Assembly (NCBI GenBank): GCA_032622095.1
Contig: CP136064.1
Location: 251,908,484 to 251,972,483 of the forward strand
Source of the DNA: Siphonodentalium dalli
Taxonomy: Eukaryota; Mollusca; Scaphopoda; Gadilida; Siphonodentaliidae
Reading direction: 5' to 3'
DNA length: 64,000 nt
Shown: positions 1 through 64,000 of the stretch, piece after piece
How positions within the stretch are numbered: the stretch's first letter is position 1
How the letters are laid out: each line of letters begins with the position of its first letter
Position numbers and translations under genes: made by a program
Notes under the pieces: generated by a model
The model's input: the letters and a program-made list of their open reading frames with translations, nothing else
Told to the model about the DNA's origin: nothing
Databases searched by the model: none

Positions 1-117
1 CCCTTCTGTTGAGTAAAGGGTTAACGTCGGATCGATCAGTCCATGTACTGATCCATGTCTCTTTACGAGGTCCAACGGCTGAACTACAATACGAGATCAT
101 GCCATGAATCTCCTCCA

Positions 118-420
118 TTTAAAGGTACTCAATTCGAATTAACGCGCGCAAATTACTATTTCTTTGGCTTCGGGGGTAAACAATATTTGATTAGAGTCGA
201 GGAACCAAACCATCGAAACTCAGAGTGATCAGATATCGAGTGTTGAAATTTGTTATTTCTCGAAATGTGTTACTTATTTGTGGCCCAGAAAAAAGTCGTC
301 AAACCGACGGTCTCGGCCAAAATTGCGGATGAAGATGGATAACTCTCAAATCAAGTGGAAATACGGCCAAATTTCATGATACTCAAGTAGTAATACGGCC
401 ATATTTCGTTGAACAACATG
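118..420. repeat. Partial copy of the GGTACTCAAT inverted-repeat family
   Basis: Begins with TTTAAAGGTACTCAATTCGA and continues with GGCTTCGGGGGTAAA and GAGTCGAGGAA blocks. These also occur, in order, in the complete palindromic copy at 19322-19825. The later block ATAACTCTCAAATCAAGTGG (about 340) is the reverse complement of part of the other copy, so this is a rearranged or single-arm copy. No coding potential is seen. The rest of 1-560 shows nothing else I recognise. Confidence 0.6.
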
Positions 421-589
421 TTGATAAATAACACGTTTTGGGAAATTTTATACCATTACTAGCGTACATACATGTGATATAAATCTCAACGATATGCTGT
501 ATGTTCCGTAAACAATTAAGCGTACAATAAAACATTGCTGACACAATATATGCTACGATATGTCACAAAACACGCTGGATGTTGTCGGT

Positions 590-1325
590 TGGTATATCGT
601 TGGCCCAACGTAATGCCAACGTAGATGACGTAGAAAGCTCTGACGTCAAACTATACGCGCGTGTACAACGGATCAGGCGTCTGCTTTTCATATTGCGCGC
701 TTTGTTCTGGTTCTCGTTCAGTGTTGCTGCTGGTATTGATTTGAGCAAATAAAGGATTCAGTTTCTTCAATTTGGAATTCAAGGATTTGTTCGCTCTTTA
801 GATGCCACCATCGGTCATCGGGTCGCTATCCGAGGTAGGTTTACGTTTGTGAGAAACTACTCTTTTGTGTAAAATTAATTAATTATTTTTCCAATATTTT
901 TCTCGGAATCACAAAGTTCTGAATGTTTGCCCGGCGTACATATAAGTTATAGCGGGGAATACTTATTAACATATGCATAATAGTTTCTCACAAACTTGCA
1001 TCTGATAGTGACATGGTGGCTGACGGTGGTAACTAAATTATGAACGGATTATTGGATGCCAAACAAAAAAATGCCCAACGTTATGCCAACCAATTTAGTT
1101 TGAGTTCCCAACGTTGTCCCTCCGTTGGGTCAACGTTATGCCAACCAAATTGTTTAGTTTCCAACGTTGGGCCAACGTTATGCCAACCATGTAGTCTGGA
1201 TATCAAGTTGGTCCAACGTTGGGCCAACACTCTCCATATATCGTCCAACGTCGGCCCAACGTTGGTTGCCCTACGTTGGCCCAACCATTCAGATGTTGGT
1301 TGTGCCAACGTTGGCCCAACCATGT
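590..1325. repeat. Palindromic CCAACGTTGG repeat cluster
   Basis: Multiple imperfect copies of CCAACGTTGGGCCAACG and CCAACGTTATGCCAACCA are concentrated at 1068-1325, with a single outlier near 590-632. The core is self-complementary, so long frames open on both strands over the same bases. I read these frames as repeat artefacts, not genes. The stretch between (640-1067) shows nothing recognisable. Confidence 0.75.
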
Positions 1326-1558
1326 CATGCTATCTGGGATCATCTTCGGTAATCCATAAAGACAATATAACAGATTTTTCGCATTTAGCTAGTGATTGAC
1401 CACAATAAACGAAGTTTTATATGAACACTGGTTGGCGCGAATTGGCAGTTTCGAGATTGGCTGGTTGTTGACAAATTGAAGTTCAGGTAGTAGCTTTGGT
1501 GCACATGTTAAGAATGGGAATTCCTGCTATAAGATTACATTCGCAGCTCTGAAATATG

Positions 1559-1581
1559 ATATATATATATATATATATATA
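1559..1581. repeat. (AT)n microsatellite
   Basis: An uninterrupted AT dinucleotide run. Nothing else is recognised between 1326 and 1678. Confidence 0.9.
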
Positions 1582-2460
1582 GGTATATATAATCAAAGCA
1601 GGTTTCCCCTTACCCACATTTAGGCCCTAGTTGCCATGGGAACAAGCTTTCCCCAATTAACTCTGCCAATACGCGCACTAGTCCAGAAGCTGATAGGTAT
1701 CCAGGCACACCCAGGACTTAACTTCACCTGACTCATTTTCCTCCGCATGATGTCCCTCAACATTCAATCAATGTTAACACGAAAAAAGTGGTCGTGTAGA
1801 CACCAGACCAGATCATGGGCGTCCAACATGGCCGCCGTTTTTTTCAGACGGGTCACTAAGTCAGTTTGATGCAAATTATAGTGAGAAAATCTTGTCATAT
1901 GTCAAATGTATATATTTTTGTGAAGCTAAGATATAATTCCACTCTTCATAGTAAAAGGGGGGAACTCCCCGTTCAAGATGGTCGTCAAAATGGTAGTCGG
2001 AAGAGGAAAATTTAATGTGTTTTCACTAATAACTTCTTGATCAGTTTCTGTTGTATGGAACTGGGTGCTAATTGTGACTTTATTTTCTACTGTTCATTTA
2101 AGTGATCGTTGGAGCAATGAAATATGCCATTCATGTGGTCCCCGTCTCTTCCGATCCATAAACAATTCGATTTTACAGAACGCGATAAAAATTCACAAAA
2201 AATCACCTTTGGGATTGTAGTCATATTTCAACAATAAATGGGCAGAACTGTGCACTGTAAGTAAGGCATACCATTACTTATAAATATTCCAACTTAATCT
2301 GACTCAATGGAGCCAAAATTGTCACTCTGGCTCTAACTGGCTGCCAAAATCACACCCAAAATATGGAAAATGGTAAATATCGCCCCAGCGTGTTATGCAA
2401 TCGGTTAAAAGTTGGGGTTAATTTATAAAATTGGCTATTGTGTATTTTATAGATTGATAC

Positions 2461-2917
2461 TGTAGCATAGCTACAGGGCACCTTCCGTTGTATTACTATA
2501 TTAATTACAATGCATTCATTGTTATTTCGTCGATCGGTAACTTTTGATCACTTTCCTCACTTCAAATTGTACTTTATGCATTCATATTCTTAATATTACC
2601 TATATTTGTCAGATAACTAACCCTTAATTTGTAAATTCATCTGATTATTACCTAACTATCTGTTCTAATTCTGATCTTATTCACACTCATTCACATCGTC
2701 GTTACATTGTATTTATATCATTCTGGGATTTTCTAAGCTCTAAGCTCTAAGCCAAGAACACAGATTCCAAGAATTCCAGAATCACATAATACGGTTCAAG
2801 ATTTATACAGATCGCAAGATCTACAACAATATTTTATTTTTGTAACAAAGAGTAGGGGGAAACAGTCCACACTACCACGACAGAACAACAATATAGTCAA
2901 GACCCCACCACGTTACA
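2461..2917 (+). repeat. 5' LTR
   Basis: 457 bp, TG...CA bounded. The first approximately 270 bp match 6065-6337 almost base for base, and the last approximately 170 bp match 31545-31715. The sequence between those pieces in the 3' LTR (both TATA-like boxes included) is missing here, so this LTR probably lacks its promoter through internal deletion. Confidence 0.9.
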
Positions 2918-2920
2918 AAT

Positions 2921-2937
2921 TGGTGGCAGCGTTGCGG
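2921..2937 (+). other. Primer-binding site
   Basis: TGGTGGCAGCGTTGCGG begins three bases after the LTR end. A TGG-initial stretch here is the expected complement of a tRNA 3' end used to prime minus-strand synthesis. I did not match it to a particular tRNA. Confidence 0.75.
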
Positions 2938-2987
2938 ATTACGAAAACCAGTGATCGCTCGAATTTGGTATATAATTAAGTGCAGGT

Positions 2988-3464
2988 ATGACTCGGGAAA
3001 AGAAACCAAAGACCAAGACACGAGTAGAGAATCAGTCCGTTGATGAAGAAGTAGACTCAGAAATGGAAATTGTGCACGAGTCAGAGACTTATAGAACTAG
3101 AGGAATGACAGCAGAGGAGCAATTTACCAGATTAGAGAAATTGATAGAAGCTGATAGAATGGAAAGACAAAGAATGTGGGAAGTTGACAGAGAAGACAGA
3201 CTGCGATTCGAGAAAACGATGGCGGAAAATCTTAGACAGATAATGAATCTGGTCACTACCCAGACTTGTCGTGCAGATGAGAGTCAATCCGATGCGGATC
3301 AGTGTGTCGGCACAGAAGAATTACGCCCGAGGCAGGGACACAAGGTCCACGATAAAGACACAGAAGGACCTGCTATCACAATCACGCGCACAACAATCGG
3401 TGATTCCGATTGGTCACATGATAATTTTTGTGACGAGAGGCCAAGTATTTCGCCTCAGAATTGA
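2988..3464 (+). CDS. Retrotransposon ORF1, charged coiled-coil protein
   Basis: 158 codons starting 50 bases after the primer-binding site. The product is very rich in Glu, Arg and Lys. Residues about 40-95 form a probable coiled coil (ARGMTAEEQF to AENLRQIMNLV). Short proteins of this type precede gag in several invertebrate Ty3-type elements, where they may aid multimerisation; that role is inferred from position and composition only. No zinc knuckle or catalytic motif is seen. The frame ends before 3465 and does not join the gag-like frame downstream, so it is either a separate small protein or the N-terminal part of a gag disrupted by the 3465-4938 segment. Confidence 0.5.
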   Translation: MTREKKPKTKTRVENQSVDEEVDSEMEIVHESETYRTRGMTAEEQFTRLEKLIEADRMERQRMWEVDREDRLRFEKTMAENLRQIMNLVTTQTCRADESQSDADQCVGTEELRPRQGHKVHDKDTEGPAITITRTTIGDSDWSHDNFCDERPSISPQN

Positions 3465-4938
3465 CGATGTCAATTTTCAGATCCAGTTTGTCCGAATCAT
3501 AATCGGCATGGTACAAATCTCAACGTAAAGTGACATGGGCCTACCGGTAGCGTACATAATGGGAATAAGGAACTCAGACAAAACAGCAAGCCGCTATTCA
3601 AAGATAGGTGTAACAGCCCGGCACAATATTTCGAAAGAGTGTCACGCCCACCCAATTTGGAATGTGACGACAATTTAACTCGCCAAAGAAATACAGACTG
3701 TGTTTGTTCCCCGCCTAGGCCGACGCAGCAAGCATACATAATGGTCGCAGATACGGGTTCCCGAATGTCAAATACTGATATTCCGAACCAAGAGAGAAAG
3801 TGCGGAGATAATGAAATGGTATTTAGGGCCACCGAATTTGAAGAAAACCGCCATGAATGCAATGTGAACTGGAATGCACTCAGAGAGATGCCAACGTGCG
3901 CAAAAATGTAATAAACAATAATTTTAAAAATAATTTCACTGTATTTTACTTAATTTATTTAATTTAATTTAATGTTAGCAAAAAAAGACAATTACTATTT
4001 CTCATTTCATCACAGATAAAAGGCAAATTACTATATTAATCATTTAAGTAATTAAAACCAATTGCATGTTGCCGAAAGGATGAGACTTTAATATCGATTA
4101 CATTTTTTTCAGCAGCATATTTTCATTTTCATTTTCCGATAGTCAAAGTTGACCAAAGGACCAATTATAAGAAATAATTAATACTATTTGTGTAAATATT
4201 GATAGCAGCCAATATGCAACAATAAATATCAATAATTAATCAATAATTAATCAATAACGATCATTTTATGTAATAATAAACTCTTCAAACGGCGTTTGTG
4301 TCAACAAATGCGTTTTGTTTTGTGTTACGTCATTCGTCGTATTTGACCCGGAACTCGGCTGAAGGTTAGGCTATTCAGCCTATTGCGTCGAATTACGAAA
4401 TCGCGTTTTGAATGTCTCTCATTTCCCGCACGATAAAAAGAGGTCTTCGCAAAACCAAAAATGATAAAACTTCCCAATTATAAGTAAAAATACACAAATG
4501 AAGGAGTCGATGTAGGTCCCGAAGGAGTCTATAGACTCTTTGATGTAGAGTTCTGATGGAGAAAATGTAGGTCGATCTATTTTTGTCATAACTCGGACGT
4601 ATTTTGACCTGGGAGAAAAATCGAAATCGAGGCTCACTACGAGCATGCCAGTTTTAAATATAGAAACAGGGAATCCCGACAAATGGCGATATCGGCGACA
4701 AACAATTAATCGAAAACAACACATAAAATAAAAATAGCACAAACGCGGCACAGTAAAAATGTCAGAACGCCACGAGGTTTTACGTCGTTTTTGGTGACGT
4801 CATGGAGTGAAACGGAGTAGGGTGACACCAACCTACGAATCTGTCTGATCGCCATACTGTTGCGCGAGCGCACGTAAATACACACACCCGAATGAAAACA
4901 TCCAAAACAAGAGACCCCAGGGCGTCTCGACGTCTAAT
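3465..4938. other. Internal retrotransposon segment without recognised gene
   Basis: An AT-rich stretch. One open frame at 3639-3911 (90 codons, plus strand) has no family resemblance I can name. The part from 3905 to 4300 is extremely AT-rich with TAATTTAATTTAA runs. The segment separates ORF1 from gag and may be a further insertion or a diverged spacer. I found no terminal repeats bounding it. Confidence 0.4.
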
Positions 4939-5960
4939 GTGGATGCTAGATGGGGACCGTGTGATACTGGCGGTTATCTGGACGACATATCACGACCTAG
5001 AGAGTTCGGGTTGGATCGACCACATTTTGGCTTCGATTATTACAGAAGTCCGAGAGAGCAAGAGATAAAACCAGACTTCTATGATGGTACGTCTCGCTGG
5101 TCCGATTACCTGATCCACTTCAATCTGGTGGCCAGAGCTAATGGGTGGTCAGAAGATACCAAGTTAATACAGCTCGGCATACACATGAGGGGGATTATCA
5201 AAATATGTTAGCGGTACTCAGATCTCGTTTCGAGCCCAGCAACCAATGTGAGAGTTATAGAGCTGAACTAGATACAAGGCGTCGGAAAATCAGAGAAACC
5301 CTACCCGAATTGGCTCAAGATGTTAAGCGTCTTGTGAGGATGGCTTATCCTACAGCATCTATGGACATAAAGGATACATTGGCGTTTCATGCTTTCCGGA
5401 ACTCCCTAGATGACCCGGACATCGAATGGGCCATTTGCCAGTCGAGTACAGAGAACATAGACAATGCTCTTGGGCTAGCTCTAAAATATGAAGCTTTTCA
5501 GCTGAGATCAAAAAGAAGAAATGTGTGGGACAAACAGAGGGTCCGACCAGTTATGGACAAAGGTTCCTACAACAACATCGACGACGGTAATGGCAACCAA
5601 TACGGCATTCCTCCACACACTGAGAGAGCTGCGAGATTAACGAAGCTAATCAATGACGAAGTCCATGACGCAGTGAAGAAAAACAAATCACTCAAAGAAT
5701 CATGCAGTTATCACTCAGAGAAGGATTGCTTCAAGAAACGAAAGGACGACAGAAACAAAGAAGAGACTTACACGTCGAGAAACCAGAGAAACAGGGAAGA
5801 AGAACACAAAGAATCGTGCAGTTACTGCTTCTGAAAGAATCACTCAGAGAAGGATTGCTTCAAGAAACGAAGGGACAAGAGAAACAAAAAAGAGACGTAC
5901 GCGTCGAAAAACCAGAGAAACCGGGAAGAATATGAAGAATCAAGATTACCTGCTTATTAA
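4939..5960 (+). pseudogene. gag: Gag pseudogene with CCHC zinc-knuckle remnant
   Basis: The product is a retrotransposon capsid-nucleocapsid precursor fragment. The first frame (4939-5211) has the FYDGTSRWSDYLIHF block typical of Ty3/Gypsy gag, followed by ANGWSEDTKLIQLG. The reading then changes frame near 5195-5200, with apparent loss of the family's usual linker, and continues as MLAVLRSRFEP, AFHAFRNSLDDPDIEWAI and LALKYEAF. A basic tail contains a CCHC-type knuckle (Cys-x2-Cys-x4-His-x4-Cys), broken by a TGA at 5832-5834. The basic/knuckle segment occurs twice in tandem (about 5697-5812 and 5813-5930); the first copy lacks the middle of the knuckle. It ends at TAA 5958-5960 with no pol frame after it. 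The gag assignment is confident. It cannot yield an intact product as it stands. Confidence 0.85.
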
Positions 5961-6050
5961 TTCACATGTCATAATATCGGCAACATTATAATCATAATTT
6001 ATCACACCTATTGTATATTGTTTACCGGTTCAGGAGAACCTCTTCTCTTC

Positions 6051-6061
6051 AAAGGAGGGGG
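6051..6061 (+). other. Polypurine tract
   Basis: AAAGGAGGGGG lies three bases upstream of the 3' LTR start (TGTAGC at 6065), the expected place for plus-strand priming. Confidence 0.8.
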
Positions 6062-6064
6062 TGA

Positions 6065-6450
6065 TGTAGCATATCTACAGGGCACCTTCCGTTGTATTAC
6101 TATATTAATTACAATGCATTCATTGTTATTTCGTCGATCGGTAACTTTTGATCACTTTCCTCACTTCAAATTGTACTTTATGCATTCATATTCTTAATAT
6201 TACCTATATTTGTCAGATAACTCACCCTTAATTTGCAAATTCATCTGATTATTACCTAACTATCTGTTCTAATTCTTATCTTATTCACACTCATTCACAT
6301 CGTCGTTACATTGTATTTATATCATTCTGGGATTTTCCCACTCTTCGTGTCAAGCTATAAATAGCGTGACGTCATTGGTAACTTCCGCCTTTAGTTGTTA
6401 CCTTAGTGATTTCTGACGCTGTTTTCGTAACGTCTTATTTCAAGGTAGCT
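6065..6450 (+). repeat. 3' LTR, left piece
   Basis: 6065-6337 matches the 5' LTR start. 6338-6450 is absent from the 5' LTR and carries a TATA-like box and a TGACGTCA site, so it looks like the U3 promoter. It ends with CAAGGTAGCT (6441-6450), which recurs directly at 30991-31000 where the LTR resumes. Confidence 0.7.
6356..6377 (+). promoter_or_regulatory. TATA-like box with adjacent CRE
   Basis: TATAAATA is followed closely by TGACGTCA, the palindromic CREB/ATF consensus, and then ATTGG (an inverted CCAAT). It lies in the LTR piece that the 5' LTR lacks. It is probably the retrotransposon promoter. It could also drive the short frame at 6522. Confidence 0.45.
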
Positions 6451-6521
6451 ACCTTACAAGCAATTGCGGACATCTTGATATGCGGTTATCCCATTCAGGA
6501 ACGATAACTCTAAAATATACA

Positions 6522-6578
6522 ATGACGTCAGCAATCACGCACGCTATGCGTGCCCTTGGAGTTTTGAAAGCGGCAAAG
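6522..6578 (+). CDS. Possible first coding exon next to the left TIR
   Basis: The ATG lies 11 bases inside the left inverted repeat and opens 19 codons (MTSAITHAMRALGVLKAAK), ending exactly at CAAAG|GTGAGT, a near-consensus splice donor. The 57-base exon is in phase 0. It is too short to assign a family. If real, it is the 5' end of a gene carried by the 24.5-kb unit; I could not identify the next exon. A chance ATG with a donor cannot be excluded. Confidence 0.3.
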
Positions 6579-7441
6579 GTGAGTTTGTTTTAAAGAATAG
6601 TTACAATTAAATTGAGTTATTTAAGACAATTAACATTATAAGAATTTATACGGCAAACGCGCGGAGAATAACTGTATGTTATAGTTGCTGTTGCAACGAA
6701 TATTTGATCAAATAGGTATCAATTTAAGACATTTCAGTCAATAAAACGACGTTTTTCCTAGACTAAATGATGGTGGTCATTGAGGCCATTTAACTTAATC
6801 CAAGTTAATCCTTAAGGGGGTGCCAGCTCCGAGAATAATTGCATGTTATTGGGTATTGTAATTGACATGAGGCCATGTAAGAGTGTTGCAATCGTGACAT
6901 TTACAATACAATTCGTTGAAATTGACTTTTCTATTACAGATAATTAGAATAATATTATTTGTATATCAATATAAACAAGTTTAAGCCATTAAGGTTAGTT
7001 AAACTCCTAGGCTTGGTCTCTTTTGTCAGCTCTGCATTAGTTATCTGACTTATCATTTATCAATATTATCATTTCCATTATTGCCAATAATGGAAAGCTG
7101 TATAAAGTGACTTTATATTGTACCATAAATGATAACAATTTAATTGATTTAATATCAAGTTCATTTCACCGTCACAGCAGCATCTGATTCTGATGCAATT
7201 CAATTTATTTGTTTGTTAAATCTGGTTAAAATTAAATGATAAATCTCTTGATTTGTCTTGTGGCTAGATTAATATAACATAAGATTAATATGATTATGAC
7301 ATTATGGTATTAAAATTAATTATTCCACCAACCAATGTTAAACCATGTACTAGACTAGTATTCAAATAAGTTTGATTAATATTGAATTACGGTAGTTATT
7401 AAATTTGTCCATGGAATCATTATCTCTCAAGAAACAAACAA
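6579..7441. other. AT-rich non-coding stretch
   Basis: No open frame or repeat that I recognise. It has intron-like composition, with many TTAAT and ATTAATAT words. It may be intron of a gene starting at 6522. Confidence 0.4.
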
Positions 7442-7560
7442 ACACACGTACCACAGTTTCGATGGCATAGTAGGTGTGACAATTAATTATGGTGGAGTTT
7501 GGTGACAATTGGCCAACATAATTTATATGGCATAGGAAGTCATGTCGCCCACCGCATATT
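7442..7560 (+). repeat. Harbinger left terminal inverted repeat
   Basis: It pairs with about 11815-11930 in inverse orientation. Near-identity holds over the first 55 bases, then similarity falls off past CATGTCGCCCACCG. Confidence 0.85.
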
Positions 7561-7850
7561 CACACAGTGAGTCGACTGACCAATTAACCCATTGCGTTTC
7601 ACCAAGGCTGATCTCTACTCATTACGTTTAGCCACATTGTATTCTCTACGATACATAAAATTGCACGATCGATCGTCCATAATTGTGTTTGAACCTATTC
7701 ACTCACATATCATGCAAGTGGCATGTTTTTATTGATATGAGCTGAATACATGTTTATCTACTTATATTATTTTCACGCGTATTAAGTCAGTTCCCCAATT
7801 GCGTGTTTTATTTTGCGACGTTAAATTCTACGCATAATTAGGCTAACATC

Positions 7851-8807
7851 ATGTGGACAGATGCAGCTGTATCGGAATTGTTGGAAGCGATGCAGATAAG
7901 AGAAAGTATATGGAATAAACAAAGCGACTTATACAAGGATCTAAACAAGAAAAAAGCTGATTATAACGAACTTTTGGAAATTTTGTCCACGATTATTCCG
8001 GGTTTATCGGAAAAATCACTGAAGAGTAAAATACAGAGTTTAAGGACCATGTATCGAGAGGAAGTGAGAAAGGTGAATAAAAGCAAGAAAAGCGGCGTTG
8101 CTGCCAAAGATATATATGTACCAAAATGGAAGTTTTTTGAGGAATGCTCTTTTCTGGAGGAAAGTCTGTGGACCGGACCAGGGACTTATTCTAACATTCC
8201 ACAAACACGTGCAAATACCGTCGTTTCTGACCACTCCGATGTAACACAAGCCAGTATCTCGGATAGTATTTCAGGTGATGCTGATGTGCCTGCTACCAGC
8301 AGTAATGACACAAACGATAACAGTTCTGTGCAATCGACGCTACCGTCGACATCCAACGTGAGAAGGAAGCGTGGTGCTACGTCATGGGTGGACACAGCAG
8401 CCCAGGCATTCGCTACAATCGCCGATAATGTTACACAGAAAGAGGATGAATGTGATGTGTTTGGTAGAGACATCGCGATGGCACTGAGGCGTTGTCCGGA
8501 TGCAGAAAAACGACGTAGACTCAAGTTTTTGCTACAAACCACTGTATATAATTTTGAAGAGAGCAGCAGCTATTTACAAAATTTCCAAGGAAATCAAAGT
8601 TTCCCTTCAACTTTTATTTCCGGACCGACGGTGCCAGCGTATCCAAATGTTGGATCTTCGATGAATGGACAATCTAATCAAGGATCTAATGTTATGTTCA
8701 CATCGAATTATAATTCTCTGAATGGAATGCAGAATGGTAATGTTTATCCGACTGGACAGTCATGTGTCACCACGGACGTACAACCCCCTAGTACACCAGA
8801 CTGTTGA
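7851..8807 (+). CDS. Harbinger accessory DNA-binding protein, MADF-BESS type
   Basis: 318 residues. Residues about 7-105 form a MADF (Myb/SANT-like) domain: a leading WTDAAVSELLEAM, a central SLKSKIQSLRTMYREEVRKV, and a closing KWKFFEECSFLEES. A Ser/Thr/Asp-rich linker follows with a basic RRKR at 171-174 (possible nuclear signal). Residues about 200-236 (DVFGRDIAMALRRC to KFLLQTTVY) resemble a BESS protein-interaction motif. The tail is rich in Asn, Ser and Gln. In PIF/Harbinger elements the Myb-like partner binds the termini and helps bring the transposase to nucleus and DNA. That role is inferred here from the domain and from its convergent placement with the transposase inside the same inverted repeats. 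The ATG is the first in the frame; no upstream exon is evident. Confidence 0.88.
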   Translation: MWTDAAVSELLEAMQIRESIWNKQSDLYKDLNKKKADYNELLEILSTIIPGLSEKSLKSKIQSLRTMYREEVRKVNKSKKSGVAAKDIYVPKWKFFEECSFLEESLWTGPGTYSNIPQTRANTVVSDHSDVTQASISDSISGDADVPATSSNDTNDNSSVQSTLPSTSNVRRKRGATSWVDTAAQAFATIADNVTQKEDECDVFGRDIAMALRRCPDAEKRRRLKFLLQTTVYNFEESSSYLQNFQGNQSFPSTFISGPTVPAYPNVGSSMNGQSNQGSNVMFTSNYNSLNGMQNGNVYPTGQSCVTTDVQPPSTPDC

Positions 8808-9924
8808 ACTGATGACTGACATTTTGAACTAGTTCGTTGGTGTCTTGAGATAATTGATTAAAAGAGCGTTCGTGAGTTTCTTATGTGTCATTCCATTTTA
8901 TCACTGACATGGGGATAGGGAGAAGTGGATGGTAATCGACCGCACTGATGGTAAAAAAATCCAACTAGTTAAAAAGAGACACAAGGCAGTCGCAGTGGGT
9001 TCAAGTAAATGTGGAAAATAAAATAAAAATATTTAATAAATATAACAAAATTAATTAACATGGAAAAAGTATTTTTTATTATCAATACTGATAACTCCGA
9101 TGACGATGTATAGCATGTTGGCACCATTCTTTTGTAAACAGTACTGTTACACGCCAGTCATCCCATACATATCGCCAAATGGAGTAGCTAATCAAATGTT
9201 AAGTCGAAATTTTTTTTGGTTTAATTTATTGTTGTTACCATTTGTAAATTGATCTTAATTTGCTGATCTGTTTACATAACATATGTTTTAACATGTGACA
9301 TCTCATCATTGGATGACTGCATATAGACAGTAATGTGGATATTTCCAACAACAAATATGGAGAAAATAAGACTTTTGATCTTTCATATCGGACTCGGGGG
9401 GGGGGGGGGGGGTCAAAATTCGAAGTTGGACATACGCAGAAAAGATAACTTATAAACACACCCATACACGCCGGAACCACATATATTAATGTTAAGAACA
9501 GTTGTTCCGGGGATAAATTAGCTTGGTAAATACGTTACTCAAGGAACGACTTGCAGATCGATTGGGATCATTGGATTTTGACCGGCAGAGTAATTAAATA
9601 AAGTGTGTGAATCCCAAAATGATTCAAACGAACTTTGTTTAACTACCCTGCCGGTCAAAACCAATGACCCCAATCAACCAGCAAGTCATTCCTTATAATC
9701 ATATATCAGTACATGTTAATATTAGTCATTTGAAAAATATTTCAAAACTACCAAAACAATTGTCAAGAGTTCAATGACACCTACATTTAAGCAGCGAAAT
9801 ATTTACATATGGCATATTACTGGGACTACACGACTATACACATAAACCGCACACATTATAAAACATAGTTTATAGTTTAATCTCATTAAATCGAGTGTTG
9901 AATTTTGCAAGCACATAATAATTA
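8808..9924. other. Intergenic part of Harbinger element
   Basis: The spacer between the 3' ends of the two convergent genes. It is AT-rich, with an AAATAAAATAAAA stretch near 9018 and a run of Gs at 9397-9412. It contains the hairpin element at 9541-9696 and no coding frame that I would support. Confidence 0.7.
9541..9696. repeat. Small hairpin (MITE-like) element
   Basis: Left arm AAGGAACGACTTGCAG... through TTTTGACCGGCAG; right arm CTGCCGGTCAAAACC... through AAGTCATTCCTT. The arms are about 55-60 bp with a 40-bp loop. It is non-coding and sits inside the Harbinger element, so it is younger than it or was carried with it. Confidence 0.75.
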
Positions 9925-11550
9925 TTACTCAATAAGACTCCACTGAAAAGGGAGCGCACCCTCATCAAAAAAAAAGTCACTGAGTTCGTCCCTCACTTCA
10001 CGAGCATCGACATTCGGAACAGTTGTCGAATCTCCAATATCTCCAGTTGCAGTCAACTGTGCATTATGTTCAGCATATCGTAAACATCCGCTCTGCGAAA
10101 CACCTAAATCCGCATCCTTCCCAAGAAAATTGTGAAGAGCAATGCATGCACGGACTACCCGATTCACGTTATCGGTGTCCAACTGTATGGACCCTAGAAG
10201 TATTCTAAATCTAGCCACCAAAACACCAAATGCACACTCGACGGTCCTACGTGCCCTCGAAAGTCGGTAATTGAAAACTTTCTGATCACCAATGGCTGTT
10301 CGATGGGGATACGGCTTCATTAGGTGATTGCTTAATGCGAAAGCGTCATCACCAACAAGGAAATACGGTATGCTCAGTGTTCTGTTAGGACTGGAAAGTG
10401 GACTAGCATCTGGGAAGTTCTGCTGTATATCACACATCCCACTGTCCTTGAAAATGCCACCATCAGCACTACTCCCTGGTGATCCCAGATCATAACATAT
10501 AAATTTTCCCGTTGCATCAACTACAGCCATCAGAACAATGCTCTCGTAGTCCTTATAGTTCCGATGATCGCATGCACTGTCAGACGGCCTCCGAATTTCA
10601 ATGTGTTTCCCATCGATTGCACCCAAGCAATGAGGAAACTGCCACATTTTGTCAAAGTTATCTGCGTGGAGCAACCACTCTTGCTTGTTTTCGGGCATTC
10701 TCAAGAAATCTCCCTGTAGAGTGTCGTAAATAGCATCACAAACTTCCGGAATAAACGCACCAATGGTTGATCTGGCGATTCTGGAAGTGAAGTGTAGACT
10801 TGTGTACGTTTCCCCTGTAGCAAGAAATCTGAGTGTTGTGGCAAGTTTTTCATATGGAGTCAACGCTGATCTCATAACTGTATCTTGTTTCGCAATCAAT
10901 GGGGTCACTTTTTGCAATACGGTATGGAACTCCGACTTGTTCAGCCTGAAGAAAAAAGAAAACACCATGTAAAGTAGCTCATAACATATTTTGACAAATT
11001 ATCACCCCCTCCCATATGCAATCATAGAATGGGCCATATTTTATACGCTGAAAACGACGCAGAAGACACAGACGCCGAAAACACAGAATGCCAAAATAAC
11101 TTTACTGCAAATACGCACGCATTCTCACCCAAGAACATTCGCACGATGCGTTGTAATGTATAGGCCCCCGGTGGCACTGGAACTATGTACATCATGGGAC
11201 TGTGGCACCAGCCATCAACTCACCCTATAATATATTTTATATTGTCCACCCATGTGAAATGGTTATGTCTCAATAGTAATACTCTCCTGGTAATATGCAC
11301 CTATCAACATAAACATTTATATTTACCTCGTGAAGTTGGTGAATTCTTTCTCATCCGCGTCTTCTAATTCCTGCAGTAGACTGTGAGAAATTCCATACCG
11401 GTTCCGTTCTAGGGTGGAGTTCATTGGTTTTGTCCAGCACTTACGATTTAGATGTCGTTTTGTTCGTTCCAGTTCTCCCAATAGTAACGTGCCCAGACCC
11501 ACAAGGGCCAACAACGTATCATCATTCGACCGTACATGTGAACGCGACAT
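9925..11550 (-). CDS. PIF/Harbinger transposase (DDE_Tnp_4 type), two exons
   Basis: Exon 1 is 11550-11327 and exon 2 is 10945-9925 on the minus strand. The donor reads CACGAG|GTAAAT and the acceptor TTTTTTCTTCAG|GCTGAAC, splitting one Arg codon. The joined frame is 414 codons and stays open. The start chosen is the Met preceding SRSHVRSNDD; an in-frame Met at 11634 is possible. The N-terminal part is helix-turn-helix-like. The DDE fold shows AIDGKH (Asp about 186), LVGDDAF (Asp about 274) and RTVECAFGVL (Glu about 311), with the usual FRIL and C-terminal ALHNFL. It cuts and pastes elements bearing the matching inverted repeats, with the MADF partner as cofactor. All three acidic residues are present and no frameshift is seen, so an active enzyme is plausible. 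Confidence 0.92.
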
Positions 11551-12140
11551 AACACTTATAACTGATCGCAATGTTTGACCCACTTTTATATATGCTGAGA
11601 AATTACACCGGTGATTTGTTCTTAGTAAGAACAATCATGACTGTTGACAGAAACAAGGTATTCATTAAGTTATCAAGTGGACTTGTGTGTTAGCATTAAA
11701 ATATAACATTGCGTGTTGAGTAAAGATCAACAGCGACAAGACATTCGGTTAGATAAATCATTGAGATGTCGATCTCGACGCTGATAGAGCTTGGAAAAGA
11801 CTCATTGTGTGAATGTCCGGCGGGCGACATGGCTCACTATGGCACAGAAATATGACGACCAAGTGTCACCAATATTGCACCATAATTAATTGTCACACCT
11901 ACTATGCCATCGAAACTGTGATACGTGTGTCCGCAGCCAATATCTCTACTACTAGTAAACACCAAAACAGTCTAAAGTACTATTATTGAATTAATCCCAG
12001 TTCCCACCCATGGTATGAATTTTGTTTATATTTACAGCTATTAATCTCCAGGTTGCAGTTGACAGTGCACACTCAGTTCAGATTAGATATCTACAAAAGA
12101 GTCAAGCAGTCATACTGTAGCAAGCGAAAAGAGTGCAAAG

Positions 12141-12416
12141 ATGGCAGACAATGAAAATGGTGAGTTTTTGGATTCTATCAATCAGATTCAGAGATGGGAT
12201 CTCAACTCAAAAGCAAAATTTCTGAGTCTTGAAATTCTTAATGGAATATCGGACATTTCAGATGGAGATTTAATTAATGTTATTGAACCTCCAGTAGTTA
12301 TGGCGGATGTCACTCAGCTCACATGTATCCCGCCAATGGAGGATGTTACATCGTGTTTAAATCAATTAAATAAAATAGACAAGCCAGACAAAAAAACAAT
12401 TGACCACAATTCTTGA
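12141..12416 (+). CDS. Hypothetical protein, unrecognised
   Basis: 91 codons just outside the Harbinger right end. It is acidic, with no family I can name and no transmembrane segment. The ATG has a purine at -3 (GCAAAGATGG). A strong splice-donor match (AATG|GTGAGT) lies 19 bases into the frame, and an acceptor TTTTGTTTTCAG lies near 13700, so the transcript could splice out most of this frame. It may therefore be a first exon. Real coding is uncertain. Confidence 0.3.
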   Translation: MADNENGEFLDSINQIQRWDLNSKAKFLSLEILNGISDISDGDLINVIEPPVVMADVTQLTCIPPMEDVTSCLNQLNKIDKPDKKTIDHNS

Positions 12417-12658
12417 CCAGTGGGGAAGGGAATTGACAACTTGACTAAGCATTGACTTAACAGTGGTGGCTTTACTGGCTTAATGCATGCTGCTTACTAT
12501 GAATCATTATCCCTTGTTAGATTTTGACAACATCAAGATCTAACTAAGGATATTAATTCACAGTGAACAAAACATATTCTGTTGTGGCTAGTGATAATTT
12601 AACTACCAATTTACATTATTGGCCATAAATTAAACCAAAATAAATTTGTATCAGCCTA

Positions 12659-13044
12659 CTCTTGAGTGCCTAATAAACATACATGTACGATTATTAAAAT
12701 CGAGGTAAAATTCCCACCTGTACGATCGTTATTTGGTCCTGTACGTTTATTAAATTAACCAAAAGAAATAATTCACCAATCTTAAATTGTGTTATTCATA
12801 GATAAATGAACTCTGATTATTGACAGTGATCAGAACACTGTAGATGCACAGACCTGGCTATCAATCAAAACTATTTCTGTCACATGGCATCAGTAAACCA
12901 GTCAGATGGTGCGTTTTGTTGGGATGTATGGTACTAATAGTTCCAGTCTGTACGTTTATTCTGCCCTGTACTATTATTCAGTTACGCGACATTTTCCAAC
13001 CTGTACTATTATTCCACCCTGTACTTTTATTAGGCACTCAAGAG
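12659..13044. mobile_element. TA-flanked MITE (about 0.39 kb)
   Basis: Terminal repeats CTCTTGAGTGCCTAATAAA and TTTATTAGGCACTCAAGAG, each bordered by TA, as Tc1/mariner-type elements leave. The interior repeats CCTGTAC-TATTATT several times in both orientations. The 88-codon frame crossing its right half is a by-product. Confidence 0.75.
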
Positions 13045-13046
13045 TA

Positions 13047-14183
13047 TGACAAACTTAATAGCATTGGTGTACCTGGTTTATTAAAACATCCACTTTTGAC
13101 TCGAAGATGAAGAGGTGCATGTTGGTCAGGTTTGTTCAGCATGAATACCGCTTAAACTTGTCTGACAGCATTTCACAACTCTGAAGCGCAGATGAGTGCT
13201 AGGGCCCACTCTCATCTGACAGTTGTTGAGAGTGCATCTTCCAATTAAAGGGGAAGACATGCTGACAACTATTTAACACTCTTCTCTATTTCTCATAAAC
13301 CTGTTGCGAGACAATGCATTTTCTATTTAAAGAAATAACTGTTTAATGTCATTTTCAAACTGGGATCTATTTATATATGAATCTTTGTTTAATTTATAGA
13401 ATAGAATAGAGTTCATTTACCAATAAAGGCCCTCAGTGGGTAAGTTACAAAGTGTTATAAGTATAACAAACATATAGTATATTCATTGGTGGAGTATTTA
13501 TTAGGTTCAATATCTATCCCACAAGATTATATCTGAATCAACATGGATGTATTTCCCGATATACTAATTATACATTTATATATGTAGTAAAATGCTTGCG
13601 GGCATGGGAGCAGTAACCAACGAGTATCACCCATGATTGGAGGTTTGCACTTTTCCTGTTTCCGAAAGTAACAAATACCTCACTTTATTTTGTTTTCAGA
13701 TGCTGTGTCTGTTAAGACCAATGTATGACAAAAAACATTAACTGAAGACTAATATAACTTGGGCTGAACAGGCGATAAAAAGAGACATTTGTGTTACAGC
13801 ATGCATTTAAATTGTATCAATATATGTTATCTGAATATCTTAATGCCGGAAATCAATGCCGGTTTAATATAAATCAATCAACGTCATTAGTGTCTTTCGT
13901 CATGAACCCTACCTTACTGAATAGGAGTTATTAATACACCCTTGTTATGCCCGAACCGAAGGAGAAGTCAAGGTTATATTAGTGGAGACCGTCATCTGTC
14001 CATCTGTAACATAGATATTTGTTTTGAATTTCGTCCATTTATTTTTACCGGCATCAGAATTACCGCACTTGTTTGACTTGATTCTGAATTTTGTCTCTGT
14101 ATGAACTGTTCAACCTGTACCTTGGGCATGGATAATCGGATTTGGTTATATTTGACATATATATACACATATATATACTATTT
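13047..14183. other. No recognised feature
   Basis: Non-coding. It shows short local repeats only (ACATATATATAC near 14157). Nothing I can assign. Confidence 0.5.
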
Positions 14184-14760
14184 AGCTAGCCATATTGATA
14201 GTTATAATGTAACTAGCTAGATATAGGCTCCACCCTTGTTAGATACACAGACTATTCTAAATTGCTGGGTATATATTCTAGCCACCATAGCTAGCCATAT
14301 TGATAGTTATATCCTCCTAGATAGACTGACTAATCTCTATGACTAGCTATAGTGACTAATGTAACTAGCTAGATATAGGCTCCACCCTTGTTAGATGCAC
14401 GGACTATTGTAAATTGCTGGCTATATATTCTAGCCACCATAGGTAGCCATATTGATAGTTATATCCTCCTAGATAGACTGACTAATCTCTATGACTAGCT
14501 ATAGTGACTAATGTAACTAGCTAGATATAGGCTCCACCCTTGTTAGATGCACGGACTATTCTAAATTGCTGGCTATATATTCTAGTCACCATAGCTAGCC
14601 ATATTGATAGTTATATCCTCCTAGATAGACTGACTAATCTCTATGACTAGCTATAGTGACTAATGTAACTAGCAGGATATAGGCTCCACCCTTGTTAGAT
14701 ACATGGACTATTCTAAATTACTGGCTAGATAGACTGGCCACCATAGCTAATAAACTTGGG
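14184..14760. repeat. 152-bp tandem repeat, about 4 copies
   Basis: GTAACTAGCTAGATATAGGC recurs at 14209, 14361 and 14513, and with one change at 14664. The period is 151-152 bp and the copies are highly alike. The first and last units are partial. It lies 3' of the TRPT1-like exons on their strand and could lie in an intron. Confidence 0.9.
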
Positions 14761-15004
14761 CAATATTACTTCATATATAGGCTAACCATAACTACATGTA
14801 GTGACTAATGTAAAGGGCAGTCACCCAATGACAATCTATATTAACTAGTGACATTGCTGATATTCTAAACACCATTACATACATGCCACATTCTGGGTGA
14901 GACAAAATATCAATAGCAATATATAGGTTCAACAAATTATTTTATATGTTTAAAAAATAGCTGAATAGCCCTGGAGCTATCTAAGACACATCTGAAATAT
15001 TCAC

Positions 15005-15043
15005 CTGACTTATTCTAAGTTTTTCTGTGGGGTCATCCTCTAG
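15005..15043 (-). CDS. Candidate exon, 13 codons, near TRPT1-like gene
   Basis: On the minus strand, CATGTTTTCAG|CTAGAG... ends at AGTCAG|GTGAAT, enclosing 39 bases in phase 0 (LEDDPTEKLRISQ). The acceptor is good and the donor fair. It lies downstream of the TRPT1-like exons and in a compatible phase, so it may continue that gene. It is too short to prove. A second, weaker candidate is 15246-15281 (ending CCAATA|GTAAGT). Confidence 0.35.
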
Positions 15044-15689
15044 CTGAAAACATGGAATAAAATATATTATGTCATCACAGTACCAGGCCAATTTCCATAG
15101 CCTTGGTATCCTACATATACAAGTTTGTAGTGCAGTTGTTTAAAACGAAAATGCTCCTCTAGCCAGCTCTAGCGATCTAATTTCATATCCAATACACTGT
15201 TACAATGAGCTAAGTAGTGTTATGTTGGGTATTCTGAGAACTTACTATTGGAACATGATCTTTAATGGTGCACCAACGCAGCTCCCATCATGAGATAGTT
15301 AATAAAAGGATAAAAATGAACAAGCAATGACAGTCTGTGTTTGTGTATTTTTAATTCTTCAACATGAAGTTGACAGACCAAGCTCAGAATTTCAAAATAG
15401 AAAACATGAATGTGACAATGGTTCAGGAAGGATAACTCTAAAATATAAAAAATTCACATTTTCAATCAGTAAAGACCTACCAGATGGACATCTCCTGCAC
15501 AGATATATAGCATGCACATGCATAGATATATAGCATGTCCCTGGTCACAAAAGATAGACTTGAAAATTGAAGAAAAAACATACTTCCAATTGCATATCAG
15601 CATCCCATGAATCAGAATGTGTCTCCACCTTGGAGCTGTAGTATATTTGATTAAAGGGACATCTCCTGTACAGATATTCCATGGTTATC

Positions 15690-16500
15690 GAGCTAGATCA
15701 AAATCAAGGGAATTTTCAACACCGACATGACAAACATATCCACAGTATAGGATCAAAGTGCCACAATTTTATGGTTAGTTTAATAGGCTATATATGGTCT
15801 ATTTTATCTCATGTGTGTCTGTGTGTGTGTGTAATCGATGAACTCGAAAACGGCCGACCCGATTTTGATGAAACTTGGTAGGAGTATGTGGGGGTATTTT
15901 CAGCCCGGGAGTGGCATAGGCCTATTAATTTGCCCGTGCAATTATCCGATTTCAAGGTCAAATCGCACGGGCAAATTAATAGGCCCATGTCACTCCCTGG
16001 CTCAAAATACCCCCACATACCAAGTTTCATCGAAATCGGCTAGGCCGTTTTTGAGTCCATCGATTACAGACCGACACACACACAGACAGACAGATCTTCC
16101 AAAATATATAATAGATAATAATTTCTCATAATAATCATGCAATCTAAAGTTCTTATTTTAGAATACCAGCGCGGTCTCCAGTCAGATTCGAACTGACAAT
16201 CCCCTCAGTGTAAACTGAGGTGCACTCACCAATGTGCTGTAGAAACGGATATAAAGCTGGCATTAAAAAACAACAGTAGAACCCCCCCCCCCCCCGGCCA
16301 GTGCACCACTGCATGTACTAATACATTGTACTATAAAAAAATGTATTTTCTTTACATGTGACAAAATAGATCATATATACCGGTAGCTTATTAAACTAAC
16401 CATAAAATTGTGGCACTTTGAATCCTAGGCCTAGATGTATTTGTCGGGTTGATGTTGAAAATTCGCTTGAGCGTTTTGATCTACATTAGACATTGATGAC
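15690..16500. repeat. Nested inverted-repeat element
   Basis: The outer arms 15697-15797 and 16376-16496 are inverse copies (AAAGTGCCACAATTTTATGG and GAATTTTCAACA blocks). Between them lies an almost perfect palindrome at 15838-16070, centred near 15957, with AATTTGCCCGTG and ACCCCCACATACCAAGTTTC arms. Then come an ACAGACAGACAG tract, a tRNA-like segment and a poly-C run at 16281. The inner palindrome has the same consensus as the units at 45060-45345. Confidence 0.8.
16168..16250 (-). other. tRNA-like segment, probable SINE head
   Basis: On the minus strand it has an A-box-like AGCACATTGGTGAGTGC, an 18-base hairpin CCTCAGTTTACACTGAGG where an anticodon arm would be, and a B-box-like CAGTTCGAATCTGACTG. 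The anticodon loop does not have the normal 7 bases, and no acceptor stem pairs well. I read it as a tRNA-derived SINE remnant or tRNA pseudogene, not a functional tRNA. Confidence 0.45.
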
Positions 16501-17029
16501 GGCGCCGGCTTATTTTCATTATTCAGTCTAAAACTTGGTATTCGCTACATTCTAAATGGTCTGATTGTTTGTTGCTAAGAAATCGACATCAAAATATACA
16601 CATTGGGCCAGCAACTTTTTTGCCTATGAATAAAAAACAAACTCGAAATCAATAAACACTGTCACTGTCGTATATTGAAAAACTAATGGTGTAACTTATT
16701 GATTATGGATATATGGATATATAAGATGTAATTAAATGTAAACTGTAGATAAAAATGATGATAAAAATCGTAAATAAATTCGCAATCGAAAATATCACGT
16801 GACAACCTAATCTCATGAATATATTCATGAGCTCAGCCTATACCAGGCCTCAAATACATTTGCTAGCCTGGGTACTAGGCTACATAGACCCTGATAGTCT
16901 CTGGCAATTGCCAATTTTAATTACACTGGCTATACCAGGCTATACAGGAAGTTTACAAATAAATTGACGACTTTTAGAGTAGTCATCTAGAGTTCATCAA
17001 AAAGAAGTTTGTTGACGATCGGATTACAG

Positions 17030-17100
17030 ATGTGGTCTAAAGGATTTAGTCATGCAATGAGTAAAATCCAAGATGGCTGCTGGCGGCCATGTTTTTATTT
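17030..17100 (+). repeat. Single fragment of the approximately 160-bp Helentron satellite
   Basis: AAAGGATTTAGTCATGCAATG and AAAATCCAAGATGGCTGCTG match the array unit at 48256-52980. One unit only, followed by diverged sequence to about 17230 with AGCTCAACTTTGTCAAGTT, which resembles the terminal AGCTCAACTTTAC of that element. Confidence 0.6.
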
Positions 17101-17259
17101 GAAAATTGTTTAAATTTGATGTCTTCCAACTAAAGGAAGATCCATATGAAGTTTGGTGATGATCATAAGAGATATGCGGATGCCAACCCATGGCTATAGC
17201 TCAACTTTGTCAAGTTGCAATGAGCTATATATTCAATGTCAAAAGACTACTATACTCAC

Positions 17260-18531
17260 ATCAACAGTGTGGCCATGGGTGGCCCTGATCATTACATTTC
17301 CCATCTCTCTCAATAAATTGCACTCTGTGGGCATGATTCAAGGACCTTTTCAGCATTGCTTCGGTAACATCTCCAAATAAATTACTGATATATGCATGGC
17401 GTAAAATGTCTTGAACTGCAACATATCCTCCTAAAATAGATATTAAAAATAGATAGATGTGTACTGTTTGTAGATGATAGTTGAATCCTCACAAACCATC
17501 GCATTACCTAAAGGCCTACCCACCTACCACCTAGTGTTCGGAAACAAATTTGCAGGACCCCCACCCCCCCCCCCCCCAAGTTACCGATTAATTTATTTTA
17601 TAGTGACTTGATATACTAGTATGGCTTAAATAACAATCTGTGGTATGGAATGTGTCAGCCCTTAGACATATGTGCTTGTGAAGCTGACAGGCTCAACCTG
17701 ATATTTAATCCAACAAAGATGGTAGCCATGACCAACTTGATGCAGAAATGTAATAGAGTAATCAATTAGTTCCAAGAATTAAATTCAATAATTCACTTGA
17801 GTTTAAGAACTCGTTTCTTACTGACTCTCTTGTATCCCATGAACAATGAATTATTTATAAACCTAATTCTTGGAACCAATTGATTACTCTCTATATAATG
17901 ACACCATTTGAAACATCTGTGTCTAAGAAGTTGCCCATAGAGAAATAGAAAAGAGCCTAAAATCAGAGAAATATTCTGGCTCCCAGAATGCAAACTATAA
18001 ATGTATTTTCAAAGGAAGGGGAATAACTCTATCTTTAAGATATAGTAATTCCCCCCTTCATTGAAAAAAATGCACTTTTTATTACAATCCAGATGACAAA
18101 AACACATTGGTAACTGAATAAATACAACATGTTCACAGTTTATTGCACCGGATAAGTTGATAATACAATGTTTTGGAGCTTCCTCTTCCAAATGGTATAT
18201 ATTTCATATACTATTATTGTTTTATGGAGCACATATACAGAATGAGCAGTACATGATAGAAGCTAGTAACTGCGGAATGCACTGTATTGATTATTGAATC
18301 ACAATAATACTTGATATAAAAAGACCATTCTGCAAATTTAGTCTTTTCTATTATTCGATACCGTACATGTTAGGCTATGTCAAGCATTCAAATTATTGGG
18401 CTTTGTGATATTTCATAATCGTCGTAATGGCCTAGCAATAATGATGGCAGGTTGGTTACCTTCGTCCAATGCCAACAGTTGAAACTGTTCGTCACCATGC
18501 CTCAGTATCTTTAAAACAACTCGCGACAAAT
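17260..18531 (-). pseudogene. TRPT1: tRNA 2'-phosphotransferase-like gene fragment (two exons)
   Basis: Exon A is 18531-18460 (acceptor TCTATTTTCAG, donor GAAG|GTAACC), reading LSRVVLKILRHGDEQ... to ALDEG. Exon B is 17430-17260 (acceptor ATCTATTTTAG, donor GAT|GTGAGT), continuing GYVAVQDILRH..., then HRVQFIERDG and, one frame over, MIRATHGHTVD. This order matches the KptA/Tpt1 family (LRH, GYV..DIL, RF..dG, IRA..GH). The family removes the 2'-phosphate left at tRNA splice junctions using NAD+. The Arg-His of LRH and the Arg and His of IRA-x-x-GH are catalytic positions in the family and are present. One extra base near 17297-17304 shifts the frame in exon B. I could not find the C-terminal half (HGT and HIH motifs) nearby. 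It is probably a truncated copy. Confidence 0.75.
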
Positions 18532-19321
18532 CTGAAAATAGATAATACCTACAGGTTTTGTTAGCATACCAATATTATTTACCACATAAATCAACAAAAT
18601 CAATCACATTTTTATATATATATGCAGCCCTTCAAACAAATTGGTCATGGCAATGAGCAACATGTGGCATCTAACATGCCAGCATTAAATTTGCCATGGG
18701 ACATTTTTCCTAATTTCGAGCGCTGATACATGTAACGTTATTTAAGAAATGGATGTTGATTTGCTTGCACAAAGAATTCCATTGAGTACGGATGCAAGTT
18801 GGTCTGACATGTTGTGTAGTGTTGAAACGATTAGTGAATTTCAAAGTTGACTAGTCAAGGCTCACATGTCGCGTTGCGTCGACTAGTCAGTACCCAATAT
18901 CAAAACTTTCAAACATAACATGGTACGGAAAATTCATCAGACATGGCATACACTGATGCCTGATGCAATGACGGTCTAGCGCATTTCCCTGCATAGACAC
19001 CAATTTATTTGGGAAATAATACAGTAAACATCTTGATATTTATCCGAACACTGAATCAAATTATATAATTAGACATGTGGTGGATAATGATTAGAAACAT
19101 GATAATTTTTACAGGTTTTAAATTTAATATCAGCTTTGAGATTTCGTTCAGTCACATGATCACCAATAAACCGGTGCTGAGCGGTGTCACTATCAAATGT
19201 TAATGTTCTGACTAAATATGTACTATAGTGTAGGCTACGTTGTAGAATATGATAACCAGTTCTTATTGTCAGTATCATTTATATACGGTAGCACCAATGA
19301 CGTCACCTTATATTTATTTAC
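18532..19321. other. No recognised feature
   Basis: Upstream of TRPT1-like exon A on its strand; a 5' exon would be expected here or beyond, but none is recognisable. It contains a short TATATATATGC run near 18615. Otherwise unassigned. Confidence 0.4.
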
Positions 19322-19825
19322 TTAAAGGTACTCAATCCGATAAAAACTCCTCTCAATTACTATTTCAATGGCTTCGGGGGTCAAAAATATTTGATTCGAG
19401 TCGAGGAAGTCACCCATCAACGCTCAGATTTGTTAGATATCGATTTTAGAAATATATTATTTTTCATTATCGGGAATACTTTCTATGCCAGAACAGTCAA
19501 AATTGCGTTATTAACTTATTATTACCACTTGATTTTAGAGTTATCCATCCTTGTCTGTTTGAATAGTGTTTTGCTGTACATGCACATCTCGAGCAGCTTA
19601 CGAAATTGACGGCAATTATTAGTACGGTACTCATCTCGAGCAAATAACAAATTTCAAAAATCAATATCTAATAACTCTGAGCTTTGTTTGATGGGTTCCT
19701 CGACTCGAATCAAATATTTTTTACCCCCAAAGCCAAAGAAATAGTAATATTGGACCCTCTGATCAGATTGTTGTTGTTGGAATCTGTTGAGATGTGGACC
19801 CTCTGTTCGGATTGAGTACCTTTAA
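19322..19825. mobile_element. Palindromic MITE-like element, GGTACTCAAT family
   Basis: The ends TTAAAGGTACTCAATCCGA and TCGGATTGAGTACCTTTAA are perfect inverse repeats. Inner blocks (GGCTTCGGGGGTCAAAAATA, GAGTCGAGGAA) are mirrored as well, so about 150 bp of each arm pair. The right arm carries an extra 50 bp or so around 19755-19800. It is non-coding. A second partial copy is at 118-420. Confidence 0.85.
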
Positions 19826-19860
19826 AGAGCGATCCAGTACTAGCTAGCAAATATATTTAT

Positions 19861-20181
19861 GTGTATGCCACAATCAACAATGATATCTGCAATAAAGAGC
19901 GTTTACTGTTGTATAATTTCTTTGTGAATCATAAGCCTTTTTGGTTATTTCATTCCGATAGGCCTATATTTAATAATATATTTAACAAGACAGTCAAAGA
20001 CTGTGGGGTCGCTCACCAGACTGCAAAGACTGATAAGACTGGGACTTTGGAGACCACAACAGTCAGAACTTTTCATAATCACTTTAAAAGAAGTAGATCT
20101 AAACAGGATATGTGGCTAGAGAGGCTTCATGAATGTAGATCAGTGAATATCAAATTACCAAATCTACAAAATCTACCTTGA
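19861..20181 (+). CDS. Hypothetical ORF, unrecognised
   Basis: 106 codons with a natural amino-acid mix, basic in its C-terminal half (FHNHFKRSRSKQDMWLERLH). It has no motif I can place and no repeat character. The frame is preceded by the AATAAAGAGCG motif seen at several element edges, so it may be the decayed 3' part of a mobile-element gene. Coding status is uncertain. Confidence 0.3.
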   Translation: MYATINNDICNKERLLLYNFFVNHKPFWLFHSDRPIFNNIFNKTVKDCGVAHQTAKTDKTGTLETTTVRTFHNHFKRSRSKQDMWLERLHECRSVNIKLPNLQNLP

Positions 20182-20219
20182 AATTACCAAATCTAACTTG
20201 AAATTACCAACTGTACACT

Positions 20220-22615
20220 AGTGATCACCCCCTCCTCCAGCTCAAGAAGTCCCAAGTCTTAGGTTGAAATTTCACAACCGACATCTCAAACTTTATCAAT
20301 TGTTGGAAATTTTCAATCTCAATAGCGCTTTATATAAAACCATTTAGACATGTTTAAAGCCCAATTATCCATGGACCCAAAAACACTATATGTTATTATG
20401 TCTGTCAGATTAATCAGTCAGGTAGTTCCAAGGTAGACGTTTTAATGAATTTTGTATTTTAATGATTTTTTATACACAAAAGTCTTAAGTCCCCATAGCC
20501 CCGTCATTTCTTAATGGGTTGACCTCATGTTAACAGATCTGAATCTCAGTCACTAAAGGATCCTCCATACTATATGGTCCAACCTCTCTTGAGAAGACAT
20601 TATAAGTATTACTATAGAGACATACAGTTATGTCCCTGGTCCCACCATATTTAACCTGGTGACCCCATCTGCATAAATTTGAATCCCAGACACCAAAGAA
20701 CCCTTCATACTAAATATCAGTAAAATAAACCTGACGGTCCGTGTAAAGGAAGCATATTAAGAGGAAAACTGTCCTTTGCTTGGCCACTATTTGACCAGGA
20801 TGACCCAATTTGAACAAATCTGAACTAGTCACCAAAGGACCATTCATACCAAATATGAACCAATTCAACCTGATGGTACACGAGAAGTCGTTTTTAAGAA
20901 TTACTATGGAGGGCAAGAGTTATGGCCCTGGCTTCACAACCATTTGACAGTGACCTCATTTGAACAAATCTGAATGTGAGTCACCTAGGGAACATCCACA
21001 CCAAATATGAACCCATTCAGTCTTATGACCTAGAGAAGATGTTCAAAGAATTGTTGACAGATGGATGGACGGACAGACAGATGAACAGGTGACAGATGAG
21101 AAGTGATGACTATAGCTTCTTCTCATAAGAGCTTCAAATTTACATTTCATTGAACAAATCTGTCAGTCACCCCCCCCCCCCCAACACTGTGGGGACATCC
21201 CTGTGAGAATATGACATACAACATTTATTTGACTACATTAGCTTAACAAAATTTCCATGACCTTGAGAGCAAGTGCATCCTGAGAATTATATTCCATTCA
21301 TGAAACCATCAGCTACCAGTGTCTGAGAGGTGTTGACATAGATTATTAGGTTTTAACGACTGCACACACAGCTTTTTGATACTCCTACAGCTGTGATCAA
21401 AACAAGGATTTTAATGGGGTGAACAAGGAAGAGATAACATGGTATGATACAGTGTGGTGTGGCAGGGACAGGAGGTGGGGTGGGGGAGGGTGGGATTGGG
21501 TAGCTGTGATATATCTAAAAAAAATCAAAGGTCAAAATGCAAAAATGTTTTATTTTTTTAGAGTTATGTCCCTGGCTCTGCCCCTATTTGACCCAGTGAC
21601 ACCATTTGACCAAATCTGAACCCCAGTCACCCAAGGTCTATCTGTACCAAATATAAGCTAAATCGGCCAAATATTGTTTTAGAAGAATTCATTGTAAGAA
21701 TTACTATGAGTTATGGCCCTGGTTTCTCAACTAATTGACCGGGTGACCTCATTTGAACACATCTGAACACCAGTCACCCAAGGACCCTCCATACCAAATA
21801 TTAGTTAAATCGGCCCAATGGTTCTGAAAAAGAAGTCGTTGTAAGAATTACTATGGAGGAATAGAGTTATGGCCCTGGCTTCGCAACTATTTGACCCAGT
21901 GACCTCATTTGAACAAATCTGAATGAGAGTCACCTAGGGAACATCCACACCAAATATGAACCAATTCGGTCTTCCGGTTTCAGAGGAGAAGATGTTCAAA
22001 GAATTGTTGATGGACGGACGGATGGACGGCACGACGAACAAATGGGTAGATATGTGGCCCCGACCTATGTGGCTAGAAATGGTAATGTGGCTTTAGTTTT
22101 TATGTGGCTTCTCAAGTAGCCATAAAATTGTATGTGGCTATCAAGTAGTAGATAGTGATCAAACTCTAGATTATGGATTCACAACATGTTGGAATTATAG
22201 CAGAAGAAGCTGATTAAAACTCAAAAACTTGCACACAGCAACTGGGACAGTGAAATAGGAGAAACTGACAGGTCCGTGATTGGGTGGCTAGCCACATAAA
22301 TGTCCGTCAGTGTCCGACATCTCATATTGACAGCTCATGGATGTCTAAATATATGGACTTTTTGTTTCCAAATTTTGAGTGACTACAAAATTAAATAAGC
22401 TGATTAGACCAAATAGATCATTTTTGAACGTCCATCTGAAAGCTGTTACGTGGCTAGCCACACAACGGAAGTTATGCACATAAATATCCATTTTACACAA
22501 TCTTAGCCACATAAGTAGTCATTAGTAAACACGGACGGATGGACAGATGGACGGACGGACGAGGAGTGATGACTATAGCTCCACCGGAGACTTCGTCTCA
22601 GGTGAGCTAAAAAGT
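20220..22615. repeat. Interspersed repeat with GACGGACGG tract, two rearranged copies
   Basis: AGTTATGGCCCTGG, CAACTATTTGACC, TTTGAACAAATCTGAA and AGAAGATGTTCAAAGAATTG recur with the same order at about 20919-21100 and 21868-22050. Each copy runs into GGACGGACGG and ends in GTGATGACTATAGCT; the second ends TCAGGTGAGCTAAAA. Inside the second copy's GACGG tract an approximately 470-bp segment with inverted TATGTGGCTA ends (about 22050-22515) is inserted. The class is abundant in mollusc genomes to my knowledge. No coding frame is seen. Confidence 0.65.
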
Positions 22616-22635
22616 AATTAATAACTAGAGTGCAT

Positions 22636-22785
22636 TGAATAAAGAGCTACCATTCTCTAACTGATTAAATTAAATATGCTATCACCAGCCCTTTTATTTA
22701 TTATAGTGATAGGCTTTAAAGAAATATAAGGGCTGACAACATCATGTAATTCAATCAGTTAGATAATGAACGCTCTTTTATATTC
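22636..22785. repeat. Short inverted-repeat element with AAAGAGC ends
   Basis: AATAAAGAGC...TCTAACTGATT is mirrored by AATCAGTTAGATAATGAACGCTCTTT; an inner TCACCAGCCCTT / AAGGGCTGACA pair continues the fold. It is about 150 bp and non-coding. 22786-23889 beyond it shows only a TTTTTTTATAG run and two further ACGCTCTTTA motifs. Confidence 0.6.
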
Positions 22786-23925
22786 CAATGGCCTACCTAA
22801 AATAAAGAGCGTTCAATCAGTAGGAAAAATACATGTAAGTAAGTGCGTGCTATGTAAACTAAACAACTGATTGTTACAATAAAGGACTTTCAAGGCTGGA
22901 CAAAAACACACTCACCAATGATTAAATTTGGTTTATTGAACCGGTATAACTACCAGTATATAAATACAGAGTTCTTTTTTTTTATAGAATTTTCTATTCT
23001 CTAGCTAGCATCAAAATATTAGCCTTCCCATGGTTCCCTATCTATATGGTTCACTATCCTAGTTCAACACCAATTAACAGTTCAAAACTGCAAGACAAGT
23101 AGAATGTTCAATTACGCTATTTCTGATTGATTCTCTGAAATGTGTAACACTGATCAGTGTGACTTTAATATACAAATAGAAAGAAGATTATAATTTATTG
23201 TTTCTTCAAACTGCATCTAACTCCGAGTCCCCATGCCATGGAACAAAACGCTCTTTATTGTAAGTGTCAGTTGAGTCTAATTTTGAATACACGTATGCTC
23301 TTTAAAATATTTTGATTCTATAGCATTAGCACAACATACATGTCGTACATTATATCTAATGTTTGCAAGCAGTTTTAACCAAATATACCTTCATATACCA
23401 TGATTCAAACGCACAAACATTGAAAACAAACATACAGATGAGTGATGACGGACTTTCGGTCATCACACCGTACCAAGGATAGAAACTCTATCTGGCATGT
23501 TTGAAAGTTGGCACAGTACTCTTGGGCTCCAAATAAACATGCATGCGCATAGTCATGTAATACAGTAATATGTTACATGTAGCTCCTCCTGCTTTGGCCA
23601 TTTAACCACGTTTTGTCAACATGTTTTCCGACTGGATTTTTGGATTAAATTATTACGGAATCATGCACACGTTCTGGTAGGTGTCAGAGCTAATATATTA
23701 CCGGTACAAAAATTGTTAACATTAATAACTATGTTAGTGGATTCTTAAAAATAAGTGTATATAAAAAAAATAGCTACTCGCTAAAGCTGAAGCGCCACGG
23801 CGGTCAGACCTGGATGGCCTTTAGCCATATTACCTAGACCCGATGGCACTAGAAATGTATTTCATCATTTCTAGTGCCGCACGGCCCCGCATACCCTGCG
23901 TTGAGCTATCTATTTCACAACATTT

Positions 23926-26900
23926 ATATTTTGGACCTCTTGAATTGGAGATGGTGGATGAATATAAATATTTAGGTATTATTTTTCACAAAGGTGGAAC
24001 CTTAATCAAAGCTGCTGATAGCTTATCAGAGAAAGCATATTATGCCATAAAAAGCAAACTAAAGGATTACCAAAATTTATCAGTGAAAACATGGATGCAA
24101 ATAGTCAATTCTATGATAATTCCAATAATGACATATGGATCAGAAATATGGATTTATGATTTAAATATTAACCCTAACTGAATGAAACACATATTTAGTT
24201 CATGTGTTGATAAAACTTATACTTCAATCATGAAAGACATACTAGGTGTTAACAGTAAAGCTACAAATATTGCAGTATACTCAGAACTCAATACTATACC
24301 AACATGCTTAAAAATGTTTCACTCAGCATTCAAATTTCAGAGGAGGTTGATGGAGGTCAGTAAATCTGGGGACTCATCTTATAGACATAAATTATTAATC
24401 TCTGCATTCAATGAAGATAACCTAATTCAGAAAATCAGGCTAAAAATGTCATGGGCTAATTCGTTGACTCAAATAGAGAAATTTGTGGGCCAAAAACTCA
24501 CAATTATGAATGGATCAGAATTAAAAAACTTAATAACAGTTACATATAACTTAAAAGTTGAAAATGATTATAAAAGAATGATGAATCTCAATGAAGGTAA
24601 ACTAAGGTTTTACAGCAAAATTTATGGAATCACCAAACTCCAAGACTATCTCACATATAACATTCCAAAGGCGAATCGAAAATAATTGACTAAATTGAGG
24701 ATTATAGTCCAGGAGATATTGGTCGACCTCTGCAACCCCCCCCCCCGACCTCAACTTCACCCCACTAATTTTCTTCCTCAAGGTCTCCTCTAATATTTTT
24801 CACTTGTTAACAAGAAAAAAAAGTGGCCGCATAGACTCCAGACAAGATGGCGTCCATCATGGCGGCCATTTTTTTTAATGCACCAGGTCTTTTTGATCGC
24901 CATTATAGTAAAGATTATAGCACATGCGGTCTTGTTTTCCGCTCGATTCGTTATGCTAATATACAACCCTTATCAATTAGCCAAAAATCCGACACCAGAA
25001 TCCAATATGGCGGCCAAGATGGCCGCCGAAATGTGAAAATATGCTATTTTTCTGACATGTTACCACCTTTCGTTTGTCTCTGTGGGAAAATGTTAGAATT
25101 TTTGCGTCATGTTATACATTTATCATATAGAGGAGTCATTGGCGAACACACGGGGACCATAATATGCATTCATTGCGGAATATTTTTGCCCGATATCACG
25201 TTTTCCCAAATGCCGGTATCATAGGTCAAAGCCGAATCTCCGTTAATAACGCGATGTTATGTTTCGAATCAATGAATGTTATTGCTATTATAGCAACACA
25301 CATGCATATATATTTGCAGGAGATACTCCAGATAGGATTCCTCTTATACCTGAGTTGAGGAATATTTACCCAAATCCAAGATGGCGGCCAAAATGGCCAC
25401 CAGAAATAAAAAATCGCCGAAAATCGCTGATTTTAACATCAATGAGCATTATTGTCATGACAACTCCACACCTGCTTACTATTGTAAGTTGGGAACACTT
25501 AGGCGAAGAACTTTCCTTGTACCATATCCAAACAAAAGTCCCCCAAATTCAAAATGGCGCCCACAATGGCGGACAGATTTTGAAAAATCACCGAAATTCC
25601 CTCATATTCATAACATTGGGCATTATTGTCGAGACAACTCCATCCGTGCGTACAGTTGAGTTGGAAATACTGAGGTGAAGTAATTACCTTACATCTCATG
25701 CAAGAAATGGTTTTCCAAATCGAAGATGGCGACCGAAATTTGAAAACAAGTCTACATTCCTTTACATTCTTACGATGGGCGTTATTGTTTCGCGATTTCT
25801 ATCCAGCATTACATGTTGATATGGAATAGTGATATGAAGTATTCATTAGGGTTTGGCAATTGATACTCACAGCCAAGATCGCTGCTAAATTGGCGGCTAG
25901 AAATTGAAAAGAAATCGATATTTTCACATATTAATTTCAACTTTTTGTCATAATATCGGTATGTATGGACGAAACTGTACATAAACCATCTGCTAGTTCA
26001 ACTTAAAGGTATAAAAACGCATAACATAGTTCGTATCCTTCTGGAAAGATGAAAAACCACCATTAATATCGCGATGTGGCATTTCGAAATCCAGTCTCCA
26101 CTTAGCACCGATAATGGCCGTAAGCGAGGTGCGCCGAATAGTTATATCAGAACAATTACCTGATAACAGATTCTGATTTGCCACGTCACGTCCATAATTA
26201 TCTGGACCAGCTTCCATTTCTTTGTCTGATAAATATAGGTCGCTCACACCGACAAATTATTCACCACTTCCTGGGAGTAGGGTCCCTCTAATCATAACGT
26301 TTCAAACAATTCATTTTCCGGTGTCTAGCTTACGATTTTAAATATTTGCTAAATATGATATTTGTGCGTCATCTTGAACTAGGAAGGTACATGGCCGATG
26401 AGTATACAAGCTTACAGAAGGTCATCTCTATGTATGTGTCTCATACCCCATGGGATAACGACATGTACACCTGGTGAACCAGTTAGCTAGTCACTTCTCA
26501 ATAGATGGTTTATCAACTCACAAACTCAGCGAACGCATTGGCATATGTGGACAACTTCGACAGTGTTTCGAAGGTTGCTAGCTGTCTCATTCCCTTGGAC
26601 AGATGTATATCTGCTAAGGAGAAGACCCTAGTGTACAGACTACCCACACTTCTTGACCATTATCCGAAGCAAACTGTGTGACGCCCCGCAGTTGTCTCGT
26701 CGAATATCTCCCAGCAGAGAAGAACAATGCTCGCGGTGCTAGTTTGTGGACATGCGCCATGATACTGGGAATGAAATGGGCCACTGTATACACCACCCCT
26801 ACACCTGGTGCATGTTTAAGATATCGAATGGCATGCGTGCCGGTTTTATTTGGTGTGGTAAGATTGAATTTCCACATCCGTTTCGAAGCCTTTCTGATTC

Positions 26901-29900
26901 AACTACGTACACTTTTGCCTGGATAATACTATGCTAGCCTCCCTCAAAACAGTCGGATGGACTAAAGGATAATGTCTTAAAAGCATGAATGTATGCGTGT
27001 TTTGTTATCCTCTCTCGGGGTTAGGGTCAGTATGTGGGCGATATTATTCAAGAAAATGTCAGGAACTGTGGTGCATTTATTTCACTATGTATTTAAAGAA
27101 CAATATACAGTCTCGATGGCAATGGCTGTGGACGTTGTGGAACGCGACCTTTATGATCATATAGCTTTATATATATATAACTTTAGAATATAGTAGTTAA
27201 TGTCTCATGCAGGAAAATGGTCGCATTGATTATGTTACCAAGAAATCACTTGGTGTACCAACGTTTGTTGAACTGAATGCAAGAGCTCATCAATGTAACA
27301 TTCCTCTGGATGTTCTTCGCGTTGAACATTTAACCCTTTTGTTGGTGGCATTTGTACATTCTTGAACCATACCACCCAGCGTGAGCATGACATATCAACC
27401 AACTATCAAAGGTATCGCCTTTAAGACTACACCCCAGTTTTGGTGGGGCTTATACCGCAGTAGCCAATGGCATACTCCTGGTCCAGTTGTTTAAGAACGG
27501 CTTCCAAACGGATGGGAACATACACTCTTAGCATACAAGGAAGGCAAAGCCACACATGAGATCCTGTCGGAATCTAAATCATAACAAAATGAGGGGCGGT
27601 GCAGTCATGGTCCAATTTCATTTCCACTGTCATGACACATACCCACAAACTAGCACCGTGTGTATTGTTCTCATCTGCTTGGATCTGTTCGGTGAAACGA
27701 TTGCTGGACGCCAACAAGCTTGTTCTTATGATCATGTTCAAGGAGTTTGGGTATATTATGCATTATGGTCTTCTACGGCTACGCCTAAGCAGAAATACAT
27801 CCGTCAAATGTCGGGCTTTCAACATTCAAAGCCATATACAGAAGTTGTCCGGGTACGTCAGTGCATTAGATGAGTATGTGAATTGATAAACCATATATTG
27901 AGAAGTGGCTGTTTGGGAAGATCACCAGGTGTACACGTTGTTATCCCCATTAGGTCACCAAAGCTGACAATACGCAGATAGATAGGTCCTTCTGAAAGCT
28001 AGTATACGCATCGACCGAATACCTTTATGGTGTATCGCACAAGATGACGCATATACCCCATATGTAGCATCTGAATTATACCATAAGCTATACCACGAAT
28101 GAAGCTCGCTAAGAATTCCAAGTTTTCGAAACAAACACGTGAGCTGGACACCGGCATATGTATTGTTTGAAACATTCCGATTAGTGGCACACTCCTACAA
28201 AGAAGAGTAGTGAACTGTTATTGTGAGTGAGATAGATTAATCTGACGAAGAGATGGAAACGAGTCTAGATAATACTGAATGTGGCAATTCAGAATAAGCT
28301 CAGGTACTGTTGTTTTGATTCTTGGAAGTCATAATATGACTATTCGGCGCACCTATATACGGTTACGGCCAGTATAAGCCCTTAGTGGAGAATGGATTTT
28401 GAAATGCCACATTGCGATTGTGGGTTTTCATCATTCCAAAAGGCTACGACTTGCATTGGAACTAATAGATGGCTCATATTATGTACCGTTTCGTTTATAC
28501 AAATCAATATTATGACAAAAAGTTGAAATTAGTATGTGATAATATCGGCTTCTTTCCAATTTCTGCCTGTCAGTTTGGCCGCCATATTGACTGTGAGTAT
28601 CACTTGCCAAACCCTAATGAATAATTCATACATATCAACATGTAATGGTGGGTAGAAATCGCGAAACAATAACGCCCATCCTAAGAAAGTAAAGGAATGT
28701 AGGCGTGTTTTCAAATTTCGGTCGCCGTTTTGGCAGCCATCTTCGATTTGGAAAACCATTTCTTGCATGAGATGTAAGGTAATTACTTCATCTCAGTATT
28801 TCCAACTCAGCTGTACGCATGGATGGAGTTGTCTCCACAATAATGCCCAATGATGTGAATATGAGGAAATTTCGGTGATTTTTCAAAATCTGTCCGCCAT
28901 TGTGTGCGCCATTTTGGATTTGGGGGACTTTTATTTGAATTTGGTACAAGGAAAGTTCTTCGCCTAAGTGTTCCCAACTTATAATAGTAAGCAGGTGTGG
29001 AGTTGTCATGACAATAATGCTCACTGATGTTAAAATCAGCGATTTTCGGCGATTTTTTATTTCTGGTGGCCATTTTGGCCGCCATCTTGGATTTGGGTAA
29101 ATATTCCTCAACTCAGGTATAAGAGGAATCCTAGCTCGAGTATCTCCTGCAAATATATATGCATGAGTGTTGTTATAATAGCAATAACATTCATTGATTC
29201 GAAACATAACATCGCGTTATTAACGGAGATTCGGCTTTGACCTATGATACCGGTATTTGGGAAAACGTGATATCGGACAAAAATATCCCACAATGAATGC
29301 ATATTATGGTCCCCGTGTGTTCGCCAATGACTCCTCTATATGATAAATGTATAACATGACGCAAAAATTCTAACATTTTCCCACAGAGACAAACGAAAGG
29401 TGGTAACATGTCATAAAAATAGCATATTTTCACATTTCGGCGGCCATCTTGGCCGCCATATTGGATTCTGGTGTCAGATTTTTGGCTAATTTGTAAGGGT
29501 TGTATATTAGCATAACGAATCGAGCGGAAAAAAGACCACATGTGCTATCATCTTTACTATAATGGCGATCAAAGAGACCTGGTGCATTAAAATAAAATGG
29601 CCGCCATGATGGACGCCATCTTGTCTGGAGTCTCTGCGGCCACTTGTTTTTCTTGTTAACAAGTGAAAAAAATTAGAGGAGACCTTAAGGAAGAAAATTA
29701 GTGGGGTGAAGTTGAGTCCTGGTGGGGGTGCAGAGGTCGACCAATATCTCCTGGACTATTAGTGCTCATGGCCTACATATTGAAACAGGAAGATATACTA
29801 GACCAAAACAAGACGTTTCGGACAGATTGTGCAACTTTTGTCCCAAACAAGTTAAAGACGAAATACACTTTTTATACTATTGTACTATGTATAAAGACTT

Positions 29901-30051
29901 GAGAAGAAAATATGACATATTTCAACTGGGGGAAAATATTAACAACCCCAAGATGCTGCTGAATCCAAAAACCTTCTCTGCAACAAAGCAAATATGTAAT
30001 TTCATCAAAGAAGCCCTAGATAAACGTAAATCAAACATACCCTCGAATTAA
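23926..30051 (+). pseudogene. LINE reverse transcriptase C-terminal region, disrupted
   Basis: The frame 23926-24701 reads VDEYKYLGIIFHKGG, the thumb-side motif following the RT catalytic core, then YGSEIW. It has a TGA at 24179-24181 and a TAA at 24683-24685 in the same frame. After the foldback the frame resumes at 29762-30051 with the region around IETGRYTRPK and a Cys-x2-Cys-x7-His-x4-Cys finger (CNFC...HFLYYC). The catalytic RT core and endonuclease are absent. The order matches CR1/L2/Jockey-like LINE ORF2 ends; I do not assign the clade. Confidence 0.85.
24705..29758. mobile_element. 5054-bp full-length foldback element, TTA target duplication
   Basis: The ends read TAGTCCAGGAGATATTGGTC in both orientations, with TTA at 24702-24704 and 29759-29761. 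The interrupted LINE codons rejoin when one TTA is removed, so the boundaries are certain. The two halves are inverse copies from end to centre: near-identical for the outer approximately 1.3 kb, then increasingly diverged towards the middle (about 27230), where GTGCTAGTTTGTGG and TACACCTGGTGA blocks still match. Each arm carries many ATGGCGGCC-type boxes. No recognised transposase. The 3-bp TTA duplication would suit PIF/Harbinger-type mobilisation. Frames seen here repeat on opposite strands and look like repeat shadows. Confidence 0.9.
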
Positions 30052-30326
30052 TCTATTATTATATATTAACGACTAGAGATATAGCTCATATTACGAAATA
30101 TTAACAAGAGGTTGGTATAGGGTGAGTTAACCAACACATTTAAACTACATATACATATATACCGTATATATATATTAATTTAGGCAGTAATAATATATTA
30201 ATGATTATATGTGAGACGATATTTATTTATGTATTATATTATATGTTATTTTATTCTTGGATTACGCTACACTATGGACATATCCAATAAAGAATTTGAA
30301 TTTGAATTTGAATTTGAATTTTTCAA

Positions 30327-30563
30327 CTAAACAATGAATGCTGGCCTTATTATCTCACCATATTTTTCAGTCGGTACTCCCCGCCACAAGTTGACGCCAA
30401 AATTTCCATGTGTCGGTGTATCTAAATCCTTTAATCGGACATTTCTAAACTGTCGAATGTTGGTGACCTCGATAAGTCGTCCATCTTCACGTTCTTGTTG
30501 ACATTTTACACAAGGCCAGCATTCATTGTTTAGTTGAAAAATGTTGTGAAATAGATAGCTCAA
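30327..30563 (-). CDS. Hypothetical ORF in the hairpin element
   Basis: 78 codons covering the loop and one arm of the inverted-repeat element. It contains CWPCVKCQQE and FGVNLWRGVPTEKYGE, which look protein-like, but I cannot assign a family. The arm part is necessarily shared with the repeat. It may be a fragment of a gene captured between the arms. Confidence 0.25.
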   Translation of the reverse strand: MSYLFHNIFQLNNECWPCVKCQQEREDGRLIEVTNIRQFRNVRLKDLDTPTHGNFGVNLWRGVPTEKYGEIIRPAFIV

Positions 30564-30579
30564 CGCAGGGTATGGGGGA

Positions 30580-30933
30580 CCACCAGCCGCCCTAATGGGC
30601 AGTTTGAGCTGATCATTAGGGCGGCGTACTGTCTAATATTACCACTGTAATACCAGGTCTGGTCAGATTACAGATAATTATGGCATTGTCTATTCAGGCT
30701 ATTCGCCTGGCTATTGCAGTATTGGTAATCTAAACAAATAATATTAATAAGAATTGCATTACAAATTAGCCAAAGAGGTACATAACCGTATAGATCAGAA
30801 TTCATCATTGTTAAACCCGCAAAGTTCCTCTTAAAAACAAACAAGCAAAGTTCCTCTTAAAAAGAATTTGACCGCTAAGAAGGCAAATAAAACAGCGTCG
30901 GAAGTTAACGGCGGGTGCTATAACGCACACATC
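30580..30933. other. No recognised feature
   Basis: The segment between the hairpin element and the right TIR of the 24.5-kb unit. It has a short CCCTAATGGGC / GATCATTAGGG inverted pair and the duplicated AAAGTTCCTCTTAAAA near 30820-30860. No frame worth supporting. Confidence 0.4.
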
Positions 30934-31000
30934 GAGTTATCGTTCCTGAATGGGATAACCGCATGTCAAGATGTCCGCAGTTGCACCTTGCAAGGTAGCT

Positions 31001-31715
31001 GTGGGTATCATTTGTGGGTAGTTTGTAGGTAGTAAGTACTACCCACTGTGGGTCGCGTCGTATAAAAGGGCCGACGCTACCTACAGTGGGTACACTTCAA
31101 CGGATTACGCATTTGCGTAAACGGCTGTCAGTACTTAACTGACTTTTATTTAAAGACACATTGGGCGTTTTAACCAAGACTTGGTACAGGGTTTTTCGGA
31201 GTGTCACCCTTGTCTTTGGATATTTCTTAGACATTTGGCGAATTGCCTAATTGTCATTTCTTCGTCATTTAATTTGACTTGGCCATACCTTGGCTCACAC
31301 TGTAGCTGGTTTTATTCTAAGCTGGAAGTATATCAGGCCATATATATTCTGATAGTGCTACCCACACAAACCTACAGTGGATTATCATCATTGAAATACT
31401 TGTATTCACATCTGAGAAGATACTTTTATGATTAAATCATACCGTTTTGTAACGGATTTGTCTGTTAACTTGGTACTCCACGGGCTTACTAGATACTTTC
31501 TTCCATAACGGATTATCATATAACTAGGCCTTCGTAGCGAGCTCTAAGCCAAGAAAACAGATTCCAAGAATTCCAGAATCACAGAATACGGTTCAAGATT
31601 TATACAGATCGCAAGATCTACAACAATATTTTATTTTTGTAACATCGAGTAGGGGGAAACAGTCCACACTACCACGACAGAACAACAATATAGTCAAGAC
31701 CCCACCACGTTACAA
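31001..31715 (+). repeat. 3' LTR, right piece
   Basis: 31545-31715 matches the 5' LTR end (GCTCTAAGCCAAGAA to CGTTACA). 31001-31544 is absent from the 5' LTR and carries TATAAAAGGG at 31070. The piece ends at the ATAC target duplication. Joined with 6065-6450, the full 3' LTR would be about 1.1 kb, against 457 bp for the 5' LTR. Confidence 0.65.
31070..31079 (+). promoter_or_regulatory. TATA-box-like site
   Basis: TATAAAAGGG follows repeated GTGGGTAG/CTACCCAC palindromic words (31001-31065). It is a strong TATA match in the right piece of the split LTR and a candidate retrotransposon core promoter. Confidence 0.45.
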
Positions 31716-32384
31716 TACTAACATTGTTAGTGCACCTCGCTTGAATTTTAGTATTGTATATAGCCACTGACATTACCAGAATTATTGGAATTTTCTATCA
31801 CAAACTCGACATCAAAATCGGCAAAAAAATAACTTTTCGGGTTTAGACGATTTTTTCAAGTAAAATGGAACTATCTTTGGTAATCTGTTTATTGTTTTGA
31901 TCTCTCATAAATGAGTGACGCTGAGGTGTTTTTAGACACAATTACACAAGATAGCAACCAAATTTGATAAAAAAAGAGTTTATTTTTCACGTATATACTG
32001 AACATTATTCTCTGCTATTCCGAAATGGTAGCAAATTGTGACAAATACTTGGTTATTAAATATGTAACATAATTCACTAAATATGCTCTATTCTGGATGT
32101 CTCAGTACCTTATACGGCATGTCACATTCATGTTAAAGGATGTAGTGTGGAATGTTACCGAAAACTTATCTTGGGATTCTGGCCTGTTTTGAACAGAACT
32201 TTGAAACTGAACTGAGATGGGCCATATTATGTGTCTACTCTGCCCAACAACATCAAAATTGATTGACTCGCGTCAGGAAAACAATTTCCTCCATTGTACG
32301 GATACCACACCATCATGCCAGAGAACACTCTGATATTACCTCTCTATCTATTAACATGTCCATGAGTTATTGTGGAAAGCGATA

Positions 32385-34130
32385 GTCACCCAAATGTACA
32401 CCTATACAACCCACAAATGAACATGCAATTACTCCATATATACATGCACACCACACAAAGGACCATGTAGCCACTCGCTTTATACACATACATCTCACGC
32501 ATGACCATACAGCCACACCTTGTATACCCGTACATCCACACATGACTCTACAGTCATGCAGGCACACCAGGTATAACCCTACACACCACCATAACTATAC
32601 TGTCACTCCATGTATACATTTTCACCACATCGATGATCATACAGTCACTTCTTGTATACATATTCGCCTCATCAGTGGCCATAGAATCACTCCGTGTATA
32701 TTTATTTGCCACATCCATGGTCATGTAGCCACTCAAGATATACATATACACTACAACCATAACCATAGTCACTCCAGGTATACATATACACATCATTAAT
32801 GGACATACAGCCCTTCTATATATCCCCATACTCTGCACACAGCCATTAATACAGGCCAGACTTGAATGTACATCTCACTCATGGCAATTCAGGCTCTCGC
32901 TGTATACTCACACATCACATTCGTAGTCATACAGTAACTCCTTGTATACATATTCACTCCGCCATTGGTCATATTGTTGCTCCCTGTACACATATTGCCC
33001 ACACATATGGACATATCGCCACTCAAGACATACATATAAACCCCACCCATGCATATATAGTCACTCTAGGTATACATAAACACCTCACCAATGGCCATTC
33101 AACCCTTAATATATTCATATACATCCCACTCATGGCCATATCGTCTCTCCGGGTATACATCTACACCTCACCAATGACCATGGAGCCATTCAATATATAC
33201 CAATACCCTGATCACACGGCAATCCATACACCCCAGACTTACATATATACATCATAAATGGCAATTTAGACACTCGCTGTATACTCACACACACACACAC
33301 ACACACACACCGAATTTATGACTACTTGTATACCTATTTACCCACTCATTGTATAACTTTCACCACACCCATGGACATATAGCCACTCAACATATACATA
33401 TTCACCCCGCATATTATCACAGCATGTATACACATACAGTACACCTCATAAATATATATAACAATACCCGGCGCATGCGGTTATTTGTACACCCCAGTCT
33501 TGCATATACACAACACCCATTACAACCCATCGACTCGCTGTATACGGTTACACACATCCATGACAATACAGACACAGCAGATATGCATATACATACCATA
33601 TACACACACGTCCACACGGACACTTCCTATATACCCACAAGCCCGCCAATGACTACCCAGCTATACATGTACTCCATGTATGCATATACACTTCAGCAAT
33701 CACGACCGTACATTCATTCCATGCACACATATATGCATTACCCATAAGCATACAACCTCTCCCCATTTGTCCATACACCCAACCATGATCATACAGCCAA
33801 CACGTGTATAGATATACATCCATCCATAATATAGCCACCCAAGATACATCTGTAAATCCCATACATGGCTATCTAGGCACTTCATATATACATAAACAAC
33901 ACACCGGTGACCATGTAGCTACTCTCGATATACCCATACACCACATCAATTATCATGCAGCAACTCCCTGTATTCCTATTCACTTCACACATGACCATAC
34001 AACCACTCCTTATATACATATTCATCTCATTGACACCCCACCCATGACCATATAGCCACTCCTTGTATAACTATTCACATCGTTCATGGTCATACAATAA
34101 CTTCCTCTAAACACATTGACATGCAGTCAC
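32385..34130. repeat. 42-bp satellite, core of foldback copy 1
   Basis: About 40 degenerate units of CACCCATGACCATA-tAGTCACTCC-TGTATACATA. Because 42 is a multiple of 3 and stops are rare, frames of 60-130 codons open on both strands; these are artefacts. A (CA)n run lies at about 33288-33311. The same satellite fills copy 2 in the same orientation. Confidence 0.9.
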
Positions 34131-34520
34131 ACCCTGGCTGCCATTTTGACTTACATCATGTATTAATTTGATCAATTGTAAAGCTAATGGACAAGAGTAG
34201 CCACATAATATGTTTCCTCTCAGTTCTGTTTCGAAGTTTTGCCCATTCCCGTTCAGAAATATGACCATAACACAAAAGACGATTTGTCAGAATTCCATAC
34301 TGCATCTTTAAAATGAATTTGTCATCCCCAGAAGGTACTGGGACAACCATAATTGAACATTTAGTGTCAGTTAATTATATAACTTGGTTAATAGCCAAAT
34401 GAGCTACAACCTATGCTACCTTTTTCGGAACAGCAGAGAATAATGTTCGGGATATATGTGACAAATCATTTTAAAAAAAAACAAATTTGGTTGCCATTTT
34501 GGAAGCCATCTTGAGTAATT

Positions 34521-35842
34521 TTGCGACCATCTTGGAATCCATCCATTACGATGAATGTCAACCTACACACTATTAGACAGGTCTGAGATATCACATAACT
34601 TATTTGATGTCAGATGGTTACATTACCCAGCATAAATCTAGCGCAAGTGTGTTGATAAAAATATATGGGTGGAAAAGTTATTTCTAGAAATGTCCACTTT
34701 TTCGAGAGTAATATGGGTACATTAAGTAGTCCCAATTTGATATGGTTTCCGTTATTATAGCAGTATAAGGTCAAACAATATTTAATATCACTACATTCAC
34801 GTAGGAGTAACCACAATTTAGTTCTAAATACCAATTGAGTTGAAGTTCATCTCTTTGAATACCCTCGCACCATTCAGCTACACATTGGTCACGTGATTGT
34901 GTATAGTTTGTTGCCATAGCAACCAATCAGTGCCTTAGTTGCCTAAAATTTGTCGGATAATACTTCTGCCCTAGCGTGGAATTTTGAGAAGGAAATACCT
35001 CTGATCTACCCACATTCTCCGATCCTGTATACATGTTTTTGCGACAAGTAGGCTGAAGGCTGAAATGGGGTTCGTTGCTATGGAAACCCCAAAAAAACCC
35101 TAAAAATTGTCAAATCTAGTTGCCCACCGAAAATATTTTCAAAGGGCACAACCAGGAATGTCTGGGCCCAATTTCACAATTTATTCATTAAAAGTAACGA
35201 GTTTGCACATATCCGCCCAACTATATCCCAACATAACTCATTGGATATCCTCTATGTATATATATATATATATATACACCATCCATATGTTGTTGATTTC
35301 AAAAGATTTTCAAATGTGTTCACTAGATTCCACAATGAACCGTTTCAATTTCCAATGTATAGCCTATGTTTATAAATGGGACAATTCACTCAATTATCAA
35401 AGGAGTTATGACCGTATAGTTTAGCCCCCCCCCCCCCGAATCCGGTCAGAGAGTTGGGGTGAGTCACCCAAACATTACTGTCCCTTTCAGTATGTTTATA
35501 ATCGCCCTGTCAATATTGCCTTGTCGGTGGCCTGGTATGTATAGAATTTACACGTAACGTGGGTTCTATTAAACTCCATATCTGTTTTTACGCTGTGTTA
35601 CGGGACTTTCATTTGAGTTCGGTGCTTACAAATCGATTCGAAACAGCGCGAATAATAAAATGCCAGTCATAATAATGACACTGTGAGAATCTTTCGTGTT
35701 TCCTCTTTCCAACGATATATAATGCGTATATATGCGTTTTAGTTATCTGCCTCAATTATCAAGAAGAAGTGGTACTATCTTCCATCAGGATAAAAACAAT
35801 GCGTAACTTCTATGCTATGACGTCGTTAGAGGTCATAATAGA
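34521..35842. other. No recognised gene
   Basis: Unassigned non-coding DNA with a (TA)n run at about 35256-35275 and poly-C at 35426-35437. Confidence 0.5.
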
Positions 35843-37704
35843 CCTTGAGCTACCATATGGCCACCCTCCCCCCCCCCCCCCCCCCCTGTGCGGATTTTAG
35901 CCGACTATGTTTTTCCGATAGAGGGATGTATTTCACACATTTTTCTGCTTGATTGCCATTCGGGCGTGGGGGCTTTTTCATTTTATAACGAATTGTATCA
36001 AACTACTGTGATTTTTTGCGATACAATCCTTATTGGGGGTAGGGGAAATATTTCTCTCAAAATTAATACTAAAACTGTATGTATCTTCTCAAACTCAGTT
36101 TCATTCGAACTGAATATAACAAGTGTCTGCGTAGATAGCGTCACATGGGCACCTGACTCGATATTTTTCTTAAAGTGACACCGATGATATGATTTTTCGT
36201 TTATATTGAAGATATATCTGAAAACGTACAGTGTGTGAACTTACGCATGCATAACGTGATTAAACTATGAACAATACCGATGTTTTCATTATTTTCCACG
36301 AGAACATAGACCAGGGCAGTTTTCTATAACATACCACGAGCACATGGATGCATATAGGTAGTCAATGTTCACATGTTTCGAGGCCATTGAATCCAAGATG
36401 GCCGCCAAAATTGAATATCTGACTTGATAAATTTTAATTCGCAATCACTCGGGCAGTTTATGAGATATTAAGTCGTGCGATATGTTATTCTATTGATAGT
36501 TGAGTAGTCCTTATTGAGAGGCATAAATAAATTTCATATATTCAAAATGGCCGCCAAAATGGCCACCGGAAGTAGAAAATATGACTATTTTTCACTCACT
36601 CATATCTTCTTGATCAGTTTCTGCTGTTTGGAACTGGTTGAGGATTGTGACCTTATTTTTTATAGTTTTATATTAACTAATCATTGGGGTAATGAAAAAA
36701 GCAATTATTGGGGTCCTAGCCCCCTCCGTTCCCTCAAAAGTTTGATTTTACAGAATGCGGTATAAAATTTCACCAAAAAATCACAATTGGGTTTCTGTTC
36801 AAATTTCAACAAAGAATGAGCACAACTGTGGAATGTAAGTGAGGAATACCATTATACATGGATACTCCAATTCATAGGAACAAAAGTTGTTACTTTGGAT
36901 CAAAATGGCCACCAAAATGGCCGCCAAAATATGGAAAATGGTAGATATTGCCCCAGTGTGTCCTGGAATCGCTTACAATTTGGGTTGATGAATGAAATTG
37001 GCTATTCTGCCTTCTATACATTGAATACTAACATTGTTACTAACTATTGTAACAAAGACATTACCAGAAATATTGGATTTCACTCTCACAAACGTGACAT
37101 AAATATCGGAAAAAAATCTCTTCTGATGTTTGAACTTTTTTTGGCAAGTAAACTGTAACTATCTTTGGCATGAGAGGTGTTTATTGTTTTTATCTATCTT
37201 AAATGTGTCACAATAAGGTGTTTAATGACCAAATTACTCAAGGTGGCTTCCAAAATGGCAACTAAATTTGGGTAAAAAGTTGATTTTCACATATAGCCGG
37301 AACATACTTATCTGCTGTTCCGAAAAGGTAGCAAAGTGTGACTAACTTTGTTATTATACACGTTAGTTAATCGACTGACAACTGCATTTTATATTCTGGT
37401 TGGCACTGTACATTATGAGGCACGATCATTTAATTTTAAAATGTGCAGTGTACAATTGTGCCGAAAACGTCTTTTGGGATTCTGGCCAAGTTTTTGAAAA
37501 TAAATGGGCAGAACATTGAAACGGAACTGAGAGGGACAATCCGACCATAATATGTGGCTACTCTTGTCCATTAGCATAAACATTTATCAACTATTGTCAG
37601 GAAAATCGTTAAACATTTCCTCCATCGTGCATACACGCCACCAAAGAGGACTCTCTGGTGTGATCTCTATATCAAGCAACATATCATTGAGTTATTGTGG
37701 AAAG

Positions 37705-38974
37705 CGATAGCCACCCAACCCAAAGTACACATGTACAACCCACCAGGGCCATACAGTCACTGCAAATACAAATAAACAACACACATATGACTATATAGTC
37801 GCTCGCTTTATAAACATGCACCTCACCCATAACCACACAGCCATACTTGTGTATATCCCTGCACACCACACATGACCATACATCTGTCAATAACAATTTA
37901 ATGCATGCACACCAGGTATACCTCTTACAACTGACACATGACCGTATCGTCACTATATGTACACATATTCACCACATTCATGATCACACAGTCAATCATT
38001 GTATACCTATTGACCTCACCATTGGCCATAAAGTCAATCCATGTGTACATATGTTCCACTCAAGGTGTACATATACACCCCACCCATGACCATTGCATCG
38101 CTCCATGTATACATATGCACCTCACCAATGGTCATATAACCCCACTTGCGTATACCATACACCCCACACAGTCATGGGTCAACATACATGTACACCATGT
38201 AAACTTTTACACCTGACCCATGACCATATAGCCACTCCCTGTATTCACCACATTCATGATCATACAGTCACTACAGGTACACATATTCACATCACCATTG
38301 GTCATACGGTCAATCCCTGCATATCTACTCGCCACGCCAATTGCGAAATAGCCACTCAACATAAGCATATACACCCCACGCATAACCATAGGGTGACTCC
38401 AGGTATATATATGCACCTCAGCAATGGTCATATAGTCACACGTGCTATACATATATACCCCTCGCCCAATGACCATACAACCACTTGGCGTATACCCGTA
38501 CACATAACATATGACAATGAGTCACCATACATGCACACCAGGTATACTCCTACACCTGACCCATTTCACTCCGTGTATACATATTCACCACATTGGTGAT
38601 CAGACGGTCACTCCTTGTACACCTATTCATTTCATTAATTGCCACACAGTCACTCCCTGTATACCTATTCACCATACCATGGTCATATAGCCACTCGATA
38701 TATACATATGCAACACAAACATGCCCACCGAGTCACTCCAGATGTACATATACACATCACCAATGACACTAAAGTCCTTCCAGGTGTATCAATACTTCTC
38801 ACACATGATCAATTATACATTCCAGACTTTTATATACACCACACACATGACAATTCAGTCACTCGCTGTGTACTCATACACGCCATCCATGATCATACAG
38901 TTACTCCCTGTATACCTATATATCCAACGATGACAATATACACCCACAACATACAGTACACTCATCGTGTGCTG
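37705..38974. repeat. 42-bp satellite, left part, copy 2
   Basis: Same unit as 32385-34130 (for example CACCTCACCATTGGCCATA, ATGACCATACAGTCACTCC). The 168-codon frame at 38093-38599 is a satellite artefact with 14-residue periodicity. Confidence 0.9.
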
Positions 38975-38976
38975 TA

Positions 38977-41936
38977 AGGAAAACACTCAACACGGTGGGG
39001 ATATTTTTGGGAGAGTGATTCACGGTGGACCACTCAACAGCGTGGGCCTTAGTGGAGAGGATTAGCGAGGCGCTTTTGTCTAATCAACAAGGTGATGGCA
39101 GTGTATTCCCACCTCACTACAAAACACCGCGAATCACCGTGAAACACGGTGGATTGCCGACAATCACTGCGAAACCATTATATTCGCAAGCATTGCATTT
39201 TCCACCATTTACTTTTTATTTGTTTTCATTTAAAAAAAATGAAAAAAGACAACATAGTAATGTAAAATTAAAATTAGCTGTAGGGAACGCTTTATTATAC
39301 TGTGGTCCGATTGTGTGCTTCGCGCACATTTTTATCTTTTAAACTTTTGACATGTTGACTTGAGAACAAAAACAACCGTAATGTTTTCAGTTTCAACTTC
39401 TTGCTCAATTTAAAGGCACGTGTTGGTTTGAAAGTCCAAATTATGATCGATTTTGATACATCGCGGATCATGGATCAGCATATGCCGATCAGTACGCTAA
39501 AAATGATATACATGAACGGCCTCTTTCTGGTTGTATTAATTATTGTGATCGAAGAACGTTTGGGTCCCGAACGTTCTGCGGCATACAGATAATTCCCAGT
39601 ATTCTAGTCATTACATGGTACAAATAAAGTGCGTTTATTTCACTTATCTGCGAAAACTGAGGACAGCTCGTAAATATCTCTGACATTATCAAATATATGT
39701 TTTGTTCAGAGCAGGTGCAACTAAATATATCGCGTATGCAACTATATACTTGTTGTATAAGCTTTGGTTTAACTTTTTATCTGTATGTATATATGCAAAT
39801 TTATATATTGCATGCCTGTGTCTAATGTGGAAGTTGTGTGGTTTCGGATTACTCGCGCACCATCATTACGTCATTATGTCTACACAAAGAGAGCACACGA
39901 GAAAACTACAGGATGCTCGGGTATTCAGCGAAATGAATTTGACCGTTGTTATGTAATATTGCGCATTGCGGATCGCAACTGTGTTTTTTTTTATTCCTAT
40001 CTGATTTCCATGATATATTAAAAGCTATATATCTGAAGGATTTAAATTCCGAATCGCGACGGACTGATTTCGTGGTATCCAAATGATATGTTGCAGGGTA
40101 AATTCGATGTTAAATTGGTTAACATGTTTTTAACCAATAACGATATACTAGTATATACCTCTACATAACCTTATTGTAGACACGATAGTATGGCAAATGC
40201 AATTGTTGAGTCATGATAAAGGGCATTTTATTATTTAAATATTGGATATGTATTCATCGCGTTCGGGTCAGCAGAGGCTTATACACGCATAAATTAGTTT
40301 TAAAATATGAATTAACTATATTTTACTCTGGATAGACCTCAGTATTCCCCAACATCAAACGTATGTTGCCCATTAATTTGTGTCTTCGCAATAAAGCATT
40401 CAATCATTTCATATGAACTGCCACATAACGGTACGTGGTCGGAATTAGGAAAGATAATACGGTAACTTAATATAGATCACAATTCCGGAGGTTTCATTTA
40501 TTCGGGATAAATATAGCATATACACATACATCATTTTTTAAATGTGTTTTCATTCGTACTGAAGAGAAAGTTTATTTTTACCATTTATATGTATATACTA
40601 ACAGTGAACGCTCTTTATTGTTCCAACGTGACTAATATCAATGGTACTTATATGTATTTGGTAAATATAAAGAGCATTTGTCATACGAACAAGAGGAAAC
40701 ACCTGAGTCTGATTGCATGCGACAGTATCGGCGTACGGTTTATTTGTGGCCGCTAACAACGGAACAATAGCCACGCGGGATGTGTACTGTGCGCCTTACT
40801 TCATTCTGAATGGCAAAGTGACCACTACATGTAAATGTAGCTCACATGGTTATGATTGAAACTCGCACCCTATGCGCGGCGCTGCAGTGGGGACAATTAA
40901 TTTTGACACCTCTTACAGACTTGGCTGAACTGTCAAAGGTTATGTAAGAGCTAACTGACTCCCATTATACTACCATTGTCTGAAATAACACGGACACAGT
41001 AGCACGCTATATATAAACATAACTATGTACATGTATATGTGAATCCTAGTCGTCACCGACATTTTGTTTTATTATTTTAGCTAGTATATATATTTACACT
41101 ATACACCCGTTTCATCCACTTCATGTTATTATACACCCATAGCATGATAATCATTAAAATTCAAAAGTGGGTTGTAGGGAAGTAGTTCCGCCCCTTCCAA
41201 ATCATCCAGGGTTAAATCCAAAACCCCAATAAATAATAAAAAACATATACGCTAGCTGAATCAGTCTCCCCTCGTAACGTTTATGAATGCATTTATGTAG
41301 GGGTCTGAACAAATGAGAGAGCTAGGGAATGTTATCCATATTTGCGTTTCGCGCATATTTCGATCTTTTAAACATATTGTTAAACAAGATAGCATTATTA
41401 AAAATAAATTAAAACAAATTTAATTGTTAAATGGACTTGATCATTATATTATACATATATATATGTGTGCATGTGTGTAAATAATACGAAATTTGCGCTT
41501 AAAATTTGAAATAAGTGATCAAGGGGCGGAAGAAATCAATCAATACAATAATAAATTGTTTATTTATTTTACCTATACATGGAGCTAGTTAATCATTCTG
41601 GAATTTATGAAAATATCAACCATAATATAAATATAATGTACAACAACATACAATGCATGGCCCACTGAGTGTATGCTTTAGAATAAACTACAGTAAAGGG
41701 TTTCGGCTATGCATGACGTGATACAATATAGCTGTTGGCGTTTTGAAGCGATTCTCTGTGATTCGCGGTGATTCCCAGTGATTCCCAGTGATCACCGACA
41801 AGTCGCCCGGACGTTTGTTTATTCAACTTAATCCGATCCACTCGAGTTCACCGTGGATCACCGTGGAAAAATCACCGTGAATGCCGGTGATTCACGGTGG
41901 GCTTAGTGGGGTTCCCACCGTGTTGAGTGTTTTCCT
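38977..41936. mobile_element. 2960-bp TA-flanked element with CACGGTGATTC subterminal repeats
   Basis: Terminal repeats AGGAAAACACTCAACACGGT and the inverse at the right end, each bordered by TA. The first and last approximately 200 bp are dense in ATTCACGGTGA/TCACCGTG words in both orientations. The satellite resumes immediately outside both ends. Just outside the TA, ACAGTACACTCA is also inverted, which may belong to a longer terminus. The interior has direct copies of TTCGCGCA-ATTT--ATCTTTTAAAC (39317 and 41347) and no recognised transposase. Probably non-autonomous. Confidence 0.8.
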
Positions 41937-41938
41937 TA

Positions 41939-42590
41939 TACCACACTCTGAGTGTACTGTATATAAATATACATCCCACCCATTACCACCACGGCACTCC
42001 ATATATACCTACACGCTCGTCAACGACCACCCAGATATACTCAGGCATGTATATTCATGACCGTGCTGTCAGTCCATGTACACCTATACACATTACACAT
42101 ATACATCCAACCACTCCCTATTAATCCATATACCCCACCCATGATCACAGACACCAGATGTATACATGGTCACCCACATGTGGCAATACAGCCACCAAAT
42201 ATACACCTATACATCCCAGCCATGACCATATAGTCACTCCATATATACATAAACAACACATATATGACATTGTAGCTACTCCCGTTATATCCGCACATAA
42301 TATCATTGTCCGTACAGCCACACCGTGTTACCCGTACATCCACACAACCATACAACCATACAGTCACTCCATGTAAACATATTCAGCTCACACATTACCA
42401 TACGGCCATTACCTGTATACATATACATCTCACAATGGACATCCCACTCACGATCATATAGACATTCCTTGTATATCTGTTCACGTCAATGATCATTCAT
42501 GATCATAAAATAACTCTATGTATACCTATTCACCTCACCTATGACCATGCAGTAACTCACGGGCTACCACATTGACCTCCCTCTTGTATC
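41939..42590. repeat. 42-bp satellite, right part, copy 2
   Basis: It continues the array of 37705-38974 in the same orientation and ends where the inverted right arm begins. Confidence 0.88.
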
Positions 42591-43922
42591 GAGGTGATCA
42601 ATTTTATCCTAATGAGTCAAAATAGCCAGAATAATCACCACAGCTTATGGTTCATCTTAGTTCCGTTTCAAAGATTCAAAGTGGCCAGAATCCCAAAAGA
42701 GGTTTTCGGCAAAATTCCATAAGCAACTTTAAAATTAATTTGTCATGCCCCATAAGGAACCGGGACAGCCAATAATATTTAGTTGTCAATTGATTACCTA
42801 ACATGCACAATAACCAAGTAAGTTACAATTTGCTAACTTTTCGGAACAGCAGACAATAATGTTCCGGATATATGTGAACAATGAACTTTTTACCCAAGTT
42901 GGTTGCCATTTTGGAAGTCATCTTGGGTAATTTGCTCTATAATGACCTTAGTGTGACACATTTACATTAGACCAAAACGTTAGTTACAGTTTACTTTTAA
43001 TACAAATTATCAAAACATGAAAAGTGAATTTTTGCCGATATTTATGTCAAGTGTGTGAGAGTAAAATCCAATATTTCTGGTAATGTCAGTGGTTACAATA
43101 CTAAAACTTAACCAAAGTGAATCAGACATGTTAGTTTTCAATGGATATAAGGCAGAATAGCCAATTTACTTCATCAACCACAGATTGTAAGCGATTGCAG
43201 TGAACGCTGGGGCAATATATTTACAATATTTACAATTTTCCATATTTTGGCGGCCATTTTGGCGGCCATTTTGATCCAAAGTAACAATTTTGGTTCCAAT
43301 GACTTGGAATATTCACGGGTAATGGTATGTCTCACTTACATAACACAGTTCTGCTCATTCCTTGTTGAAATGTGACTAGAATCCCAATTGTGATTTTTTT
43401 GTGAAAATTTTATACCGCTTCCTGTAAAGTCAATTTTTGAGGGATCGGAAGGGCCTAGGACCCAAATAATTTCTTATTTCATTGCCCCAATGATCAGTTA
43501 ATATAAACAATACACAATGAAGTCACAATTTTCAATCAGTTCTAAACAGCAGAAACTGATATAGAAGATATTAGTGAAAAGGTGTCACATTTTCCACTTC
43601 CGATGGCCATTTTGGCGGCCATTTTAAATATATGAAATTTATTCCTACAAATAAATAAGGAGTACTCAATTATCAATAGAATGGCATATCGCACGACGTA
43701 ATATCTCATAAACTTCCTGATTAATTGCGAATTGAAATTTACCTGGTTAGATATTCAACGTTGGCGGCCATCTTGGATTCAAAGACCGATAACTCTATAA
43801 AGCCCCCATCGCCAGATGGCAAACAACCGCCAAATTGAAGGACTGATATAGTTCTACAAAGATATCATAACCACCAAAAATCCGCATAGGGGGGGGGGGG
43901 GGTCTACATGCAGCTCAAGCTC

Positions 43923-44139
43923 TATAACGTTAGATCACGTTAAAGCTTAACCGGCCGATGCATTTGACTGTTTCTGATGTCTTGGCGATATCTCGGGCAC
44001 CGATGGTAATTTATCTTTACGTTGAAACTTGATAATTAATGAGCTTGTGTATATGAGGCGCGTTTATATACTTGAGTCGAAATCAAATCGGGTTTAACTG
44101 GCGGATTTTTACGGACGAAATTTGATGCATAGGGTATCT
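43923..44139. other. No recognised feature
   Basis: A short unique stretch between foldback copy 2 and the TCAAGGTCA-rich repeats. Confidence 0.4.
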
Positions 44140-45345
44140 CGGTATCAGCTGGGCCGATTTCCCGGTATCCGCTGGGCCGATTTCCACCATTTTTGGGGTG
44201 TTGGTGTTTGACCCCACCTGACCTTGACCTTCAAAATGGTCAATTCAAGGTCAAATCGGGTAAAACCGGATGATTTCGACGGGTACTTTTGTCGGGTACT
44301 TTTGTTCGGGCACTGTGTTTTGGACGGGTCAAATCGTGACCCCACTTGACCTTGGCCTTCAAAATAGACAATTCAAGGTCAAAGCCCGGACGAAGTCGGG
44401 TCACCTTCTAGTGTAATATAAATTGAAGAAATCAATTTATTTTATTTCAATTAACGAGATACAGAATAGATGTTTCAACACAAAATAAATGTGTTTTATA
44501 GTTACAAATAGTTATTTGTACACGATTCACAATATAATGAGTAGCACACAAAATTTGGACATATATGTTTGACTCCAACATATACATATATTTAGTTTAC
44601 TTCATGAACTGCAACCATTCTTCAAATAAATAGAGTGGGCGTTTGTATGCGATGTACACTATTTTGTATCATCTACATTGCGTTTACTGAAACTGGTGGA
44701 ATTAATTTCTTCTTTGTCATATTATATACTACTAGAAGGTGACCCGACTTCGTCCGGGCTTTGACCTTGAATTGTCCATTTTCAAGGTCAAGGTCAAGTG
44801 GGGTCACGATTTGACCAGTCCAAAACACTGCCCGGACAAAAGTACCCGACAAACGTGCCCGTCGAAATCCATCCGGTTTTACCCGATTTGACCTTGAATT
44901 TATTATTTTGAAGGTCAAGGTCAGGTCGGGGTCACGATTTGACCCGTCCAAAACACTCAATTGCAAAAGTACCCCCATGTATCAAATTTCGTCGAAATCC
45001 CATCAAAATTGGCGATTTGACCTTGAATTGACCCGATTTCAAGGTCAAGGTCACGTCGCACGGGTAAATGAATATGCTTATGAGACTCCCCATACGAATG
45101 TACCCCCGCATACCAAGTTTCATTGAAATCCCGTAATATTTGGGCGTTTGACCTTGAAATTACCCGATTTAAAGGTCAAGGTCACGTCGCACAGACAAAT
45201 TAATAGGCCTATGTCCGTTCCCGGCCGAAAATACCCCCACATATCAAGTTTCATCGAAATCGGCTTGGCCGTTTTCGAGTTCATCGCGAACACAGACACA
45301 CAGACACATCTAGACAGACAGACAGATCTTCCAAAATATATAATA
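44140..45345. repeat. Inverted pair of TCAAGGTCA-rich repeats
   Basis: 44150-44420 and 44725-44930 are inverse copies (GTCAAAGCCCGGACGAAGTC and GACTTCGTCCGGGCTTTGAC). The right side continues with three related units to 45345, each containing CAAGGTCAAGGTCA, a TACCCCCACATA word and AAGTTTCATCGAAATC, ending in ACAGACAGACAG. Between the arms (44421-44724) is AT-rich spacer. Frames on both strands reflect the repeat. Confidence 0.8.
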
Positions 45346-46113
45346 GACTAGCCGATGAGCCCGACGTTGTCCGGGCTATTAAAAAACCAAATTTCAAGTC
45401 GATAGCTCCACCCGTTTCCGATATCTGGTCTGCGCATGCGCGAAGCTGGCGTCGCACGGGCTCCGCGACCCGATAAAATTCGTATCCGGGGCAAGATACA
45501 TTCACATAGCAAATTTCAAGTCGATAGCTCCACCCGTTTCCGAGATCTCGTCTGCGCATGCGCTGCACGGGCATCGCACGGGCTCGCCAATACGACAACG
45601 ACCACCGCCTGGTCAAACTACACACACGTACCAAGTTTCGTCCCGATCGGTCGAGAATCGTAGATTTGTGCGAAGCGGGCGCCGCATGGGCTCGCCAATA
45701 CGACAACGACGACCGCCTGGTCAAACTACACACACGTACCAAGTTTCGTCCCGATAGCTCCACCCGTTTCCGATATCTCGTCTGCGCATGCGCGAAGCTG
45801 GCGTCGCACGGGCTCGGCAAGATACATTCACATACCAAATTTCAAGTCGATAGCTCCACCCGTTTCCGAGATCTCGTCTGCGCATGCGCGAAGCTGGCGT
45901 CGCACGGGCTCGGCGACCCGATAAAATTCGTACCCGGAGCAAGATACATTCACGTACCAAATTTCAAGTCGATAGCTCCACCCGTCCACCGCCTGGTCAA
46001 ACTACACACACGTACCAAGTTTCGTCCCGATCGGTCGAGAATCGTAGATTTGTATAAATGACATACATACAGACAGACAGACAGACATACAGACAGAGGT
46101 CTTCAAAATATAT
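45346..46113. repeat. GC-rich tandem/shuffled repeat with GACA tail
   Basis: Two modules alternate: GATAGCTCCACCCGTTTCCG / CTGCGCATGCGCGAAGCTGG (at 45405, 45520, 45750, 45855) and ACACACGTACCAAGTTTCGT (45620, 45730, 46000). It ends in (GACA)n near 46060-46098. The long frames of 167 and 185 codons on opposite strands reflect high GC and the repeat, not a gene. Confidence 0.8.
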
Positions 46114-46189
46114 ATGAGATTTCTGACTTCGCATGCAGATGGCCCCTTCATATACATACGGGAAGCCAATTGACATTTAATAGATAATT

Positions 46190-46505
46190 GAGCTTAAGCG
46201 CAATAAGGAATATCTAGTTGCACTTTTAAGCGCAGGACTATTCGTATTGTGCTTAAGCGCAATAAGAGCTAATTGCACTTGAGTGCAATTAAAAATCTTC
46301 ATTATTGCGCTTCCATAAACTCCCTGTAATTCAAATGATGTAGTCCATATTGCAATGGGTATAGTTTATTGGTGACATGGTGACTTGTCCACATTGCAGA
46401 ACTATTTGGATTCTACTATTTGCAGAGGGAGATATTAATTGCACTTAAGCACAATAAAGATGAAATTATGCTCAAACGCAATAAATAACTAACATATTAT
46501 TGGTC
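46190..46505. repeat. GCTTAAGCGCAATAA repeat, left part
   Basis: At least six copies or variants of GAGCTTAAGCGCAATAA with inverse TTGCACTTAAGTGCAATT forms. The array resumes at 47022-47130 after the TTAA element, so it was its insertion target. Confidence 0.65.
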
Positions 46506-46509
46506 TTAA

Positions 46510-47017
46510 AGGTGGATTATCTCTTTGTAAACATGTTTTATATAGTTACCGGAGAATAAAATATTAGATCTGAATCGAAGACTCCTGTCCAGAAATGCTT
46601 CTATCGATTATTATTAATTTTATTTCGAATATTTTCCAGTCCAGAAAGGCGTAGTTGTTTAGCTAACGAACAATAGTGGTAACCAGAAATTTTATTGTAC
46701 AATTTTGTCACACATGAACGTTAACTATACTCATTATCGCTTATAACTATGGAACAAAACAATACAAACAATCAATCTGGGACATTTGACTTTTGGTTGC
46801 GTAGCCATAGGAACAGCCCAGTGCTCTATATCGCAATATGGTAGCATCCGAATGGTCTGTTATAAAAATAGACACATAAACCGTCCCGATTAAATATTCG
46901 AAATAAAATCAATATTAATTGATAGAATCCTTTCCGGACAGGGGTCTTCAGTTCATATTTATTATTTTATACCCACGCAACTATTTAAAATTTGTTATTT
47001 AAAGAGATAATCCATCT
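46510..47017. mobile_element. TTAA-flanked inverted-repeat element, copy 1 (508 bp)
   Basis: TTAA at 46506-46509 and 47018-47021. The ends are AGGTGGATTATCTCTTT and AAAGAGATAATCCATCT. The inner segments (ATCGATT-TTATTAATTTTATT, TCCGGACAGG) are partly mirrored. No gene. The TTAA target suits piggyBac- or Kolobok-type mobilisation. Confidence 0.85.
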
Positions 47018-47021
47018 TTAA

Positions 47022-47989
47022 ATGCAATCCCTAATTGAGCTTAAGCACAATAATGGAAAACCTAATTCAGGTTAAACGCAATAAGTGAAGATCTTTTTGC
47101 ACAGAAGGAATATCTAATTGCGCTTATTGTTTTGGGAGTGACCCACGAAAATATTGCTTTATGATTTTTGATAGCTGTTCTTAGTTAAAAAAGCAGGTCT
47201 TTATATTGAGAAAAAAGAAATTTCTTATTTAAGTAAAAGACTTAATAAAATAATTTTTCCGCAGTTAAAATCACTTTCTACGTAAATATAATTGTATGAC
47301 ATACATGGGAATATTTGGAATAATGTTAGTTATTCCTGCTGTCTACTTGAACATATGGTTTGGTCTGGCTGAATGATAGCAAACGTTTTCATTTTCTTAT
47401 TAGATTAGAAGCAAGTCATGCATTTCTTATAGGTGTTTTATTCTTGTTCTATAAAATCTTTTTTTTTCTAAAATCAGGAACGAAATCACACTACCACTTT
47501 TTCTGACACAAGAAAACATTGCTTACTTTCCAAAACTGTTTTAAAAAAATCAGAATAAAAACGTATCGCTTTCACTAATCACTTTCTAAACACAAGCACA
47601 AAATTCTTGCTTTCTAATGGGTGTTCTTATAAGCTAGAATGTTTCTCTTATTTCTAGAAAACAATTATAGACAGCAGAATATGTGATAAATTTGAATAAC
47701 GTTTTCTAAACGTGTTCTAAGAATATTATTTATTAAAATTAAAACATAAATCTCGAATGAAGAAATATTTTCTTGGTAGAAAATAGTTTCGGTATAAGTG
47801 TCTACTCGTTCCCGCCCATACGCAGTAGAAGGACATGGACAACCCCGGAATAAAGATGGGTGTTGAAACCACACATAGTGTACTATTTCCAAAATAAAAT
47901 ATCACATTAAATAAGACTACACAAAATAGTGATGTCTCTCTGTAACGGAGTGGATACTTATTAGTATTATCATTTTAAACATCCATATT
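47022..47989. other. GCTTAAGCGCAATAA repeat remainder, then unassigned DNA
   Basis: 47022-47130 completes the repeat array. 47131-47989 is AT-rich with no recognised gene. Confidence 0.5.
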
Positions 47990-48399
47990 TTAACGGTGGA
48001 TTATCTCTTTGTAAACATGTATTATATAGTTACCGGGGTATAAAATATTAGATTTGAATCGAAGACTCTTGTCCGGAAATGCTTCTATCGATTAATATTA
48101 ATTTTATTTCGAATATTTTCTGGTCTAAAAAGGTGTGTTTGTTCACCTAACGAACAATAGTGGTTACCGTTAACAGAGACCAGAAATTATATTGTGCAAT
48201 ATTTTCACAAATAAACGTTAATTATACTCATTATCGCTTATATATGTGGAACAAAATGAAAGTGTCAATGACACTGTAGCTCAACTTGGAAAGGGAATAA
48301 TTTAATGTGTTACTGTCGATGGAGTTATTAGGAATGTGGAAAGTTGAATGTCTAATACTAGTTTATCAACATGAAGAGATATATATATACATGTATATA

Positions 48400-51300
48400 A
48401 AAGTAAAATCTAAGATGGTTGCTGGTTGCTATGTTTTCCAACAATTCAAAAACATTTGATATCTTTAGTCATGCAAAAAGTAGAATCCAAAATGGCCGCT
48501 GGCAGCCATGTTTTAATGCCGAATAACCCCAAAATAACTCGTTCCCATCTACACGTCAATTTCAACAGCCATGACAAATGTTATGATGATCAGACTAAAG
48601 GTACGACCTGTAGCCCATGCTAAAGGATTTAGTCATACAAAGAGTAAAATCTAAGATGGCTGCCGGTGGCCATGTTTTTTTTACAGAATGACCCGTGCTA
48701 ATGGATTGAATTATGAAATCCAAGATGGCCGCTGGCAACCATGTTTTTTTTCCGAATGACCCCAAAATGACTCGTTCCCATCTACATTCAAATTTCAACA
48801 GCCATGACAAATTTTATGATGATCAGACTAAAGGTACGACCTGTAGCCCGTGCTAAAGGATTTAGTCATACAAAGAGTAAAATCCAAGATGGCTGCTGGC
48901 AGTCATGTTTTTTGGCCGAATGGCCCCAAAATGACTCGTTTCCATCTACATGTCATTATTAACATTCTTGACAAATTTTATGATGATCAGACTAAAAGTA
49001 GGACCTGTAGCCCGTGCTAAAGGATTTAGTCATACAAAGTAAATTCCAAGATGGCTGCTGGCGACCATGTTTTTTGGCCGAATGACCCCAAAATTACTCG
49101 TTCCCATCTACATGTCAATATTATCATCCATGACAAATTTCATGATGATCAGACGAACAGTACGACCTGTGGCCCATGCTAATGGATTAAATGTTGAAAT
49201 CCAAGATGGCCACTGGCGGCCATGTTTTTTGTCCAAATGACCCCAAAATGACTCGTTCCCATCTACATTCCTATTTCAACAGCCATGACAAATGTTATGA
49301 TGATCAGACTAAAGGTACGACCTGTAGCCCGTGCTAAAGGCTAAAGGATTTAGTCATACAAAGAGTAAAATCCAAGATGGCTGCTGGCGGCCATGTTTTT
49401 GGCCGAATGACCCCAAAATGACTCGTTCCCATCTACATGTCATTATTAACATTCTTGACAAATGTCATGATGATCAGACGAACAGTACGACCTGTGGCCC
49501 ATGCTAATGGATTAAATTTTGAAATCCAAGATGGCCACTGGCGGCCATGTTTTTCGTCCAAATGACCCCAAAATGACTCGTTCCCATCTACATTCCAATT
49601 TCAACAGCCATGACAAATTTTATGATGATCAGACTAAAGGTACGACCTGTAGCCCGTGCTAAAGGATTTAGTCATACAAAGAGTAAAATCCAAGATGGCT
49701 GCTGGCAGTCATGTTTTTTGGCCGAATGGCCCCAAAACGACTCGTTCCCATCTACATGTCATTATTAACATTCTTGACAAATTTTATGATGATCAGACTA
49801 AAAGTAGGACCTGTAGCCCGTGCTAAAGGATTTAGTCATACAAAGAGTAAATTCCAAGATGGCTGCTGGCGACCATGTTTTTTGGCCGAATGACCCCAAA
49901 ATTACTCGTTCCCATCTACATGTCAATATTATCATCCATGACAAATTTCATGATGATCAGACGAACAGTACGACCTGTGGCCCATGCTAATGGATTAAAT
50001 TTTGAAATCCAAGATGGCCACTGGCGGCCATGTTTTTTGCCCAAATGACCCCAAAATGACTCGTTCCCATCTACATTCCAATTTCAACAGCCATGACAAA
50101 TTTTATGATGATCAGACAAAAGGTACGACCTGTAGCCCGTGCTAAAGGATTTAGTCATACAAAGAGTAAAATCCAAGATGGCTGCTGGCGGCCATGTTTT
50201 TTGGCCGAATGACCCCAAAATGACTCGTTCCCATCTACATGTCATTATTAACATTCATGACAAATTTTATGATTATCAGACTAAAATTAGGACCTGTAGC
50301 CCGTGCTAAAGGATTTAGTCATACAAAGAGTAAAATCCAAGATAACTGCTGGCGGCCATGTTTTTTGGCCGAATGACCCCAAAATGACTCGTTCCCATCT
50401 ACATGTCAAAATTATCATCCATGACAAATTTCATGATGATCAGACAAACAGTACGACCTGTGGCCCGTGCTAATGGATTAAATTTTTAACTCCAAGATGG
50501 CCACTGGTGGCCATGTTTTTTGTCCGAATGACCCCAAAATGGTTCGTTCCCATCTACATTCCAATTGCAACAGCTATGACAAATTTTATGATGATCAGAC
50601 TAAAGGTACGACCTGTAGCACGTGCTAAAGGATTTAGTCATACAAAGAGTAAAATCCAAGATGGCTGCTGGCAGTCATGTTTTTTTGGCCGAATGACCCC
50701 AAAATTACTCGTTCCCATCTACATGTCAATATTATCATCCATGACAAATTTCATGATGATCAGACGAACAGTACGACCTGTGGCCCATGCTAATGGATTA
50801 AATTTTGAAATCCAAGATGGCCACTGGCGGCCATGTTTTTTGTCCAAATGACCCCAAAATGACTCGTTCCCATCTACATTCCTATTTCAACAGCCATGAC
50901 AAATTTTTATGATGATCAGACTAAAAGTAGGACCTGTAGCCCGTGCTAAAGGATTTAGTCATACAAAGAGTAAATTCCAAGATGGCTGCTGGCGACCATG
51001 TTTTTTGGCCGAATGACCCCAAAATTACTCGTTCCCATCTACATGTCAATATTATCATCCATGACAAATTTCATGATGATCAGACGAACAGTACGACCTG
51101 TGGCCCATGCTAATGGATTAAATTTTGAAATCCAAGATGGCCACTGGCGGCCATGTTTTTTGCCCAAATGACCCCAAAATGACTCGTTCCCATCTACATT
51201 CCAATTTCAACAGCCATGACAAATTTTATGATGATCAGACAAAAGGTACGACCTGTAGCCCGTGCTAAAGGATTTAGTCATACAAAGAGTAAAATCCAAG

Positions 51301-52880
51301 ATGGCTGCTGGCGGCCATGTTTTTTGGCCGAATGACCCCAAAATGACTCGTTCCCATCTACATGTCATTATTAACATTCATGACAAATTTTATGATTATC
51401 AGACTAAAATTAGGACCTGTAGCCCGTGCTAAAGGATTTAGTCATACAAAGAGTAAAATCCAAGATAACTGCTGGCGGCCATGTTTTTTGGCCGAATGAC
51501 CCCAAAATGACTCGTTCCCATCTACATGTCAAAATTATCATCCATGACAAATTTCATGATGATCAGACAAACAGTACGACCTGTGGCCCGTGCTAATGGA
51601 TTAAATTTTTAACTCCAAGATGGCCACTGGTGGCCATGTTTTTTGTCCGAATGACCCCAAAATGGTTCGTTCCCATCTACATTCCAATTGCAACAGCTAT
51701 GACAAATTTTATGATGATCAGACTAAAGGTACGACCTGTAGCACGTGCTAAAGGATTTAGTCATACAAAGAGTAAAATCCAAGATGGCTGCTGGCAGTCA
51801 TGTTTTTTTGGCCGAATGACCCCAAAATGACTCGTTCCCATCTACATGTCATTATTAACATTCTTGACAAATTTTATGATGATCAGACTAAAAGTAGGAC
51901 CTGTAGCCCGTGCTAAAGGATTTAGTCATACAAAGAGTAAAATCCGAGATGGCTGCTGGCGGCCATGTTTTTTGGCCGAATGACCCCAACATTATTCGTT
52001 CCCATCTACATGTCATTGTTAATATCCATGACAAATTTTATGATGATCAGACTAAAAGTAGGACCTGTAGCCCGTGCTAAAGGATTTAGTCATACAAAGA
52101 GTAAAATCCAAGATGGCTGCTGGCGGCTCTGTTTTTTGGCCGAATGACCCCAAAATTACTCGTTCCCATCTACATGTCAATATTATCATCCATGACAAAT
52201 TTCATGATGATCAGACGAACAGTACGACCTGTGGCCCATGCTAATGGATTAAATTTTGAAATCCAAGTTGGTCGCTGGCGGCCATGTTTTTTGTCCGAAT
52301 GACCCCAAAATGACTCGTTCCCATCTACATTCCAATTTCAACAGCCATGACAAATGTCATGATGATCAGACTAAAGGTACGACCTGTAGCCCGTGCTAAA
52401 GGATTTAGTCATACAAAGAGTAAAATCCAAAATGGCTGCCGGTGGCCATGTTTTTTTGCCGAATTACCCCAAAATAACTCGTTCCCATCTACATGTCATT
52501 GTTAACATCCGTGAAAAAATTTATCATAATCCGATCAAAGGTACGACCTGTAGGCCGTGCCAAAAATTTAGTCATGCAAAGAGTAAAATCTAAGATGGCT
52601 GCCGGTGGCCATGTTTTTTGGCCGAACAACACCAAAATTACTCGTTCCCATCTACATGTCAATATTAACATCCATGACAAATTTCATGATGATCAGACGA
52701 ACAGTACGACCTGTAGCCCGTGCTAATGGATTGAATATTGAAATCCAAGATGGCCACTGGCGGCCATGTTTTTTTCCCGAATGAACCCAAAATGACTCGT
52801 TCCCATCTACATGTCAATGTCAACAGCCATGACAAATTTCATAATGATCCGACCAAAGGTACGACCTGTAGCCCGTGCTA
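48400..52880. repeat. Approximately 160-bp satellite, dimeric units
   Basis: Units contain AAATCCAAGATGGC-CTGG, GCCATGTTTTTTGGCCGAAT, CAAAATGACTCGTTCCCATC, TTATGATGATCAGAC and TACGACCTGTAGCCCGTGCT. Starts measured at 48891, 49046, 49201, 49372, 49526 and 49690 give spacings of 154-171 bp. Two monomer types (CTGCTGG and CCACTGG) tend to alternate. Open frames here are shadows. Confidence 0.92.
49777..51823. repeat. Recent higher-order duplication in the satellite (offset 1123 bp)
   Basis: About 49777-50700 and 50900-51823 appear nearly identical. Private variants are shared, such as AAGATAACTGCTGGCGG, AAAATGGTTCGTTCCC and CAATTGCAACAGCTATGAC, at 50340/51463, 50537/51660 and 50565/51688. All are 1123 bp apart. 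Confidence 0.85.
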
Positions 52881-53240
52881 AAGGAAATTGTTGACGCATC
52901 ACGCACACACACACGCACACACGCACGACGGATACCAAGCCATGACAATAGCTCAAACTTTACAAAGTAAAGTTGAGCTAACGATACAAACAACCAATCT
53001 GACATTTGACATTCGTTGCGTAGCCATAGGAACAGCCCAGTGCTCTATATCGCAATACGGTCTCATCAGAATGGTCGGTTCTAAAAATAGTAACATAAAC
53101 GGGCCCGATTTAATATTCGAAATAAAATCAATATTAATTGATAGAAGCTTTTCCGGACATAGGTCTTCAGTTCATATCTATTATTTTATACCCACGCAAC
53201 TATTTAAAATTTGTTATTTAAAGAGATAATCCATCTTTAA

Positions 53241-53973
53241 ATGGGTACTGTACCCAAGATGTTGTTGTTGGTTTCTATAATCCCCGAGTCGGAGAATAAG
53301 GTAACAACTTTTCCATTTTTTGAAAGTCTGTTGAGTACGAAGTATTGTTACGGATGGCAAATTTACCGGAATGCAAAAATACAAATTGTCGTTGTCGAGT
53401 ATTTTTTGTACAGTTTTCAACCAAATGAATCAAATAAACATTATATTATATGCTTAGCAGTCCCATATACTCATTTAAGTTAGTGTATGGTCACTAGTCA
53501 ATGAGTGGCTTGGGTTTTCTCCCCGTATAAGCATAATGTTTCAAACGATCGTGTGTGCAATTGTTTTATTAATCCAGTATCCCTCAATTATAATTTGATT
53601 ACGTTTTGTACACGGAAATTCCAATTTTAAGAGACGCCATTTTATGGCTGGAGCCATAAAATCAATTTATCTTAAAATTTAATAATTTAAAAGTTAATAA
53701 TTTAATAAATTATTAACTTTTAAATTATTAAATTTTAAGATAGCCTATTAACCTGAGCGTTTACAGAATACATCTTCGACTCAAATTACTTATATTTCTA
53801 TATAGTATCGATAATAGATCGTTGTTATCACCGGGAATTTATTGAAAATGGCGTACAGTACCCCTTTAAACTAGTTTTAACAGGTTCCCTTCGGGGGCCT
53901 CCATACACAATCAGATGACCACGTGGTCTCTTTGTCCTTCAGATGACGAACACCCATACGAGCGTGAGGTATA
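53241..53973. other. Unassigned DNA with a perfect palindrome
   Basis: No gene recognised. Contains the 73-bp palindrome described separately. Confidence 0.5.
53669..53741. repeat. Perfect AT-rich palindrome, 36-bp arms, 1-bp spacer
   Basis: ATCTTAAAATTTAATAATTT... at 53669-53704 pairs without mismatch to 53706-53741. The arms contain no G or C apart from one internal AAAGTTAA and the terminal ATCTT. It could extrude as a cruciform. Confidence 0.95.
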
Positions 53974-56160
53974 TCATAAGGAATACATCATATATGGAGT
54001 CTGACAATGCATAATATGAAGAACACCGGCGATCGCCCACACGAGTGTGACGTGTATAAGGAATTCAGTCATATATGGAGTTTGACAATGTATAAGAGGA
54101 CGAACACCGACGATCGACCATACGAGAGTGACGAGTATCATAAGGAATTCAGTCATATATGGAGTCAGAATTATGCACAAGAGAATGAACACCGGTGATC
54201 GTCCATACGAGTGTGACATGTATGAAAAGGAAATCAGTCATATATGGAGTCTGAAAATGCATGAGAGCACGAACAACGACCATCGTCCATACGAGAGTGA
54301 CGTGTATGAGAAGGAATTCAGTCATATATGGAGTCTGAAAATGCATAAGAGGACGAACAGCGGCGATCGTCCACACGAGAGTGACGTGTATGAACAGGAA
54401 TTCAATCATGCATGGAGTCTGACCATGCATAAGAGGAACTGAGAAAATAATCTATTTGGAAGTGCATATATTGAGTCTGCCAACGCATAAGGGATACAAG
54501 AGAGTGACGTACATCTCAAGGAATTCAGTCATATATGGAGTCTGACAATGCATAAGAGGGCGAACACCGGCGATCGTCCATACGAGTGTGACGTGTATAA
54601 AAATGAATTCAGTCATATATGGAGTCTGAAAATGCACAAGAGGACGAAAACCGGCGATCGTCCATACAAGAGTGACGTGTATGAGAATGAATCCAGTCAT
54701 ATATGGAACTGAGAAAATAATTCTCAAAATAAGAAATATTATCTTACCTAGAAAATCGTTTTGGAAGTGAATATATTGAGTCTGCCAATGCATAAGTGAC
54801 CGGCGATTGCACACAAGAGAGTGAGGTTTATCATAAGGAATTCAGTCCTATATAGAGTGTGATAATGCATAAGAGGACGAAGATCGGCGATTGTCCATAT
54901 GAGTGTGACGTGTATAAAAATTAATTCAGTCATATATGGAGTCTAACAAAGCATAAGAGGGCGAACACCGGGGATCGTCCATACGAGTGTGACGTGTATG
55001 AGAATGAATCCAGTCATATATGGAGCCTGGCAATGCATGAGAGGAACTGAGAAAATAATTCTCAATATAAGAAATATTATCTTACCTAGAAAATCGTTTT
55101 GGACGTGAATATATTGAGTCTGCCAATGCATAAGGGACCGGCGATTGCACACAAGAGAGTGACGTGTATCATAAGGAATTCAGTCATATATAGAGTGTGA
55201 TAATGCATAAGAGGACGAAGATCGGCGATTGTCCATATGAGTGTGACGTGTATAAAAATGAATTCAGTCATATATGGAGTCTGACAAAGCATAAGAGGAC
55301 GAACACCGGCGATCGTCCATACGAGTGTGACGTGTATGAGAATGCATCCAGTCACATATGGAGTCTGGCAATGCATAAGAGGAACTGAGAAAATAATTCT
55401 CAATATAAAAAATATCATCTTACCTAGAAAATCTATTTGGAAGTGCATATATTGAGTCTGCCAACGCATAAGGGACACAAGAGAGTGACGTACATCACAA
55501 GGAATTCAGTCATATATAAAGTCTGGTAATGCATAAAAGGACGAACATCGGCGATTGTCCATATGAGAGTGACGTACATCTCAAGGAATTCAGTCATATA
55601 TGGAGTCTGACAATGCATAAGAGGGCGAACACCGGCGATCGTCCATACGAGTGTGACATGTATAAGAATGAATTCAGTCATATATGGAGTCTGGCAATGC
55701 ATAAGACGATTGTCAATATGAGAGTGACGTACATCACAAGGAATTCAGTCATATATGGAGTCTGACAAATTGACAATGCATAAGATGACGAACACCGGCG
55801 ATCGTCCACACGAGAGTGACGTGTATGAGAAGTAATTCAGTCATATATGGAGTCTGGCAATGCATACGAGGACGAACACCGGCGATCGTCCATACGAATG
55901 TGACGCGTATGAGAATGAATCCAGTCATATATGTAGTCTGGCAATGCATAAGACGATTGTCTATATGAGAGTGACGTACATTACAAGGAATTCAGTCATA
56001 TATGGAGTCTGACAAATTGACAATGCATAAGATGACGAACACCGACGAGTGTGACGTGTATGAGAATGAATACATTCATATACGGAGTTTGGCAATGCAT
56101 ATGCGGAACTGAGAAAATAATTCTCAAAATAAGAAATACTATCTTACCTAGAGAATCATT
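53974..56160 (+). repeat. 84-bp satellite derived from a C2H2 zinc-finger array
   Basis: About 23 units translate in frame to a 28-residue period: linker TGDRPY, then ECDVYEKEF, then SHIWSLTMHKRTN. This aligns residue for residue with the C2H2 consensus (TGEKPY-C-x2-C-x3-F-x5-L-x2-H-x3-H). In essentially every unit the second Cys is Tyr and the second His is Asn; many units also have Ser for the first Cys. Units are interrupted by a spacer with GAACTGAGAAAATAATTCTCA at 54439, 54709, 55047, 55385 and 56107, giving a partly 338-bp higher-order period. Frameshifts and stops are frequent. It is not a functional zinc-finger gene. Minus-strand frames are shadows. Confidence 0.88.
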
Positions 56161-56190
56161 TTGGAAGTGCATATATTGAGTCTGCCAATG

Positions 56191-56845
56191 TATGGGCTAG
56201 AGGGGTGCGGTTTTCGGTTTTTATATCTAATTTTGGGGTGGGCCACCCTACCGCACCGTTTATTTGGTCAAAATCGGTTCATAAATACCAAAACGGCTAT
56301 GGTTGCCACTTTGGCCACCTACTGTGGCAACCGTATGGTCTAGAGGAGTGCGGTTTTCGGTTTTTATATCTAATTTTGGTGTGGGCCACCCTACCGCATC
56401 GTTTATTTGGTCAAAATCGGTTCATAAATACCAAAACGGCTATGGTTGCCACTTTGTCCACCTAATGTGGCAACCGTATGGGCTAGAGGGTGCGGTTTTC
56501 GGTTTTTATATCTAAGTTTGGGGTGGGCCACCATACCGCACCTTTTATTTGGTCAAAATCCGTTCATAAATACCAAAACGGCTATGTTTGCCACTTTGGC
56601 CACCTACTGTGGCAACCGTATGGGGTAGAGGGATGCGGTTTTCGGTTTTTATATCTAATTTTGGGGTGGGCCACCATACCGCACCGTTTATTTGGTCAAA
56701 ATCGGTTCATAAATACCAAAACGGTAATGGTTGCCACTTTGGCCACCTACTGTGGCAACCGTAAGGGCTAGAGGGGTGCGGTTTTCGGTTTTTATATCTA
56801 ATTTTGGGGTGGGCCACCCTACCGCACCGTTTATTTGGTCAATAT
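56191..56845. repeat. 143-bp tandem repeat, about 4.6 copies
   Basis: TATGGGCTAGAGG-TGCGGTT recurs at 56191, 56334, 56477, 56619 and 56762. Units contain TTTTCGGTTTTTATATCTAA and GTGGGCCACC. It directly abuts the zinc-finger satellite: the last satellite spacer word TCTGCCAATG runs into TATGGGCTAG. Confidence 0.93.
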
Positions 56846-58584
56846 ATAATGTTTCCGAATAAGGAATAAGGAACCGGGAATAAGTAGCCGATGTCACCGT
56901 AGTAAAGAACGGTCATGAAACAACAAAACCATCGTTACTTGGAAATGTAGTTTGGGCTAACATTTACATAAATCCTCCACATCATTTATTCGACACACAC
57001 GTCAGATGAAAAACAGACATGAAGTAAACGGCCAAATTGGCCGAAATAAGTACAAGAAAACTAAGATGCATGCATCAGGTCAGCCATGAACTATTTAGCA
57101 TAGAATAATTCAGTTCGGTTGCAGTTTCACAACGTTACAACTGACATACGATTACACAAGACGAACCTTGAATGTGGAACTATGTAAGAGTGAATATTAA
57201 TGTTCTAAATCCCATGTTTCACCTTTAGTGGTAATGGGGTCGTACTTTATTAACACGCAAGTAGTGTAATTAAGTACGGGTAATTAGAAGTAACAAATCG
57301 TTTAGTTTCGTTCGTATCGGCTAAAAGGGGTGAGCAGATTGCTGGTGATGAATGTTCTCGTTAGCTGCCAATATAATGTGCATATTTGCCCCGTTACGTT
57401 TATACAGTCTGTAACATTGGCGGGCCAGAGTGTGTTGATATGTTAATTGTTTGGTTCATTAATAACAGATCAGCAGGGATTTGTCGTGATAACGTATACG
57501 TGGAAATATGCTACCTAAACGGTTAAATTAACGGTTGATCTATTACACCACCGTGTATACTCGGTTTAAATAGGTATATTATATAGGGACGTGTGCTCAA
57601 TTATGGTGCGGACCGATGATCAAAAAAAGAATCAGAGGTAAATGTCGGCGGGCGGGAGGGCCATTTTTTCAATAATTATTAAAGAAATTGAACAGTTGCA
57701 GCAGCAGCAAAAAAAGGGTGTACAATTGGAAAATGATGAGGGGCGGCGTGACGTGTAACTAGGATTGAAATTAGATATGCAATTTGGAGATTATTGGATA
57801 AGGGATGTTATATTAATTATATTAAAGGGACGAGGGGGCTTAGTTGTCGAAAATATTCATATTTGTTCCAAACACCGTAAACAGAAAAATATTAAAACGC
57901 ATACATTTTGGTTCAAATATACGATCACTATCGTGTAAACATCATGCTTACATAAAGACCTACTAAATTTTACCTAAACAAGAGTCTGATTGTGTTATAG
58001 AAGGCAGCACAATGCTACTGGCTAATCACACACAAATGGTATAAACGCTCTTTAGTATTTCCAAATAAGGAATTGAGCAACAAAGAACGCTCTTTATGTT
58101 TACCATCATAATATAAAGAAACACCAAGAAAGTAACTTTTTATGCTTTGTTTACATAACAATCGTCAAATTTACGACAATAACATACTGTTTATGAGATA
58201 TTTCTCATTTGTATATTAACAAAGTATGTCTATATTTGAATATTATTTTCGTTTGTAGCGGTTTTTGACAGGTGGAAATATGTTCACAGGATACCCACCA
58301 ATGCCTTCCGTACCTTTAAGGTATACTGCAACTTTTTTTTCTTGTCAATAGCAGAATGCATAATGCTATTAAAAAGTGACACAAAACACAGAACATTTTT
58401 TTTAATTATAAGTATTGAGCAGTGAGAAATATTTGAGTCGAGGAAACCAGTAACGAAAGGCGATATTAACATGATTTCTGTCAGCGAATAATTGTTTACG
58501 TTCCAATGAATATTAAAATGTACTGAAAACAAACTGCTAATGGGTGACAGACTTTCATAAACACAAATTATATATTAATGGTGT
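56846..58584. other. No recognised gene
   Basis: Unassigned. Contains two ACGCTCTTTA motifs (58026, 58084) flanking about 60 bp. Confidence 0.5.
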
Positions 58585-58880
58585 AACGACATATTTCGTT
58601 CTTTATTGTGTAAAAAAATAGGGGATGTGGATGTTTGGATCTCTAGTTTAACGACATTTTTCTGTCTTTGTAGTTTAACGACATTTTTCGGTCTTTAATA
58701 GTTTAATGACATTTTGCGGTCTTTATAATATCTCAAGATATAGGGGGTATTTGGATCTCTAGTTTAACGACATGTTTCGGTCTTTATAGTTTAACGACAT
58801 TCTCGGTCTTTAATATTTCAAGATATAGGGGCCCTTAGTGGGTATTTGGATCTCTAGTTTAACGACATTTTTCGGTCTTT
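58585..58880. repeat. Minisatellite TTTAACGACATTTTTCGGTC
   Basis: Seven or more copies of AGTTTAACGACATTTTTCGGTCTTT with 25-30 bp spacing, interspersed with GATATAGGGG and TATTTGGATCTCT words that form a longer, irregular period. Confidence 0.85.
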
Positions 58881-58974
58881 GATAGCAAAATGGAAGAAGT
58901 ACATCTTTGGAAAGATGTGGTGGCCCTAAACAGGAAAGTTCCCTAGTAGAAATGAATGATTCCCACGACCATCC

Positions 58975-59170
58975 TGCAATCATGATTTTAGGTTGCGACT
59001 TGATTCCCATGCGTGCGATATGCTTCCCCATGGTTCCCTTAGGTTGCAGACTTGATTCCCTTGCGTGCGTTAAGCTTCCCCTTGATTCCCTTAGATTGCA
59101 GACATGGTTCCCTTTGATTGCAGACATGATTCCCAGCTTGCAAACATGGTTCCCTTGATTGCAAGAACAG
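58975..59170. repeat. Short degenerate repeat GATTCCCTTAGRTTGCAGAC
   Basis: CATGGTTCCCTT, GATTGCAGACATGATTCCC and GCGTGCG--A-GCTTCCCC repeat about seven times with variable spacing. Overlapping frames on both strands have no family match. Confidence 0.6.
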
Positions 59171-61473
59171 AATATGATGCTTCCCATGTTTTCCAGTTGT
59201 AATCATGATGATTGCGAAGGTTGCGATGATGGTTGCAAAACGGAAACCATCAGAAATAGTTTAAGTACAGCAATTTCATTCCCAGAAATTTCTAAGTCCA
59301 CATTTTATAGGCTCAGAAATAAACTAAGTCCAACATTTAACTTATTGTCAGTAATTTGTGTGCATTTAGTTTAAAATATATGTTTTTACCATTCATCGGA
59401 AAGGTATTGAATTGAGCATTCCAACAAATGGCATTAAGCAATATTTTGAACTAAATCCCGAAAAAATATATACATGTTTAAGGGCACCAGAAGAGTTCAT
59501 AACATCAAAATTTCACACTAAGAAGAGAGTAAAATAGTCTCAGCTCTTAAAATTACTATTTTCTTAAATTCCTTCCCTATACAATAATAAGGTTCCCTAT
59601 CCAAAAGAATATTGGTGACCTTGAAGTAGGAACCAAATATCTAAAGAATATGCTTCAATATTAAAGCTATACTTCAATGAGCTCAGAAAAATCATTTTGA
59701 ACAACAATCAGATGTAGAAACATGTATATTTATAATAATACATGCATTTATATAAAACAAAAACTTAACTGTGAAGAGTATTTTAATGCCCTTTATAGTC
59801 TCAGCTCACAATCATGTATAATTTTGAAAAAGTTCCATGTCAGATGCAAATTCAATGCATGCACTGCCCCCATTGTTAAGAAACTGATACTTCCTATACA
59901 TGTAATGGCATTTGTCAATGACAAAGTTTCAGGTTTTGAAAAGAGGTGACATATTCTTTTCACCATCTAAATTAAAGGCATGAATCTTCAGTTGCATAAC
60001 TTTAACCTTGGCAGAGTTAATTAAGTTCAGTTATATAGTTTGAGGCCCTTTCTGTAAAGATATTTATTCCTGTTTATATTTGTATTTAAAAATGTCAACT
60101 TATAAAATTATACCATTTTGAATCCCTATGCAAATATAACATCAGTTGATATTTATTATGAAATTAAAGATCAAATCTAACTCAATTAATATGAAAGATA
60201 ATTTGCTTATTAATTTAAATCAAGTCATAAATTTATCTCACTCTCTGAATCAGTGTTTAAATAAAAAAAATTATGTGTACACCTGCTAACATACCAGACA
60301 CCAGTCAGACACAACAAACTCTGAATGGCTCTCATCTCACAGAGATCAAATTTCCTTGAACATTGTATTATGCATCGCATTCTGTGACACATGGATATTA
60401 CCCATATACCGGTAGTGTGCCCTGTCTCGTCTCTTCACTTTTCAAATAATTTGGGGCATCATGCATACAAACAGTGTATTTTGATTCTGTTTTAGGAGTT
60501 AACATTGTGTTTATGGCTATATCTGAGAACATATTTGTATGTGAAAATAGATTATTTCTCATTGTTTTGTATTTTGTGAAGAATTTACAATTTGACTGCA
60601 CATAATGAATAGATCCATGCACACACCTGGATAACTGTGGTATCCTCTGGTAAGTACAAATGTAAATCAATTTTGATTTTTGTTATTGATCTAGTACCAG
60701 TATGATGAAAATTCAACACATGAAATGTACATATGGATAAAAAAGTTTATACTGCATCCATCCTTGCAACCACCTTCAGCAGTCAGATACCAGCCCATGC
60801 ATGCACCCCTATGAATTTAGTTACAGCTGGAAAGCTTAAACAATTCCCAAAACTTAACTCTGTTCCAGATTACATTGAAATGAAACACTATACATACATA
60901 TACGGTATGACTAATTTAATATATTCACCTCAAATATCTCAATTGGCATTATAGCTATAGACAACCCACAATCTGTTTTTTTTTGGAGTCAGAAATACTG
61001 ATGTTGCTAATTCACTATAAATATGTTCTATCAGTTTTTATATCAATCTATGTCAATTATGCTTTTACACAGTAAATTATAATAAATTGATTGATATCTT
61101 TATGAAACACAATGGTATATTTATGTATTCAGAATATACACATTCCCAACAACCCCCCCCCCCCCCAAATCTTCATGCAGTTGACATATTATTTTAAAGT
61201 GGGATTATCATTTGCACTTTATTTATTATGTAAAAAACTCAATTTCATTATTATGACCATGTTGTTTACATTATCCATAGAGCACTTACACATGAATGTA
61301 TTTTTCACACATCCTTGGCTCAAATTCATTAATTTGTTGCAAATATTTTATTGAGTATATAATAGGAGATGGCCACCCCCATAAATGGTTGGATTTAGTG
61401 TGTGTTGTCCATTTAAACTACCAAACACAACATAATTTTCCCCAATTGATAGGCTTTAAAAATTTGTTTGCAG
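59171..61473. other. AT-rich, intron-like DNA
   Basis: No complete frame I would support. A splice-donor-like CCTCTG|GTAAGT lies at about 60650, and poly-C at 61148-61166. It could hold introns of the gene ending at 61642. Confidence 0.4.
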
Positions 61474-61642
61474 GTTATACCGGTATGTCAACGATTACGG
61501 TCATGTCAGGGTCCACAAAGATTTCAAGAACTATCATTACAAAGATGATGAATGCTCACTGCTATATACAGCAAGAAGGGCTTTGGAAGCTTTGGAAAAG
61601 AGAGAAAAAACATTTTCATGGAAAGAGGCTAGTTTAAGTTGA
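61474..61642 (+). CDS. Probable terminal coding exon of an unidentified gene
   Basis: Acceptor AATTTGTTTGCAG|G, then 55 codons and TGA (61640-61642). The product starts LYRYVNDYGHVRVHKDFKNY, continues HYKDDECSLLYTARRALEAL and ends EKREKTFSWKEASLS. It has no stop, no repeat character and a soluble helical composition. The phase is 1 nt into a codon. I do not recognise the family. A longer frame at 61296-61637 overlaps it in another phase and looks less protein-like. Upstream exons were not found. This is the best candidate for ordinary host coding sequence in the right half. Confidence 0.45.
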
Positions 61643-61914
61643 ATACATGTAACTGGAACCACAGTCTTAATGAAAATAATTGAAGCAATTAAATGCATAT
61701 GTACTACCACTGGTAGCTATTTGAATCTCATGAACAATTCAAGCATATGTACACCATAATATACAGCTGTTTATATAGAGAATACCTACAGATTTTGTTT
61801 TAATGCTGAAATATCTCATGAGTGTCTGGAAAGAAATATAACATTTTCAAGAGAGGCAGACACCAATGAGATGTTTTAGGTATTCCAACAAGATACTAGC
61901 TGTAGGCATTATTT

Positions 61915-62453
61915 TTAGCTCAACTTTACTTTGTAAAGTTTGAGCTATTGCCATGTCTTAGTATCTGTCGTCCGTGTGTGCGTGTGTGTGTCCGTGTGCA
62001 TGACTCGATCGTCAACAATTTCCTTTAGCATGGGCTACATTTCGTACCTTGGGTTGGATCATTATGAAATTTGTCATGGCTGTTGACATTGACATGTAGA
62101 TGGGAACGAGTCATTTTGGGGTCATTCGGCAAAAAACCATGGCTGCCAGTGGCCATCTTGGATTTCAAAATTCAATCCATTAACACAGGCTACAGGTCGT
62201 ACTGTTCATCTGATCATCATGAAATTTTTCATAGATGTTAACAATGACATGTAGATGGGAACGAGTCATTTTTGGGTCATTCAGCCAAAAAATATGGCCG
62301 CCAGCAGCAATCTTGTTTACTCTTTGCTGACTAAATCCTTTGGCACAGGTTGGACATTTTAATTAGCACCTTTCCTATATTCCTCCATTTACTGTCAACC
62401 ATTAAATTATTCCCCTACATAAGTTGAGCTACAGTGTCATTGACACTTTCATT
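61915..62453 (+). mobile_element. Helentron/pearl-like element, short copy (about 0.54 kb)
   Basis: It starts TTAGCTCAACTTTACTTTG, has GTGTGTGCGTGTGTGTGTCC near 61975, about two to three satellite units (GGGAACGAGTCATTTTGGGG, ATCATCATGAAATTT), and ends GTGTCATTGACACTTTCATT. The ends match the 4.7-kb copy read on the minus strand, so the array is a variable core between fixed termini. Confidence 0.82.
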
Positions 62454-62620
62454 ATTATATGAGCCCTATTAAGGCTCAGTTATTAATTTATGCTTGCACC
62501 GGTAATACTTCAACAAATTGAACCAATGCAGACAGTTACTGATATGGGGAAAAATTTCAATAGCGAAAAATATTATTTACATTTTGGAGTGCAAACTGCC
62601 ATATACATGTAGCTATAAAT

Positions 62621-63814
62621 TAGGCTCCTGCGAATATTTAATACGGTATTCTATTCGAGATTCGATTCGAAAGTCAAATTCGATTCGAGTCGAAATTGCC
62701 AACTTGAAATTTTGAATATACAATGCCGGAAAATTAGGACAAGTACACATGTCGATCTTAGCTGTTTTGTGGCATTTCATTCCCGAAAATTATGTATATA
62801 TTCACATTATAATTCTTATTGTACATAGCCAAGAATTAGCCATGATAGGATGACTAAATACGTCTGTATTCTATAGCTTTAAAATGGTAGCAAAAGCTCG
62901 CAGATTGCCAATGGACCGACGACGCGGTAAATTATAATAGCTATGAGACTCGACAACCGATAGCGTTATCCATCGTCTATCCGATTCCGCGATATGTAAT
63001 ATGGGTGAGAATGTAAACAACACATGTTCCCGGTGTCGAAAAGTGTATTTTGGCACTGTTCTCTTTTGAAGTTGATTTTCAGTTTCGGAGCTTTCTTTTA
63101 CAATGGACAAAATGTCATCCATCATTCATGTTATTTTAAACATGATAAAGCTGCAGACACGCGTGTGATGAATGCAACATGCATGGTGTATAAATCACAA
63201 GCATCTGGGACAATGACCCATCTATGGAATCATCTGTTCAAGAAGCATCAACCAATACATGAAGAGTTTTTGCTAAATTTTGGGGTGAGGGGTGAAACAA
63301 TCCTACATAACACATCACGTATTGAATATATTAACATAAACAACATGCATGTTGCCAATGCGGAATATATCTCCGCACAGAAGAGGCTACACTGCGACTG
63401 TTTTTTGCGTCTTCAAGTTTATAACAACGGGTGTTCCGAATGCCGATTTGCAATTTTGCATGCAAACTGTAGAAATTTTGTGTGATTTTAGTTCCGATAA
63501 TCCGTTTAGTGGTAATATATTAATCGTTGTGATGGCCACATGGACGTTTTAATCTGCTTTGTTTTCTTGACACTTATAAATTGAAGTTAATATTATCTCA
63601 AACAACGGTTTATCGCCACATAAGTTGTGATGGAACTTCATGCATGCAGTTCATAGAACGTTTCACAAATCATCTAATCGTTGAAAAAACATACCTAATT
63701 GAGAATGCAATGCACAGTTATGATTCGATTCGATATTTGATTTGATATTTGATTCGATTCGTGAATTTCATACGATATTCGATTCGATCAAAATATCCAA
63801 TTCGCAGGACCCTA
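62621..63814 (+). mobile_element. hAT-type element with 8-bp target duplication
   Basis: CTATAAAT at 62613-62620 and 63815-63822 is a perfect 8-bp duplication, diagnostic of the hAT class together with TAGG-CCTGCGAAT inverted ends. The subterminal regions are full of ATTCGATTCGA words on both sides. Length is 1194 bp. No full transposase, but a BED-finger-like fragment is present. Non-autonomous. Confidence 0.92.
63024..63485 (+). pseudogene. BED-type zinc-finger remnant of hAT transposase
   Basis: 153-codon frame inside the hAT element. Residues about 50-80 (ATCMVYKSQASGTMTHLWNH then LFKKH) match the BED finger pattern with SGT...L..HL..KH. The first cysteine pair is incomplete (Cys-x2-Tyr). 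The RNase-H-like catalytic domain and the C-terminal dimerisation part are missing. The remainder of the frame has no similarity I can name. It could be a deleted transposase retaining only the DNA-binding part. Confidence 0.6.
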
Positions 63815-63854
63815 CTATAAATTGAAGCCAATTACATTTTGAGTATTGTTTTAA

Positions 63855-64000
63855 AGGTGGATTATATCTTTGTAAACATGTATTATATAGTTACCGGGGT
63901 ATAAAATATTAGATTTGAATCGAAGCCTCTTGTCCGGAAATGCTTCTATCGATTAATATTAATTTTACTTCGAATATTTCTGTCTAAAAGAGCATGTTTG
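63855..64000. mobile_element. TTAA-flanked element, copy 3, cut by window end
   Basis: TTAA at 63851-63854, then AGGTGGATTATATCTTTGTA and the same sequence as 46510 and 47994 onward. The right part lies outside the window. Confidence 0.85.

Follow-up and report, generated by a model that had tools for sequence, protein, structure and literature searches.

A candidate large non-autonomous DNA transposon with Tpt1 exons inside a retrotransposon LTR of the scaphopod Siphonodentalium dalli

Analysis of a 64-kb stretch of the Siphonodentalium dalli genome (64,000 nucleotides of contig CP136064.1, hereafter the window) identified a 24.5-kb unit that is bounded by terminal inverted repeats (TIRs), lies within the 3' LTR of an LTR retrotransposon and contains two exons of a host gene. 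We consider it somewhat probable that this unit is a large non-autonomous TIR DNA transposon that inserted into the LTR with captured gene DNA. The block would have been assembled beforehand, from mostly older repeats and two Tpt1/TRPT1 exons captured at the DNA level with their intron, and then moved as one. We infer that a transposase supplied in trans, acting on the ~60-bp ends, moved it after the LTR element had landed, by cut-and-paste insertion; the target duplication would be the 4-bp AGCT, unless these bases belong to the TIR, in which case none is visible. The bulk of the 24.5 kb presumably came in this one step, or perhaps just the 9.7 kb of unassigned DNA and the older nested elements. 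If the block did move as one unit, this would be an animal case of cut-and-paste moving ~10 kb or more with intron-bearing gene DNA, which exceeds the ~6 kb of cargo beyond which DNA transposition is said, in one account (PMC6431247), to lose efficiency, and it would bear on the duplication and shuffling of gene fragments. If it grew in place, the segment is an ordinary nested-repeat region.

The retrotransposon and the edges of the unit comprise these features:
2461..2917, plus strand: 5' LTR, 457 bp, TG...CA, with ATAC just before it
6065..6450, plus strand: 3' LTR, left part; 6065-6337 common with the 5' LTR, 6338-6450 not
6447..6450, no strand: AGCT at the left edge; either a target duplication or the outer end of the TIR
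6451..30996, no strand: TIR-bounded unit, 24,546 bp, edges from TIR and AGCT only
6451..6510, plus strand: left TIR, starting ACCTTACAAGCAATTGCGG
30934..30996, minus strand: right TIR, starting ACCTTGCAAGGTGCAACTGCGG as read on the minus strand
30997..31000, no strand: AGCT at the right edge; either a target duplication or the outer end of the TIR
30997..31714, plus strand: 3' LTR, right part; 31540-31714 common with the 5' LTR, 30997-31539 not; then ATAC

The two parts of the 3' LTR are complementary and do not overlap, with 2461-2733 matching 6065-6337 (99%) and 2743-2918 matching 31540-31715 (98%); the LTR parts differ at 8 of ~449 sites (1.8%). The outer ends are TG...CA with ATAC at either side, in agreement with an initial annotation of this DNA that had tied the outer LTR halves together by an ATAC target duplication. 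Together, the complementary parts and the ATAC indicate that 25 kb entered an existing LTR. The same annotation had placed the unit exactly at the interruption of the 3' LTR, which was not confirmed, as the interruption relative to the 5' LTR spans 6338-31539 and leaves 113 bp outside the claimed left end and 543 bp outside the right one. These ~650 bp of flank are missing from the 5' LTR, which has 9 bp of filler (2734-2742) repeating the neighboring CTCTAAG, apparently a deletion with copied filler. Because the 5' LTR lacks the junction region, and with it any counterpart of the AGCT site, the edges at 6451 and 30996 were placed by TIR and AGCT anatomy. A purine-rich, PPT-like tract precedes the left part of the 3' LTR (6065).

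Terminal inverted repeats are present at both ends, as in class II elements: 6447-6510 and 31000-30934 are identical in 61 of 67 columns (91.0%), including a gap-free stretch of 51 nt at 96%, with AGCT at both outer edges. A pattern search allowing up to 3 mismatches located the 34-base TIR core at only two sites in the 64-kb window, and the earlier proposal of inverted ends of ~60 bp was borne out. Apart from 29 bases of the left end that recur within the unit at 15422-15450 (27/29, blastn), no third TIR copy was found in the window by pattern or by blastn of the ends. This is evidence against a passenger flanked by two intact MITEs, as each MITE would need a second TIR, of which a strongly decayed one could escape these searches. 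Exact TIR patterns had 0 matches in viral_contigs and genome_contigs, neither of which is an animal genome collection. That a single copy is known tells against the transposon reading.

Judged from the sequence, only AGCT could be a target duplication, and it might equally be TIR sequence. The 10-bp direct repeat CAAGGTAGCT that had been described around the unit is not a clean duplication because the CAAGGT on the right belongs to the TIR end itself; its removal would leave the ends ACCTTACAAG and CAAGGTGCAA, whose termini do not match. Non-matching termini would also be left by an 8- or 9-bp duplication (hAT, P or MULE type), and a TA duplication (Tc1/mariner) would give the mismatched ends GCTACC and CCTTGC (all judged by eye).

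The gene fragment within the unit consists of two exons:
17260..17430, minus strand: Tpt1/KptA-like exon, acceptor TTTTAG, donor GTGAGT
18460..18531, minus strand: Tpt1/KptA-like exon containing LSRVVLKILRHG, acceptor TTTTCAG, donor GTAACC

When joined, the two exons matched PF01885 (E 4.1e-07, 30.7 bits, cut-off 26), and by this match the predicted protein is part of the N-terminal lobe of Tpt1/KptA (TRPT1), a fragment of a host tRNA-repair gene. The intron and splice sites are retained. The intron-containing TRPT1-like exons of the initial annotation therefore stand as two minus-strand exons, with the qualifications that 17260..17430 carries a single-nucleotide frameshift and that the catalytic half of Tpt1 was not found by motif scan or by tblastn with plasmid KptA. 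The scan gave 7 matches to HG[TS] and 1 to H[VIM]H[LF], all on the plus strand, and the exons lie on the minus strand. Among the tblastn matches listed (E up to 100), the first exon ranked first (E 1.2), and the second (E 7.2) was interspersed with numerous chance hits. A further match resembling the second half of Tpt1 (26444-26500, E 4.3) was on the opposite strand, with a stop and within the palindrome listed below, and was taken as chance. A plasmid search with the exons returned two records, one of them an RNA 2'-phosphotransferase (E 0.6).

The remainder of the interior contains the following repeats and transposons:
7442..11930, no strand: nested PIF/Harbinger (PHIS) transposon with full-length ORFs
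7854-8804, plus strand: MADF protein of the nested Harbinger
9928-10998, minus strand: DDE_Tnp_4 transposase of the nested Harbinger
12655..13048, no strand: MITE-like inverted repeat, ends CTCTTGAGTG, TA flanks
14198..14843, no strand: 152-bp tandem array
15694..16483, no strand: inverted-repeat element, 80% arms, inner palindrome
19322..19825, no strand: nested MITE-like element, ends TTAAAGGTACTCAATCCGA
20500..22040, no strand: degenerate tandem/interspersed repeat, ~150-bp units, limits by eye
23883..30581, no strand: older inverted-repeat element, arms 23883-23925 plus 30322-30348 versus 30512-30581
23926..30321, plus strand: LINE-like sequence, 5'-truncated, ending (GAATTT)5, inserted in the older inverted-repeat element
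24704..29759, no strand: 5-kb palindrome, inserted in the LINE-like sequence

Eight repeat intervals, nested or tandem, make up 14,817 of the 24,546 bp (~60% of the interior), and the other 9,729 bp, with the Tpt1 exons among them, lie outside all of these. The nested Harbinger may be young, given its full ORFs and inverted ends that are 98% identical over 53 nt (86% over 133); 3-bp flanks matching each other were not seen beside it. A tRNA-like stretch (16173-16246, minus strand) lies within the inverted-repeat element at 15694..16483, and relatives of the MITE-like element at 19322..19825 occur at 119-270, outside the unit. The presumed LINE-like sequence was so named from protein motifs; its ORF has a broken reading frame, and those of its ORFs selected for scanning had no Pfam match. 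The nesting order can be read directly, as the arms of the older inverted repeat match at 68 of 70 positions once the LINE-like sequence is skipped, and the LINE-like sequence in turn holds the palindrome, the flanks of which we read as a TTA duplication. The palindrome arms (24704-26334 versus 29759-28138) show 86.5% identity across 1,674 columns. Compared with the 1.8% divergence of the LTRs, these arms and the broken LINE-like ORF suggest that part of the interior predates the LTR insertion, with the reservation that divergence cannot date the arms if these already differed when they were inserted.

These observations bear on the alternative that a short MITE-like TIR element (~1 kb) entered the LTR and was then enlarged there by serial insertions, namely the Harbinger, the MITEs, the LINE, the palindrome, the tandem arrays and a duplicated stretch of the genome with the Tpt1 exons. 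The interior could have formed in this manner: the repeat intervals account for much of it, and the young appearance of the Harbinger tells against movement as a block. We nevertheless regard growth in place as unlikely, since the Tpt1 exons are among the DNA outside every repeat interval, the palindrome arms have diverged further than the LTRs, and so many insertions after the arrival of an LTR element just 1.8% diverged would be unusual.

Less probable again is that there is no single element, the ends being two copies of a dispersed repeat in inverse orientation by chance and the 25 kb having arisen by segmental duplication, repair insertion or an assembly join of two LTR copies. Finding one inverted pair counts for little by itself: with limits of 50 nt or more, 80% identity or more, E up to 1e-8 and a separation above 5 kb, the 64-kb window has 27 such pairs, of which satellite sequence accounts for 21. 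A junction without confirmation from the 5' LTR is also consistent with this explanation, as is the absence of a visible target duplication if AGCT is TIR sequence. The unit's own pair has the highest identity among the 27 and is set apart by its location in the LTR. Both of its outer edges fall at the identical TIR position, which tells against this alternative, as do the complementary LTR parts with their common ATAC. A 4-base flank match has a 0.55% chance between random position pairs.

In its plan of inverted ends around captured gene DNA with no transposase of its own, the putative transposon resembles Pack-MULE and Pack-TYPE elements, the host-gene fragment between its TIRs being the PF01885 match of the two joined exons. 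MULE target duplications are 8-11 bp, whereas the unit has 4 bp or none. CACTA ends start with CAC, whereas those of the unit start with ACCTT, and no EnSpm transposase was detected in the scanned parts specified below. Pack-MULEs, according to a passage in PMC6431247, are mostly 1-2 kb, with none over 7 kb in the original report, and are described as found in plants; the unit, in contrast, is 24.5 kb. The same source mentions that in Chondrus crispus some En/Spm (CACTA) families are enlarged to 16-20 kb (PMC6431247); these are likewise TIR elements of similar size with extra content. Polinton/Maverick, Teratorn and Starship elements are comparable in extending over tens of kb or more, and differ in that the scanned parts of the unit showed neither polymerase B nor viral genes, and neither a piggyBac transposase nor a tyrosine recombinase. 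KolobokP elements, outlined as composite-like DNA transposons of seven animal phyla with long terminal direct repeats and autonomous lengths of 4.0-4.7 kb, Kolobok making TTAA duplications (PMC9587614), were ruled out on architecture by that published description. PHIS targets are given as a 3-bp duplication (TWA, ANT, CWG or TNA), AT, or AAATTT without duplication (Spy) (PMC4482050). PIF/Harbinger was rejected for the whole unit, as its flanks are AGCT or none, not AAA/TTT, and the nested Harbinger's ends are unrelated.

No signature of a known superfamily was found for the unit. Non-autonomous TIR elements that are large or that carry gene fragments have been described before, and among the matches listed in the literature on large, cargo-carrying or gene-capturing transposons, target-duplication superfamilies and Tpt1, neither such an animal element nor Tpt1 capture appeared. 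The initial annotation had suggested a new type of large cargo-carrying transposon; the sequence is best read as a TIR-bounded segment in an LTR with intron-bearing exon fragments, and "new type" overreaches for one copy that is ~60% nested or tandem repeats and in which the scans revealed only the nested Harbinger's transposase. It is very unlikely, in our view, that the ends represent a superfamily not yet described, whose large TIR transposons make a palindromic AGCT duplication and move 10-25 kb blocks that include multi-exon host-gene DNA in an animal genome.

Six-frame Pfam scans covered 6451-7441, 11931-23905 and 30322-30996, and selected ORFs were scanned elsewhere (three in the Harbinger; three plus one in 23926-30321). 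Within these scanned parts the only Pfam transposase was that of the nested Harbinger, and there was no polymerase B or integrase, as in Polinton/Maverick, and no tyrosine recombinase, as in Starship or Crypton-like elements; the reported absence of polymerase B and tyrosine recombinase is accordingly upheld. A transposase in small exons might be missed, because the read-through scan also missed both Tpt1 exons. Even so, and despite the 9.7 kb outside repeat intervals, the recurring 29-base stretch and a small ORF that ends at a donor next to the left TIR, it is extremely unlikely that the unit is autonomous and belongs to an undescribed giant TIR family with a transposase in small exons starting beside that TIR, given the empty six-frame scans and the results for the candidate exon:
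6522..6578, plus strand: possible first exon, weak; 19-codon ORF ending at a GTGAGT donor

The first exon claimed beside the left TIR was not substantiated. The donor of this 57-base ORF (from 6579) is the only NAGGTRAGT match in the unit, versus ~1.5 expected by chance on both strands (hand estimate from base composition), and a loose helix-turn-helix pattern gave nine matches on both strands of the unit, none a convincing continuation. A minus-strand ORF with a donor-like site (30330-30632) was rejected as a transposase exon, being in large part within the older inverted-repeat element and having no Pfam match above cut-off, as were ORFs 12087-12413 and 19816-20178 as coding candidates, for which a Pfam match was absent. 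ORFs of ~100 codons are expected by chance at this base composition (hand estimate).

Comparison of the window with itself indicated that the unit (6451-30996, 24,546 bp, bounded by terminal inverted repeats, TIRs) lies within one long terminal repeat (LTR) of a retrotransposon. The repeat types suggest that the window comes from an invertebrate. The two LTRs are as follows.

2461-2917: 5' LTR, 457 bp, with ATAC at its outer end
6065-31714: 3' LTR, interrupted, starting after a purine-rich tract and with ATAC at its outer end

Positions 2461-2733 corresponded to 6065-6337, and 2743-2918 to 31540-31715. As each part of the 3' LTR matched the 5' LTR, and ATAC was present at both outer ends, these parts represent one LTR split by ~25 kb. 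The two LTRs had 8 mismatches in ~449 shared sites (1.8% divergence). Three ORFs between them, which we take to be gag-like, had no Pfam match above cut-off, the best being DUF29 (E 0.0095, 16.6 bits vs 22.5).

The initial annotation had placed the LTR interruption exactly at the inverted ends. This was not borne out by the 5' LTR, which has no counterpart of 6338-6450 (113 bp) or 30997-31539 (543 bp). In place of these sequences it has a 9-bp filler (2734-2742) that copies the neighbouring CTCTAAG; the filler looks like a templated deletion scar. The simplest reading of these sequences is that the ancestral LTR would have been ~1.1 kb and that the 5' copy lost sequence by deletion with templated filler. 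Alternatively, the extra 650 bp would have been inserted into the 3' LTR, but such an insertion must additionally account for loss of the filler. If the 5' LTR did undergo deletion, both flanks of the unit would be LTR sequence. An empty insertion site was absent from the window.

In a blastn-type alignment within the window, 6447-6510 and 31000-30934 were identical in 61 of 67 aligned columns (E ~1e-21), with the aligned part starting AGCTACCTTRCAAG at either side. Because AGCT is self-complementary, its presence at both outer edges of this single copy fits a 4-bp target duplication as well as the outermost TIR bases. Target duplications longer than AGCT were rejected because the resulting termini were mismatched; CAAGGT is outside the unit on the left, but is the TIR end itself on the right. 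The TIR core 34-mer had sites only at these two ends in the window (up to three mismatches allowed), and exact TIR patterns had no matches in viral_contigs (34-mer) or genome_contigs (26-mer), neither of which is an animal-genome collection. As a control, the whole window was searched for inverted pairs with a length of 50 nt or more, an identity of 80% or more, E at most 1e-8 and a separation above 5 kb. Of the 27 found, 21 joined satellite sequence to 62 kb, the partner lying at 48-53 kb in all but one case (a fragment at 17.0 kb), and six were others; the end pair of the unit had the highest identity (91.0% vs 88.5% for the next). Since inverted pairs are common in the window, the case for the unit rests on its LTR context. 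Inside the unit, 15422-15450 is a 27/29 direct repeat of 6494-6522 (inner left TIR and bases beyond), possibly a relic of a second copy.

The interior of the unit contained the following features.

7442-11930: PIF/Harbinger element, from Pfam matches and inverted ends
12655-13048: MITE-like repeat, flanked by TA
Within the unit: tandem array, 152-bp
15694-16483: inverted-repeat element that encloses an inner palindrome and a stretch resembling a tRNA (Rfam RF00005, 43.2 bits)
17037-17096: 60-bp fragment of the 164-bp satellite AAATCCAAGATGGCTGC... at 48716-52885
17260-17430, minus strand: Tpt1/KptA-like exon (acceptor TTTTAG, donor GTGAGT)
18460-18531, minus strand: Tpt1/KptA-like exon (acceptor TTTTCAG, donor GTAACC)
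19322-19825: MITE-like element; its relatives lie outside the unit, at 119-270
20500-22040: degenerate repeats
23926-30321: LINE-like sequence with a (GAATTT)5 tail

Repeats occupied 14,817 of the 24,546 bp, leaving 9,729 bp outside repeat intervals, some of whose limits were set by eye. A 357-residue ORF of the Harbinger covers the entire DDE_Tnp_4 model (2.4e-28), and the element also encodes a MADF protein (4.2e-11); its inverted ends are 98% identical over 53 nt and 86% over 133, and its flanks had no matching 3-bp sequences. The inner palindrome at 15694-16483 was found again near 45.0-45.3 kb. Positions 23926-30321 were called LINE from protein motifs that we presume to be typical of LINEs; in a Pfam scan, no match of its three ORFs exceeded the cut-off. 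With this sequence skipped, its flanks pair as a 70-bp inverted repeat (68/70), which indicates that it inserted into an older inverted-repeat element. It also holds a 5-kb palindrome, with arms 86.5% identical over 1,674 columns and flanks that may be read as a TTA duplication. Three levels are nested at 23883-30581: the 70-bp inverted-repeat element, the LINE-like sequence and the palindrome. Outside the unit, 84-bp tandem repeats at 53954-56048 gave a weak zf-H2C2_2 match, below the curated cut-off, in two of three plus frames, and are perhaps a decayed C2H2 array.

Host-gene exons had been proposed within the unit, and an intron-containing fragment of the tRNA-repair gene Tpt1/KptA was confirmed. 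The two exons joined with frame unchanged matched PF01885 (4.1e-07, 30.7 bits vs a cut-off of 26), and a version whose end came from a different frame matched it too (8.3e-08). The second exon by itself (E up to 0.1) and read-through frames over the exons (E up to 1) had no Pfam match. All four PDB hits of the frame-changed version up to E 10 were RNA 2'-phosphotransferases, yet at E 0.51-0.91, and one of two records from a plasmid search with the exons was also such an enzyme (E 0.6). A plasmid KptA query gave weak alignments at both exons (E 1.2 and E 7.2), intermixed with chance hits, and in the matches listed its second half had no consistent placement. Together, these results indicated a frameshifted N-terminal-lobe fragment rather than a gene.

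Pfam scans in all six frames identified no transposase in 6451-7441, 11931-23905 or 30322-30996; elsewhere in the unit they covered selected ORFs (four in 23926-30321, three in the Harbinger). As this type of scan overlooked both Tpt1 exons, a transposase divided among small exons might have escaped it. The first exon suggested at 6522-6578, whose peptide might resemble a helix-turn-helix start, was not upheld: it ends at the sole NAGGTRAGT match of the unit, about the chance number by a hand estimate from composition.

The likeliest origin, judged from sequence, is that a large non-autonomous TIR element would have inserted into the LTR, driven by a transposase acting in trans, rather than duplication or misassembly. 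Growth in place after insertion of a small element is the closer rival, and the nested Harbinger looks young, as such growth would have it. However, by comparison with the LTR element (1.8% diverged), two interior parts look older: the palindrome, with arms 86.5% alike, and the LINE-like sequence, whose ORF is broken. Arm divergence can be used for dating only where both arms started out identical. These apparently older interior parts favour arrival as a pre-assembled block.

An undescribed large transposon family is an improbable source of the ends. The unit, known from one copy, may work like a Pack-TYPE element (a non-autonomous TIR transposon holding gene fragments), with which it shares the two tested features, inverted ends and captured gene DNA. 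PMC6431247 states that no Pack-MULE in the original report exceeded 7 kb, and describes CACTA families of 16-20 kb. Against these figures, both the whole unit (24.5 kb) and its 9.7-kb core outside repeat intervals are larger than a Pack-MULE, whereas only the whole unit is larger than those CACTA families.
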